A stretch of 64,000 bases of DNA from Coniferiporia sulphurascens (lineage: Eukaryota; Basidiomycota; Agaricomycetes; Hymenochaetales; Hymenochaetaceae): assembly GCA_002794785.1 (NCBI GenBank), contig NBBA01000004.1:2414160-2478159 (forward strand). Direction: 5' to 3'. This document shows positions 1-64,000 of this stretch, in pieces. The translations under genes were made by a program, and so were the position numbers. Under the pieces are notes generated by a model. That model did no database searches and had not been told where the DNA came from. It was given only the letters and a program-made list of their open reading frames with translations. Positions within the stretch are counted from its first letter, which is position 1. Each line of letters starts with the position of its first letter.

Positions 1-560
1 ATGACCGGCACGGGCAGGAACCCGTGGCCTTCGACCTTGCTGGGCATTGTCTTGATCACTTCATTGGCTATGCTCTCAGAGACGAGAAGAGCATCATTCC
101 GCTGGTATGCATCCGTAATGTCCATTTCGACGATGTCTTTTCGAATCCCCTTATGTGTAGAGCAAATAGAAACAACAGTACTCTGAGTCACGGGTGAGCT
201 CGGCCCGTAGACTACACTGGGCGAAGACATCTTCTTGATCCTGTCGCGGGGAGTCTCTTGGCTCACCGGTCCTCGTCCACGCTCGACGTCGATGTGCAGA
301 TGACGGGCAGCGTCACGGCGAAGGAGAAGAGGCTTGAGAGCTGATGGCATTTTCTGGCGGCGCTTCCTGACGACGCGATATACCAGCCAGATGATGAGGA
401 TAGAGACCAAAACCGACCCGCCGACACCGAAAGCGGGGACCAGGATGGGATGAGCAATAGAGGAGGTAGAAGCATTGACCACGGTGTCGACAGCTGGAGC
501 CGCTGCGACGTCGGAAATTATGTCGGGAGGAAGGACTGTGTGTAAAGGAATGGAAGGCAT
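1..560 (-). CDS. Copy A of the subtelomeric single-pass membrane protein family, 5' part, runs off the window
   Basis: The first 186 codons of a gene read leftward from an ATG at 560-558 and continue beyond base 1. The frame is open throughout. The protein starts MPSIPLHTVL. It has a short N-terminal segment, one hydrophobic stretch (about residues 39-62, ending IIWLVYRVV), and then a basic KRRQK stop-transfer run, so the tail is expected in the cytoplasm. It aligns along its whole length with exon 1 of copies B (16711-15971) and D (58551-59291), sharing RRDAARHLH, ERGRGP, ETPRDRIKKMSSPS, CSTHKGIRKD and VEMDITDAY. It is visibly more diverged than B and D are from each other. Function is unknown. 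Whether the rest of the gene is intact cannot be seen. Confidence 0.8.
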   Translation of the reverse strand, partial: MPSIPLHTVLPPDIISDVAAAPAVDTVVNASTSSIAHPILVPAFGVGGSVLVSILIIWLVYRVVRKRRQKMPSALKPLLLRRDAARHLHIDVERGRGPVSQETPRDRIKKMSSPSVVYGPSSPVTQSTVVSICSTHKGIRKDIVEMDITDAYQRNDALLVSESIANEVIKTMPSKVEGHGFLPVPV

Positions 561-630
561 AGCGGGATAGCGAGTGGGGGTGGAAAACTTAGTGTTCTTC
601 CTGCACGGTGAGGAGGCGGGGGTAACACGT

Positions 631-648
631 CAAGTTCACGAGGAGACC
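631..648 (-). promoter_or_regulatory. Conserved 18-bp 5' element of the family (copy A)
   Basis: On the minus strand this reads GGTCTCCTCGTGAACTTG. The identical 18-mer lies upstream of the start codons of copy B (16798-16781) and copy D (58463-58480). In D it sits about 20 bp downstream of a TATATAAAA box, which is where a transcription start would be expected. In A the TATA position is only TTATTAAAA. It may be a core-promoter or 5'-UTR element, or a remnant of an upstream reading frame. Confidence 0.5.
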
Positions 649-1796
649 CACGTCCGGTAGATAGGTTTTTAATAACACGACGACGTCTGAGACACTGAGG
701 TCAGCTTGACTCGAGTGACAGCTTGCATCTGCGGCGGGCCCATGCCAGCCATAGTCCACAGCACCAGCCCGCCCTCACATCGTGCGCAAGCAGCTCAAGT
801 GTACAAAACCACTCGAACTGCATGATGTAAGAATGAGGCTGGGTACCATTCTAAAAACGCGAAACTGAGCAGCAGCAAGCAGGGTAGTTCTATGGATCAA
901 CGCAACTCAGCCCGTTATCCTTCTGGAACCTGCGCGCTTCGATGCGATAGGTACTAGCAGATACCAGATAGGCGCCAAGGACTCCAATGTCCATCCGTAA
1001 TCCATTGACTATGTCATATTGAACATTGGTATAAGAGTGACAGCATTATCGCATATCGACTTGGTCAGCCAATGTGTGGGACGGAAATGAAGTTCCAAGA
1101 GGACGCGTCAATAGGGGAAGCTCGAGAAAATGAAAAAATCCGCCAGCTGTAGTAAGTAGCTGTGATCGTTAGTGACGCGATGCGACCCTTACTAGTATTT
1201 ATTGAGTGACCTCTTGGCGCAAACTTCAGTCTTTTGCTTCTGCCATTATTCACTAAAAAACGAAAAGCTTCTTGTGTATGATAAACGTAGTTTAACGCCG
1301 TCCGCAAAATTTTCGTGAACGCCTTTATGTTGGAATTCGGGAAGGTCCGGTTTATCCTAATCCGGTTCCTTTCTTACTAACAGTAAATTCACACTCCGAT
1401 CCAAGTTTCGGCATAGGTTAGGCATACCTTCTCCCGTCACCTTTAAAAAAAAAAGCAGCCCGGCAATTCACCACGACATATCTCTCTTCTTCCACTACTA
1501 TAGCATCATAAAATATAGTATAGAGAATCATGCACCAACCAGGAGACCTGAAGTACTTTTAGAAGTTGAGTGGGTTGTAGTTGAGAGTAGTGGTGTATAA
1601 TCACACAGTGGGGGAAAGGATATTCAATGTATTTCTTTGTAGGCTCACTGGCCACTCCTTTATACTAGTACTGTGGTAACTTATTAACTAATCCTTTAAG
1701 TTTATCCTTATTAGTTTTACTGTGGCTCTTTAGCCAGGAGTGTTAGTAAATTGATGAAAATTGTGATTGCCAGATTGACGGATTAGCAAGATTGAC
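649..1796. other. Region without a supportable gene upstream of copy A
   Basis: The first 200 bases weakly resemble the upstream regions of copies B and D. The rest becomes AT-rich from about 1200 onward and has only short frames broken by stops. I see no RNA gene or named element. Confidence 0.5.
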
Positions 1797-2797
1797 ATGG
1801 CAAGACCTGTAACTCTAATCGATACCAGGAACCTATGCCAACATTGTAAAGATGTAGATCAAGTAGCATGGAAAGCATTTAACATTGCATGTGCAACAGT
1901 AGGACAAAATGCAGGATATGACAACTGTCAAATTGTTAAGCTCAACAGTTACGCGGTGATCAACGTCGGGGCTTCCTGATCGTCGGAACTGATGGTGCGG
2001 CAACGGGGCTTCCTAGATGTCATAAGTTGGGGATGATCGTCGGTGGGGCTTCCTGATCGACGATGTGGACGCAGTAGGCTTCTGAGGGTAAGTCGGGTTA
2101 CGATGAAAAGGCTGAGGCACAACGGCGCACAGTAGACTGGTGGTAGCAGATAATGGGCTTGTATGAACAAAGAGCACAAGCTTAGGGCTTGTGCTACTGA
2201 AGTTACATGCTTATATGCTACTCTATGTGTTTACTACTGTAGCGGCCTGTGTAGGGTAGTTTACCAGACTAATGGAAGGTCATGGAAACCCAAGGAGTGC
2301 CTTGGTAATACAAGTAGGGCTATCAGTAAGCAAAGCACGTCATGATGGTGCAATAAGGCATCATCATGGCGTCTTATGGCGCAAGGCGGAATAAGGATGA
2401 GTAAGGCAGAGAGATGGGGGAGTTGTGCCGACTGATGATGATGAAGAGGAAGTGAGTCAGCGCAGTAAGGGAAAAGTAAAGGAAAATTGTAACACAAATT
2501 ACATTTGATCATACTACAGGGGAACAACAAGTGGCAGAAAGGCTAGAAGTAATAATTGAACATAGAGCAACTATGTTCTCATACCAATTGAATAGATATG
2601 TAATCAGTGCTTACACAAGAACCAAGATTTATAATCAGCCACATAATGAATTATGTTATCAAAGGGCAGTTATTACATCAACCAACTATGCAGAAGCAGC
2701 ACACCAAATAGTTCATACTATCAATAAACAATTACGAGAACAACTATTCGCATACAAAGCCAACTTCATAGCCAAAGGACACACAACAGTAGATTGA
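1797..2797 (+). pseudogene. AT-rich unidentified ORF split by a solo LTR
   Basis: An ATG at 1797 opens a frame that runs to the left LTR boundary at 1933. If the LTR and one copy of the CAAAT duplication are removed, the frame continues without a shift from 2500 to a TGA at 2795-2797, giving roughly 145 codons. After that stop the same frame stays open for about 38 more codons. The left part contains a CxxC pair (CQHCKD). The base composition is much more AT-rich than the gene core. I do not recognise the protein; a retroelement or another mobile-element origin is possible. The LTR insertion breaks it. Confidence 0.5.
1934..2494 (+). mobile_element. Solo LTR, 561 bp, with 5-bp target-site duplication
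   Basis: The element begins TGTTAAGCTC and ends ATTGTAACA, so it has TGTTA/TAACA ends as expected for an LTR. It is flanked on both sides by CAAAT (1929-1933 and 2495-2499), a perfect 5-bp duplication. A second copy of the same length lies inverted at 7377-7937 with a different duplication. Inside is a perfect 9-bp hairpin (AGCACAAGC at 2173-2181, GCTTGTGCT at 2187-2195) that the other copy also has. No internal retroelement genes lie next to it, so it is a recombined solo LTR. The parent family (Ty3 or Ty1 type) cannot be assigned from the LTR alone. Confidence 0.9.
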
Positions 2798-3076
2798 AAG
2801 GAACCAAACCAAAGACAGGAGTTAGTACCAATAGATAAGGAAATCATAATACAATGGTTCAATGATCATCAGGAAAAACTCAAAAAGCTGATAGACAATG
2901 GCAATTTCCATAGTAAAAGATAGTACTCCATAGTTTTTGTCAAATCTGATAGTACTTCATAGGCACACATAGTTTGGGTTGGTGGTGTAAGCCCAGGGCT
3001 CACTACTCTGACAACTACTGGTACTCCGATGCGCACGCTGGCGGATCCGACGCAGACCGCCAGGCCAGACACACAC
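2798..3076. other. AT-rich sequence continuing the broken ORF, then non-coding
   Basis: About 120 bases extend the open frame of the AT-rich relic past its stop codon. After that no frame is supportable. Confidence 0.4.
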
Positions 3077-3230
3077 CATCGGACAGGACACAGTCCGATG
3101 CACACTGTCGGACTGGACACAGACAGATGGAGCTAATCCTTGCACCAGCGGAGCCAACACACTCGCTGCGCATCGGACACCTATACACGTCGGACTATTG
3201 CACGTGTCCGCCCGTTGGTCACCTGACCTG
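3077..3230. repeat. Cluster of TCGGAC/GTCCGA palindromes
   Basis: CATCGGAC (3077-3084) and GTCCGATG (3093-3100) form a perfect 8-bp inverted repeat. Further copies of TCGGAC or GTCCG follow at about 3108, 3173, 3198 and 3208. The surroundings are AT-rich, so this GC-rich palindromic block stands out. No coding frame fits it. Confidence 0.55.
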
Positions 3231-3314
3231 ACCGACGGTCACATGATCGGAATTCCTCTGGACTGTACAGATCTACACTTACATAATTCCCCTGCTATTC
3301 CTGTCCGCTTTCTG

Positions 3315-3401
3315 CACCTTTGTTGCCTCAGTCTATCTGACAGCAACAAAGGTGAGTAGTTATAGCATGGAATGTATGTAGTCTATCTGACAGCAACAAA
3401 G
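3315..3401. repeat. 12-bp perfect hairpin overlapping a 22-bp direct duplication
   Basis: CACCTTTGTTGC at 3315-3326 pairs with GCAACAAAGGTG at 3343-3354 (12 bp, 16-nt loop). The 22-base segment at 3330-3351 recurs exactly at 3380-3401. The two signals overlap, so a hairpin-associated local duplication is likely. Confidence 0.7.
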
Positions 3402-3796
3402 ACACCTTTATCCTTTCTGTCCTAGGCTGAACTTTAGTGTTGCCAACTCCTGGTTGGCTTCCAGGTGGGTATGATTTTTCATAGGTGCATATAGTGAGAC
3501 ATAGCACATGGGATATCTCATAGTCATGTAGACTGAATGGCACCATAGTTTCTGTAGAACGTGATAGCACCACAGTTATTTTTCAGTGATTATGTATTAT
3601 ACAGTATATCCAGCCCGGCACTGTGTGTAGTATTAATAAGCCAATACATTATTTATTATAAATGGTTGTACAAATCTATATAGATGTCGCCTATTTCGGC
3701 TCCTCTACCTGTAAAACTGCAGTTCCATGCACACCAACAGGGGCGAGATGGAGGCAGGAGGACATGCAGCATGCATGATTTCTGACTTAGAAAATT

Positions 3797-5650
3797 TTGT
3801 TGTCAGGTAGTTTCGGGAATTGCCGGGAGTGTTTACCCAAAGCGGACGATGACACGTGTCTTTTGTCTGTCCTTTTTCTCTCTCACCTCAACCATGTCGT
3901 CTGTGGTCACAAATCTATTGTAAGTCCAAATGGTTTCTTTTTAAAACTAGAGCCTGACAAGCTACCTATTCTACACATAATTTCAGGTATGCAGAGGAAT
4001 GATAAACATGAGTCAAGTGTAGCATTATCTTCTTCAGTGTCATCCTCATTGCCTCCCGTTAATAGGTTTTCACCTGCTGTCACACCTGCTCCGACTTCCA
4101 CACGCACGAAAACCTCACATACAAACCATTGGATTCCTCAGCTGCACAAATCTCAACGTGCGCATACACCACCATCCCGGAGGCGTTATTAGAGGACCTG
4201 CACAAGCCATGTAAGACCTCCCACCGTCATCTGTCGTCTGTCCCCCTGCATGGCCCCAAGGCTAATTTTCAGGTCCTCGTTCTGGAACGCTTCCGACCGG
4301 TAGACCAAGCATGGCAGGCCAATTTGCACGTGTGACGCCGTTCCCGGGCTGGCCTGGTCTTGGGTTCCCAGAAGCACAGCAGCAGGCGGACAATGCCGGC
4401 TCGCCACAAATGCAACCTCCTTCGGGTCCGCATGGCTTGCCGCCGACTGCAGCAAGACAGATGCATCCACCTGGCGCACCTAATCAACAATTACAGATGC
4501 CCAACTGATGACTGAAATTGGAGAGGACGAACCTCAGACAGCGATCCAGCACGTGGAGAAGAAGGTGCAAAAATGGTGTGCCTCCTCTTCGTTCGTGAAG
4601 TCTCCACTTGTGGCCTCTACGGAGCAGACAGTGCTCGATCCGACAAACATGCCGAACAACGTGCCGTTGGCCGATTCCGATGTCGATATCAACGTTGATG
4701 GCGTGCAGCCCCTCAAGCTTGACGACTTTACGTGGAACATAACCTCTGCAGGGTCCCTCTCTCCCGAGTTCGAACCCACTTTTGCGCTCTTCTCTGACCA
4801 AGATCGCGTACTTTCCGTGCACCTCGGCAGGAGACTTGAAGGTTCCATTTGTCTAATGCCGATAACCTGTACTTACTCCTCGTCCACTCCGCCGCAGCAC
4901 GCTGGGTCGGCACCCTTCAAAGACTAGCACTGGGCTCCGTAGGTGGCTCGCACTCACCTCTGTCGAGGCAAGGACCGCCGCCCCCTGAATATAGTACATT
5001 GTTATCCCTTTTTCAAGTTTTCCTAGTTGATGCTGGAGAAAGAGCAGCTGGTAACTTATCACATACCCCTGACGCATTGAAACGTGCATACAATATCTTG
5101 CTGCAGGCCCTTGGCCACTTGAAACGAACGAATCAAGTACGTCGCCTTCATTATTTGTTACCAATGAAACCCGAGTTATGCTAAAAATACAATATGGCCC
5201 AAGTGTGTGGTTGATGATATGAGCGTAGGCTTAACGTGTCCTTCAATACACTTAACCATGAAATGCTGTCAGTCGACTTGGGCCTCATGGAGGGTAAGTC
5301 CTTGTCTCTGGTAACAGTGATTATTGCCTGTACTGATGGTTATGTGTAGCAATAGCAGCGGGGGACCAGCAGCGTTTGCTGGCTATTCATGCTGAGGCTA
5401 TTGGTTCAAGGGTCTCATTCGGACAACATTGGGCCATGGATGTCTGTCATTAAGTCGCTCGGCCGATGGATCGCAGCACTGTGCGTGACTGTCAGGACAT
5501 GAAACTTCTCTGGGACTACAAGTTTGCAGAGAAGCTGTGTCTCAACCCCCAATTCCCTGGTGTGTTCTGGTTATCTTTTGTAAGTATTATACCATTGTTT
5601 GTATGCTTAACCCACCTGCATGTACATAAGTTTATTCAATGGAAAAATGT
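3797..5650 (+). pseudogene. Decayed multi-exon coding relic, unidentified
   Basis: Several plus-strand stretches have coding character. 4311-4508 is rich in Pro, Gln and Gly. 4508-4927 is an acidic frame. 4940-5130 contains a helical-looking segment. 5230-5300 and 5350-5600 contain frames such as HEMLSVDLGLMEG and MKLLWDYKFAEKLC, separated by plausible GT-AG introns (for example donor GTAAGTCC near 5293, acceptor TGTAG near 5350). Stops and frame changes prevent one continuous model. It could be a gene fragment carried by a mobile element. I do not recognise the family. Confidence 0.35.
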
Positions 5651-5689
5651 GTAATTAATTAAAATGCAAGCTGGTTTCCACTATGTGAA

Positions 5690-5905
5690 CTATCCAGCAC
5701 TATGGGTTACTATAGAGAGCTAGTATGAGTTACTATGAGTTACTCTGAGCTACTATACATACCTATGGAAGTCTATGCAGAATTTGAGGATTCTATATAG
5801 TTTCTCACTAATCTACATAGCTCTATGTAGATGGGACTTAACTATGTGCCTATGGGGACTATGGCTAACTATATAGTTCCCATAGGCACTCATAGGTAGC
5901 TTGTT
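5690..5905. repeat. CTATG-rich low-complexity tract with an 11-bp hairpin
   Basis: The tract repeats variants of TATGAGTTACTA and CTATG. Within it GTGCCTATGGG (5846-5856) and CCCATAGGCAC (5879-5889) form a perfect 11-bp inverted repeat around a 22-nt loop. Confidence 0.6.
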
Positions 5906-5911
5906 TTTTTC

Positions 5912-6240
5912 CTGATGATGAACCTTCATATAGAGTCACACCCAGGTATAGCAGGATAACAAATATAAATGCTATAGGGCCTGAGGAGCTCTTTATGCCA
6001 GTAGACAATAGGACACCAGAACAAACCCCTTTCAACGAAGTAATGGAAATGACTCAATCTTAGTCTACAGTAATAAGTAACAAGCCACAACAAGATAAGA
6101 TTAAGAAGGCTAGCATAATTGCTGAGCCACACAAGTATATCTAAGCGTTCGGCTAAGAATAGCCGATGGAAGCATGGCGATCAATTGAAGATGCAATTGA
6201 TGGGAGCCAAGTATAGTGCATCGCACAGCAGAACTGATTA
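5912..6240 (+). pseudogene. AT-rich coding remnant, possibly retroelement-derived
   Basis: A plus-strand frame reads about 50 codons from near 5912 to a TAG at 6061-6063, and then about 23 more codons to the next stop. A second frame follows from about 6135 to 6237 (contains QLKMQLMGAKYSASHS). The AT-rich codon use matches the relic at 1797-2797 rather than the chromosomal genes. I cannot name the protein. Confidence 0.3.
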
Positions 6241-6369
6241 GGAAATAAGGAGAAGCATCATAGGTATAGTAGTATCCAAGAATGGTTAACTCAGGTATTA
6301 TACTGTATGACTTGATGGAAACTCAGGGAAGGTTCTGGCATAAGATAAAGATAGCATGGTAGGCTGTAG

Positions 6370-6715
6370 AACATACCGGAATATGTAACTGACTCATAGG
6401 AAGCTAAGAATAGTAAATAGCATGTACAGGATTGTACCGGAACATTCTTATGACTTATAAATCAAGAGTAGTATGTTGTAGTATCTACCAGAACATAGTA
6501 AATAGACTACAACATGTAGGGTATAAAAGCCCAATGTAAAATTGTGGTAAAAAGCAGTTTAATTCATCTCTTGTCTCTTACCACCATCATCAGCTCTAAC
6601 ACTCTAGCGAGTGAAGGGTATCAAGCCTACCCTAAACTAACTAGTATTACTGTGTGAATCTGTTATCACTTGTTTCAATCCCTTAGTCAGGGAGTGAATC
6701 TAACAGACACCATAA
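6370..6715 (+). mobile_element. LTR-like promoter block (tentative)
   Basis: Three direct copies of a motif close to ACCGGAAYAT occur near 6373, 6437 and 6487. They are followed by TATAAAAG (6522-6529) and a block ending TCTAACA at about 6714. Enhancer-like repeats, a TATA box and a TAACA end are what an LTR would show. I could not find a matching TGTTA start or a target duplication, so the boundaries are unproven. Confidence 0.3.
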
Positions 6716-6757
6716 GGTGATCATATGAGAAATAACTATCTACAATTGGCTGTTGGT

Positions 6758-6820
6758 GCTCCACTGAGCTCCACTGTGCTCCATGCACTCCACTATGCTC
6801 CACTAGGCTCCACTGAGCTC
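6758..6820. repeat. 10-bp minisatellite, GCTCCACTGA-type, about six units
   Basis: Successive units GCTCCACTGA, GCTCCACTGT, GCTCCATGCA, CTCCACTAT, GCTCCACTAG and GCTCCACTGA are followed by a partial GCTC. The third unit is diverged and the fourth is one base short. Confidence 0.8.
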
Positions 6821-7376
6821 ATAGTGAAGTCATATGCTATCATAATGACTCTACCATGACGCTTAGGCTGTGTGTGCCACCCCACCATTACAGCACACTA
6901 CCCTGTAGACTTATGTGCCAGTGGCTTGATGTTGAAATGCTGCCTAACAGCTTGGATGAGGTAAGTTGTTAACTTGTCTTGTTGGCCTCCTGTACTGGTT
7001 CCTGCATGTTGTCTTGTCATCTTGGACACTTGTCCTTTAGAGTTTGTGGCTGGCTTTGGTAAGCGCTTCGGTTCCTGCCGAGTGTGGCTTAATCGCGTAA
7101 TGCGATATCGGCTAAAGGTCCATAGGCGGGTACCTTCCAGTCGGTGTCCTGTCGTCGATCACATTATCCAGTGGTTCATTAATGTGGTTTATCCTAGTGA
7201 TATGTCATGTGTATCCTGGAGGTGGCGCCAGGGGTGATCCATTTGATAACCATAGTGTTATCACGTAAAGATTAACGTTGCTGATCTGTTGATCGGCGGT
7301 CGTCGATCCCTTTGCTGATAGATTCTCAAAGAGGGTGATTACCTTTGCACATAATCGGTGAGCATTAGCTAGGAAT
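6821..7376. other. No supportable gene
   Basis: Only short frames broken by stops, and no repeat structure that I can define. Confidence 0.4.
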
Positions 7377-7937
7377 TGTTACAATTTTCCTTTACTTTTC
7401 TTTATTTTGCACTGACTCACTTCCCCTTCGTCATCATCAGTCAGCGCAACTCCCCCATTTCTCTCCCTTACTCATCCTTATTCGCCTTGCACCATAAGAC
7501 GCCATGATGATGCCCTATTGCACCATCATGACGTACTTTGCTTACTGATAGCCCTACTTGTAGCACCAGGGCATTCCTTGGGTTTCCATGACCTCCCATC
7601 GTCTGGCAAACTACCCTACACAGGCCGCTACAGTAGTAAACACATAGAGTAGCATATAAGCATGTAACTTCAGTAGCACAAGCCCTAAGCTTGTGCTCTT
7701 TGTTCATACAAGCCCATTATCTGCTACACCCAGTCCACTGTGTGCCGCTTGGCCATAAACCACTTCATCGTAACCCAACTTCCACTTAGAAGCCTACCAC
7801 GTCCACATCACCGATCAGGAAGCCCCATCGACGATCTCCCTCGACTTATGACATCTAGGAAGCCCTGTTGCTGTACCATCAGTCCTGACGATCAGGAAGC
7901 CCTGACGTCGATCACCGTGTAAACCTCGAGCTTAACA
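7377..7937 (-). mobile_element. Solo LTR, 561 bp, inverted copy of the 1934-2494 element
   Basis: In its own orientation it starts TGTTAAGCTC and ends ATTGTAACA. It is flanked by GGAAT on both sides (7372-7376 and 7938-7942), a perfect 5-bp duplication that differs from the CAAAT of the first copy. It has the same length as that copy and close sequence similarity, with a handful of substitutions and compensating small indels. The 9-bp hairpin of the family is present. The different duplications show two independent insertions, each later reduced to one LTR. Confidence 0.9.
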
Positions 7938-7942
7938 GGAAT

Positions 7943-8671
7943 GTATTATCCTGCAACATCCTGTATGGGAAGGATCCTGAGACCACTCATAGGTCACATT
8001 CCTTGTCATGTATGTGCAGGTTCACTATCGTCTGGACATGGACATTGTGCAAAAACTCCTGTACATCGAAGATGTACATTTGTACTGTGTGCATTACCCT
8101 GACCTCCATGCCATCACCTATAGGGTCTACAGCGTGATCTGTAGTTACCTGGCAGTTCATGTACCCTGCCATGTAAAAGCATTCAGTTATTACTGTGTTA
8201 AATGCTTCCCATGATTGATTGTATGCAGTCTGGCATCAGTGGCAGAGTCTTGATGTGTCAAGAGTCTTTAGTGGTTGCTTGAGCATCATGATTGGCCTGA
8301 TGTTCCCAAGAAGTCCTGGTTTTCTAGTTAGTTCCATCCCCATGTTGAATGATTGCTGGATAGTCTCCGTGGGAGTCCCTTCCTGTATTGGTAGTCACTG
8401 GTGTCATTGTCTAAGCTTGTAAGCAAGCTTATTCATCAATTCCTAACAGGCAAGTACTGAGATTACAAAGCATATATAGTATAATAGGACTGAACGGCAC
8501 TAATGAACCCCTCAAACCTTTGCCCCGATGACGTCTCACCAACAAGCAAAGGGCTGAAGACAAGGGTGGCATTGGAACAACCTCGGTCTGGGCTTCGGAA
8601 GTAGAAGAAGGGGTGGGGTGGGGGAGGGCGACGGAGGGGGAGTAAAGCCGTGTGAAAGAAAGATTTTGAAA
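7943..8671. other. No supportable gene
   Basis: Mixed-composition sequence with short frames only. The right end leads into the small PDZ-like fragment on the minus strand. Confidence 0.4.
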
Positions 8672-8796
8672 TTACTCAACGTTTTCGAACTCGGCGACGA
8701 GTGCGGCGAGGGGTGTGAGGGGGTTTTGTGAGCCGGGTGGGAAAGAAGGAGAGGTGAGGCGCCCGAATTGGACGAAGAGGTCTTCGCACTGGAGGC
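8672..8796 (-). pseudogene. Fragment of a 26S proteasome assembly chaperone (Nas2/PSMD9 p27-like), PDZ part only
   Basis: A single minus-strand exon of about 40 codons follows a GCCAG splice acceptor and ends with TAA at 8674-8672. It reads GLQCEDLFVQFG and then a segment ending LAALVAEFENVE. This resembles the first part of the PDZ domain of Nas2/PSMD9 (GLQ..D..V.FG). The true proteins have an N-terminal helical region and a C-terminal GLLGC-type ending, and neither is visible on either side. So this is a truncated copy of a gene whose functional version must lie elsewhere. The assignment rests on a short match. Confidence 0.45.
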
Positions 8797-8863
8797 CTGG
8801 CAGATATGTAGAGGTTGTTAACAAGATCAACAACTTGCAAAAAGAAAATGCTAACCATGTCAC

Positions 8864-11800
8864 TATTCTCCAAGGTAATAAAACCTGTTGCGGTCCTTAT
8901 AAAGCAGCACTCATAGGACAGAAAGAAAAAGAAACTTACTTGAAACAAATGTTTTGTTGCATACAGTGTGTCCAATTAATACACAATCATCTTGTTCTTG
9001 CAAGCACGACATTCAAAGCTTCACTTTTTCGACTGGTAATGTAAGGTCAGGTTTGTTGCTAGTAAGCATTAAGCACTATCGACTCACTAGATTAGCTATT
9101 GCCGTCAGACTGCAAGTGTACATACTGGTTAGATTGAAACATCGAGAAGAATTTCTTATAAACACGTACATATCGCACAGTCACATGTGCCGAGGAAACA
9201 TTGGTAAAGCGGCGATACCATGAGAAATCATGCAATCACGCTGTGTGTGCACCGTCAACATAAAATGATTGAGTTAACAAGTACCAGATCACATACCTCC
9301 ATATCATCGAAGTGTAAACCGCCATGGCCAAACAACTGTCTCATCAGAATTTGCACAGGACAAAAAAAAAAAAAGAGACATACCAAGAAATGGGAAACCC
9401 AGCATACACTCAGCAGCAAATAAGGACCGAAGGCACGAAGAGAAGAAGGGGGGATGGCAGTGGTAAAAGAGAGAGTCAGGGAGGCGTCGGCGAAGTGGGT
9501 GAGCCCAATATGTAGGGCAACCAGACGTGGGAACTAGAGCATGCCATGGTCACCCGCAAATACCCGCAGGTGACGGGTCGACCCGTGTCGCTTAACGCAT
9601 TCCTGGGTGTGTGCCCACCATACTGTCTCTACACCTAGACGACCATGGAGCGCACGTACACCGAACCCGTATGCTACAGGTAACAGGATGACACCCACAT
9701 GGAACACCTTGGTGCGTACACCTGCATGGAGCACTACCTCGCAAATGCCCCCACCCGTATGCAGCAGACGGTGGACGTACACCTGCATGGAACACTGGGG
9801 CTAAGTCACCTATGTATGTGCTGAATACGCAAGTGTCCAACAGCCGGAATGGGGGTGCTGCAAGTCCAAAGTTGCAGCCTACTACCTCAACATTCTTGAC
9901 ACAGGGTAGTGGGGATTCGTGGGGTGAAACATTCTCAGTGGTATGTTTGAAAACCAACCTCACCTTGTGTTCTGCTGACTGATTTTTTCTTGGTTAGCCA
10001 ACCACCCGCGCCGGTGCGCCCACTCCTTTAGAGGACAGCGGGTTCTCGGCAACATGACCTCCAGCTGATACACCTGGGTATCACAATCCCTTCCCCCATA
10101 CGCCTGTGGCCAGTGCAGACTGACGACCGTTCCCCGGACCGAGGCAGCACGTACCGTTCCAATGAAAGGGTCGGTGCTTAACATAAACAAGCAGGTACAA
10201 ACAACAGGCACCTCGTCCAGATGCTGCGTCAACTCGCCAGTTACTACTGCAAGGGGCCGGACTGTCCGTTCACGGTGCGTATCGCACCAAGGACTTGCGC
10301 ACATGGGCAAGGGTGCTATCGGTATCAACGCCTTCTGCGACCGTGGGATCATGAGCAGGCCGGCCGTTGTGGGCTTATTGACTGTCTTGTTGCGTTTCCC
10401 GACGCGAAATCATGTGCGCTCACATTCAAGTTATTTTCTCGATTGCTTTGATTGACGGAATCCCGTTTTGCAGCTGCTTTGTGCAAGTACCACTAGATGT
10501 TGTACTATCTGGTCACGGCCATGTACCCGTGCTTCTTAATCACACTCGACAAGGAATTGGGGCCGACTCCTGTGACTGTACGCGTGAACCAAGCAGTAGA
10601 TGTCATCGAGCAGGCAGGCAAGCCTCACACGATTTCAGGCTTCCAGCGCATCGGACGCCTGTACACTCTACGCCAAATCTGAGTCGGGGTGGATTGGAAG
10701 ATCACATACGAGTAGGGTCCATGGTGGACCGCGAGCCACGAGAAGAGCGTGCCAGTTTGGTGCGGAGTAGACATTCATTTCGAACATGGCGACTGGGTGT
10801 GGGCCTGAGGTGAAGAACATCATTGTGTAACAGGACTTTGGAACGTTCGACCGCCAAAAAGTCGAAGAGTTGATCACGCAAAATGCGCCCCTCCCCTGTC
10901 CCGAGTTCACCTCTGCTAGCCTGCATCTGCATCTACATCTGTGCAGAAGAGGCAAGGGGTTGTTTAATGCTACTACGACTGCCTAAATTCCACTCTAAAG
11001 CCTACTTGGATGTGCGTTCTCCCATTCTACGTCTTTGCCCTTGTGCACAGACCCTTTTTTCTCTCCTCCAAAACCCTCTTCTTGCCCTTGTACCCTCAAG
11101 CTTGTGCGTCCGAGTGTCTGACGTGCATCTGCATCACTGACTGGCTTATCATCGGACCCACCACTTAACAACTGCACCTGTTCCCCGGTCCTTGTTGACG
11201 GTCTCGGCGCGTACGCCTCATGAATGTAACCTACGTACCAGGCGGGCAAAATTTGAGGAATTGTGGAAAATGGGCACTAATCGTCATTCACAGCTGCGGA
11301 CACGTGTACTAGCGACATCATCAGTGTGGGCTCGGGGCCGGGAGTCAGGAAACACAAACAATTGCGGGAAAGGGGTAAAGGACTGGAAGGGCTGTTTGAG
11401 CAGACATTAAAATGGCAAGGGAAGGGAAAAGGCTTTGGCACGACAGATCGTGCGGAGCTCACGACAGGAGTACATTACGTACGCCGCTGTGCTTGAAGGA
11501 TGTGTCATCCTCAAGAAGAACCCCGGAGAAGGAAGACAAAATGGAGCTGTAAACGGCGGGTAGTGTCGTAGCATTGTGTTAACACTTAGGTAGATAACAC
11601 TCTAATTATTGAAGAGTAATCACTTTCTTTTTCGCATTCTTTTTGCGTGAACTTTTGTTTTGTTGTCGTCTTGCTTCGATCTTTTGTGGAAAGTTGCAAT
11701 GGCGAGATCATGGGTGCGGTATTGTGGACGCTGATGGAGCGTGATGATAATTGGGCATGGTTCATGGCGTTTGGTTTTACACTGTTGTACTTAGGTCGCC

Positions 11801-12314
11801 AGAAGACAATCCTTGTGTGTTGTCTATAACCAATTACAATATACCATGATTATTACAATGCCTTATAATACAGTGCAAAAACTTGTGTTTGTGTTGTATG
11901 CGATTAAAATCACGATACAAGCCTTACAACATTCTTACAATGCCTTGTATTGCTGCGTGAGAATTGCAATCAGTATGTAAGTCTTATCAGCTGATTACAT
12001 GCGCTTAGAATGTCGTGTGATCAACTTTATATGCTTACATGTTCTTATGATGTGACGTAATCCTTGTACACCGCATGTAAACCCTAAAACTACTGGGAAG
12101 GGTTTTTTCATTTTTGTGATGTGCACCTTTGGAAGGGGGCCGCATCATGTGTATGTGCTATGCTTGAGATGCCACACCTGCACCCACTGGCGCAGAGGAA
12201 AGGAAGAAGGCAGGCTTTCATGCACACCGTGACACAGTACTCCGGGCAGCTGCACGTGTAAATGGGGAGACACAGCCGCCACTATGTGTACCGGCCTCGT
12301 GAGTTCTTGACACT
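8864..12314. other. Relic zone without an intact gene
   Basis: Short frames occur on both strands. 9540-9800 has imperfect internal repetition (variants of ACACCTGCATGGARCAC). 10150-10700 has plus-strand frames with coding flavour (for example [20 protein letters not shown] near 10556) but no continuous model. 11830-12080 is a low-complexity run built on TTACAATGCCTT variants. I see no tRNA, no complete transposase and no named domain. Confidence 0.4.
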
Positions 12315-12445
12315 GTAGATTATGTTTGCACATAAGATACGCAGACCTTATGCGCACCGTAAATTATGTTTGTCCATAAGACATGCAGACCCTACGCACC
12401 CAAAATTATGTTTGCGCCTAAGGTGTGTAGACCTTATGCGCACAC
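12315..12445. repeat. Three tandem copies of a 43-44-bp unit
   Basis: Units start at 12315, 12359 and 12402. Each contains ATTATGTTTG, then a CATAAG-like and an AGACC core, and ends near GCGCACC. Units differ by a few substitutions and a one-base deletion in the second. The array stops about 16 bp before the outer edge of the large inverted repeat. Confidence 0.8.
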
Positions 12446-12767
12446 CAAAATAAGATAAAGGCGGGATACATCAACAGGAAATCACACTTCGAGGAAGATG
12501 AAGAAGAGATGGTTGATTGGATATATATGAGAATCAACACATTGATAAAAAAAACCGAATACTAGATCATGGACGACGGCCAGAAAACGTGAAAGCACAG
12601 TTCAAATATCGAGAGACCGAGACCGAGAATAACAGACAAAGCGTCGAGGCGGCCGTGTATATACACACCTCATGCAACCAGAAAAGAGAACAGACGCAGC
12701 AGACAGCAGACACAGATAGACACACCGGGAACAAAGAGAAACGCAGTCTGAGATACGAGCCGAGATA

Positions 12768-15700
12768 TCATGTGATAAAATATGGGGTATTTTGGGTATA
12801 TGCCAACCGTCGTGGTCGACGGAGTGGCTGACTGAACGCCATTTGGCCCTCGGAAAAGTAGGAAGTCCCCATGGGGCCAGGCTTCGGACCATCCATCGCA
12901 GCCCTGGTGCGCAACAGGGAGGACGAAATCGGAGCCCCTAGTGTCGAAAAGTAGCCGGTATGCGCCCTACCTTGACGAGCGACATAACTTGTAGCCATTG
13001 TAGGTTGAGACGCCGACGCCATGGTAGGTACGGTCCTACCGGACGATGATAGAAGCGCGCTGCCATGCCTAGAGAAAGCTGGGTATCGGGAGAGTCCGTG
13101 AGACACATCAGAGAGTGAGATGAGAGTGTCCCGCCTGCTAAGAACCGTAGACAGTCGATGCACACTCTTTGCCGTACGCAAGATGAGTGCGGACCCAGGA
13201 TTACCAGAGGGAGGGCGAACTTGTATCGCCGGTCGACAGATACCAGATGAGAGAGAAGCCGTCCCAGCTGATGTTCTAGTCTTTGCCATCGTTGGAAGCG
13301 GTAGACTAGTCTTGATGTTCGAAACAGACCGGGCCAGAGAGCAAGAAGAGAGCCTAGCAGTACGCAGGACAAGAGAAGACTCAGTAGCAGACCGTGGCTG
13401 GGTGTCCTTCAGTGGCTGACGACGACCTTCAGATACAGCATATTCAGGCCCAGTAGGTACATTCGAGGACTTGCTGATTGTCGATAAGACTCTCTTGATG
13501 AACAGCTTCGAGACCTTTGAGGGTGCGGGTGCAGGATCAGGTGTGACTTCGACTTCGATTTCGATCTTGGGAGGTCCAATGATGACAAGACCGGAAGCGA
13601 GTGGAGACGAATCTAATGGTGCGTAAGGCCGAGGACCACTGCGACTCCTAGGCGGTGTTGCAGACAGATGGGGTGCGCGCTTGGAGCACGTCGACATCGC
13701 CCTTGCTAAAACTGGGGAAGACGGCAGTCGCGGCATAAGTCTCAAATCCCTTGCACGCTTGGCTGCACGTTGTACGATCTCCAGGCCGCCTGAGGATCGA
13801 ATAGCATCGAACAGGATCACACGGGCGTCGCGAAGAAAGCTGGCCGCGGTGGGGCGAGCATGAGCGCCGAAGCGCATCTTGCATAACTCCATATAGGCCG
13901 ATGGTCTAGGTTGAGGGAGAACGCCTTTGCAGATGTCCGCTGCGAGGAGAGGAGCAATCTCCTCGAGAGATAGGTCGTCGAATACAGTTCCAATTTTGAA
14001 GCGGCCAATGAAGTCACTCTGATCGTACTCCACTGGATCATGTTTAGCCGATATCGCTGTCGTCGCACTGTAATTTGTTGGCGACTTGTCGAGCTCGATG
14101 CATTTAAATTTCGCCTTGAGGTCGACTTGGTCCATTAACTGAGGGCTGTCAGTGTCGAAACTGAAAGATATCATTGGAATATGAAAACACAGCATATTCA
14201 AAGAACGTACCGGTTGTCGCCGCCATCCCGCAGCGCTTGTAGATCCTCAGCACCCAAGACAGTATTCTCAACTCCACTCGTGTCGGCTATGACACAGGCT
14301 TCACGTCCCACAGACGCCGCGGATGCAGACGCACTCGAGTTGAAAGTAGTGTTGAGTGTCGTGTCGATCGTAGTCGCCGAGTCAAAGTCATCGATAAGGG
14401 ATGGGGCAGATGCCCAGCTCTGATCACTGTCCATTGAAGCGACCTATACGGAGTCAATCATGGTCAGCCACCATAATCTGCAGCGACGACAGAACAACTT
14501 GCCTTGGACTCATGCTTGACATCGGTTGTGGGCTGGCTGACCTGTGCCACAACCATGGATCCTTCGGGCCGTTTAGACGCAGACTCCTTTGCAGCGGTTG
14601 CGAGCGAGGAGCCGGTGACTTGTGTCTGCATATCCAATGCACCGTTGATCGCCGATCTGCCGGAAACCCCCACAATGCTCCTCCTGCGAGCGGCCTTGCC
14701 GTATGTTGCAACTGGGTCAGTTAGGAACCTTGAGCTTCCAGACGAGGGTGAACCCGCCAAGGGTGAACGGACGATAGACGATGGATTGGTATCCAGGCTT
14801 CGTTTGCGCGTGTCTGACGGTGCAACGCGCCTCGGGGTCGACGTTGCCCTTGGTGGAGTCGTAGAATTCAGGGGCCCGGGCTTCGCATGTCTCGTGCGCA
14901 ATAAATTACACCGCAAGTCACGCGAGCCTCCAGGTGATCCCCCGCCTCCGTGCGATTGCGCACTATCGTCTCGAATGACACCGACCACTGCAGAGCGAGC
15001 ATCTGCGATAAATAGCGCCTTGCTCAGCTCCCTGTCGTCTGGTGGTTCCATAGTGAGTGATATGCCGCCGTCGTCCGCCGCCGAAAGAGGGTGCTCGGTT
15101 TCTTCAATGATGGAGTCCTCGTAACTCGTCCTAGTTGTCCGGTCGCCGTGATCTTGCTCAGAGAGAGTTGCGTATTCACTTCCCTGGGTAGCTGCTGTTG
15201 TGATCTCGTTCGTTGCCGCAGGAGAAGATGTCTGTTCGTCGTCCATCGTGTTGACCTTGATGTATTCGACTTTAGCCTCCAGCCCAATGTGCTCTGCGCG
15301 CGATGGTGCCTTCATCTCGTGACTAATGGATGGTTAGGATTCGTTGGACGTAAGGGACGCAAAGAAGCTCACTGAATATCGCTGCCGTTACGGGGCGCTC
15401 TGACGTCTTTCACCACTGCATTTATGCCCTTGAGTTTACTAGCGAGGGAGATCGGTTGCGGGTCGATTGTCGGGGTTGGTGCATTACCGATACCCATCGA
15501 GGCGAGGAATATGGACGGGGTTGAAGTCCAATTGTTCCAATCACTTGCACCCATGGCCTGCTGGGAAGACAGTCAGTATGTGGAACGAACCAGTAAGAGT
15601 AGACGCTTACCTCGGACTCGTCCTCTGCAAAGATCTCTACAGAGGGGAGGATGGCAGTGCTCCCAATCCAGCCAGTGCGCTCATTTGAGGAGCCTTCTGT

Positions 15701-16711
15701 CGCAATACTGTTCGGGTGACTGGAAAGAAGGCCCTTTAACTCTCCCTGCGATGCGTCATCCGTCGATTTGTTGGTACGGGACTCAGTGCAAGTAGACCCA
15801 TCAGCCTCTGCGGTTGGAACTGCCAGAGACTTGGAATTGCTGAGCTCGCAGGATGTGACTATAAGCGCCGGTACCGGGACCCGGCTCTGGATGACATCCA
15901 TTTGAGCGACCTATTCGACAATAAAGTAAGCTTATGCAATACTCGCGAAGGGCACGATGCAATCAATTACCTCGCATTCATCCTCTCCGATTGTCTCAAG
16001 CGTGGGGGGAGCGGACCGACTCAAAAATCGACCAGAGCGTTCCGTAACAAAGCCTTCAGTCGACACCGCAATCAAGTGGCTGGAGAGGCGCCTCTTTGGT
16101 GGCTCCTGCGGAACCGTCAGCTTGTTGGTGCAAGGATCCGTGCGGAGAGTCCTGCCAGCCTCCACGACTGGGACAGTCAGGAATTTGGGGCCCTCCTCTT
16201 CGCTGGCTGGCCGATTCTTCGTGCTCGCAGGAACCAGTAACTTATCGTCCCGCTTGTATGCGTCCGTAATGTCCATTTCGACAGTGTCCTTCCGAATCCC
16301 CTTGTGTGTCGAGCAGATGAAGATAACAATGCTTTCCGTCACGGGTGAACTCGGCCCGAAGACGATACTGGGCGAAGACATCTTCTTGATCCTGTCACGG
16401 GGAGTCTCATAGCTCGTTGGTCCTCGTCCACGCTCGATGTCGACATGCAGGTGACGGGCAGCGTCGCGGCGGAGACGGAGAGGTTTGAGAGTAGGCAGTT
16501 TCTTCTGGCGGCTCTTCTTGACGATGCGATATACTAGCCAGATGATGAGAGCAGAAACTAGGAGGGAGCTGCCGATAGCGAGAGCGGGAGCCAGGATAGG
16601 ATGGACGACAGGGGGTGTCGCAGCACCGGCTATGGCGTCAACAGCAGGAGCGGCTGTGACTATGGAGGCTGGATCGGAGAAAAGGAGCGTGTTTAAAGGA
16701 ATGACAGGCAT
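12768..16711 (-). pseudogene. Copy B of the subtelomeric membrane protein family, disrupted
   Basis: Five exons match copy D: 16711-15971, 15910-15611, 15560-15373, 15322-14211 and 14160-12768. Intron positions and splice sites are conserved. Exons 1 to 3 are open and encode the same short N-terminus, single membrane segment and polar tail. Exon 4 carries an in-frame TGA (14466-14464) where D has CGA, a one-base deletion just after it, and a TAG (14446-14444) where D has CAG. Exon 5 is open but has an extra base near the end, so the last 30 or so codons differ and the shared stop is skipped. D's TATATAAAA box reads TACATAAGA here. A truncated protein of about 0.7 of full length could still be made. 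Confidence 0.8.
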
Positions 16712-16780
16712 TGTGAGATGCGGGGGTGGGCGAGAACTTCGAGGGTCGTTTTGCACTATGAGCAAGTGGTGATAAAGCGA

Positions 16781-16824
16781 CAAGTTCACGAGGAGACCCA
16801 TGCCAGATAGACGGGTCTTATGTA
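16781..16824 (-). promoter_or_regulatory. Core promoter region of copy B
   Basis: The position of D's TATATAAAA is occupied by TACATAAGA (16824-16816). The family 18-mer GGTCTCCTCGTGAACTTG follows at 16798-16781. The TATA element appears weakened. Unlike D, the reading frame upstream is open and in phase with the exon 1 ATG, so an upstream ATG at 16828 could extend the protein by 39 residues. The comparison with D, where that frame shifts, argues against this start. Confidence 0.5.
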
Positions 16825-16842
16825 GCACATCTGTGTCTGAGG

Positions 16843-17544
16843 TCAGGTCAGTCCAGTCCTAAATGTTTTGTTAAGTCGGTGATAGGCCACACGTCGTCCA
16901 CAAATCCGGACCTGGCCGTACACTGTCAGCCCTCGCTTGTCTGGAAATTCGGAAACCTTCGTGTTATTTGGAGTTGGAAATGCCGAACGGAAATCTACCG
17001 ACATCCCGTTGGGGTGGATACAGAGGGTGTGACTAGTCTCGCTGCCCGCGGTTCGATTATAAACGCCAGATTTTTCCCCTTCCGTCGAGACCATGAACAT
17101 TTTCTGGAGCTGTTGTGCATGTCGAAGTATTTCCAGTGGATACAATGCCCTAGGCTCACTGTAACATCAGTTATCGGAAAGTAAACGCACGCAGTTGTCT
17201 ATGAGTACAAATCCTCACCCCAACGGTGCCGCTGCCATGTTGGCGCTCGCAGCAACGCCGCCGTCTTCCTCTCCACAATCCACGTCCACCACTGCTATTT
17301 CAGAGAAGAAGAAAAACAGTAATGAGCTTTTGTGTCAGTCATAGTAGGTTATCGCAGTTATCATTACCGCTAGACTCACCGTGCCACTGGCCACAACATA
17401 GAAAATTTCGCTTAAAGAGTCCGAATGCGGTAAACACAGAACGTTACGTTCCTTGGTCTTGTTTTGTCTGACAACAAATAACTTGAAGCCCTTGTCATTA
17501 ATCTGTGCTGTTAGAGCCTCTGAAATGTCCAAGTATTCGTTCAA
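16843..17544 (-). pseudogene. Coding remnant upstream of copy B, unidentified
   Basis: Two open stretches have coding character: 17544-17380 (contains GFKLFVVRQNKTKERNVL) and 17145-16843 (contains LEILRHAQQLQKMFMVSTEG, ending KTFRTGLT and a stop). Plausible splice signals lie between them (donor GTGAGT at 17379, acceptor AAATAG before 17294, donor GTGAGG after the intervening exon), but the reading phases do not close. A matching, more decayed stretch lies upstream of copy D. It may be a gene that travelled with the family or an older upstream part of it. Confidence 0.4.
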
Positions 17545-17549
17545 ATCAT

Positions 17550-19368
17550 TTTTCTTAGCGTCTCAGGTTCTGAATCTGCGTTCGGGATTTAAATTCCTTC
17601 GTGTTGTGCCTGAACTTACAGTGCGGCGGTTGTGCGGCTTGTTACTTGTGCAGTGCCTCATGTTGGACTTGTCAATACCAGCGTAAGCCCCTCAGCTATT
17701 CCATTCGGATTTTTATGGCTCCCTTATCCTACCGATGTATATCTAACGGATGCACTTTTCGGTTAAGGCTTCAGTGAGGTTCGAGAGACCCCATCAAGAA
17801 AGACATACTGGGAATCACTCCTCCCTATTATTATTTTAGGTCTCTTTTGTCTTATTTCCTCTCAATAAATCCACGGACACTGGTACCGAAAACCAACAGT
17901 AGTTATCTGACCCCACTAACACCCAAGGTTGTTCCGAGCATCGAGTTTATCGTAAAACCCGTGAAGAACGGATTTGGCGTACAAACATACCCTGGCGCAT
18001 GGGCGCTCATCTGGAGAAAAAAAGGTGCAGATGCTGGGTCCTCAATGTACTTGAAGCTAAGAACGAAAATTGGAAGGCTGAAAGGCTTATGGATGTGGCG
18101 CAAACCAAATACACAATATGGAATATACTGTAGATATGTACATGATGATGTACGCCAGACGCAAGGAAGAATAGCATGCGCCACAAAAAGAGCTGGTAGC
18201 TCAAGAGGTCGTTTCGGAAGGAAGACGCGCAGGGAAACCTTGACGTCATGACGAGCATCTGAAGGACAGCCCTTCGAAAATGAACTGGTATTAAAAAGAA
18301 AGTTTCGTCGTGAAAGTAAGTTACGCTTTCCCTTATCCCGGACCCGGACGTTCTAGCTTGAGAAGGGATCATGGTGATACCCCAAAGCTTAGACATTCAG
18401 TCGCTGCGCCTAGCGTTTGGGTAGTCTTGGCATTAACGGACACCCGCACACCTGAGGTCAATCTAGGGCTGAACTCGAGACGTGAAGGGAAGTGCGCTTT
18501 GAGGAATAGCTGTAAGTCATAACATGAAGACAGTTGGGTTAGGGTGGTCCGCAAGAGGTTATGCCAAAGTAGGATGGCCTTGAGGGTCTTGAAACGATCA
18601 TGCTGACACCGTGTATGCCCAACTACTACGGCACAATCTGGTGAGGTTTAATATGATCATGGGACATTGAAGTGGAAATGTGACAGGCAGTGACGGCGGT
18701 CAGCGGCCGAAGCACCAGTGCGTCAGCTTCACGAAGCAGAAAAGAACAGAAGACTCGCCTTTGAACCCTCTTTTCCAGCAGTCTCTCGAAGACTACGGCG
18801 TGAAAACGGAATCAGGACCGAGGATAGAAATCAGTCTACCAGATGTTGCGGCCGCGGAGGGTGTTTAGGTTTAGTAAGTCTTTCAATTTCATATCGGAAG
18901 GCGTTTGCTGTCATCGGATAAGTACGGTGGCACAAGGTAGAAGCTTGAGAAAGTTGTACACGGTGCGCGGGCAACACCGCGAAGGGTCTGTTTTTGGCTT
19001 GCTTCGAAAAGCCGATACGGTGCCGCTGCCGTCAGGATGTTAGTACCAAGTCCGGAACAACCCTGATACCAGGAACCTCGGAGATGAAACTTTAGAATAA
19101 GAGATAAGACGAGATAACACCGCGCCTTTATCTTGACGAGCCAGCTCACTCCACGAAAAAAAAACACGAAACTTGAGAGAGCTTGGGGTTTTTATTTTTT
19201 GCGGTCGCCACGGAAGGGGGTGCGATAAGAGACGTTCTGAAATATTGTAGAGAGTAACAGTAGATCTGTACACGTTTTTAAAAAAAAGGAGAATAAATTC
19301 AAGCAGAAGTCAGTGATAACGCGCGGGCAAGACCGCAGTCGCGAACCGGACATCAGCGGCGAACTTTG
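17550..19368. other. No supportable gene
   Basis: Frames are short or contradictory on the two strands. The longest, on the plus strand at 17847-18251, has no recognisable motif. I see no repeats or RNA genes. Confidence 0.4.
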
Positions 19369-19454
19369 ATTGGCTAACCCCGCGTGAGCTCACTTCTAAT
19401 AACCAGCGCTTAGCATATATTATTACCGTCCCCAACGAATTCAACCCCTATAAA
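19369..19454 (+). promoter_or_regulatory. CCAAT and TATA elements of the small mitochondrial-type gene
   Basis: ATTGG (the CCAAT pentamer on the minus strand) lies at 19369-19373 and TATAAA at 19449-19454. The TATA box is about 105 bp upstream of the ATG at 19554, with a pyrimidine- and AC-rich leader after it, a normal layout for a fungal promoter. Confidence 0.5.
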
Positions 19455-19553
19455 TCCCTCCCCTTCCCACCAAACGCCTCTCAACTTGTCCACGACCACC
19501 ACCGACTCACGACACACGTTCCACGACCCTCCTCACCCATCCAACTCGCAGCA

Positions 19554-19859
19554 ATGCTCCGCCAGCTCGCCGTCAAGACCTCCCCCTCCTCCCTTACTCG
19601 CCAGCAGCTGCACAAACGCGCCTTCCATTCCCCCTTCGCTTTCCTTACGCGCTCTACACCCTCCGCGTCTACCAAAGCCGCAGGCGCGGACGCGCCCACT
19701 GCGTCGACCGCCTCGTACGAAAAGCAAGCAGACACACGCCCCGACCCAGTTGGCCCTGCGGGAGCGCGCACTTACGTGGTGGACGCCCCCAATCCCGCAG
19801 ATGCTCCGTACGCCATCCCCAGCGGCGCGTATCCCGTTGCTGCGCCCTTTGCACACTAA
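19554..19859 (+). CDS. Small protein with a mitochondrial targeting sequence
   Basis: An intronless 101-residue protein. The first 35 residues (MLRQLAVKTSPSSLTRQQLH...) carry Arg and Lys with Ser and hydrophobic residues and almost no acid, a typical mitochondrial presequence. The C-terminal half ends in a Pro/Ala/Tyr motif (APNPADAPYAIPSGAYPVAA). To my recollection this pattern resembles the C-terminus of small conserved mitochondrial proteins of fungi; I cannot name the family. It has its own CCAAT/TATA promoter and strong GC-rich codon use. The next gene, CK1, is convergent and about 1.5 kb away. Confidence 0.7.
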   Translation: MLRQLAVKTSPSSLTRQQLHKRAFHSPFAFLTRSTPSASTKAAGADAPTASTASYEKQADTRPDPVGPAGARTYVVDAPNPADAPYAIPSGAYPVAAPFAH

Positions 19860-21348
19860 GTTTTCCGAAATATGTACGTACGCTTCTTACGTTGCCACCG
19901 CTAAGCGAACAGTGCCAACCTGAAACGCGGTTCTTCCTGTAGCGCTCGCTTCCAAGCCGCCAAGGACTCAACTGAATGATAATTGAAATGCGAGGGACGT
20001 ATTCCAACGAAAGGTTGAGACGTCACCGTTCTTCGCACCTATGCCCGTCGTGCACCTCGTTTTCTCTTCTGACTCTATGCCGTACCTCACTTGTACCACT
20101 ATAATCCTCGCTTCCACCTCCGCATTCCGGCCGCATCATTAGACATTATTTTCGTTTCCATTCCTTATGAGGTTTCCATGCCGCCGACCCCCAAACCAAA
20201 TCGAATAGACTCTTAAAATTCCTGTGTACAAGTATTTACTTTCCCCTTGAAGGCGAAATCCAATGCCCATTTTATATCTTAATTTGAGATCCTTGGTTGA
20301 GTAGACTGCATATGGAGCTGTGTAGATTTGAGTTAATCGGGTCTGAAGGGATCCGCGTCCTCCACAGGTTATACTCAGTTGTAGTCGTCAATCACTCTAC
20401 TTTAGCGTATGAAGCCGAAAGCCCCGGGTCCAGTTCTCGCCAAACGCAAAATGACAGTGCACGCGCGAACCGGATATCCGAAACAATTACTATTCACCAC
20501 GAGCAGTCTATTCGCCCGACCATAGCGGGCGTAACAAGACAAAATAAGATACGCTATATGTGGCCCGGAACGCTTTGGCCTTTGGGGGAATGAGAGACGA
20601 CAGGAAACCTATGAGACACTTGAAGTGGTGTGCGGCAAAGAGAGGTGTCATTAAATTAGACGTCGATCCGAAGCATGGCGCACGGGACTTTGAACCCAGG
20701 GAGGAAGTGCCAGCTCCAAGAAAGAGGGAAGGATTCTCGGCGCTGCAAATGCGCATCGCACCCACTGCCAAAAAAGACCCAATCGTGTAACGCAATGAGG
20801 AGACGTGATGCCAGGAAATGGAGAGGATAAAGAAAACTAAAATACACGCGATGACGGAAACGTCGATACCAATGCAACGATGTGGTGTACGCCAGTGGAA
20901 AGGACTTAAACAGAAATACGGAATGAAAATGGTGTAAATAGGTTGTGCGGTAATAGAGAGCGCGTGGCAAGAATATACGGAAGTGGGGAAAACCGGAAGG
21001 AGAGGATAAAACAGAGAACCGCTGGATAAAAGAATAGAAAAGGGGAAAGATGGTGCGCAATAGCCTAACTAGAGTTGGATTATAGGACGAGGTATGGTCG
21101 GCGTGAATGCAGTGTTCATGGCGATGTTCGTGACATCCTAATGTCGCATTGTGTCGGAGTGGGTCCATAGCCCAGTCGTGGTATGGAAATGAGTGTAACG
21201 TGAAAATGGTTGTTAGAAAATAGAAATGGAGGTGGTAGCCACTGCAGAACAGTCCTGTTAGAATTTTCAAAGACTTGTAAAACATGATAACTCACGACTA
21301 TAGAGCGATTTCGAGCAAATGGCACGAGAGGACAAAATAATTCTGCCC
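19860..21348. other. Intergenic region between convergent genes
   Basis: It contains the 3' flanks of the small mitochondrial-type gene and of casein kinase 1. On the minus strand the part next to CK1 is pyrimidine-rich and gives a long but uninformative frame (21285-20656), which I read as 3' untranslated sequence. Confidence 0.4.
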
Positions 21349-23564
21349 TTATGCTCTGCAGCACAGTACTGCAAGGAAACCACGATTTCGCGGATGTTCC
21401 TTGTCCATAACTGTCCCTGCTCCTGACACGTATCCCATTCCATCCGCCCGAGGCACGTTCATCCCACGCGACAAAGTCGGCGGCGTCCCCACACCCGCGC
21501 CTGTTGCGTGTGCGTATGCCTGTCCCGACACTGGCGTTCCGCCCAGACTGCTCATCCCACCCAGCGCAACGTTCGAACCTGACTGACCCATTCCCAGAAC
21601 ATGTTCCCTCTCTCCGCGCTCGTCGCCCGGAATAGGAGGAAGGGGTGAGTTCGACGTTGTCCGAGTATACGTCCCACCTGCTGCACCCCCAGCTGCACCG
21701 TTGGGCACCGTCGACGTTGGCGCCGCACTCGCGCTCGCGTAGGGATGCGTCGTCGGGGTGCCAGTACCATCAGCCTCACGATCACTACGAGTATTGAGGG
21801 GGCTCGCTAGCCGTGATGTCGGTGCAAGTGGTTGCACGCTCATTGATAGCTCGCGCGCAGGCGTCGCAAACGGGCGCCGTACGCGCTCACGATCCCGGTC
21901 CTTCATCTGAGCCGCAGCAGGCGAAATAATAATCGGTGCCCCGTTTGCCCCAGGCTGACCTGAGCCTACGCCGTCGGCTGGACGTGAACGCTGACGATGT
22001 TCCCGGTGACGATGCTCACGCTGCTGTGTAGCTTGTAATGCAGCCACATTCGCTTGAGTCTTCTGCGCACGCTATGCAAATTAATAATGAAAAGAGGCCG
22101 ACATGAACGGAGGCAAGTAACTTACGCTTCCATATTCCCAACCCTTCCCATTATTGAGTAAACACCAGTCAAACGTTCGGTCGTCCGATTCCCCCAAGTT
22201 TTTCAATACTTTAAGGAAAAGGTCACGAAGAAAATTGTAGTCCGGTGCCTCCTCAAAGCCGAGTTTCCGCACGTAGTTCATGTATATCGAAAATTCCTCT
22301 AAACTCAAATCATAAGTATGAACGATGACGATGACGCTGAATGTTCCATACCGGGGAACTCATCGCACAAGTCACCAATTGCAGTGCTCTGCTTCTTTTC
22401 ACCAATTTTCTCGTACTTTTGTTTGTTTGTCGCTGCCTTTAAACCTTGCCAAGGAAGGCCCCCCCGCAGAAAGTACATGAAAACGTGTCCAAGGGATTCC
22501 ATATCGTCTCGCCGCGATTGCTCTAAACCAAGAGTTAATTAAGGCTCAACAAAAGATTAGCTTACAAATAAGGCGTACCTCGCCCCAGATGCGTGTTGAT
22601 GCTCATGTAACGGGCAGTGCCGCTTAAACTCTTTCGCTCACGATAAGGGATGTGCTGCTTCGTTTTGGGGTCTTGGTAATGCTTCGCCATACCAAAGTCT
22701 AGACTCCCCATAAATCCCCGTAAATAGCAAGATTAAACGTAACCAAGGAAAAAAGCAAGCACGATGACGTTCAGCTAAACCGAAACTTTGTTCTCAAAGA
22801 CTAAGCAAAACTCACCAATGAGGTAAACAGTGTTCGCATATTTAGTCCCGGGAGGACCAATGAGAAAGTTGTCGGGTTTGATGTCGCGGTAAATGAGAGA
22901 CTTGTTATGCACGCTTTCTACACGTGTAATCTAGACATTTGTCGCGGTCAGATCGGCAAGAGCTCCTGCGAGGAGAATAGGAGGGAAAAGCACCATTTGC
23001 AGAGCCAGCATGCATACGGACTTGATTGACAACTTGCGGCTGCACATGTCGAAAAGGTCTTCCAGGTTAGGGCCGAGAAGGTCGATCACAAGAACGTTGT
23101 GCAAGCCCTCCTGGCCGAAGTAGTGCACCTGTGGGATGCCCTCTGGGAGCGCAACATCGCTTGAGCCCAGGGTTACCACAGAAGCAGATACAGCACCCAC
23201 CCAATCCTCGAAGTGTCCTATAGCTACGATACTCATCTCTGAGCTGAGGGGCATCGCTCTTGCGCGGCTCCTATAAGCAGTTAACCGCGTTAGACTGCGT
23301 TCGGATCATACATGGGCGCAACGTACGAATTTGATAGCGCAAAGACGACCCCGCTGCCGTAGGTCTTCGCCTGATAAAGCGAGACAGTCATCAACCCACT
23401 AAGCCTCGCCACCAAGAGATATGCTACGCACCTGCGAAAACGACACCAAACGAGCCTTCGCCTATTTTCTTGTCGACCCTAAAGTGACCACCGACGACGG
23501 GGCTCGAGCCGCCAGATGACTGGGAATTTTGCGAAGAGGAGGATATTACATGCGTTTGCGACAT
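21349..23564 (-). CDS. Casein kinase 1, membrane-anchored (Yck/cki1-like)
   Basis: A Ser/Thr protein kinase of the CK1 family, 565 aa. Nine exons: 23564-23432, 23370-23327, 23270-23201, 23142-22994, 22930-22816, 22698-22579, 22522-22352, 22298-22126 and 22071-21349. All phases close. The kinase domain has GEGSFG (35-40), the ATP lysine in CAIKF (58), the CK1 signature [14 protein letters not shown], the catalytic loop YRDIKPDN (Asp148), DFG (171-173) and [12 protein letters not shown]. The tail is Gln/Pro/Thr/Gly-rich and ends LAVLCCRA. The adjacent cysteines near the C-terminus fit the palmitoylation anchor of yeast Yck1/Yck2, so plasma-membrane location is inferred. All key residues are present. 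Confidence 0.95.
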
Positions 23565-23839
23565 TGTGCTCGTCGTCTTCACCGGGGAGACGGGAAGGCG
23601 AACAGATTGAGGGATGGTTAAGTAGAACGGAAAGGGAGGGGAGGGAGAGAGGGTGGATAACCACCGCCTCTCGTGCGGCAGAAAGGGGACGCACGGCAAA
23701 CAATAGAAAACGCAAGTTCTTCCCACACTTCCTTCCTAATTCGGACGGCGTGCGCTTGTGTGTTGACATGTTGCCCGGTAACTGCGGCTCGATTCCGTCC
23801 TCGAGGCCGGGGTTATCAAATACCAACTAAAGTACAAAA

Positions 23840-24510
23840 AACAAGGCAACAGCGCGTACCCTCAGTCTTCCATGGCAAAGCATCAGGACCCAATTCAATG
23901 CCTTTGATGCGAAAGCCGGACTCGGAAAGGGTATTGTGGCAGCTCACTTTCAGTAGGATATTTCGGATGCCTAAAGCGAGTGGGTGCTTCTCGAAGCAAA
24001 ATGAACTCCCTTTCTCGTAGTACCCCTTCCAGTCTCACTGCACAACTGTTGCTGCTGTCGGTGAGGACTACTTCCGCAAACTCATATCAGTTTCGAGTTT
24101 GCGTGCCGCGCCACCAACTGTATGGCAACACAGCCGGAGCGGAATGTCCTCAAAAGCCACGACACGAGAGCGGCCCAAGTCCGTCCACTCGGAGATCTTC
24201 TCCGGCCACTCTGGTCGGTAACACCATGTTGTTGAGTGAATGCACGGTCTGCTTTCCACCTTATGCTTCCAACTTCAGATAAACACTCCATTTTTGCTGA
24301 CTGCTCCATATTTTGCATTAGTGCCAGAGTTGATAAAATCTGCTGGTTGAGTCTCAAAAAGATTAATCTCGCGGACGCAATCCCATATCCCACCTACAAG
24401 ACTGTGCCACGAACCCAGCCACTCATCTGGTGCCCGTTCCTGAGTTCTCTTGACGACCGGGGAAACTCAAGTGCACGCCTGTCGTCGATATCGTTCGCTT
24501 GTCCGTGAAA
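23840..24510 (-). pseudogene. Decayed coding stretch upstream of casein kinase 1
   Basis: On the minus strand a frame runs from about 24450 to 24068, containing WLGSWHSLVGGIWDCVREIN and WCYRPEWPEKISEWTDLGRS and interrupted by one in-frame TGA near 24280. A further piece at about 24020-23870 reads CFEKHPLALGIRNILLKVSC and ends before a GTACGC donor. The Trp- and Cys-rich segments look like protein rather than chance, but I do not recognise the family. No start codon or complete exon set is visible. Confidence 0.35.
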
Positions 24511-26558
24511 TAAAAGTAGAGGGAAACGGAGTCATCGGCGCAAATACACCCAGTTACTGGACAGCTGATCGAAATTGCTCCGTCGACTCGCTGCTACCAC
24601 ACCTTCGAAGCGCAGGAACGAGGTGCTACAGCATATTTCCAGAAGTGCATCACAGGCGTTGGATGTGATTTGAACGAGTATCCATTTCACTCCATAAAAT
24701 CCTCACAAACGTTCTGCTATTACTGTGTGTCCTGTCTGCGTCTAGCGACTATTCTCCTCTACTCCACCCTCCCAGCCCGTAAGACTGTGGTCCTGGCTAT
24801 GGATCTATGCAACTGAATGCAAGAAACACTTATTCCCACCATATCAGCTTCAGCCTAGTTACGGCTTTATAATTAGCTCGGAGATCCCCACTTTAAGAGT
24901 CCTTCCTGTATCGCTACGTGCTGGCTACCCCATCTACTCGACAGACTCGCCGTGCTTTGAATGCATATTTTGCGACTCGGAGGGCTCAGAAAGGGACAAG
25001 GGCTCATGTTTTCGCGGATCAGCGACCCCGCTGGCATGTTACTACGCCTCCTGACTCCGAAAGCACACAGGTCAATGCGATGCCGTCAATTTTCCTGTGA
25101 AGTGCACCGTTTCCGAGGCAACTTAAACGTCTTCTGGCTCAGACCCGGAGTTCCGATCAGCTGGTCAGTAGGGCCTACGTTAGTAGACGCCCATCTAAGT
25201 ATAATGACTGCCAGTGAAATGGCGGCGCGATATCAAAGGGCGGAATACGTGCCTAAGTGTGTCTGATGGACGCTCTACACACGCGCCGAAGTTGATGCAG
25301 AAACGTGTATGTATTGAAAATCGCGCCCACGTCTAACGCTTGGCTGTGTAGGACCGGATGCTCCCGAAGGGGGCACTCTGAGTCGACTGCATCCGACTAA
25401 AAGTACATAAAGTCGCACGTTTCGCACGGCGACTATGGTAAGCACTTGTCCCCAACCTCTAGAGTTCCTATCAACGTCTCCACCACTGAATATCGTGCAA
25501 CCAAATTACTCGCGATTTTCAAGTTCGGCTTTCAGAAGTATGAACTTTAACAATGGCAACGCACGATTGTCATTAATCTTAAAGGGAATTAACTATTCAT
25601 TACGTAGCTTGTGGTATAAAATTAAGCACTTACAATGACTCTGGGCTAAGCTCTAAGAAAAAAGTATATCGGTCGAAATACTTGCTTACAGCATGAAAAG
25701 GGAATAAGGGAGGATTGACGAGCATTGAGGACAACACGATTACACGAAGGAGGCAAGGAAGAAGTTAAAATAGAAACCAAGATGGCATAACTTGAATCCC
25801 ATTAAACATAAACGGCATACCGGGATATAGCAAACACATAGATTAAAACTTCTTTTCCAGAATTTACGGATCCGATAAGTTGAAGCCGCTAGAACCAGTG
25901 AAGCGGGCTCAACTTTAAGCCTCTGTGATTTTCACAAGGGAGTTAATCGGTAAGCGTTGCTAGCTGGAACATAACTTAGCTCCATAGGTGGACTCAAAAG
26001 TCAGCATAAAGCACAGCTGGGATACTGCTATACGATTGTTTGTCGTAGGTGACAGTTTACGCTCACGCAGGGTAGCATTGTCTACATCGACGTTTTTTTA
26101 GGTAGCGAGTCTTCCGGTTCTGGCCTGGAAAACGTATAAATTTGACTGTACAGTCTGCAGGAGAGGGACTAAACATGGCGATGCCACATCAGGACTGATG
26201 TTGTGATCGAAGCACCAAACAGGAGTGAGTACGGACGGCACAGAGTCTGACGGACTCGGATAAGTACAGAGGAGTGCGTCCTCGGTTTAAGATTATCTAA
26301 CTTATTTCGTGTGAGCTGTCATAAATCGAAGGTACTGTAACGAAGGTGCAAGGGGGCAACCACTAAATTATGTATCTTGTCGACTCATCGCAGACATATC
26401 TTTTGTTAACTGCGGATCAGATTTACGGGGCGATGTTGACACTTGTAGTATTTCTCATACACAAAAGGGCAGTTGTCACCCTCAGCTGAGAACGATGCTA
26501 AAAGCAGACCTGGAGATTGCTATCAAAAGACGATCCATTGAAGCAGAATCACAAAAAC
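24511..26558. other. No supportable gene
   Basis: About 2 kb of mixed-composition sequence with short frames. I see no repeats, motifs or RNA genes. Confidence 0.4.
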
Positions 26559-27475
26559 CTACACAGTCAGAGTTCCAGTACCGGACGTTGCCTCCGTACC
26601 ACCTTGAGCAGTCTTCAGGAACTGTGAGCTAGGTAGACCCTGGTTCGCAATGAGGAACTGAGGCACGGCAAACAGCGTGATTAGCATTTCATTTCGCACA
26701 AAGCTCACAGGGCAAGTGTACTCGCCTTCAAGAACGAGTTGATATCACCACTGAAGTTCTGAATGGTTCCACTGGTAGGGAGGAAGGAAAATACGTTATT
26801 TACACCATTTGTGCCGGAGAATAGATTCCTGCGTCCCGGCGACTTTCAGAATTTGGACCGCTCTGATTGGATCTATGTCATGGCCTACCAGGTGTGTCCT
26901 TCAAGACTAATGTCCGTCACGGCGGGTACAGCCTGGCCTTCTGCATTAAATACGGCGGAGATAGGTCCCGCGTTGATATTCGCGAGCCAGACCATAATCT
27001 CGTTGATGTTATCGCCAGTGGGAGATGTCGACGTAAAGAGATCGTACGCAACATCCGCGACAGACGTACTCGTAATGTCGTACGACCATTCCCAGGTTGA
27101 CTGTGTACGTATTAGATGCAAACATAGCAATTCTCGAAACCTTACCGGTAAACTTGAAATCTCGCTAAGCTGACGACCAATATTTGCATCGAGATTGATA
27201 TTCGAAAAGCTTTTCACGCCCGTACCGCCTGTCCACGTCCAGTTTGTCACCCACGAAATCGTCGAGCCACTCAAGGTAGAAATATGTGCGCATTGGGATC
27301 CGGACGTTGCACCACCCGAACCGAATTGGTCCAGAAAAAGCGTATATGGTCCGACGACAACGGAATCAAATTGGCCGCAATGTGCGCTCGTATCTACACT
27401 CTGGCGTGTCTCCAGTGCGCGCGAAGCGGTGACGAGGGCTGGAAGGAAAGAGAGGATGACAAAAAGTGGGAACAT
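26559..27475 (-). CDS. Secreted GH12 endoglucanase/xyloglucanase
   Basis: A glycoside hydrolase family 12 enzyme that cuts beta-1,4-glucan or xyloglucan outside the cell; 247 aa, normal for the family. Exons: 27475-27146, 27100-26889, 26828-26726 and 26657-26559, and all phases close. It has a signal peptide (MFPLFVILSFLPALVTAS). GH12 motifs follow in order: CGQFDSVVVGPYTLF, SWVTNWTWTGG, TWEWSYD, NEIMVWLANINAGPIS (nucleophile Glu144), GHTW-NLFSGTNGVNNVFSF, SGTIQNFSGDIN and FLKTAQGGTEATSG (acid/base Glu237). The third intron starts with GC instead of GT (AAG|GCGAGT). Splicing there restores the conserved ending exactly. If that donor is not used, the protein would be cut short before the second catalytic Glu. 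Confidence 0.9.
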
Positions 27476-28313
27476 CGCGTAGTCAGACGTTCCAAGACAA
27501 GTCCACTCGGTAGACTTATAAGTTACAGGCCGACGTCAGGTGCTCTGGTACATGTAGAATAAGTTTGTTCTTGAGAAAATCAATCCAACATCGAGATGCC
27601 CAAAATTCGAAACGATTGGACGACGTACCCCACAAAATATCCGGCGGGCCGCTCGAAGCTAATGCCCAAGGCAAACCTCATGCTAGATGCTAAAGTAAGA
27701 CACAGTAATAACGTTGGAAGGGAAATAAGTGCCTTTAACAGAAGTGGAGAGTGGAGAGTCAATTAGAAGGTCCAATAATACGAAGCCGTGGTTTTAAAAC
27801 CTGTATTCCATGGGAAGACTCGCACCCATCGGGTACTGCATGAGAGTCTTTTCGGAGAACGAGACTCGCAGTGACACATAAATAGGTGATCCGCTTTAGG
27901 TATAATTGATATTCGTCGTAGAGTGCGCATCAACCAGCTGGAGATGGATATTCCTTTATTAAATATTGAGAATGACAGGATTCAGATGAGGGTTGTAAGC
28001 GGAACAAATATAGACGAGCGTCGGTAAGGAAGGGTAAAGTCCGGGCTCAGCCTCTTCAACACGAGCCCTTCAAGACGCATCTGTCACCGAATTAAACGGG
28101 TATCCAAAATAATTACACTAACTGTTTTTCAACTCAGCGAGGAAGGCGTGTGAGGAAGTCAGAGCCCACCAAAGAATTCACGCCTCCCGCCTTTCCGCGA
28201 GCTCTGGAACTTTGCGTAACACATTAAGGACAACTGCATACTGCCTCCAATCATCAGATAACCGAAAGGGTCGCCAGGGGGTCACCGATTCGCTATCCAA
28301 TAACGCAGACCTG
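27476..28313. other. Intergenic, no supportable gene
   Basis: Upstream flank of the GH12 gene and downstream flank of the PPxY membrane protein gene, both on the minus strand. Only short frames. Confidence 0.4.
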
Positions 28314-28756
28314 CTAGTGGGAAGTTGGCTGTGCTCCGTGAAGGCGTAGGCGACCGTCCTTCAATGTTTCAGTGATTACTGGGCTCGCAGCCGGGCGGAA
28401 TTTGTGATCCTTGGAGTACCTGTTCAAAAGACGGGTGAGTGTAAGCTATGTCTCTTGTGGCGTTTCGGAAGCAAAAGACAGGGGACTTACCAAGTAGCAT
28501 ACACAACATCCGTAGGACGATTAACGCCTGATGCGTTAAAGGCAAATATTACGAGCACCATCAGGAACGTAGAGAGCAAGACGACAATAAGACGGCGCTT
28601 CAGCAATAGCCAACTCCTGGTGGAGATAGCGACAGAGCATGGTTCGTCAGCCCTCTCGAGCGCGACTTCCGTCGCGGGCTCGTATATTCCCCTAGGCTTC
28701 GCTTCGTACGCGGGTGGGAGGTCGCTCGGGAGAGAATCTGGATGCGTGGCCTGCAT
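28314..28756 (-). CDS. Small single-pass membrane protein with a PPxY motif
   Basis: Two exons (28756-28491 and 28419-28314) encode 123 aa. The intron is GTAAGT...ACAG and the phase closes. The start is the ATG at 28756; a longer upstream frame lacks an ATG. The order is an N-terminal polar part with PPAY (14-17), a basic patch (LLLKRR), one membrane segment (about 56-74), and a conserved-looking C-terminal part KFRPAASPVITETLKDGRLR. PPxY motifs bind WW domains of Nedd4/Rsp5 ubiquitin ligases and their adaptors, so a role as a ligase adaptor or substrate at a membrane is a reasonable inference but unproven. The C-terminal motif looks like a family signature of small fungal membrane proteins. 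Confidence 0.75.
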
Positions 28757-29834
28757 TCTAATGTCCCAGGAGAACAAACAATTGCAGATGGTTTCGGGCC
28801 CTTGACTCGTTGCTTTAATTGGTCAGCATCATCTCTCTCACGCGTCCGGCTGAATCTTTGAGCCCTCAGATATTCAAGTCATCGCACAATTCACTCATAG
28901 ATCCGTAGGTCGACTGCTGACATTCCGAGTTGGCACGGCGTATGTATAGCTTTGATCAAGGAAGAGAATATCGCGTTTGGAGCTCGAATCGCGGCGTAAA
29001 CTTACTGAGAGTACATACATGTACAAAGTGCCCTCATGAAGACTTTTCGATATAAAGAGGTCTACAGGCTACCATCACTGCTCGTCCGAGTTTCCCCTCC
29101 GCGATCTTAGCTCCAAGGTACGGACTGACGGGTAAACAATGGAATGCGACCTTGGGGCGTGTTTCCGGTTTCCGCCTCTCCGATGCTTCATCCACCCACG
29201 TGTGCCCATCTGGTCAAAAATATCTTGTGAGGTGAACACAATCATCGGGCGCACTGACCCACTCGCACCGGAAACAGGAGATATATATAATATAATCTGG
29301 CAACATACCGGAATTAGGTTTGTTCGCCAATGAACTCAAAACGAGTATCAACCTTGCTCCACAAATATTATTCTGGCATAAAAACATTAGCAACAAGATA
29401 ATCTCAAGCGCCAGTTTTCAAGCCGGAAGCAAGTGCAATGCCTTTGAGTGCGATCTACCAGTACCAAGTCGTCAATCTCGGCACACGACCACCCTGGAGA
29501 GAAGACGAAGCGGCATCGGGCCGATAGCGCCAATTTCCCAAAATGGCCTTTTTTTGGAACCGATAAAACTGCAAGCATTAGGTAAACAGTTTTCTCCACT
29601 AACTGGTCAGCGCCATACGGTATTTGTGTCCTCTCTCCCGCCAAGTACCAGCATCCAAGCGGTGCCCCACACGTCGCTCATAGCGAACGTGCGTCCGTCT
29701 CGTCGCCTCTCGCTTACAGCCCTCGGCAGCACTCACTAGCCACGCTATATATTCCCAGCGTCTCTGCACCCCCTTCGTTCTCCTCAGTCTCGTTCTTGCA
29801 TCGGGGCAGCATCGAATTGTCTGCAATAGTCACG
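28757..29834 (+). promoter_or_regulatory. Divergent intergenic region with E-box and TATA upstream of the phosphate transporter
   Basis: A palindromic CACGTG lies at 29197-29202 and a TATATATT at 29746-29753, about 82-89 bp before the transporter ATG. CACGTG is the core of Pho4-type bHLH sites that control phosphate-uptake genes in fungi. The distance (about 630 bp) is long, so the link is tentative. No gene is supportable in this stretch. Confidence 0.35.
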
Positions 29835-32222
29835 ATGTCCGATCATTCCTCATCGCTACCAGCTAAGTCAGGCAACACCGAGACTGCTCATGTCCGCTCC
29901 GGTCTCGAGGAATTTGAGCGCAGCGGCGAGGGTCGACCCGCATGGGTGCTCACCACCACCGAGCTAAAATTGCTGGGGATTGCGGGAGTGGGATTTTTCC
30001 TTGATGGTGCGTAATATTCTGGCTGGACACTCATGTGACAATGTACTGATGAGCGGAAATACAGCATACGATTTGTTCATTATAAACGTGGGTTCAATAT
30101 ATGCGTTTCACATGTTTTTTAGTGATAAGCTTTGCTAATCACGTTACCATCTCGCTCGTAAAAACTAAAGCCTGTTGCGACCATGCTACAATTTAGATTG
30201 TACAATGGCGCTGCGCTCCCGGCAAACCTCGAGGGCCTTCTGAAGGCCTCTGCAAATATCGGCAGTGTTATCGGTCAATTCCTTTTCGGTGTGTCTCATT
30301 ATGTTCTGCGTCCAACCTTGGACATCTTGTTCACATTTCTCTTACAGGATACCTCGCCGATGCGCTTGGTCGAAGGCGAGTGTATGGGAAGGAGCTCCTA
30401 CTTATCATCATAGCAACAATTCTATGCCTTACAACACCTACTGGTTCGCTGTCGCCGAACGGCTCGTTGATCTATCTTTCAGTTTTCCGCATCCTACTTG
30501 GTGTCGGCGTCGGTGGTGACTATCCGATGAGCGCGTCCGTCTCGTCAGATCGCGCGTCGATACGCAAACGTGGAGTTATGCTCAGCTACATTTTCGCCAA
30601 TCAAGGCTGGGGAAGCCTTGTCGGCAGCGTTGCTACTATGGTCGTCCTTGCTTGCTATAAAGGTGTCATGCAGAAGGGAGAGACAAGTAAAGTCGATGGT
30701 GGTGCGTGCTATTTCCCTCTGCTCTATCCTCTTCTCCAGTCCCTGATAGCCTCTTCTTCACGTATGCAGTCTGGCGCATCGTCGTGGGGCTCTCACTCAT
30801 TCCCGCATTCGCTACGCTCTATCAGCGTCTTACACTCCCTGAGGCACGCCGCTTTGAGGCTGCCCGCCGTCTTGAGGAGGCCGATGATGACGAGCTTGCT
30901 CGCGAGAAGAAAGCACAGCTCCGCGAAGACGCTACAAACGGTATGGTGCCAGAGACGAAAGTCGAAAAGTCCAGTGTACAGGAGGGTATCATATCTTCGG
31001 ACAGCTCATCTCCCACGATATCGAGCTCGTCGGACCATGCTGCTGGTCCTACGAGAACCGGTGGGCGCATCGTGGGTCCCGGCGCAGGGGAGACTCCCGA
31101 GCAAACCATCGAAAGGGAGCAAGGTATGGGAAGAAAGGAGGTTGCAAGGCGGAAGTCAGCGCATTTCAGGGGTGCGTTGCAGTTTGCTCATCCCTGATGT
31201 ATGATTACCGATCAACACGCAGAGTTCTTGATGTATTTCTCTGAATGGCGCCATGGGAAGATACTTCTTGGGACATGTTCGTGTTGGTTCTTCTTGGATA
31301 TTGCGTGGGTCTCCTCCGTAACTCTTTAGATCTTCTCCGTTTTGCTGAAGTCTCCCGACCGCGTAGGTTTTACGGTATCAATCTAAACCAAAACGTCGTG
31401 CTGCAGCAAATCGGATTTGATGGGTCCGAGGGCACACCATGGGAGAAGCTATTTAAGATATCGATAGGAAATTTGATTATTACTGCTCTTGGATTTGTTC
31501 CAGGTACGTCATGCATACGCGCCTGTTTTAAAGCATTTGCTCATAATACTTTCAGGTTATTACGTGACCGTGCTCACGATTGAGTGGCTAGGACGCAAGT
31601 GGATTCAGCTCCAAGGTTTCCTGCTAGCCGCTCTTTTCCGTAAGTACTTTTAAGCAGAGAGCGACTTGAAAGATTGATCTTAATGCGATGGGAAAAAGTG
31701 GGTATTCTTGCAGGGAAATTCGAAAGTATGGGCACCGTACCGTTCATTGTGTGCTTCGCCTTTCTCCAGTTCTTTTTCAACTTCGGAGCCAATACTACGG
31801 CTTATGTGTGTAGTGCCGTATCTTTCTTCCTTTCTTATTGAGTTTCTAAGCGATCGGCTTTTCTTTCTAATCACTGCAGTGCTACCCTGCGGAGGTCTTC
31901 CCGACGCGGTTCCGTGCTTTCGCACACGGAATGAGCGCGGCGATGGGCAAAGTGGGTGCGATCATCTCCGCGCTCTTGTTTAATTCTCTCAGTGAATCAA
32001 TCGGCACACCGGCGGTACTCTGGAGTGAGTGCTTCTTTGTCACCTTAATAAGGTGTATTGACCAGGCTTCTTTTTTGTATTTTGCGGCGGACAGTATTAT
32101 TTGCGTGCTGTATCGCGGGCGCTTTCTGCACGTTGCTCTTGCCAGAGGTGAAGGGCCGTGACCCCGATGCGATCGACGCAGAGGAGATTAGAGTTGCGCG
32201 TGAGGCACGTCGGGCAGCTTAG
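29835..32222 (+). CDS. PHO84-like: High-affinity phosphate:H+ symporter (Pho84-like, MFS)
   Basis: A plasma-membrane transporter of the phosphate:H+ symporter branch of the major facilitator superfamily, 578 aa. Eleven exons: 29835-30006, 30065-30087, 30171-30288, 30348-30701, 30770-31171, 31223-31304, 31367-31503, 31556-31639, 31714-31805, 31880-32024 and 32095-32222. All phases close. Conserved blocks: [42 protein letters not shown], the MFS loop [33 protein letters not shown], a long acidic/Ser-rich central loop, [63 protein letters not shown] and [13 protein letters not shown]. Exon 2 is only 23 nt, and the second intron ends TAAAG. The start is the ATG in a CACGATG context. No lesions are seen. 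Confidence 0.95.
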
Positions 32223-32802
32223 AGGTTCTCTTCTATGACGATGGCAGGGCATATCCTCTCCCCCCCTAAATTCTGACAGAGCTCAGTGCGAGGTCGGCTA
32301 GAGCGAATCTAAGATGTATGTGTAAGTTTGGTTGAGGGTGTTGTCGCGCTATTTCGCGCGGGTGTATATTACATGATGTCTCATATGTATAATCAATACC
32401 TGTCTTGTGAAACAACACACAAAAACACTTGTTCCGAATTTGGGTACGAAATAACGAAGGATTGCGAAATTTTACTATAGACGTACGCTCGCATGACAAA
32501 AACTGGGTCTCCGGCCGTGTGCCGCCCGGATTGATAATTTGTGATTAAATTGATTTCGGGCTCGGGGCCGTTTCGGCACAGGCATTGACAAAGCACTCCG
32601 ATGACTGCCACAGCCCCTTCTTTCTGCTTACTGTAGTACTTCCGTCCTCCGTCCTCCGTCTCCATTCTCCGTTAAAGCCCTCCTCCGCGACGCACACCAC
32701 AACGACGACGCACTCAACATCGATCTGAAAGCCTTGTTAGCTTGACACACAGACCGTTTTACCAGCGGTCCGGCTCCCCTTCACTAAGCCAGGCCCCGCA
32801 GC

Positions 32803-34191
32803 ATGTCCGCTCGCAAGACAGTCAAAATCGACGTGATCTCTGACTTTGTTCGTCCTCTCGTATGCACTCTTAATTGTGCTCTGGCTAACCTGCGCGATGT
32901 CTAGATCTGCGCATGGTGTTACATTGAGCAGATAGAGCTCGAGCGCGGCATAGCGCTCGCACGCAAGGCAGAACTTCCACTCGACTTCGTAGTCCAGTTC
33001 CACCCGTTCATCCTCAACCCGTCTCTCCCATACGACACGCCCATTTCGAAAAGAGAGTTCTTCTTGCACAAGAAGGGTGTTAAATGGCCTGAGATTGTGG
33101 GGAGGGTTGAGGCGCGTATGAAGGAAGAAGGTCTGAAGTTGTGAGTTTCACTTTGTGTTGTTTCACATCCCTTCGCTTTCTTTTTGTCTCGTTCTCTCTC
33201 GGACCTTGGTTTCGTTTGCATGCTTCGGATCCGTTTGTCTTGTTATGCTTCGCTCCAGGCGACGCTCTATTCGGATTCCGGGTGTTATCGTTCTTCTTGC
33301 ACAGGCCGCATGCGGACGCCGGGTCCAGTTCACTGGCTCTCCTGCGCTCAATGGCTCGGCCGAAGCAGATAACACATCCACGGTCTCGGAGCTTTCGAGG
33401 CACGAACTTCTCTACCAAAAGGCGTGTCTCCCGCACGAGGGGGGTCAGGTCTTCTGGTTTATGCTCACCATCGGCGTCTTTGTCATCTATTATTTGACAA
33501 TATATGCTTAGTCATTTACTTTCTTAGTACACTTGACGGCAACGTGCGTCATACGCTGAATGCACATCGACTGCTGCAACATGCATACAACGTCGGAGGG
33601 CAAGATTTACAAAGCCCGCTTATGAAACGCGTCTTCGTCGCCTTTTTCGCTGAAGGGCGAGACATCGGTGACGTGCGCGTGCTCGCAGAGCTCGCGGTCA
33701 CCCCCGGACCCGAGCCCGAGTTTGATGCCGATTTACCATCGAAATCTAGCTCAATCACAGTCGATGAAGAAAAGCGGGTAGAGAAAAGCCTGTTCGCGAA
33801 CGTGGAAGAAGCGCAGCGCTGGCTCGAGGGCGACGAACTCTCCGACGTCGTGCGTGATGCAAGCGCGAAAGTTGCAGAACGCGGCGTCACTGGTGTGCCT
33901 TTCGTGGTCTTTAACGGCCGGTGGGCTGTCGGGGGCTGCCAGCAGCCTGAATGCTACTTCAAGGTACGCTGTTTTGTTGTTCATCCACAGAGACCCGCTG
34001 ACCTCGGATCTCTTTTCCGCTCTTTGCATTTGTTTTTCTTGGCATAGATATTCGAGAAGCTTGCGAACACAGGCGAGCTCGCTTCGTGTCCATCAGTCCA
34101 TGTGACTCCCAAGTCAAACAGCATGGAGAATACCTCCTGCTCGATATCCGCAACTCCTTCGACCCCGGCAGTAGCCGTTACAACACACTGA
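32803..34191 (+). CDS. DsbA-like thioredoxin-fold oxidoreductase (FrnE/2-HCCA isomerase family)
   Basis: 286 aa from four exons: 32803-32847, 32905-33140, 33528-33963 and 34048-34191. All phases close. It belongs to the DsbA/FrnE-type thioredoxin superfamily: an N-terminal beta strand KIDVISDF, a CxxC active site CAWC (17-20) followed by YIEQIELERG, a helical insertion containing FTLDGNVRHTLNAHRLL, and a C-terminal TGVPFVVFNGRWAVGG that supplies the cis-proline. Bacterial and fungal relatives act in thiol-disulfide exchange; the substrate here is unknown. There is no signal peptide, so a cytosolic location is inferred. The second intron is 387 nt, far longer than every other intron of the confident genes, and holds a 118-codon open frame. 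The C-terminus (SNSMENTSCSISATPSTP) is low-complexity. Confidence 0.85.
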
Positions 34192-34931
34192 AGGGCAGTA
34201 ACGATATAGGGAAGGGGTTCATATGGCCGATTGGAGGGAGGTAATGCGGGCGTATCTCACGTCTGTCCCTGCTGCTCCTTGCCCTACCTGTCTGTGTCTC
34301 CTAACCATATTATTCTTGTTCCTCCTTTTGTGCGATCATCTGCGCTTTTCAGACCGGATCTCCTTCTCTTCTATCTCCCCTCCTTCTCTCCCCTCCTTCT
34401 TGTCCGGTTTTCCGCCCTGTTTTCTTTTTCCACTTTTCTATATTCATTATTTGAGTAAGTCCCGCACGCACTTGTGTCTGTATGTATTTTTTGCGGATGT
34501 GATCTTGAAGATGCAAAATGCTGTGTTATCTTCTCATTCCCACTTATTTCAAAAATTGGATCAGGTGCCGAAAACGGCAGAGGGGGAGCTCAGGGCACAC
34601 AAGGAAAAGGGGTTGCGAATAATACACTCACTCCGGAGGTTCTGGATAGACATCATATATGGAGAGATAGTACGAGCTAAGGACTAGGAAAGAAGAACTG
34701 GGTGACAAAGACTGGCATAAGGATATTAATTGTGTTGGGATCAAGACGAAAACGAAGGGGAAAGGGAGAAAAGATACTGTAACGATCAAATAAATTAGAA
34801 AATAAAAAACAGTAAACGATAGGTAGACAAATGGTATATGGCGTTCTTCCACTTGAATTGTCAGCGCTGGCCAAGCATAGAAGTAAGGGCGGCGGAACGA
34901 TTCAAATCATCGCGGATGTCGGTGAAATTGG
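34192..34931. other. Intergenic between convergent genes
   Basis: Pyrimidine-rich 3' flank of the DsbA-like gene (34260-34450), then AT-rich sequence leading to the stop codon of the minus-strand membrane protein gene. No gene is supportable. Confidence 0.4.
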
Positions 34932-37109
34932 TCAGGCCATACCCTTGTCTTTGCTTGACAGGAACAAAAGTCCTTCTCGTACCGGTGCCGCGCCAGGGGT
35001 ATGCGGCGGCGGAGGTCGTTTCGTGCTCCGCTCGGGGAGCACTGGTGGCGTATTCTCCTTCCCGTGACGTAAACGGGTTGGTGCATGCGTTGCACTTGCC
35101 TTCCGCTGGGTCGTCCGTACATGGCTAGGGCTTACAGAATGAGAAGAGGCGGTGGGACGCGACATAGAGCGGGGTGGAATCGGAGGTGGGATATTCGACA
35201 GGCTGGAGAGGGGAGGACGAGTTGTGATCGAAGCGGTCTCCGCAGACTTGAGGTTTTTCATTAGAATAGTAGGGGATTGATGCTGTAGGTGAGGCTGACG
35301 TGGACGAGGTACGTGGCGCGCCGCGGGTATAGATGTAATGCTTTTTTGAGGTCGAGGAGATAGCTGGGATTTTTGTATGGAAGGATGGATGGAAACCTTA
35401 ATCTCCGGACTCTGAACTGGAGCCTGAATGCGATAACCGGGCTGGAGGGCGGGTATGAATATTGAGCATGCATCCGCACTTGAACAACCGACTAGCGGAG
35501 ACGATTCACTGTTCACGGGTATTATCCCCGCCAAAGGTTCAAAATTCAGAGTTGGCAGGAATGCCAAGCCAGACAAGGTTGTAACTCTAGCCGCACGTCT
35601 GGCGTTGTAAGAAGCTTCGCTAGCATTAAGACGCGCCAAGCGCTGAATCTCGTTCTCCTGTCGCCTATTGGCGATGGTGGGAACAACGGGGATACTCTTA
35701 GGCACCACGAAAAACGTCCTTGCCGCAGAAAACAGAGCACAGAGGAAAGAAATTCCAAAGGAAAACTCAGCGGCGGTGCCGATATCGGTCGCAGAAATTG
35801 CACGACCCCAAGCCAGGGGAGAAGAACGTCGCGGCTTGTATGCGAGCGTGCCATGGCGGGGCCCGTAAAGCTGGCGGTCCTGGAGCATCTTCTCTACTTC
35901 CATTCGCCATGCCGCCACTGGGGAAAAGGGTGATGGAGATGTCGCGCCGTGCCGGACCGCCAAGGGGCTGAAGGGGGGGTCTGGAATAACATGACCACGT
36001 AGACGGATGTCGAGTCGCTCGCGGGAAAGAACCATCTTTGCGTTGGTCTTTCGTAGAATTGATTGAAATGCCTCCGCGGACTGTAGTGAATCGGAGACAG
36101 GTTGCGAAGATAAGACACACGCGACCATCGGGGAGACAGGCGAACCAGAGGAAGAGCTGTAATCGCTGCAGTCGGTGAAGAGGAATAACTTTCTTGAAGA
36201 AGAGATTGAGACCTCATTACACTTTATTTCCTCAGACCGTGGAGGTCCAGAAGAGAACGGTTTACTGGTACAAATTTCCCTACGGCGGGGGAAGTTGTCA
36301 GGGAAAGCTGTCCAAAGAGGGCTCGCGTACTTACTTGGTCAGCGATTCGTCTTTTATAGTGCTAGAATCGGTGCTGCAATTCGAAGGCATCATATTCATG
36401 GCGCCCCCGACAGCTTTTGTGAACATTGCCGCAGGGATTGCGGCGGGCGAACAGTCATACCCCTTGCTAGTTTAGGGTTCGAGGGAATGCATCAGTCTGG
36501 AGTTAAGCATAGGAAGACTCTATACATACCATCTGCCAACACAGATCCTTAACGCCTCAATATCTTTTTCATTGAAATTCAAACCGACACCTTGTCGACC
36601 ACCATTATCGACGAAAACTTCCCGTTTCTTGACCTGTACGAGTCCTGGTGAGCTGGACGGTCCGCGGATCGAATGATGTTCCAATAAATTCCCATTGTAT
36701 CCACAAGGGGCGGTCAGTGTTTTTTCTGCCTTATCTTCTTTGTCCATGTGGAGATCCTGTGGAATTGAGATAAGATGACATCGGACTCGAAGAATTTCAT
36801 ACTTGCCTCACGGATGATTTCCCCGGAATCTTGTAAGGGCTCATGTGTCAGATCGAGGTCTCTCATTACCCTTGCGCATTCGATATCACCATTCAGAGAA
36901 GAGTTGGTGTGTATACGGCCTCGTGCAATGAACCCGTTGGCAAGGGAGATCATGAGAGCGATCACAATAAGCGATACGATGATCGCGATAGTCGCAATGA
37001 CCACAGGATGGCGTTGGGGAAACATATCATCGGTACCTGTAGCGCTGTCAGTGGAGAAGAACTTTTCCGTAGCAGAGCTGGGGAAGCCTGGGGAGAAAGG
37101 AGTAAACAT
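34932..37109 (-). CDS. Single-pass membrane protein with long Pro/Ser-rich tail and KEN box
   Basis: 669 aa from four exons: 37109-36807, 36756-36530, 36466-36335 and 36279-34932. All phases close (0, 2, 2). A short N-terminal Ser/Thr-rich segment precedes one membrane span (about 35-58, IVSLIVIALMISLANGF) and a cytoplasmic-type tail. The tail has MEVEKMLQDRQLYGPRHG, a second hydrophobic patch (FSFGISFLCALFSAARTFFVV), a Pro-rich stretch (PPPIPPRS), and HGKENTPP near the end (KEN at 628-630), the motif recognised by APC/C in cyclin-type degrons. The first intron is GC-AG (GAG|GCAAGT...CACAG). Domain order and the last two intron phases resemble the subtelomeric family (A-D), and exon 2 ends KDIEALRI..GR, like ALRNGSDIR there. 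Distant kinship is only a possibility. Function is unknown. Confidence 0.75.
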
Positions 37110-39564
37110 GGCAAAAGAATGTTCGGATGGCGTAAGCCTGAGGACGTTGTAGTATTGTCGGCGCTCAGTGATACTAAGGTAGAGTAACTTGCAGGAGGGC
37201 AGAGTCAAGACGTATATCGAACTACGTCCGTCCAGGTAGGTAATATACGATTATCTGAACTCCATACAGAGACATTCACATTTAGACCAAGACCAGCCAG
37301 CCCATCCGTGTCCAGACTTTTCTGATGACGTCTTCGAGGCCCATAGTAGACACTTATATTGGATAGTCATCTAGGGAGACGTCAAAACTGCTTGTGAGTG
37401 CGAGAAAAGGGACGCTGGCTGAACACCGGAATGAACGTACTGCCAGACTCGATTGCATGGAGGTCACAACTCCTTGCATTCGGCCAATGCTCGGTAGACA
37501 AGACAAAGAGCGTTCAGTATGAAGCATCATGGATCGTCAGAGGGTGCATGAGGACTTGGGATTCAGCGGGTCTCGAGCCTACGAAAGATGTTAACAGCAG
37601 CTGAATCACTTTGACAGACTCGGAACGTCTTCTACGTTTTCAAAGTTCAGCGGCAAAGTAACGATGTCCGGCTGGCGATGATCGCACTGTCTTTAAGTAT
37701 CGCTGATAGTCCATTCCGCAGCGCAAGGAAATAATGCACATCAAGAGCGTAGTATCGTTATTAGTGGCCTCTAATCGGAAAAGCTTCGGGTGGACGAATG
37801 GCGCAGTGATGAAGAAGAAGATATTCATATATTAGTTATGTAAGCTTAATCATATTTGGTAGAATATGCTCGTGACGTAAACGCACGTGATTCAGAGTTA
37901 AACAAAAAGTTTTAACGACTTCGACTTGGCCTCACTCAAAACTTTCCGAATTGTCGCAGGTTTGAGAAATGACTCCCATGAGCCGTTTTTACCAAATGTA
38001 TGGACCAAAGGCAATTTCAGTGAGTCGAGATTGCGAAATTACATGGTCACTGACCACGACTAACGTGTCATTCGGTGATCCGATGAACACGGTCTTCACA
38101 ACTCACACTGTAATGATTTGTTGCCCACGAGCTCTTTCGCTTTCGCCATTAACTTCTGTTCGGCTCGACTACAACCTTTTACACACCGGATGAGCAGTAA
38201 TATGCAGACAAAGGAACAAGAGTGAGTCTGGGCAACGTGTTCTTCGCACCCCGCTATCCCATGCTCGGAAGAGATGCTGCCATACAGCCCTGGCGTTCTC
38301 TGCACATGTTCTCGCAATACACGTACAACGGATATTACTCCCATGGCAACTACGTGATAAGAAATGCTACCAAGACACTAACCGCTTACACCTGGACTGT
38401 CCCAGGGATACGCACCATTACAATCGGTTTTGCTGATGCGTCCTATACTTTCAATCGAATGTCCTTCGCCCACACAATTTTACTCTTGGCGTGGTACGAT
38501 ACGACTCCAGACCTGACAATTTCTCCAATCGAATGGTTCAATAATTATAGAGCATGGGACGCAATTGCTCCAGTACTTGTTTTTCTCTGTACCAACGCAC
38601 CTTCCACTTGTCTGGTTACACAATCTTGGCTTTCTCATGCAAGTAAATAGGCTTCATGCTATTACGCTAACTGGATGTTCTAAACTATTTGGGGTAGATC
38701 AAGGCTCTGGGTGTAATCACAGGTCAACTTTGCGGCCAACCCACCAGAATGCTTTGGTGGGAACGATTATCTCACCGGATTTTATCTGAAGGAAGCAGAT
38801 TTTACATGAATCGGAATATCTTACATACAAGATACTCCGCTGAGCGGCTGGAATAGGCGATGTTCCTGAAATTTATACTTGTCGACGTCCGGCGGCAGCT
38901 ATGCTCGACTTTTGCGTAGCTCGCTGGATTTTACCCTTGCTTTGGACCCATTGATCTTTCCTCGGCTTCACCCTTGATGTCTTCCCCTCAATTAAGCGTC
39001 TGTGTAGTGTGTACTTGACGCAAAGATTTTTGTACTATCCTTTTCTCGACATTGACAAGACCCAGAAGGTACTCAGACTAGAAGCGAGAGATTCTGTTAC
39101 ATTCCCTGCATGTGCCTTTTGCCGTGTCCGCGAATCAAGATAACCTGCACTGATAAGATATGCCACTGATTTGCATGGGAGCGCTCAGCAATCTTTGAAC
39201 CTTGACTTCGTCGTGAAGTCAGAAAGATATGCCTGAAAAAGCAATTGCTTTCTGGTAAGTTCAGGTCCCTTTTATTTAATATCGGGGGCTTTACTGATGG
39301 ATAGATTGCCACGGACCGCAGTACCAAGGCATTCGAAGCAAGAAAGTACATTCACAGCATGGACAATACATTTAATAACAGTACGACACGCATCACTACA
39401 GTGTACACGGAATAGCGCGAGCACAGGATAACATGACCACATCCAAATATCGATACAAAAAAAGATACCTCTATTTTGTCCATCCGCGGTCTACAATTGG
39501 GTCTAGGCAATAAAGTAAATTTATCAGTTTCGTGGGAGGTTCTAATTCAGCATGGAAATCACCT
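37110..39564. other. No supportable gene
   Basis: Upstream flank of the KEN-box membrane protein gene, then about 2 kb of sequence with short frames. A plus-strand frame at 38222-38650 (142 codons) has no recognisable motif, and its composition does not argue for coding. Confidence 0.4.
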
Positions 39565-41146
39565 TCACAGGGAAATTGTCCTCGGCCATGTGAGGCGTCC
39601 GGAAGGATCCCACGACATAAACTGGTCTGGATCAGGGTGCTCTATCAAGCTCATGCTTGACGGACGATCCCGCAGTCCCCACAATAAAGAGTCTTCCCCA
39701 CGAATCTGCTTCTGCGCTGCCTCCGAGGCGACTGGTACATGGGGCGATAAGCTGGAGAAAGAGGACCTCATCATAGCCGCTCGCCGTGCTGCCAATACAC
39801 GTTGTAATGGGGAGTCATCTGATGATGATACGGATGTCGGCGAAATGTCATTAGGCGGCTTAAGACTCGGAATCGCATACGCAGATGGCGATGAAGAAAG
39901 GGATGTGGATACTGATTCAACGACGGCCCTAGCAAATGTAATGAAGTATGTCAGTCTCACTCCGATTTGACCGCGAGTCGCGGAAGAAATCATTTTACGC
40001 ACGATATCGTCAAGTCAAGCTGCCGCAGGTACTTCAAGTAATTGCAAGAGTCGACCAACCGTGGCGCACGGTGTTCTGGAAGCGCATTCAACGCGTCGAG
40101 AGCTCGTCGCACATGTGGGGCGAGTGCGAGCACGACGGAATAAGCGGACGACTTCTTCATGCACTGGCAGTCATTCTCAGCATCTGCAGACCTGCAGGCA
40201 TCTTGGTGCAGTATTTGGGAAAAGACTCGTTCGAGCATGTCGTTATCGTCACCAGACAGTCCGGTGTCGAAACCGAGCATACCATCGATGCTTTCTCGGG
40301 CTGTGCTGCTCCCCGCTGAATCGAGATCAAATGGAGGATCAGAAGGAAGCGATGATACGCTAGTCGGTCCAGAGTAGAGGAACGGGGTGCTATCCTGCCC
40401 AGTAAGAAAGATGGGCTCGTCGTTGTGCGTCGGTGGAGTAGCCGGAGTGAACTCTGACGTGGGACTAGTAGCATCCAAAGAGTCATTCAAATCGAAAGAC
40501 GGCGCATCTTTGGCCTCTGACGAAGATTCAGCATCTGACCCGACGTCCGATCGCGGTGGTGACGAAGCAGAGAAACATGATGTCTTCTTCATATCGGCGG
40601 TCCAGCGTGGATGAGGCTTTCTCTTATATTCGCGAATAAATCCTTCGAGTTCGGCGATCCGATTTTTGAGGTGCGTGGTCTCATCCTTGCCCGTGTCCCT
40701 GAAGGATTGAAGTTCTTGTCAGTCACGAAAGCAGACGTTATGTGAGTCTGTTGCACCTTTGGCTCACGTCGTCAACTTCGTATACGCATATACCACTCTA
40801 AAGAAGCCGGACAGTGATGCATTAGCCAGACAACGTATTTCAAGGACGACAACATACCAAGCCAAGCTTTACACATCGACTGCAAGCAGGCCTCTTTCTG
40901 TAAAAGAACATCACAATTGGCATCGTACTGATTGTATCATTTCAGACGCTGTACCTATCACACTGAAGGAGGATTAGTACTTTCTTTCTGGTGACCAGAG
41001 GAAGTACACACCATTCTTTTGGAGCCATGGCAGTTTAGACAGGACTGGGTTGTTCTGTTGCGACGCCGTTTACGATGATCGACCGGCGTTTGCGCATCGT
41101 CCTCAGACTTGCGCTTTTTTGAAGCCGCATCAGTGGATGAAGACAT
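39565..41146 (-). CDS. Zn(II)2Cys6 fungal transcription factor with an 8-nt microexon
   Basis: 427 aa from six exons: 41146-41012, 40962-40955, 40897-40858, 40797-40757, 40698-40003 and 39928-39565. All phases close. The N-terminus is basic (KKRK, HRKRRRN). It is followed by a textbook binuclear cluster with cysteines at 36, 39, 46, 53, 56 and 65 (C-x2-C-x6-C-x6-C-x2-C-x8-C): SCLNCHGSKRM-CDR-KRPACSRCVKLGL-SGICVYEVDD. The third zinc cysteine is encoded only by the 8-nt exon TGTGATAG; skipping it would destroy the domain and shift the frame. A coiled-coil linker (LKNRIAELEGFIREYK) follows, then a Ser/Asp/Pro-rich region. It is nuclear by family. Target genes are unknown. The usual large fungal TF middle domain is absent, so this is a short type. 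Confidence 0.9.
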
Positions 41147-44100
41147 GATACAAAATGTGGGCTGAGATGACGGGTGCGGCAGGCTGGGGCTTCGGCCAGC
41201 TCATTCCTTTATATGAGTCCAGGGGACATATCTGGAAGCAGTAGCCGATTTACTCGCGCCTCTCGCCAAGGTTCTTGGTCGTCGTGCGAGTAAAGTAGGC
41301 TTGAGGCTGCATGGGGAAGCAAAATAGGCTTCTGTGTCAGAGAACATGGCGATGTGATAAGCGAGCATCTGAACCTACGGAGACCTCGCCGGTGGTCGTC
41401 GGAGGGACGGATTCTGCGAGGTCAATAGCTGCATACAATGTGCTAATAATGTGCCAATACAAAAAGTTCCTAAATTAGGATAAGGTTTCGCTCTAGGTCC
41501 TCGGACGATTGTACTCACTTCAAGTTGTGGCATTGATGGAGTATGTACTATGGCCGATCGAGAGAAAGAGAAGCCCGAGCTGTAGACAGTAATAATTCGC
41601 TGGTGGGTATCGGCGCACGGTCTAGGGCCGGAAGGGTGACAGCGAATAAAGATGGAAAGAGTAAGAGAAGAATTATGGGCGCGGCTTTGAACTCACACGG
41701 CCTACCAAGCATCTACCAAGGGGTGATGGCGATTCCCGGGCTCACCCTCATTCGCCGAGGAGGTGTGCAACTTCCTCGCCCCAAGATACTCCGCAAGAAC
41801 AGTAGCGGTCTCTTTACAAACGCGGTGTCCACAGTGCTGAGCGCTTCAAATTCATTATGTACACCGTCAACTGACTCACGCCGAATGCATTGTAGTTACC
41901 TTTCCCACACATCCTAATTTGCATGATGATGCCAAGAACTCAGTCGAATTGTTGAGTTCCCTGACTGCGCAGTGCACACGGGTGCTACATGCACCCGCCA
42001 CAACTTGAAGCCATACACATATTTTACAATCATCAGGTGGGACTAAAAAGGTGCCCTTTGAATTTCAGTTTTTTGTCATAACCACAAGCCCGACCATCAG
42101 CTTCATCTTCCGAAAAGAGGGATTCCTCGGACCGACATCCAACCAAAGCGGGTCACGACCTGATTCTTCCGCGCAAAGTGGAAGGCGAGTTTGACTCCTT
42201 ATCAAGATTGCCACCAATCGGAACTCGAGGTAGAGCGGTTCAAGGTTACATATTATAAGTTATGCGGACATTCACATATATCAGCATGCGTTCTTCAGCG
42301 TGTTCTGCGGGGTACAACTCCGATGTACCCCACCCCTGCAGGTGGATACGTCAAACCGCGGGATTGCGCTTATAAAGATAAAGGCGTAAATGCGGATGGC
42401 AGGGAGATTTTTTTTCAAATCGTTAGGCAGTGAGCCATATTCCTGGATGCGCCAACATGATGGGAACCGTTCTGATATTTTTGGTTTACCTTGTAACCTG
42501 ACTATTGATGGAGAGCTCTCGCTATAGTTAGGATATGAGGTCAATTTGCATATATCATAGATGATACATAGGACATAGCGGACAATAAGTGTCATCGGGA
42601 CGCGCCACGATAATGAAACCGGCCGAGATGAACGTACTTTAGCATCAGCCTGTATTTGAAAATCACGGCCTACTTATGCATGTTGCCGAGGCCTTGAAAT
42701 GCACACATGTGCGTCATCACCTAGTCACTAACGATGGGCGCTGACAGGAGACTTAGAACATTTAAAAGGTCCTGAAAGAGTGTGCTGCACTGTGCATTGG
42801 TATCATGGCAGTACGGTGATTTTTATCGCGCGTATCTCAGCCTCTTACATAATACAAAACTCAACACATTACGACCGCGCTTTCGGAAGCGCCGATCACG
42901 GCCGCCCAGCTTGGTATTTTTGTGAAGCGGGTCGATCCTCGACTTCCCACCAAAACTCTCGGAAATCAGAAAACGACGATAAATAATGCTATACACCTCC
43001 AAGTTACCTCAAGGCTTGCGATTTTATTTAAGTATGCGATCTCTTAATGCTGACTGAGAAAGCCCGGTGGCTCAACCCGGTCCACTGCAATCTTACAGGC
43101 AATTTCCGTCGCCATATGAGAATCAAGGCACGCGGAAGAGAACCCAATGAAACACTGCATAGAGCGATAAGTATAACACCATCTCCTCGGTCAAGCATGG
43201 AAGTTGACTGAAGGCTCCTATTCTGTTCCCTTCTGAACCAAAAACTCTACGCGGTGTGCTTTGCCGAGGACAAGTCGTCGCAAACGGACTCCCGTACCGT
43301 GTACCCCGCTAAAACACAGTACTCGGTGGCTTAGCTTGAGTTGCAGAAGTCTTATAAGATCCGCACTCTTTTCGCCCTTCCCCTGGCAAGTTGGGCTATT
43401 TTGAGCTCACTGTTTCGATTCCATGGGACTTCCGAAACAAGAAGTGGTTTTAGCCCAGCAACAATCGTTACAAGATAAAAATTCTGATGCCAAAAAATCT
43501 CTTTAGAACGAGCTTGCGACACCATGCCAGTTAGTACGACACCTCTCTGGTCAGTCATTTCTGAGATGAAATAGCCAATCAAAGCAGTGTTTCCATTTGC
43601 AGATCCGGGCCGCGCCCTTTGTTATTGTTCGCTTGGTTCAGGGCAGACTATCAGGTTGATCACTTGCATAGTCATAGGGATAGTCGTGCGTCCTCCCCTC
43701 ATTCGAATAGATTGGGACCGTAGTGGTAAAGACGCTTCCATGCAAGAATAACGCCTGGAGCATCCCGAGCGTGTTACGGGGATAAAAGGTGTCCCCCAAT
43801 TTGAGATACGGAAGCAGAGTAATTTTCTTATAACGAAGTTTGTGGTCCAAGCAGATAGTATTCCGAATCAATAAGCTAGAACTGTTTTAGGACCTCATCT
43901 TACTAGATGGTGTTCACTGTAATAAAATCCGTAATTGCCATATGGGATGACGAATGAAACGGGTGGCGCTGTGGCAGATCTCAAGATTGACCGCTTCCTT
44001 CTTGAACCTATCAAGAGATCATCATAAGACGGTAGACGGGCATTAGCGCAGGGGTGACGAAATTTGCGCTTCTGTGAAGATGGGGAAGCGGGTCTGAGGC

Positions 44101-47100
44101 TGTTCAGTGAATTCTCACGGATGCATTTACTGTATAGCAACTCTAGTTCACGGGGAATGTTCCGTCCCTTTAGGCATCTGAACCCGCGGCCATAAAGAAA
44201 GAAATAGATTGGTTTTAGTGATGCACCCATGTACATACATTGGACGATGTCGTTGAGCAGAACGACACGCGTAACCGCATACAACTTGAACCAGGCCCGG
44301 GCCAGCGAGCGGCCCGCGCGGAACGGCAGGCGGTCTACCCTCCCTTCCTCCGCGGTTGTATCGTCGAAGGCGCGTGAGCACCGGGCACATGCTGAGGAAA
44401 CCTGAACTACAAGCTCTCTTTCAAAAGTTGAAGAGAGCACAGTCTTATCTGGGAATGGAGCACTGCACTGGTATAATCATCCGTTTCGTCGGCGGGTCGG
44501 CGGCTCCCTTTATGTTAACCGCAGGCACAATGTAGTAAAAATACATAATTTGTCATTTTGTATTGTGCACAATTCCGAGGAGCACTGATCTACGTCCACA
44601 ATAATCTATCCGGCGGCAATATGCTGAGAAATAGCTTCGTAGTCTATCGAACGGTCCGCCGTTTCTGCTCTATTTACCATGGAAGGAGTCTCTTACGTAA
44701 GCGTTAGTGATGAAAATGTTGAAGCACTACGACACAAATATTAGACACTCGACAGTGGCCCTAATGATCCAAACTTGAAGGAAGGAGGATACCAGAGACA
44801 GAGGATGACTTACAAAAGCAAAGGAAAATTTAGAAGACGAAGCCTGAGCATTCTGTGTCTGGGCAGATCTCGGACTAAGAGCCTGTAAAGATCGTTTACA
44901 AATAATGTGCATCACCTTCTGGACGGAAGCACCTCGTGCTCAGGAGGGACAGCTGCGCGAATGAGCAATTCAGACGGCCCGCCTTCATAAGTCCGGAACA
45001 ATCCGGGCCCACTTGTAAAGAAATCGACCATCTCAACACACAGATTAGCGGCGACTCGAGGCACGGCTGTTATTAACTACACTGTGTCTGGCCAAAAGAG
45101 ATACTTAGGGTAGTGCCGAAGTCTAATACTTTATCCCGCGGGCCGCATCTGCCGCCAACTGCTGCAGTTCGGAATAAAGATCTCTTGCAGGTAGAGAGAT
45201 CCGAGTCAGCGGCATCCAGCTACTACTTAGAATCTTAGGCCAGGGTAAGTCAGCTTCTACACCTTAAGTTGTGGGGATTAGGTTCTTGGTAAGCCGACAA
45301 ATGTGTAAAATCAGGTCCAAGTGGCAAACCGCAGACCTAATTATCCGGGTTAGATTATGTTGGAGTTCGAGCTCGATGCCGAAACGGCGTCGGAGTTTGA
45401 AACCTTTTTCGTAGTTTTTTCACTGCTTGTATGCGCTCGGTTTCCCTCGCGCGATTATCTACTGGTTACAAAATATCTACGTTGGTGTACGGAAAGCATT
45501 TGCAAGCGCCGCAAATTGCTGAAAACCAACAGATTATGCGTCGGCCCGGCTAATCGACTGGAAGGAAAACAGTTTTTCTTACCCACCGGCGGCCTGCTAT
45601 GTCCGAACCTGGGAAAATATGTTTTGTTGTTTGTCGGGTTTCAGTACCGGTTCCCCATAACATGCATGTATTATTTCCGATCGACTTGGAATGGTCGGGA
45701 AGCTTCCGGGTAAAGAAAAGTAAAGGTGATGAAGAACGGTGACGATAGAAAATGTCCTCTGGAAACAGGACCCTAAGTTAGAAATCTTGAGGCATGCCGT
45801 CGCAGCACGGGTCGATCCTCGTTGATTAAGGATTTCTTCGTGGCCGTTTCCGACCAGGAGCATACATGCTAACTACGAGTAAAACTGCACAGGGCGTGGG
45901 GCGTAAATACTAAATACCAAATGTAGTCGCATAGTCAAGGTTACCAAATTATAATTCCAACATTTTACGCTGCCGTTGTGAGGGTAGATTAGCCATCCAA
46001 TGATAATGGATGACTTCTTGTAAACTTTTAATCAGTCCATTAGATTATCTTGGGGCCCAAAATGGAGGCGCACTTAAGTGAAAAGGTGCTGGGGTCTCTA
46101 AGCATCGCCTCTGTGGGTTTAAGTTTAATCCAATGACTGCAATAAGACACTTTAGGAAACTAACCCTGGGGGTCAAATTAAACCCTATTAACGCCTGCCC
46201 TATTTATGTGGCTATTCCAGTTCTCGGCTCATTCACTTGTGATGTCAACTTTTCTGTTTGTGAGGGCTGCGGAAATGATCAACGACTAGAAATCCCACTA
46301 GGCACGGCTAAAAGCCGCTTAAAAAAGTACAATAATATTCAAGTTTATTAAAAGCTTACGAGAAATGTGATATTCCGTTTCGGCCGTTGTCTATAATTTG
46401 TTAATCGAACTTGGGAATTGTTGATAAGACTCAGAGCAGTACCATACGTGCAATATTAATGCGCCAGCTGAGTATAAAAAGCAATATGCATGAATGTGAT
46501 TTAGGAGTAAGTCCCAATTGGTTGCTTTTCTTTTCTTTTCTAGAAGGTGCTCCAATGCCTTTCTCTCAGCTCCCGAGCCGTGTCAGCTAACACAGTGGGG
46601 CGAGATACCGAACGCATCCCTTCACTTTTTCCTTCACTTTCTTTACAAAGGAGTCACACGATTTCAATGGTCGCAGTATGGGCACGTCAATATTGTATAA
46701 GCTCTGTAAGTCGCACATTGAAGTGATCTGGAGAGGAGAACGTGTGTATATTCAAGCTTCATGGGTCAGGATGAATACTTAAAAAATGCAGACTTAATGT
46801 TCCAGTTTCGAGAGCGCCATAATATATATCAGGTGATACTTGCTATACATCGTGCATGCTTTTCCCCTGATATCGACTAAGACTGAAAATAGCTTGAAAC
46901 GACCTAACCAATGAAGGGGACAAGTGCGAGAGCTCCAAGATGATGATACATTGAGAGTTTGAGTCGTCATCATCATCTCGAGCTATATTCGGGATTCGTA
47001 GAATCTATGGACTTGTGACCTTTTCAAACTCACACACTTCGCTAAGACAAGACAATGCGGGACTTAGGTGCCTCTAGAACGACGGGGGAAATATGATACA

Positions 47101-50100
47101 CTTTCTGAGGGGGATTCTTCATCCTAAAAACAACTGGGAAGAGTATTACGAGTTTTTGATTAGGCTATGAGTGAAATAGCACTAGGTTTGTATTGAAGTG
47201 GAAGATTGGAGGGAAGACTGTATAAATATGTTTCTGTAGTTACGGCTGATATCTCCGTGGCGAGGTGAAGAACAGGTACTATTTTTACAGAGAACTGCAC
47301 CACTTCTCCGAGGCCCTTTATGCGTGAGCGCGATCACAGCATCTGCGGGGTCTTTAAAGGAATCTAGCCACACGAGGTACAAGGCGAGGTAGTGTCTAAA
47401 CGCCACCAGGAAAGTGCACCGCCTAGTAGCCGAAAGAGCTCGGAGTAAAAGGTCCGTGAATGTGGGTATTTCGCATGGACCAACAAGGATCTGTCGTGAT
47501 CTTCGATGCGAGAAAGCGGGCCCGGGAACTCCAGATGGAGAACATGGTATGGATTACATGGGTTCCACCAATCAATACCGATTATGAAGCTAAGAATGTA
47601 CGATGTCCGAGGATAAAGGAGCCATGTGGCTCACCGAATGTGCTTGCATCGTTTCCTGTATTTTTAGTTTGGACTCGGAAGCTATGTGAGCCGTAAAGAA
47701 CTAAGAAATGGGCTTATTTTAGAGTAATATATGAAAAATAATATATGAAAAACTCTCTTATTTTATGCGGATATAATTACCTGCGCAATACGCGCATAAG
47801 AAAAGCAAGCGACGGCCCGACAACGAAAGTATGCAGCATTGCCGTGGTCTGGCCTTCAAAGCTAATCTTAGAGTTCCGTTTTCCTCTCATTGCTCTTGTT
47901 GCGACTCAGAATCCAGAAAGGACACTAACCAATTGCAATGCGGATTACCCTGGAGCTCTTGAGTAACAAGAAGGATAGTACGACTGTATCACTGTGGGTC
48001 TAGGAGGTGGGGGTGGAAGTGGGGTAAGTACTGTATGTAACGTACAGAATCATATAAGACTGCTGCTTCAGTTCAATAGCCTCCGTGACAGCGGATCTTT
48101 TCCCGGAGAACTATACCCTCAATACTTCCCGAAGAACCACTCGAAGAACCACTCGACAGGCCAAGAGGGATGGTGGACCGTCGGGGACCGCCAGACCCGG
48201 ACTAGCCGCAGCACGTTCTGACCCTGTTTCTGCTTCTCTAGGTGCAATTCCCTACTGTTCACCTCCCGGGATAGAAGGAAACACAGTTTCTAAACATCCA
48301 ATGAATGGGACAATGAGTCAAGTTTCCATTGTGACATGAATAGGCAAGTAATAGATCGCATGCTATTGTTAGGGCTGGGGTGATGATACTGGTGATATTT
48401 AAAGTATGCTGCAGACGGTCCGCTGCTGTTTTTCAATAGTACTCGGGAGCCGAGGGTTTTAACCGAGAAGAAAATTGCAAGTCACAGGGAAGAAAATACG
48501 GCTTCCGTCGAGTTGGACTCTGGTTTCTAATTCTTATGGACCGAAACTTGCAGTCACTTACATTTTAGGAAATGAACCACAGCCCTCGGGTCTTGTTGAG
48601 AAGTTGTAGTGCAGCTAGGGGTTTAGAGAGAGAGGAGTATTAAAACTTGTGCGTGAGCCTGTTATTTATTAGTTTGAGCCAGCTATAGGACGAGCCCTGA
48701 AGCGGAAGCGGACTTGATTTTTGTAGGCAGGAGGACGGCCGCGGGCGTTGGCCGTGCAAACGGGCCGGGCGGTTGGTTCCACAGTGCAGCTTAAATGTTC
48801 CCTGTCCTCCGTCAGTAAATCATATGATAGCCGTATATCCCGAAGCTTGTGAAGAGAACGGTGTGTACTTGCCGTGGGCAAAAGACAGAAATGGCTTGCG
48901 ATCGCACTGCGCTTGATCGGAGCCCTGCCCAAGCGGGCCGCCGCACCCGCTGAATAGTGGTCATATTCATGAACATACAAACTCGTAAATCCGAGAGTTG
49001 AGACAACAGAAAGAAGAGAACCTTTGCAATGACTATTATGATCACACACACCTTAGAAAAACTTCCGAATTGAACGCTGATTGACAGTCAAGGACGCTGG
49101 ACGCACCACTTTACGGCGAGGTTTGCTAAGAACTTCCAGCAAGACCTGGCGCTCCAGTAAACCAATGGCGTGTGTGAGTTCGCTAAAATTAGTATGATTT
49201 CGTCCGCGCAACACCCGACAATATTTTATAGTTGTATACTGATTGCTGAAGTGCTATACTAAAGCTCTTGAGGGTCCCTAGCGCCTGACAATAGGATTAG
49301 CTGTAGAATCTGTGGGCTGTCTTACTTCCCAGACCAAACGACCAATGTGAAGATCGATTCCAAATAATGACTCAATCCTATCCCTATTTGCATATTTTGG
49401 CGATGGTCTTAGTTTTACCAGGCCAGACCAATCTGAGGATGTACAAACTACCTGTGCGTCCATCGGTGCAGACCATAGCAGCCATATTACTAAGAAGATT
49501 CAGTATCCAGGGGTACGGACACTTTAGGTAAACCAGTTAGGTCTTCTAGTTCCTGTAGTGTTTTTTCTTCAGACGAAAGGACCACTTTATATCTGCCTCA
49601 CGCTGCGCAGTAACTGAGAAGTCGCCGGAAAGAGGATGAACAGCCGTGAGATTTTACGGCACCTGTACATTGTACAATGTATTTTCGTAATCGAAGCGTC
49701 AATATTATCGCACCAAAGAGATAGAGTCCAGATATTCATGGTCATCGGGTTTAAGCATGGTAGGAGGCAGGCAAATCGATGGTGCTGTCAGTGATTTCAA
49801 AAAGAAAAACTCGACGTGGGGCTCCTTGACCGAAAGCAGAAGTAATGTCAGTTAGCGAGATGATTAAGAGAATGGATATCCTTACTCGCTTTTAATCAAT
49901 GGACAGGGGTAGAGGTAGAACCCAGAGGTGCGCATGGCGATCGATGTTGGGTCGCTGTCCTTGTCCCAGTGACTCAGGACCAGCCTTCGCTGACTCGGAC
50001 CTTCGCTTCAAGTTGGTGTTCGGCGGGGTTAGGCTGGAGGAAGACTCATTCCGATAATTTTGAGGAAAACGAAGCTCCGACCGCGTTGCTTAGTAGACCA

Positions 50101-50374
50101 CGTCCGCAGAGACTGATTCTGCTAGTCTTGGTCCTATGCGACTAGGCTTCCGTAAAAAAAATCGTAAGCTGAGACTTATAGCACATTTTCATGCGATGCT
50201 TCAAGCAACGTCTCCCATTTGGGCTGGTTAATAACGTGTTACGTGTACATGTAGTTTTTGTGTCAGCAAGTTTCTGCATCACGTGACTGTAACCTTTAAC
50301 GGAACGTGGGAACGCGTTTCGCTGACTAAGATAACATACGCATGACAGACCTCAACGCCTAGCCAGGGCATTAA
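41147..50374. other. Gene desert of about 9 kb
   Basis: No frame on either strand carries a motif I recognise, and none shows the GC-rich codon use and short introns of the genes nearby. The longest frame (44440-43895, minus, 181 codons) includes a GC-rich patch at 44270-44350 and no domain. I see no LTRs, transposase remnants, tRNAs or large repeats. It may be old decayed repeat or relic DNA. Confidence 0.4.
47725..47752. repeat. Perfect 14-bp tandem duplication
   Basis: TAATATATGAAAAA occurs twice in succession (47725-47738 and 47739-47752). Confidence 0.9.
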
Positions 50375-50846
50375 TACAGTCGAACCTCCCATAATGAATG
50401 GGGGTCGGTGGAAAGGAAAAATATCCATTATGGGGGGATATCCAGTAAGAGAGTCCCATTTTATTATGTAATTAAAAAATTCTTGTAAATTACCAAGATG
50501 GGAGTAAAGTAAATATTGTAAGACTTAAAATATGTCACATATTGCCGGGTTACAAAGGGAAAAACTGAATGTGACTAATGTGTACCGCAAAATCAGGTTT
50601 TAGTATTGATTATAAACGGAAGAAGTGTAAGCAAATGTCTATATATAGTAGTTTATACAGCCGAGTTTACCTCTGATAATGGATATACCTATTAAATTTT
50701 TAATATTTGTTATTCATTATGCATTATCAAGTTTATTCATTATCTTATAGGGAATTCCTGACTACCGACTCGATGGAAGCCCTAGACTACCCATTATGGG
50801 AGGTTATTCATTATGAGAATGATCCACTATGGGAGGTTCGACTGTA
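50375..50846. mobile_element. Tc1/pogo-like MITE, 468 bp, with TA duplication
   Basis: The element runs 50377-50844 between two TA dinucleotides (50375-50376 and 50845-50846). Its ends are inverted copies that match for 17 bases (CAGTCGAACCTCCCATA) before diverging. CAG starts and a TA target are typical of Tc1/mariner/pogo elements. The interior is AT-rich, has no transposase frame and contains extra copies of CATTATGGG and TTCATTATG near both ends, as in subterminal repeats. It is therefore a non-autonomous element that needs a transposase from elsewhere. Confidence 0.85.
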
Positions 50847-50849
50847 TTG

Positions 50850-51365
50850 TAATATACCACTACAAATGAATTCGCGTATACAAGTGTTCTATAATCTAAA
50901 GAGCTAAGCACTTGAAATGTCGAGTATCGCGCTTTCCTACCAGGTGAAAATTCCGACTCGGGTGTGAGTAGATTCAGTAAAACGTTTCAAGTCAGAAACT
51001 GACAAAACAGCGATACTCTCGAAGTTAACTGTGTTTATATTAGAGGTACACTTCCTGATTATCTAAGTCTCGCATTTGTCCCTGTGTACTGCAGGTATTG
51101 ACGCCTTGGTTTATGCGACTCGACTTTTTCACCAGGTACTAGGACCTAATGACCTAACCAAGCCAACGTAAGCCGATTGGTATGACGTCAAACGGGCCGA
51201 ACCCAAACCATGACGCTGCCCAGGAACGGCAGACGTTAATGTCTCCAAAGCCGTGTCCATGTTCTATCCAATCCAAACAAATTCACGTCGCCGACATGCG
51301 CAAAAATATTCTGTCTCAGGACCTTCCCTCCCATACTCCCATCGTCCTCCGCGCACTCGCTCGCC
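50850..51365. other. Intergenic, upstream of the Frag1-like gene
   Basis: No gene is supportable. Composition shifts to GC-rich from about 51180 toward the start codon at 51366. Confidence 0.4.
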
Positions 51366-52341
51366 ATGAACGTCTGTCCTGTGCCATCCCGCCGTCCTTA
51401 CAATGACCCCGATGTCTACCCACCGGGCACCCGCCGCCGTCGACACCACCATTGGTGGTATGTTTGGGTCCCTCTCGCTGCTGCTGGTGTATGGTTCGGT
51501 ACTATTCTCGCACTGCTTATCACTTGGCTTGCGGGTGGACGCCAACACTATTCATCCATGAGCCCCGGCCAGACCATTGCCTACATATCAGACGTCGCGG
51601 CTGACTTCCTGAAGCCCTTGTTCATTACTGGATGCGCCATCACAGCCGTAGGATTCTTCCTGAGCCTTGCGATTGAAAGATGGGCTCGGCATGAAGGACG
51701 GTGAGTATATATTACATTTTTCACGGAGCACATTAATTGAACGTGGGACACTACTTCCTACTAGTCTTCTCCCTGACATGCGTCGGCGCGAGAAGGTCAT
51801 GGCCTCGCTCGCCATTCTTGGTTCTTTCATTGGCGGGCTAGGCCTCATCCTTCTCTCCATCTTCGACACCAAGCGCCATCCCGATCTCCACCGAGATTTT
51901 CTCCTAGTTTTTGTTGTCGGCGCAGCACTTTCTGCCATATTTACAGTCATCGAAGTTTGTTGAAATATTCCCTTTTAAAAACAATTGCAAATACGCTTAC
52001 TTACATTCTATTTTTTAAAACAGTTCAGGTGGCTCGACAAGTCCTTCAGTCAACGCTTCCGGCTCCTCCGAATTTCGTACCTTTTCAAAGCCGTGTTTGT
52101 CTTCATCCTAATCGTGCTTGCCATCGCCTTCGGCTCCCTACTGGACTCTTCACACCAGAACGCGGGTGCAATAATTGAATGGACTATTGCATTTCTCTTC
52201 ACTATATACCTCCTTAGCTTCTGGTTCGACCTTCGCCAGAGCAAGGGCATCGAAAAAGGCGAGCTCATCCCCGAGCGCCTCGAGAATGGGAACGGACAGG
52301 TGTACGGATACAGTGGGATGCGAGAGAGACCTGCCATGTAA
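51366..52341 (+). CDS. Frag1/DRAM/Sfk1-family multi-pass membrane protein
   Basis: 280 aa from three exons: 51366-51700, 51765-51954 and 52024-52341. Phases close. An N-terminal basic/aromatic run (GTRRRRHHHWWYVWVPL) leads into a first membrane span. About five or six hydrophobic spans alternate with short polar loops: WFGTILALLITWLAG; FITGCAITAVGFFLSL; RREKVMASLAILGSFIGGLG; DTKRHPDLH; LVFVVGAALSAIFTVIE; LFKAVFVFILIVLAIAFGSLL; IIEWTIAFLFTIYLLSFWFDL. This order, with the loop FDTKRHPDLHRDF and the last span ending FWFDL, fits the Frag1/DRAM/Sfk1 family, whose members act in GPI-anchor remodelling, phosphoinositide signalling or autophagy. Which role applies here is not visible. It has no lesions and starts at CGCCATGAA. 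Confidence 0.85.
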
Positions 52342-53269
52342 TGTATATGTAATGAAATGGCGTGTTGAGGGTGTTTGGATTCGATTTATCCCTTGCTGTG
52401 CGGACGCTGCCTTAATCGTATCTAATATAGCTATGGCACTGTTTTCCACTGGAGTTTAACCCATGTATAGTTGCTCTTTACGCGTTTTATAATTTATGAA
52501 ATATTAACGAGTGCGCAATAGTCGACTTGGGAAAAAAGCTATGCACAAGGTGGAGAGAGTTCATTCGAAAAGACTCGTGCTGCTCCAGATCCCTGAGGCC
52601 ATGGGATAAATGTTCGAGGAATGACTGCACGCGTTTGACTGGGCTATGACTCGGAGCACGCAAATAGTCGAGTTCACTCATCACAAACGGGTACATCCGT
52701 CTCGGCAACTCCCACTCCACCCTTCCGCCACAGCAATTATCTAGTCACGTGACTATGGTTCGATATGCTGACGTCAGATTTACTGTCCATGCTGCGTCGT
52801 CTTGAAGTCGAAGAAGAATTTTCGTTCACCTTGAGATGCTCACATTAATTGCTAATAAGAAATTTTCTTCAAAGGGAATGACTCTGCAGGATATTTAAAC
52901 GTGCTGTCATCTTAGACCGGGTCAGCCACAACAACGGCCAACGATCCAGCCGATGCTGTTCCCGGGGACTGGTTGCATGTGCCATTTCAATGACTTGGCG
53001 AGCGGTCGCACAAGCACCAATACAAATCGCAAAGTCTGTACACAATTAATTGTATGAGCTTTTTGTTTGCTATCTGACAGTACTCGTTTAAGGACCTCGT
53101 CTAATGTCGGGCTTCTGCCTAATGCGAGGTTTTCAACAATGATTAGGAGTTGCTTCTGTGTTCGCAATTTGCTCATGCCCGCGGACGGACTCATCCTAAC
53201 TCTCGAATACGGACTCATCTGGATGTTTCCGATGTGGGTGCGTCATAAGCAATGTCCACCAGACGTGGG
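52342..53269. other. No supportable gene
   Basis: A minus-strand frame (53218-52922) contains TQKQLLIIVENLALGRSPTLDEVLKRVLSDSK-like sequence that looks helical, but no start, splice set or family can be defined. Confidence 0.35.
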
Positions 53270-56200
53270 TTGTTCCCCTCACCATCCTTTAGTGAACAAT
53301 CACGGGTTAGAGTTCCCACCTCTCTTGTCGCAACTGCTTCCGATGTCAACGCCATGGCCGGTACTGTGACTTCTTGTTTTCATAGCGGTCTTACCCCGCT
53401 CGGCTATTGAGATCTCCTCTTTCATCTGGCCATTATATCGCTTCGCTGATAGTCACAACAAGAACAAGCCAGTGTCTCTTATCTTGTCACCTGCGTGCCG
53501 ATATTCAAATGGACAAGGCACACCTCCGTTTAGAACACTCTTTGCGAGAGGATCGGGATGATGTCCTAACCTGCATCATATTCGAGCTGGGATCTCCTTA
53601 AATATGGGGGACCTTCGTATTTGCTTGCACACGAAAGAAAGATACCGGACGTTCTTACGCGTATATTTGCATATCTCAGAACTCTTGCTCTGTGTGCGCC
53701 ATGGCAAAAACCCGCGGGACAGTAAGCTCCGAGATTTCTGTTGACAAGGCTATCTGCAGCTATACATAGCCCACTAACATAAATTTGACCTATGATACTT
53801 CGCAGGGATATCAAAGGGTCCTCCTTCCGTTAATCTAGATAGAAGATCGCGATCATGCCCGCCTTCCAAGTTCTGGTCGCTTAGGCTGCTCAACCCGAAA
53901 CCAAGACCATTACAAGTAGCGAGGTTGAAGCAGACGACTGTCTATTTCGTTTTTCTACGATGGCTAATTACTTTCTTGAGCGGACTGCCAAAATGGGTAA
54001 TTTGTGCGGCTGGACTTTAATCTGTGGCTTTGGTGTGCGTCGTCAATACGATCTCGGTCAATATCGACAGAAAAATTTCGACGACAATCACGGAAATCAG
54101 CACATACAGAAATCAGCACATGCGCCAATGTCCAAAGATATTGAGGGGCTGAATGTTGGCATTGACACCCGTTATTTTGTCTGTCGACCCTTGATTGAAT
54201 CTCTCAGCACTGATATCGCCGTTCTACTTTCCATAGGCTTTTCTGAGGCTACTGAGAGTACGCCATTAACTGGTAGTCGGACCAGCACTTTGGCCTTGGC
54301 TGATGACCGGAATCATGATTGCAACTCCTCGGGCAAAAATTTGCTCTATACCAATTGCAAGCCGGAATGTTTGACTAAACCACTCGGAATCGGAATCGGA
54401 TTCCAACTTTTCTTCCCTAAAGAATTTGAGCTCTTCCTTACGGTGGCTGACAACATCTTTGACGGCATGCTTCCCCGCGTCAATTTATCAATTGACAAGG
54501 GGCTGAGGTCAATGCAGCCTTTGAAACGAGCCGTCGCTGCTGCTGAACGCATGATTCCGCTGATATTGTTTACATCAGCAGCTAGTCAACTGACAGCACC
54601 AAGATGGCGAGGTATCACGGAGTCGATGACTCTGGGTTTTCGATTACTTTCATTGTTAGTGTGGCGGCTGACTAGGCCGTGAGCAACACGGCGTCAGCAA
54701 TTGTTATCAGCAAACAAGAATCCAGACCATGACTGCGGCATGCACCCCGCGCCTGTACGACCTATTTAAACCATGAGTCGAGAATCTTCCTTTCCCTGGG
54801 ATTATTGACGAGAGCGAACCCGAAGCGAGTTTCTGCCGTTGATGTCTTTCCGGCGGCTGACCCCACTTCCGCTCGGTTCGCACGGAAGATCTACAACTAC
54901 CAAAGCCGGGTGTCAGCCGCGTTCGTTATCGAAAAGTCGGCGAACAGCTCGGCATATTTTGCCGATACGACCAACAACGTTGTCTCACGACCTAGATATT
55001 TCCTCGACATTCGCCAAGGGTGAGGGATGTATCATTTCCGGTTGGGACGGACCCGGGCACGTAGGCGTGATGACAAAGGTCGTTCAAGGGCCATTAGACG
55101 GTTGTGATTTTCGGTATGTCGCAAACGCGTACTCCATCCGGAAGTTGTTATTGACGCATCGAAGTCTCGAAAAGCCCGAGGCTGTACTATCCGCGGGCAA
55201 ACTCGAATCGAAGGCAGGGGTTAAATACTCTGGGGTTATGAAGTCACCGATCTCGTTAAATCCGTGAAGACGACGACTAGGAACCCTTCTAGATCTTCTA
55301 CCAGTTACGATCGGTATAACTATACTGGTTGCCTCGGAATGGGACTGCACTCGAAAATTTGCTTCTAGTAGGGAGCCTTCTTTATCCTTGCTCCAACATC
55401 CGTAATGACGTCCTTCCCCAATCGAAATCAGTAGGCAACACAGTCTTCGGCGCCAACGCCCGTTTAACCGCGGGCGACATTCTTCGCGAAGCCCGTATGA
55501 CCCTGTTCAACAATATATGCTCCCCTGGATGTTTGCACGTTTTGCATTGTGCTGCGTTGCGTGTGAATCAAGCGGAAGTTCCGCCAAAGATCCCCGCTTC
55601 GCTTGCTGTGGCAAGAGCGGTGTCGAATCCCGAGCGTTCTACACGATCGGCCCATCCGCTACCGATGCTACCCCTGAATCGCACTGGGCCCCGGCCTTAT
55701 GCCCCATCGGCCTCGTCCCCAACTGTTGATAGTCTGGTCATCATTGGACTCTCCAAGTCTGAATTCGAAGTCGCACCTGCACGCATGTCTGCAGAGATTT
55801 CTAAAATGTCTATCAAGAGCGTTGTCTCGACAATAGCTAAGACCTTAAGGGTACCTGCTTTTAACGCGAATAGAAAAAGTTCCCCTGCATCTAGAATCTA
55901 TCGTCGGGACTGAAGGATACCCAACCGATACGTGGGACAAGGATTCTTGACACTCAACGTACCGCTGGACTTTCTTCCTGCGCCCCGACTCTGCCCTTTC
56001 CGGATCTTAATAGCAACTCGCCACTGCCAGCGAGGCTAGTTGGTGTACCAGTGGCCAAGGCTCGTCGGGGTGAAATCAGTAAGCCATCTGGTGCTCCTGG
56101 ATTCTCAGGACATACTCGTCCTTCCTCTGGTAATATTCGGTATCCAACGCCTACTGGTCCGCGTACGCCCCTCAATAAAAATGCACAAAGGTTGTTTGTG

Positions 56201-56461
56201 GGTTTCGGTATGTTAAACACTCCTACGTTTCCGTCCATTGTGAGGCGTGGGTTCTCTCGTCCTCTATTCATGTCGAGTCAAGGACATCCTCCGTCACTGC
56301 CTACAATTGAGACATCCACTAGATCGATGACGTTCAAATCTACGACACAGCTCCCGACCTCATGTCCCTCTTCGCACCTCAATTCTACGACGAATCGCTC
56401 TCTACTGGACTCTAATTCCAGGAGAAGATCGCCTACGTCCCGGAAAGCTATCTGGCGCTGA
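53270..56461 (+). pseudogene. Copy C of the subtelomeric membrane protein family, full-length relic
   Basis: Colinear with copy D but heavily decayed. Near 53340 the DNA still matches the N-terminus (GTCAACGCCATGGCCGG against D's GTTGACGCCATGGCCGG), and the segment that follows matches the membrane-span region with a TGA. 53460-53600 matches D's RHLHVDIERGRG...MSSPS region. 54840-55110 matches the end of exon 4 (GCIISGWDG...GCDFR against GACVIADASG...GSDIR), with a GTATGT donor at the equivalent place. 55290-55913 and 56051-56461 match exon 5 (AGDILREARMTLFN, GPRPYAPSASSP, MSIKSVVSTI) in two different frames, with the shared final AIWR-stop. Stops and frameshifts throughout rule out function. 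Confidence 0.75.
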
Positions 56462-56520
56462 AATAATCGCCACATGAAGTTCATTGGTACAACGATCAGA
56501 TTTCTCTGGTTTCCCTCTAC

Positions 56521-56889
56521 TTGTCTCCTTTTCCAATCGGATTTTCGACACATTTACTTGAACGGACATTCTTTTTTTTCTACCACATCATGAGTTCGGC
56601 AGCGTTTTTCTTGCGTTGTTCTAGCTTGTCCCCTGTTTTTATGCTGTTTTCGTCCGCTTCCAGATCTCGAGTCTGCATTATACATGTTTTGTCTAGTTCT
56701 CTAATGCCCTTCAACCCTTTCTCCCATTAATCCTAGTAAACACCTCTGGTATTTACTATCATTGTTATTTGTGCTGTGTACCATAGTTACATAGTTCAGA
56801 GGAACGCAAAAGGGTAAATTTTTCGAAATAGCGGAGGAAAAAAAGTGTCAAGTTGCAGTTTAATTCAGTTTCTTGTACTTGTTGTTCTG
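56521..56889. other. No supportable gene between copy C and the inverted repeat
   Basis: Pyrimidine-rich sequence with short frames, probably the old 3' flank of copy C. Confidence 0.35.
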
Positions 56890-56982
56890 AATTCACAAAG
56901 GCTCTCTGAATATTAATGTAGTCGGAGGACCGGTCGGGCGAAAGAATCCGAAATTGCACTTGCCATATTTGGAGACGTGGCT

Positions 56983-57820
56983 TTTTTTTTTTTTTTTTTT
57001 TTAAATTCTGCATTTGTATACCGCTACATTACATAGTAAAAGACACGGATATGAGACCATATGAAGTGTAGTGTCAGAGGAGATTAACAAGGTATAAAGT
57101 TTCTGGGCTTAAGGTGATGGATGGGTAGGAAGTTTTGTGGTCGGAAGTAACTAAATGATTTTGTCAGGTGGGATATGAATTGGAAGAACAAATTGTGTAG
57201 GAGGGGGTGGCGGTTTTATGGATTCTATGATGGCTAATGCTGAATGTGTAAGGTGGGAGAAACTACTCGATTTTTTGTGATGTGTGGGTGGGTGTGGTTT
57301 GAATTGTTTAATGTCCGAGATTTGTGACTCTGAGAGGGGTGACGTGACAGCGCTTGGAGCGGCATGTGTGCATGAGGCTAGGGGCAGGTTGCCATGAGGT
57401 GTGAGGTTGACTGCGAATTGTAGGAGGACTGATGTTAAGTCCATGCATGGGCCATAAAGGTTGAGGTGTTCTCGGTAGAGAAAGATATGTCGTGAATTGT
57501 GTGGTTGGTCAATAATGCTGATAACCTGTAGTTTGTACTGGCGTATGGCCCATTCTAATATGTGCTGATTTTCGTTGACGAGGTTGAAAGGTTCATATGT
57601 GGTATTGGTTTTGAAGTTTGGCACCGGGAGGTGAAGGAATAGAAGGGGGCATGGGGGGATGGGGGGAAAGGGGAGTGGAATGATGAACAAGGCCGAAAAA
57701 ACAGCTCGACGGATGTCTACTGTGAGGGAGACTGGTGTGGGTGGTTAACCCAGGGAGTTTAGGGGTGGTGCGGGTGGATGTGCGCTGGGTGAGATGATGG
57801 TGGTTAGAGGTCAAGGGGTG
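56983..57820 (-). mobile_element. Poly(A)-tailed retroposed insertion with 13-bp target duplication
   Basis: On the minus strand the element ends in about 20 A residues (the T run at 56982-57002). It is flanked by TGGAGACGTGGCT (56970-56982) and TGGAGACGCGGCT (57821-57833), a 13-bp direct repeat with one mismatch. An A-tail next to one member of a long duplication is the mark of target-primed reverse transcription (LINE machinery). Inside is a minus-strand frame at 57690-57151 (179 codons, containing ILEWAIRQYKLQVISIIDQP and FLYREHLNLYGPCMDLTSVL) that I do not recognise. It could be a processed gene copy, a 5'-truncated LINE or a SINE-like sequence. Confidence 0.7.
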
Positions 57821-57833
57821 TGGAGACGCGGCT

Positions 57834-58250
57834 CTGGCTGCGACGCGTACTACTCTTCCGAGTTAAATACTCTAGCGACCAAGGTGAGTTTGGTGGTGAC
57901 GCTATGGTCATCCATCTCTATTGGCACAGATTCTCATCACCGTCTGTTTTAAAAAAACAGCGATCTATGGACGTGGGTGGTAGAAAGGGTAAATGTCGCT
58001 GCGAGCGTTAAAGGCTGCAGCGGAGTGCCGAGGCAGTCTTCATGGATCGTTTGTGCAGGAGAATGACTGGACTGTGTTCGGTTGGCTTCCAACAGCTGAC
58101 GTTACAGCAACCCTCCGGGTATCGAGTCGAGATTTTGATATACATAACAACTCAAGAGATCGACGCAGTCTGGACGAAAAGGCACTGGCGCATATCGGTG
58201 AACGCAGATAGTAAGTCTAATCACACCTTTCACTACTAATTTACCTATCA
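57834..58250 (+). pseudogene. Coding remnant upstream of copy D, counterpart of 17544-16843
   Basis: It resembles the minus-strand remnant upstream of copy B, including a GTGAG donor near 57880, an acceptor after an A-run near 57960 and a segment VEILIYITTQEI matching LEILRHAQQLQK. It is more decayed and lies directly next to the retroposed insertion, which separates it from its own 5' part. Confidence 0.4.
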
Positions 58251-58436
58251 GGATTTGGGAATAGATTAATTTCCCTCCTGGCCCCTCCAACTCTGAACAA
58301 CCTTAAACTTTCCGGATTTCTAGTCAAGTGAGGGCTGACAGTATGGAGGGCCAGACCCGGTCTTTCGGACGATACGTAGCCAATCACTAGCTCGACAAAA
58401 CATTTGGGACTGGACTGACCTCAGAAACGGACATGC

Positions 58437-58480
58437 TATATAAAACCTGTCTGTCTGACACAGGTCTCCTCGTGAACTTG
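58437..58480 (+). promoter_or_regulatory. Core promoter of copy D
   Basis: TATATAAAA at 58437-58445 lies 106 bp upstream of the ATG at 58551. The family 18-mer GGTCTCCTCGTGAACTTG follows at 58463-58480, near the expected transcription start. Copies A and B lack a good TATA box at this place. Confidence 0.65.
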
Positions 58481-58550
58481 TCGCTTTACCACCACTTGCT
58501 CATAGTGCAAAACGACCCTCGAAGTTCTCGCTCATCCCCCGCATCTCACC

Positions 58551-61500
58551 ATGCCTGTCATTCCTTTAAACACGCTCCTTTTCTCCGATCCAGCCTCCAT
58601 CGTCACAGCTACTCCTGCTGTTGACGCCATGGCCGGTGCTGCGACTTCCCCTGTCGCTCATCCTATCCTGGTTCCCGCCTTCGCTATCGGCAGCTCCCTC
58701 CTAGTTTCTGCTCTCATCATCTGGCTAGTGTATCGCGTCGTCAAGAAGCGCAACCAGAAGAAACCGCCTGCTCTCAAGCCTCTCCGTCTCCGCCGCGACG
58801 CTGCCCGTCACCTGCACGTCGACATCGAGCGTGGACGAGGACCAACGAGCTATGAGACTCCCCGTGACAGGATCAAGAAGATGTCTTCGCCCAGTATCGT
58901 CTTCGGGCCGAGTTCACCCGTGACGGAAAGCATTGTTATCTCCATCTGCTCGACACACAAGGGCATTCGGAAGGACACTGTCGAAATGGACATTACGGAC
59001 GCATACAAGCGGGACGATAAGTTACTGGTTCCTGCGAGCACGAAGAATCGGCCAGCCAGCGAAGAGGAGGGCCCCAGATTCCTGACTGTCCCAGTCGTGG
59101 AGGCTGGCAGGACTCTCCGCACGGATCCCTGCACCAACAAGCTGACGGTTCCTCGGGAGTCTCCAAAGAGGCGTCTCTCCAGTCACTTGATTGCGGTGTC
59201 GACTGAAGGCTTCGTCACGGAACGCTCTGCTCGGGTTTTGAGTCGGTCCACTCCCCCCTCGCTTGAGACAATCGGAGAGGATGAATGCGAGGTACTTGAT
59301 TGCATCGTGTCCTTTGCGAGTATTTCATAAGCTTACTTTATTGTCGAATAGGTCGCTCAGGTGTATGTCATCCAGAGCCGGGTCCCGATACCGGCGCTTA
59401 TAGTCACATCCTGCGAGCTCAGCAATTCCAAGTCCCTGTCAGTTCCAACCACAGAGGCTGATAGGTCTGCTCTCACTGAGGCCCGCACCAACAAATCCAC
59501 AGATGACGCATCGCAGGGAGAGTTAAGGGGCCTTCTTTCCAGCCACACGAACAGTATCGCGACGGAAGGCTCCTCAGATGAGCGCACTGTCCGGATTGCG
59601 AGCCCTACCATCCCTCCCGCGGTGGAGATCTTTGCAGAGGACGAGTCCGAGGTAAGCATCTTTTCTTACTGGTTCGTTCTACATACTGACTGTCTTCCCA
59701 GCAGGCCATGGATGCAAGTGATTGGAACAATTGGACTTCAACCCCGTCCATATTCCTCGCCTCGATGGGTATCGGCAATATTGCATCAACCCCGACAATC
59801 GACCCGCAACCGATTTCCCTCGCTAGTAAATTCAAGGGCATAAATGCAGTGGTGAAAGACGTCAGAGCGCTTCGTAACGGCAGCGATATTCAGTGAGCTT
59901 CTTTGCGTCCCTTACGTCCAACGAATCCTAACCATCCATTAGTCACGAGATGAAGGCACCATCTAGCGTAGAGCACATTGGGCTGGAGGCTAAAGTCGAA
60001 TACATCGAGGTCAACACGATGGATGACGAACAGACAGCTTCTCCTGCGGCAACGAACGAGATCACAACAGCAGCTACCCAGGGAAGTGAATACGCAACTC
60101 TTTCTGAGCAAGATCACGGCGACCGGACAACTAGGACGAAATACAAAAGCTCTATCATTGAAGAAACCAAGCGCCCTCTTTCTGCGGCGGAAGACGACGG
60201 CATATCCCTCTTTACGGAACCACCAGACGACAGGGAGCTGAGCAAGGCGATGTTTATCGCAGATGCTCGCTCTGCAGTAGTCGGTGTCATTCAAGACGAT
60301 GGTGTGCAGTCGCACGGAGGCGGGGGATCACCTGGAGGCTCGCGTGACTTGCGGCGCAATTTATTGCGCACGAGGCATGCGAAGCCCGGGCCCCTGAGTT
60401 CTACGACTCCACCAAGGGCAACCTCAACCCCGAGGCGCGTTGCACCGTCGGACACGCGCAAACGAAACTTGGGTACCAATGCATCGTCTATTGCTCGTTC
60501 ACCCGTGGCGGGTTCACCCTCGCCTGGAAGCTCAAGGTTCCTAACTGTCCCAGTTGCAACATACGGCAAGGCCGCGCGCAGGAAAAGCATTGTGGGGGCT
60601 TCCGGCAGATCTGCAATCAATGGTGTCTTGCATACCCGGAAGCAGGCCATCAGTTGCTCACGCGCAGCAGCTTCAATTAAGTCCGGATTTGAACGGTCCG
60701 AAGGATCCGTCGCGGTCAGCAAGTCCACATCTGACACCAAGCATGAGTCCAAGGCAAATCGTTCTGTCATCACTGCAGATTATAGCGGCCGATCATTGAT
60801 TGACTTCGTACAGCTCACTCCAGTGGACAGTGATCAGAGCTGGACATCTGCCCCGTCCCTTATCGATGACTCCGACTCGGCGACTACGGTCGACACGACA
60901 CTCGACACTACTTTCGACTCCAATGCGTCCACGGCGTCTGCGAGACGTGGAGCCTGTGTCATAGCCGATGCGAGTGGATTCGATAACGTTGTCTTGCGAC
61001 CTGAGGATCTACAAGCGCTGCGGAATGGCAGCGACATCCGGTACGTTATTCGAATGTATCCTGTTTTCATATTCTAATGATGTTTTCTAGTTATGATATC
61101 GACGACCCTCCGTCCACGAGTCAAGTCGACCTCAAGGCGAGGTCCGAATGCATCAAGCTCGACAAGTCATCGACAGACGACAGTGCGACGACAGTGTTAT
61201 CGGCTCGATATGCCCCAGAAGGGTACGATCAGGGTGACTACATTGGCCGCTTCAAGATTGGAACTGTATTCGACGACCTATCTCTCGAGGAGATTGCTCC
61301 TCTCCTCATAGCTGACATCCGCAAAAGCGTTCTCTCCCAACCCGGACCATCGGCCTATATGGAGCTAGGCAATATGCGCTTCGGCGCTCATGCTCGCCCC
61401 ACAGCGGCCGACACCCTTCGCGACGCCCGCGTGACCTTATTCGATGCTATTCGATCCTCAGGCGGCCTGGAGGTCGTACAACGTGCAGCTAAGCGTGCGG

Positions 61501-62411
61501 CAGATTTGAGACTTATGCCGCGACTGCCGTCTTCCCCGGTTTTAGCAAGGGCGATGTCGACGTGCTCCAAGCGCGCACCCCGTCCGTCTGCAACACCGTC
61601 TAGGAGTCGCAGTGGCCCTCGGCCTTACGCACCATTAGATTCGTCTCCACTCGCTTCCGGTCTGGTCATCATTGGACCCCCCAAGATCGAAGTCGAAGTC
61701 ATACCTGATCCTGCACCCACACCCGCAAAGGTCTCGAAGATGTCCATCAAGAGCGTCTTGTCGACAATCAGCAAGTCCTCCAAGATGTCTACTGGGCCTG
61801 AATCTGCGGTATCTAGATGTCGTCGTCAGCCACTGGCGAACACCCAGCCGCGGTCTGCTACTGAGTCTTCTAGTGTTCTGCGTACTGCTAGGCTCTCTTC
61901 TTGCTCTCTGGCTCGGCCTGTTTCGAACGTCAAGACTAGTCTACCGCTTCCAACGATGGCAAAGACTAGAACACCAGCTGGGACAGCTTCTCTTTCATCT
62001 GGTATCTGTCTACCGGCGATACAAGTTCGCCCTCCCCCTGGCAATCCTGGGTCCGCACCCATCACGCGTACGGCAAAGAGTGTGCATCGACTGTCTACGG
62101 TTCTTAGCAGGCGGGACACTCTCATCTCACTCTCTGATGTGTCTCGCGGACTCTCCCGATACCCAGTTTTCTCTAGGCACGACAACGCGCTTCTATCATC
62201 GTCCGGTAGGACCGTACCTACCATGGCGTCGGCGTCTCAACCTAGAATGGCTACAAGTTATGTCGCCCGTCAAGGTGGGGCGCATACCGGCTACTCTTCA
62301 ACACTAAAGGCTCCGACTTCATGCTCCCTGTTGCGTACCAGGGTTGCGATGGATGGTCCGAAGCCTGGCCCGAGGGGACTTCTTACTTCTCCGAGGGCCA
62401 AGTGGCGTTGA
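58551..62411 (+). CDS. Copy D: intact 1,216-aa single-pass membrane protein of the subtelomeric family
   Basis: Five exons: 58551-59291, 59352-59651, 59702-59892, 59943-61040 and 61091-62411. Introns are 60, 50, 50 and 50 nt with GT-AG ends and phases 0, 0, 2, 2; the total is divisible by three with no internal stop. A 38-residue N-terminus precedes one membrane span (about 39-62) and KKRNQKK, so the 1,150-residue tail should be cytoplasmic. The tail is Ser/Thr/Pro/Arg-rich. It contains ERGRGPTSYETPRDRIKK, two FLTVPV repeats, the repeated ALRNGSDI at the ends of exons 3 and 4, a weak repeat after each of those introns (LEAKVEYIEV / LKARSECIKL), GPRPYAPLDSSPLASGLVIIG and a Ser/Arg-rich end. 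No named domain is recognised. It is 1.4 kb from the telomere and transcribed toward it. Confidence 0.85.
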
Positions 62412-62520
62412 GTCAGCCACTCCGTCGACCACGACGGTCAGCATATACCCAATATACCCCCATATTTTATCAAACCATATCTCGGCTCGTATCTCAGGCT
62501 GCATTTCTCTTTGTTCCCGG

Positions 62521-62600
62521 TGTGTCTATCTGTGTCTGCTGTGACTGTCTCTGTCTGCTGTGTCTATCCGTGTCTGCTGTGACTGCTCTGTCTGCTCTCT
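62521..62600. repeat. Duplicated 38-40-bp GTGTCTATC...TCTGTCTGCT unit in the 3' flank of copy D
   Basis: The segment TGTCTATCTGTGTCTGCTGT and its continuation occur twice in succession, with one substitution and one missing base. Copy B has a single, shorter version at the equivalent place (about 12690-12735), so the array has expanded in D or contracted in B. Confidence 0.7.
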
Positions 62601-62822
62601 TTTCTGGTTGCAAGAGGCGTGTATATACACGACCGCCTCGGTGCTTCGTCTGTTTTTCTCGGTCTTGCTCTCTCGATATTTGAACTGTGCTTTCCTGCTT
62701 TCTGGCCGTCGTCTGTGTTCTAGTACCTGGTTGTTTATAAAAGTGTTGATTCAAATATATACCTAATCAACCATATCTTCTTCATCTCCCTCGATGCGTA
62801 TTTCCTGTTGAAGTATCCCGCC

Positions 62823-63833
62823 ATGCCGTGAGGTGTCTAATGCTTGACTAACTTGATGGTTGTCTCCACATGAATGTGCATGTTCAATCTTTATGCAACA
62901 TTTCAACGTTTGAGTAGTAGTGTCTGTAACACCAGAGCAGTATATAGCACTCTTCACAGTTTATTATTTCCTCTCGCTGACTCGACGTAGACGCACCGGC
63001 TGCCGCCCTAAAAAGCATCCTGTCACGCTTACGATATCGTTCCGTAGCGCAGTTCATTGACAAAACTTCTGTTCGTTTTTGTACACATAGAAATATAGAG
63101 CGTACCCCGTGTTAGTGGAACTCGGAATAATCAGTGCAGCTCTTTTGGCGGATATTCAGCCCTCACTATAGTGTGCTAGACCAGCACTGGAATTTCGCTT
63201 CTGTGAAGGTCTGCATACAACTATTTTCATGGACAGGAAACATCTTGGACTCTCCATTACCCATTCTCCTTGTTTTCTATTAGTCACGTCTCGTGAAGTA
63301 GCGATATTCAAGCAGTCTTGCTACGTAAAATGGGTCGAGGGTTAGGGTGGGGGGAATCAACACACGAAAAATCGCTGAAGGCGATTTTTGAAGCAGATGT
63401 CGGTGAGGACAATAGCTGAAAGCAAAGAACAGTTGCATGGTGTGTGCAACCTGAGCTTTCGAACTGAGTTCTCATCAGTGCTTTTTTGCAGCTCTTTTAT
63501 AGGTGAAGAATCGACTACAAGGATGGTGCCGAAGGCGCCATACCAGGAGAGTGCAAGAGGCCATTACTAAACACGAGGCCGTCTCCTTGCATGCTATCTG
63601 AGTGAAGAATGGTGAAATTCTCTGTTCATTTCAATTGATATGGGACATGAGTCGAGAAGACTGTGATTCCATCAAATGTCCATAGGGGCAAGAAAACGAC
63701 CTGCTGATGAGACAGCATTCAGTCGAGAGACTCCTGTGGCGCGAAGTGCCACAGTTCCTTGCTTCAGTGTTATCATCCACCCACTCCTATTCCTTTGAAG
63801 CTGCTGCTTATGGCCGCTGGACTGCGGCCCGGG
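62823..63833. other. Subtelomeric sequence between the inverted repeat and the telomere
   Basis: No gene is supportable. Near the end, 63337-63354 reads GAGGGTTAGGGTGGGGGG, a telomere-like t-ract. Just after it AAAAATCGC (63367-63375) and GCGATTTTT (63381-63389) form a perfect 9-bp hairpin with a 5-nt loop. Confidence 0.6.
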
Positions 63834-64000
63834 TAGGGTTAGGGTTAGGGTTAGGGTTAGGGTTAGGGTTAGGGTTAGGGTTAGGGTTAGGGTTAGGGTT
63901 AGGGTTAGGGTTAGGGTTAGGGTTAGGGTTAGGGTTAGGGTTAGGGTTAGGGTTAGGGTTAGGGTTAGGGTTAGGGTTAGGGTTAGGGTTAGGGTTAGGG
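63834..64000 (+). repeat. Telomere, TTAGGG array
   Basis: TAGGG followed by 27 perfect TTAGGG units up to the last base. The G-rich strand points outward, so this is the right chromosome end. The array starts abruptly after GCGGCCCGGG, without degenerate units at the junction. Confidence 0.98.

What the first reader, a model, noticed from the sequence alone, without database searches (positions are those of the whole stretch)
1..62411. Four-copy subtelomeric family of single-pass membrane proteins with giant low-complexity tails
Copies A (1-560), B (16711-12768), C (53270-56461) and D (58551-62411) share exon order, a short N-terminus, one membrane span and a tail of over 1,100 residues. I recognise no known domain. 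Range of decay (D intact, B broken, C a relic, A diverged) suggests birth-and-death evolution at a chromosome end, as seen for surface or recognition gene families.
Basis: partly seen in the sequence, partly recalled or inferred. Interest (0 to 1): 0.8.

Follow-up and report, generated by a model that had tools for sequence, protein, structure and literature searches.

The report
Chromosome-end family of fungal membrane proteins
A fungus, probably a wood-rot species, carries almost only at its chromosome ends a small family of undescribed one-span membrane proteins with very long inner tails; two copies look intact, while others have decayed or seem to have been cut off when a broken chromosome end was capped by a telomere-loving retroelement.

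Summary
The window ends in a real telomere. D (58551-62411) is a clean five-exon gene for a 1,216-residue protein with one membrane span and no Pfam match. B and C are decayed copies; A is a diverged copy cut by the window edge. The genome search found 9 loci: five in the last 81 kb of C4, three within 2.5 kb of other contig ends, one internal relic (C20). A full copy, E, lies just outside the window; D and E differ by three in-frame indels and dN/dS is 0.56. A 47-residue segment just inside the membrane is the conserved core (dN/dS 0.07, D-A; 35 of 47 positions invariant including the one outside full homologue, from Phellopilus nigrolimitatus). A distant, span-less pair on C1 shares part of it. 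Copies on C9 and C21 stop inside exon 1 at a telomeric, Penelope-like element: apparently broken ends, capped. Best reading: lineage-restricted membrane-anchored scaffold or adaptor under birth-and-death at chromosome ends. 'Surface recognition' is weakly supported: about 37 residues are predicted to face outward. 'Low-complexity' is not right: SEG masks about 9%. Genome probably Coniferiporia sulphurascens (inferred). Function untested.

The parts
58551..59291 (+). D exon 1: outer N-terminus, membrane span, conserved juxtamembrane segment, start of tail
   Evidence: open frame; splice sites shared with E and B
58665..58733 (+). D membrane span, about residues 39-61
   Evidence: best hydropathy window 39-57, 2.39; AlphaFold2 helix 40-70, mean pLDDT 91 for residues 51-60
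58863..59003 (+). Conserved juxtamembrane segment, residues 105-151, predicted cytoplasmic
   Evidence: dN 0.058, dS 0.783 for D-A; no amino-acid change D-E; 35 of 47 positions invariant among D, B, A and P0001
59352..59651 (+). D exon 2, an internal copy of the end of exon 1; absent from A
   Evidence: 39% identity, E 1e-13 without composition correction; alignment
59702..59892 (+). D exon 3
59943..61040 (+). D exon 4
61091..62411 (+). D exon 5 and stop; residues 830-930 are a second constrained stretch (dN/dS 0.18, D-E, on 9 changes)
15971..16711 (-). B exon 1, open
   Evidence: 95.0% to D over the first 684 bases
12768..15910 (-). B exons 2-5; broken in exon 4
1..560 (-). First 560 bases of copy A, which continues left of the window to C4:2411347
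53316..56458 (+). C, relic with scraps of exon 1, exon 4 and exon 5
63338..63833 (+). End fragment of a telomeric reverse-transcriptase element, Penelope-like by layout (its 3' end lies centromere-ward)
   Evidence: 16 further matches of 92-94% identity, 17 in all on 10 contigs, within about 7.3 kb of a contig end; a longer copy on C3 has a 1,334-residue reverse-transcriptase frame
63834..64000 (+). Telomere repeat array (TTAGGG)

Best explanation
A lineage-restricted gene family of Hymenochaetaceae-type fungi. Each intact member is an N-out, C-in single-pass membrane protein: about 37 residues outside, one span, a basic stretch, a 47-residue conserved juxtamembrane segment, then roughly 1,000 residues of loosely constrained tail inside. 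The most likely job is a membrane-anchored scaffold or adaptor: the juxtamembrane segment docks a partner and the tail carries further weak binding sites. The genes live at chromosome ends, duplicate and exchange pieces between ends, and are lost by point decay or by chromosome breakage inside the gene, after which an endonuclease-lacking Penelope-like element plus telomere repeats cap the end. Shown here: gene structure, copies, end location, constraint, mosaic similarity, truncated copies that run into the element and telomere. Inferred: topology, disorder, breakage and capping as the cause of truncation, exchange between ends. Guessed: the scaffold or adaptor role.
For: D and E are 94.6% identical over the gene; their three coding indels are 3, 12 and 3 bases, both frames are open to a stop, all four introns keep their splice sites. 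D-E dN/dS 0.56, bootstrap 95% 0.41-0.74. Juxtamembrane segment dN/dS 0.074 (D-A) while synonymous sites there diverged to 0.78. Homologue P0001 in Phellopilus nigrolimitatus, 53% over residues 36-165, same single span. 8 of 9 loci at contig ends. Copies on C9 and C21 stop in exon 1 at D positions 59234 and 59277 and run straight into the element and telomere repeats. B looks mosaic: 96.4% to C21 over 580 upstream bases but 80.7% to D over 269, while in exon 1 it is 95.0% to D and 91.8% to C21. Element: RVT_1 at E 1.9e-6 (28.2 bits, just under the 29.6 cut-off), no other Pfam family at E up to 0.1.
Against: No expression data were seen. AlphaFold2 gives the juxtamembrane segment and tail low confidence, from alignments of 4 and 3 sequences, so disorder is not proven; the charge-hydropathy score falls on the folded side (0.451 against a boundary of 0.422). 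Ser/Thr-Pro pairs are not enriched in the tail (22 against 20.4; 373 of 1,000 shuffles reach it), which speaks against a proline-directed phosphorylation scaffold. In the decaying or truncated copies the juxtamembrane ratio is higher (0.29 D-B on 2 changes, 0.16 D-C9 on 8). No partner is known. One relic (C20) is internal and the distant pair on C1 lies 133-159 kb from a contig start. Exchange between ends rests on identities, with no formal recombination test.
Confidence: 0.5

Rival explanations
1. Cell-surface or self/non-self recognition family: the outer N-terminus varies between copies and signals through the tail.
For: Subtelomeric, lineage-restricted, copy number in flux; residues 1-37 have dN/dS 0.83 for D-A against 0.074 in the inner segment.
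Against: Only about 37 outer residues by the charge rule, no domain; the ratio is 0.37 and 0.40 in D-B and D-C9; the end of the predicted inner tail varies as much.
Confidence: 0.15
2. Selfish or drive-like gene spread between chromosome ends.
For: Orphan, subtelomeric, intact and broken copies side by side; Phellopilus too has two copies, 93.7% identical over 333 residues, one without a predicted span.
Against: No evidence of drive was available; 35 of 47 juxtamembrane positions kept across genera fit a long-kept host role.
Confidence: 0.07
3. Passive hitchhiker: an ordinary gene copied with chromosome ends, the extra copies of no use.
For: 7 of 9 loci were not shown intact; D-E dN/dS 0.56 is only moderate.
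Against: Two open copies of 1,216 and 1,218 residues that differ by in-frame indels only, dN/dS below 1 (0.002 of 500 bootstraps at or above 1).
Confidence: 0.25

Closest known systems
Hypothetical proteins DFH11DRAFT_1878989 and DFH11DRAFT_464584 of Phellopilus nigrolimitatus (P0001, P0002)
   Same: P0001 has the same span and juxtamembrane segment, 53% over residues 36-165.
   Different: The good match ends after about 250 residues; a second match (23% over 428 positions, E 8e-7 without composition correction) is probably composition. No counterpart of D residues 815-935 was found. P0002 as annotated has no span.
Subtelomeric RecQ-like helicase families of fungi, e.g. Agaricus bisporus var. 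burnettii (PMC7473861, passages read)
   Same: Multicopy, full and truncated copies at chromosome ends of a mushroom, present in some strains only.
   Different: Those are helicases; this family has no Pfam domain.
Endonuclease-deficient Penelope-like elements, such as Athena of rotifers (PMC3846280, passages read)
   Same: Same layout as the capping element: at chromosome ends, reverse transcriptase without a detected endonuclease, truncated 5' side followed by telomere repeats.
   Different: Not tested by phylogeny here; it caps members of the gene family and is not part of the family.

Membership tests
Subtelomeric birth-and-death gene family | Copies concentrated at chromosome ends | tested here: met
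   8 of 9 loci: five in the last 81 kb of C4, three within 2.5 kb of other contig ends; D, C9 and C21 copies next to telomere arrays. 2.5 kb at each contig end makes up 0.39% of the assembly, 81 kb 12.8%. The tool scores only the best candidates, so counts are lower bounds; the grouping of 27 matches into loci is mine.
Subtelomeric birth-and-death gene family | Intact, broken and relic copies together | tested here: met
   D, E intact; B broken; C, C20, C9, C21 and C4-left partial; A changes frame in exon 4, where a short intron is not excluded
Subtelomeric birth-and-death gene family | Exchange between chromosome ends | tested here: inconclusive
   B upstream like C21, exon 1 like D, but no formal recombination test was run
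Cell-surface recognition family | Sizeable or domain-bearing ectodomain | tested here: not met
   about 37 outer residues by the charge rule; no Pfam domain
Cell-surface recognition family | Positive selection on the exposed part | tested here: inconclusive
   residues 1-37, 37 codons: dN/dS 0.83 D-A, 0.88 E-A, 0.74 B-A, 1.58 D-E on 5 changes, 0.37 D-B, 0.40 D-C9
Endonuclease-deficient Penelope-like element (capping element) | Reverse transcriptase | tested here: met
   RVT_1 E 1.9e-6, 1.4 bits below Pfam's cut-off; no solved structure matched
Endonuclease-deficient Penelope-like element (capping element) | No GIY-YIG endonuclease; 3' end centromere-ward; truncated 5' side with telomere repeats | tested here: met
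   only one longer copy was read
Endonuclease-deficient Penelope-like element (capping element) | Groups with Penelope-like elements in a reverse-transcriptase tree | not tested
   no tree was built

The most novel reading that the evidence does not exclude
The 47-residue juxtamembrane segment is a new docking module of Hymenochaetaceae fungi, shared in part with a span-less pair on C1, and chromosome-end turnover (breakage inside the gene, capping by a telomeric Penelope-like element, exchange between ends) is how the fungus keeps varying which membrane scaffolds with this module it carries.
Probability: 0.15. Interest if true: 0.65.

Novelty: new member of a known kind. Interest (0 to 1): 0.42.

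Why it matters
It adds an undescribed, lineage-restricted membrane-protein family with a clearly constrained inner segment, and it offers a snapshot of gene loss at chromosome ends: two copies cut within the same exon and followed by a telomeric retroelement, in the same genome as intact copies. That makes the link between telomere-bound retroelements and subtelomeric gene turnover in mushroom-type fungi directly testable among strains.

Tried and rejected
Known domain: none in Pfam for whole D, for exons 1, 4 and 5, or for P0002; a Hex_IIIa match to P0001 at E 0.23 is far under its cut-off. No solved structure by a profile of exon 1. Low-complexity tail: SEG masks about 9%. Proline-directed phosphorylation tail: no enrichment. 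D residues 815-935 in P0001: score below the shuffle mean in both stretches tried. D tail against C1 tail: score 84 against 55.3 +/- 7.5, 1 of 200 shuffles reaching it, taken as composition. Wider homologues: D whole (1 protein; only the 7,997 best candidates were scored), D residues 36-165 at E up to 10 (2 proteins of 232 candidates, both Phellopilus), C1 protein residues 18-130 (none of 309 candidates). These searches need shared 5-residue words and a similar length, so distant relatives can be missed. RNA families in the end of the window or in three loci with the capping element: none at E up to 1; I had looked for a hammerhead ribozyme. AlphaFold2 models were too weak for a fold search, and none was run. 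Recalled, tested by no call: KKMSSP in the segment resembles a basophilic-kinase or 14-3-3 site, and EMDIT resembles kinetochore MELT-type motifs; leads only. Papers: no paper of the library holds both 'subtelomer' and 'Hymenochaetales'; one search found none; the listings (titles and starts of abstracts, at most 20 rows each) showed no description of this family; beyond that I saw passages of PMC7473861, PMC10410303 and PMC3846280. The library lacks most subscription journals.
Full report
Setting. The window is C4:2414160-2478159 of a 39,347,566-base, 31-contig genome. Its right end is a telomere array. The genome's size and contig number agree with Coniferiporia sulphurascens FP133613 (39.4 Mb, 31 scaffolds) in Table 1 of PMC10410303 (passages seen), and the only outside homologues found are from Phellopilus nigrolimitatus of the same family, Hymenochaetaceae. 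This naming is an inference; Inonotus obliquus CT5 in the same table also has 31 scaffolds, but 38.1 Mb.

The gene. D reads in five exons to 1,216 residues. It has one membrane span, a short N-terminus, and net charge -2 before and +9 after the span, which by the positive-inside rule (recalled) puts the long tail in the cytoplasm. No Pfam domain is found. Exon 2 repeats the end of exon 1 and is missing from A. The tail is biased in composition (S+T+P+A 40%) but SEG masks only 104 of 1,216 residues (sum of six stretches).

Copies. A whole-genome protein search gives 27 matches, which I group into nine loci of this type plus one on C1: D; E (C4:2397273-2401140, 93.5% over 4,365 bases with flanks); B; A; C; C9:1923712-1924398; C21:692606-693328; a fragment at C4:5-791; and a relic at C20:261219-261413. 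Five lie in the last 81 kb of C4, three within 2.5 kb of other contig ends, one is internal. Counts are lower bounds by the tool's own note. The C4 left end shows no telomere repeats in its first 2 kb; the contig simply starts there. D, C9, C21 and the C4-left fragment all read toward the end of their contig; E reads the same way as D, while A and B read away from the right end.

Are D and E live? Their coding parts differ by three indels of 3, 12 and 3 bases, all four introns keep their splice sites, and both frames are open to a stop. D-E dN is 0.046 and dS 0.082, ratio 0.56 (bootstrap 95% 0.41-0.74). Intron divergence is 16 of 210, close to dS. Constraint is uneven: 0.18 for residues 830-930 (9 changes), 0.26 for 534-700 (17 changes), 0.85 for 931-1216; these stretches were chosen after looking at the alignment. 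B carries a single-base deletion in exon 4. A changes frame in the same region, where a short intron cannot be excluded. No expression data were available.

The conserved core. Residues 105-151, just inside the membrane, differ between D and A by dN 0.058 against dS 0.783 (ratio 0.074); residues 1-37 have 0.83, the span and basic stretch 0.18, residues 83-104 1.09 on 8 changes, residues 152-247 0.46. Among D, B, A and P0001, 35 of the 47 positions are invariant. In closer pairs the core ratio is 0 for D-E, 0.29 for D-B (2 changes) and 0.16 for D-C9 (8 changes). A pair of genes on C1 (158545-161021, modelled by me as 770 residues in three exons; and one at about 133.4 kb, 95% identical over 98 residues) shares part of this core and the basic stretch before it (score 106 against 28.0 +/- 5.3; 0 of 500 shuffles reach it); the modelled one shows no span. 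D finds the C1 gene at E 8e-4, the C1 piece finds D at E 2e-4, and a hand-made mixed probe finds both C1 genes at E 2e-5. No homologue of the C1 protein was found.

Turnover at chromosome ends. The copies on C9 and C21 follow D through about 250-270 bases of upstream sequence and into exon 1 and then stop, at D positions 59234 and 59277, directly at a telomere-repeat scrap and a 496-base element that is also present between D and its telomere. That element has 17 matches on 10 contigs (C3, C4, C5, C7, C9, C11, C13, C15, C19, C21), each within about 7.3 kb of a contig end (contig lengths). A 6.1-kb stretch of C3 shows it to be the end of a longer element with a 1,334-residue frame on the opposite strand that matches RVT_1 (E 1.9e-6, slightly below the Pfam cut-off) and no endonuclease family. 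Its 3' end faces the centromere, and its other side is cut at different lengths before the telomere repeats in D, C21 and C9. PMC3846280 describes this layout for endonuclease-deficient Penelope-like elements, which can start from exposed chromosome ends or breaks, are followed by telomere repeats, and are according to that paper the only kind in fungi (passages). In Agaricus bisporus, Penelope-like elements were also reported at chromosome ends (PMC7473861, passages). So the two truncated copies are best read as breaks inside the gene that were capped; that the two break points lie only 43 bases apart could also mean one shared event with later trimming. B looks mosaic between C21-like and D-like sequence. 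In Phellopilus, two copies 93.7% identical over 333 residues exist, one without a predicted span.

Function. Not shown. The predicted layout, the inner constrained segment and the loosely constrained tail fit a membrane-anchored scaffold or adaptor best, but Ser/Thr-Pro pairs are not enriched and the charge-hydropathy score does not call the tail disordered; AlphaFold2 confidence is low apart from the span, from very shallow alignments.

Verdict. A real, apparently undescribed (searches), lineage-restricted subtelomeric gene family; a new member of a known kind of phenomenon, with an unusually clear pair of truncated and capped copies. Moderately interesting.

Noticed in passing
L069 (C3:2474200-2480300), 986-4990 minus: A long telomeric reverse-transcriptase element with a 1,334-residue open frame, lying between two copies of the same 496-base end; several contig ends carry two or more copies of that end.
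   Followed up: partly
C1:158545-161021 and C1:133421-133771: Two distant paralogues, span-less in the one modelled, sharing the basic stretch and the PRDxIxKxSxPSxVFGPxSP core; no database homologue of the first.
   Followed up: partly
window 26888-27535, 30197-31201, 33373-34044: Ordinary genes between the copies: glycosyl hydrolase 12, MFS transporter, DSBA-like protein.
   Followed up: no
window 62521-62596: Minisatellite (19/38-base period) in the 3' flank of D.
   Followed up: no
window 12311-12451: Three-copy 42-44-base tandem repeat beyond the 3' end of B.
   Followed up: no
window 62412-62450 and the 3' end of A: About 38-44 bases at and just after the stop codon are 92-97% identical between A and D, E and B although the tails are diverged.
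   Followed up: no
A and B, exon 4 near D residues 690-700: Both A and B lose frame in the same short stretch: chance, a hidden intron or exchange.
   Followed up: partly
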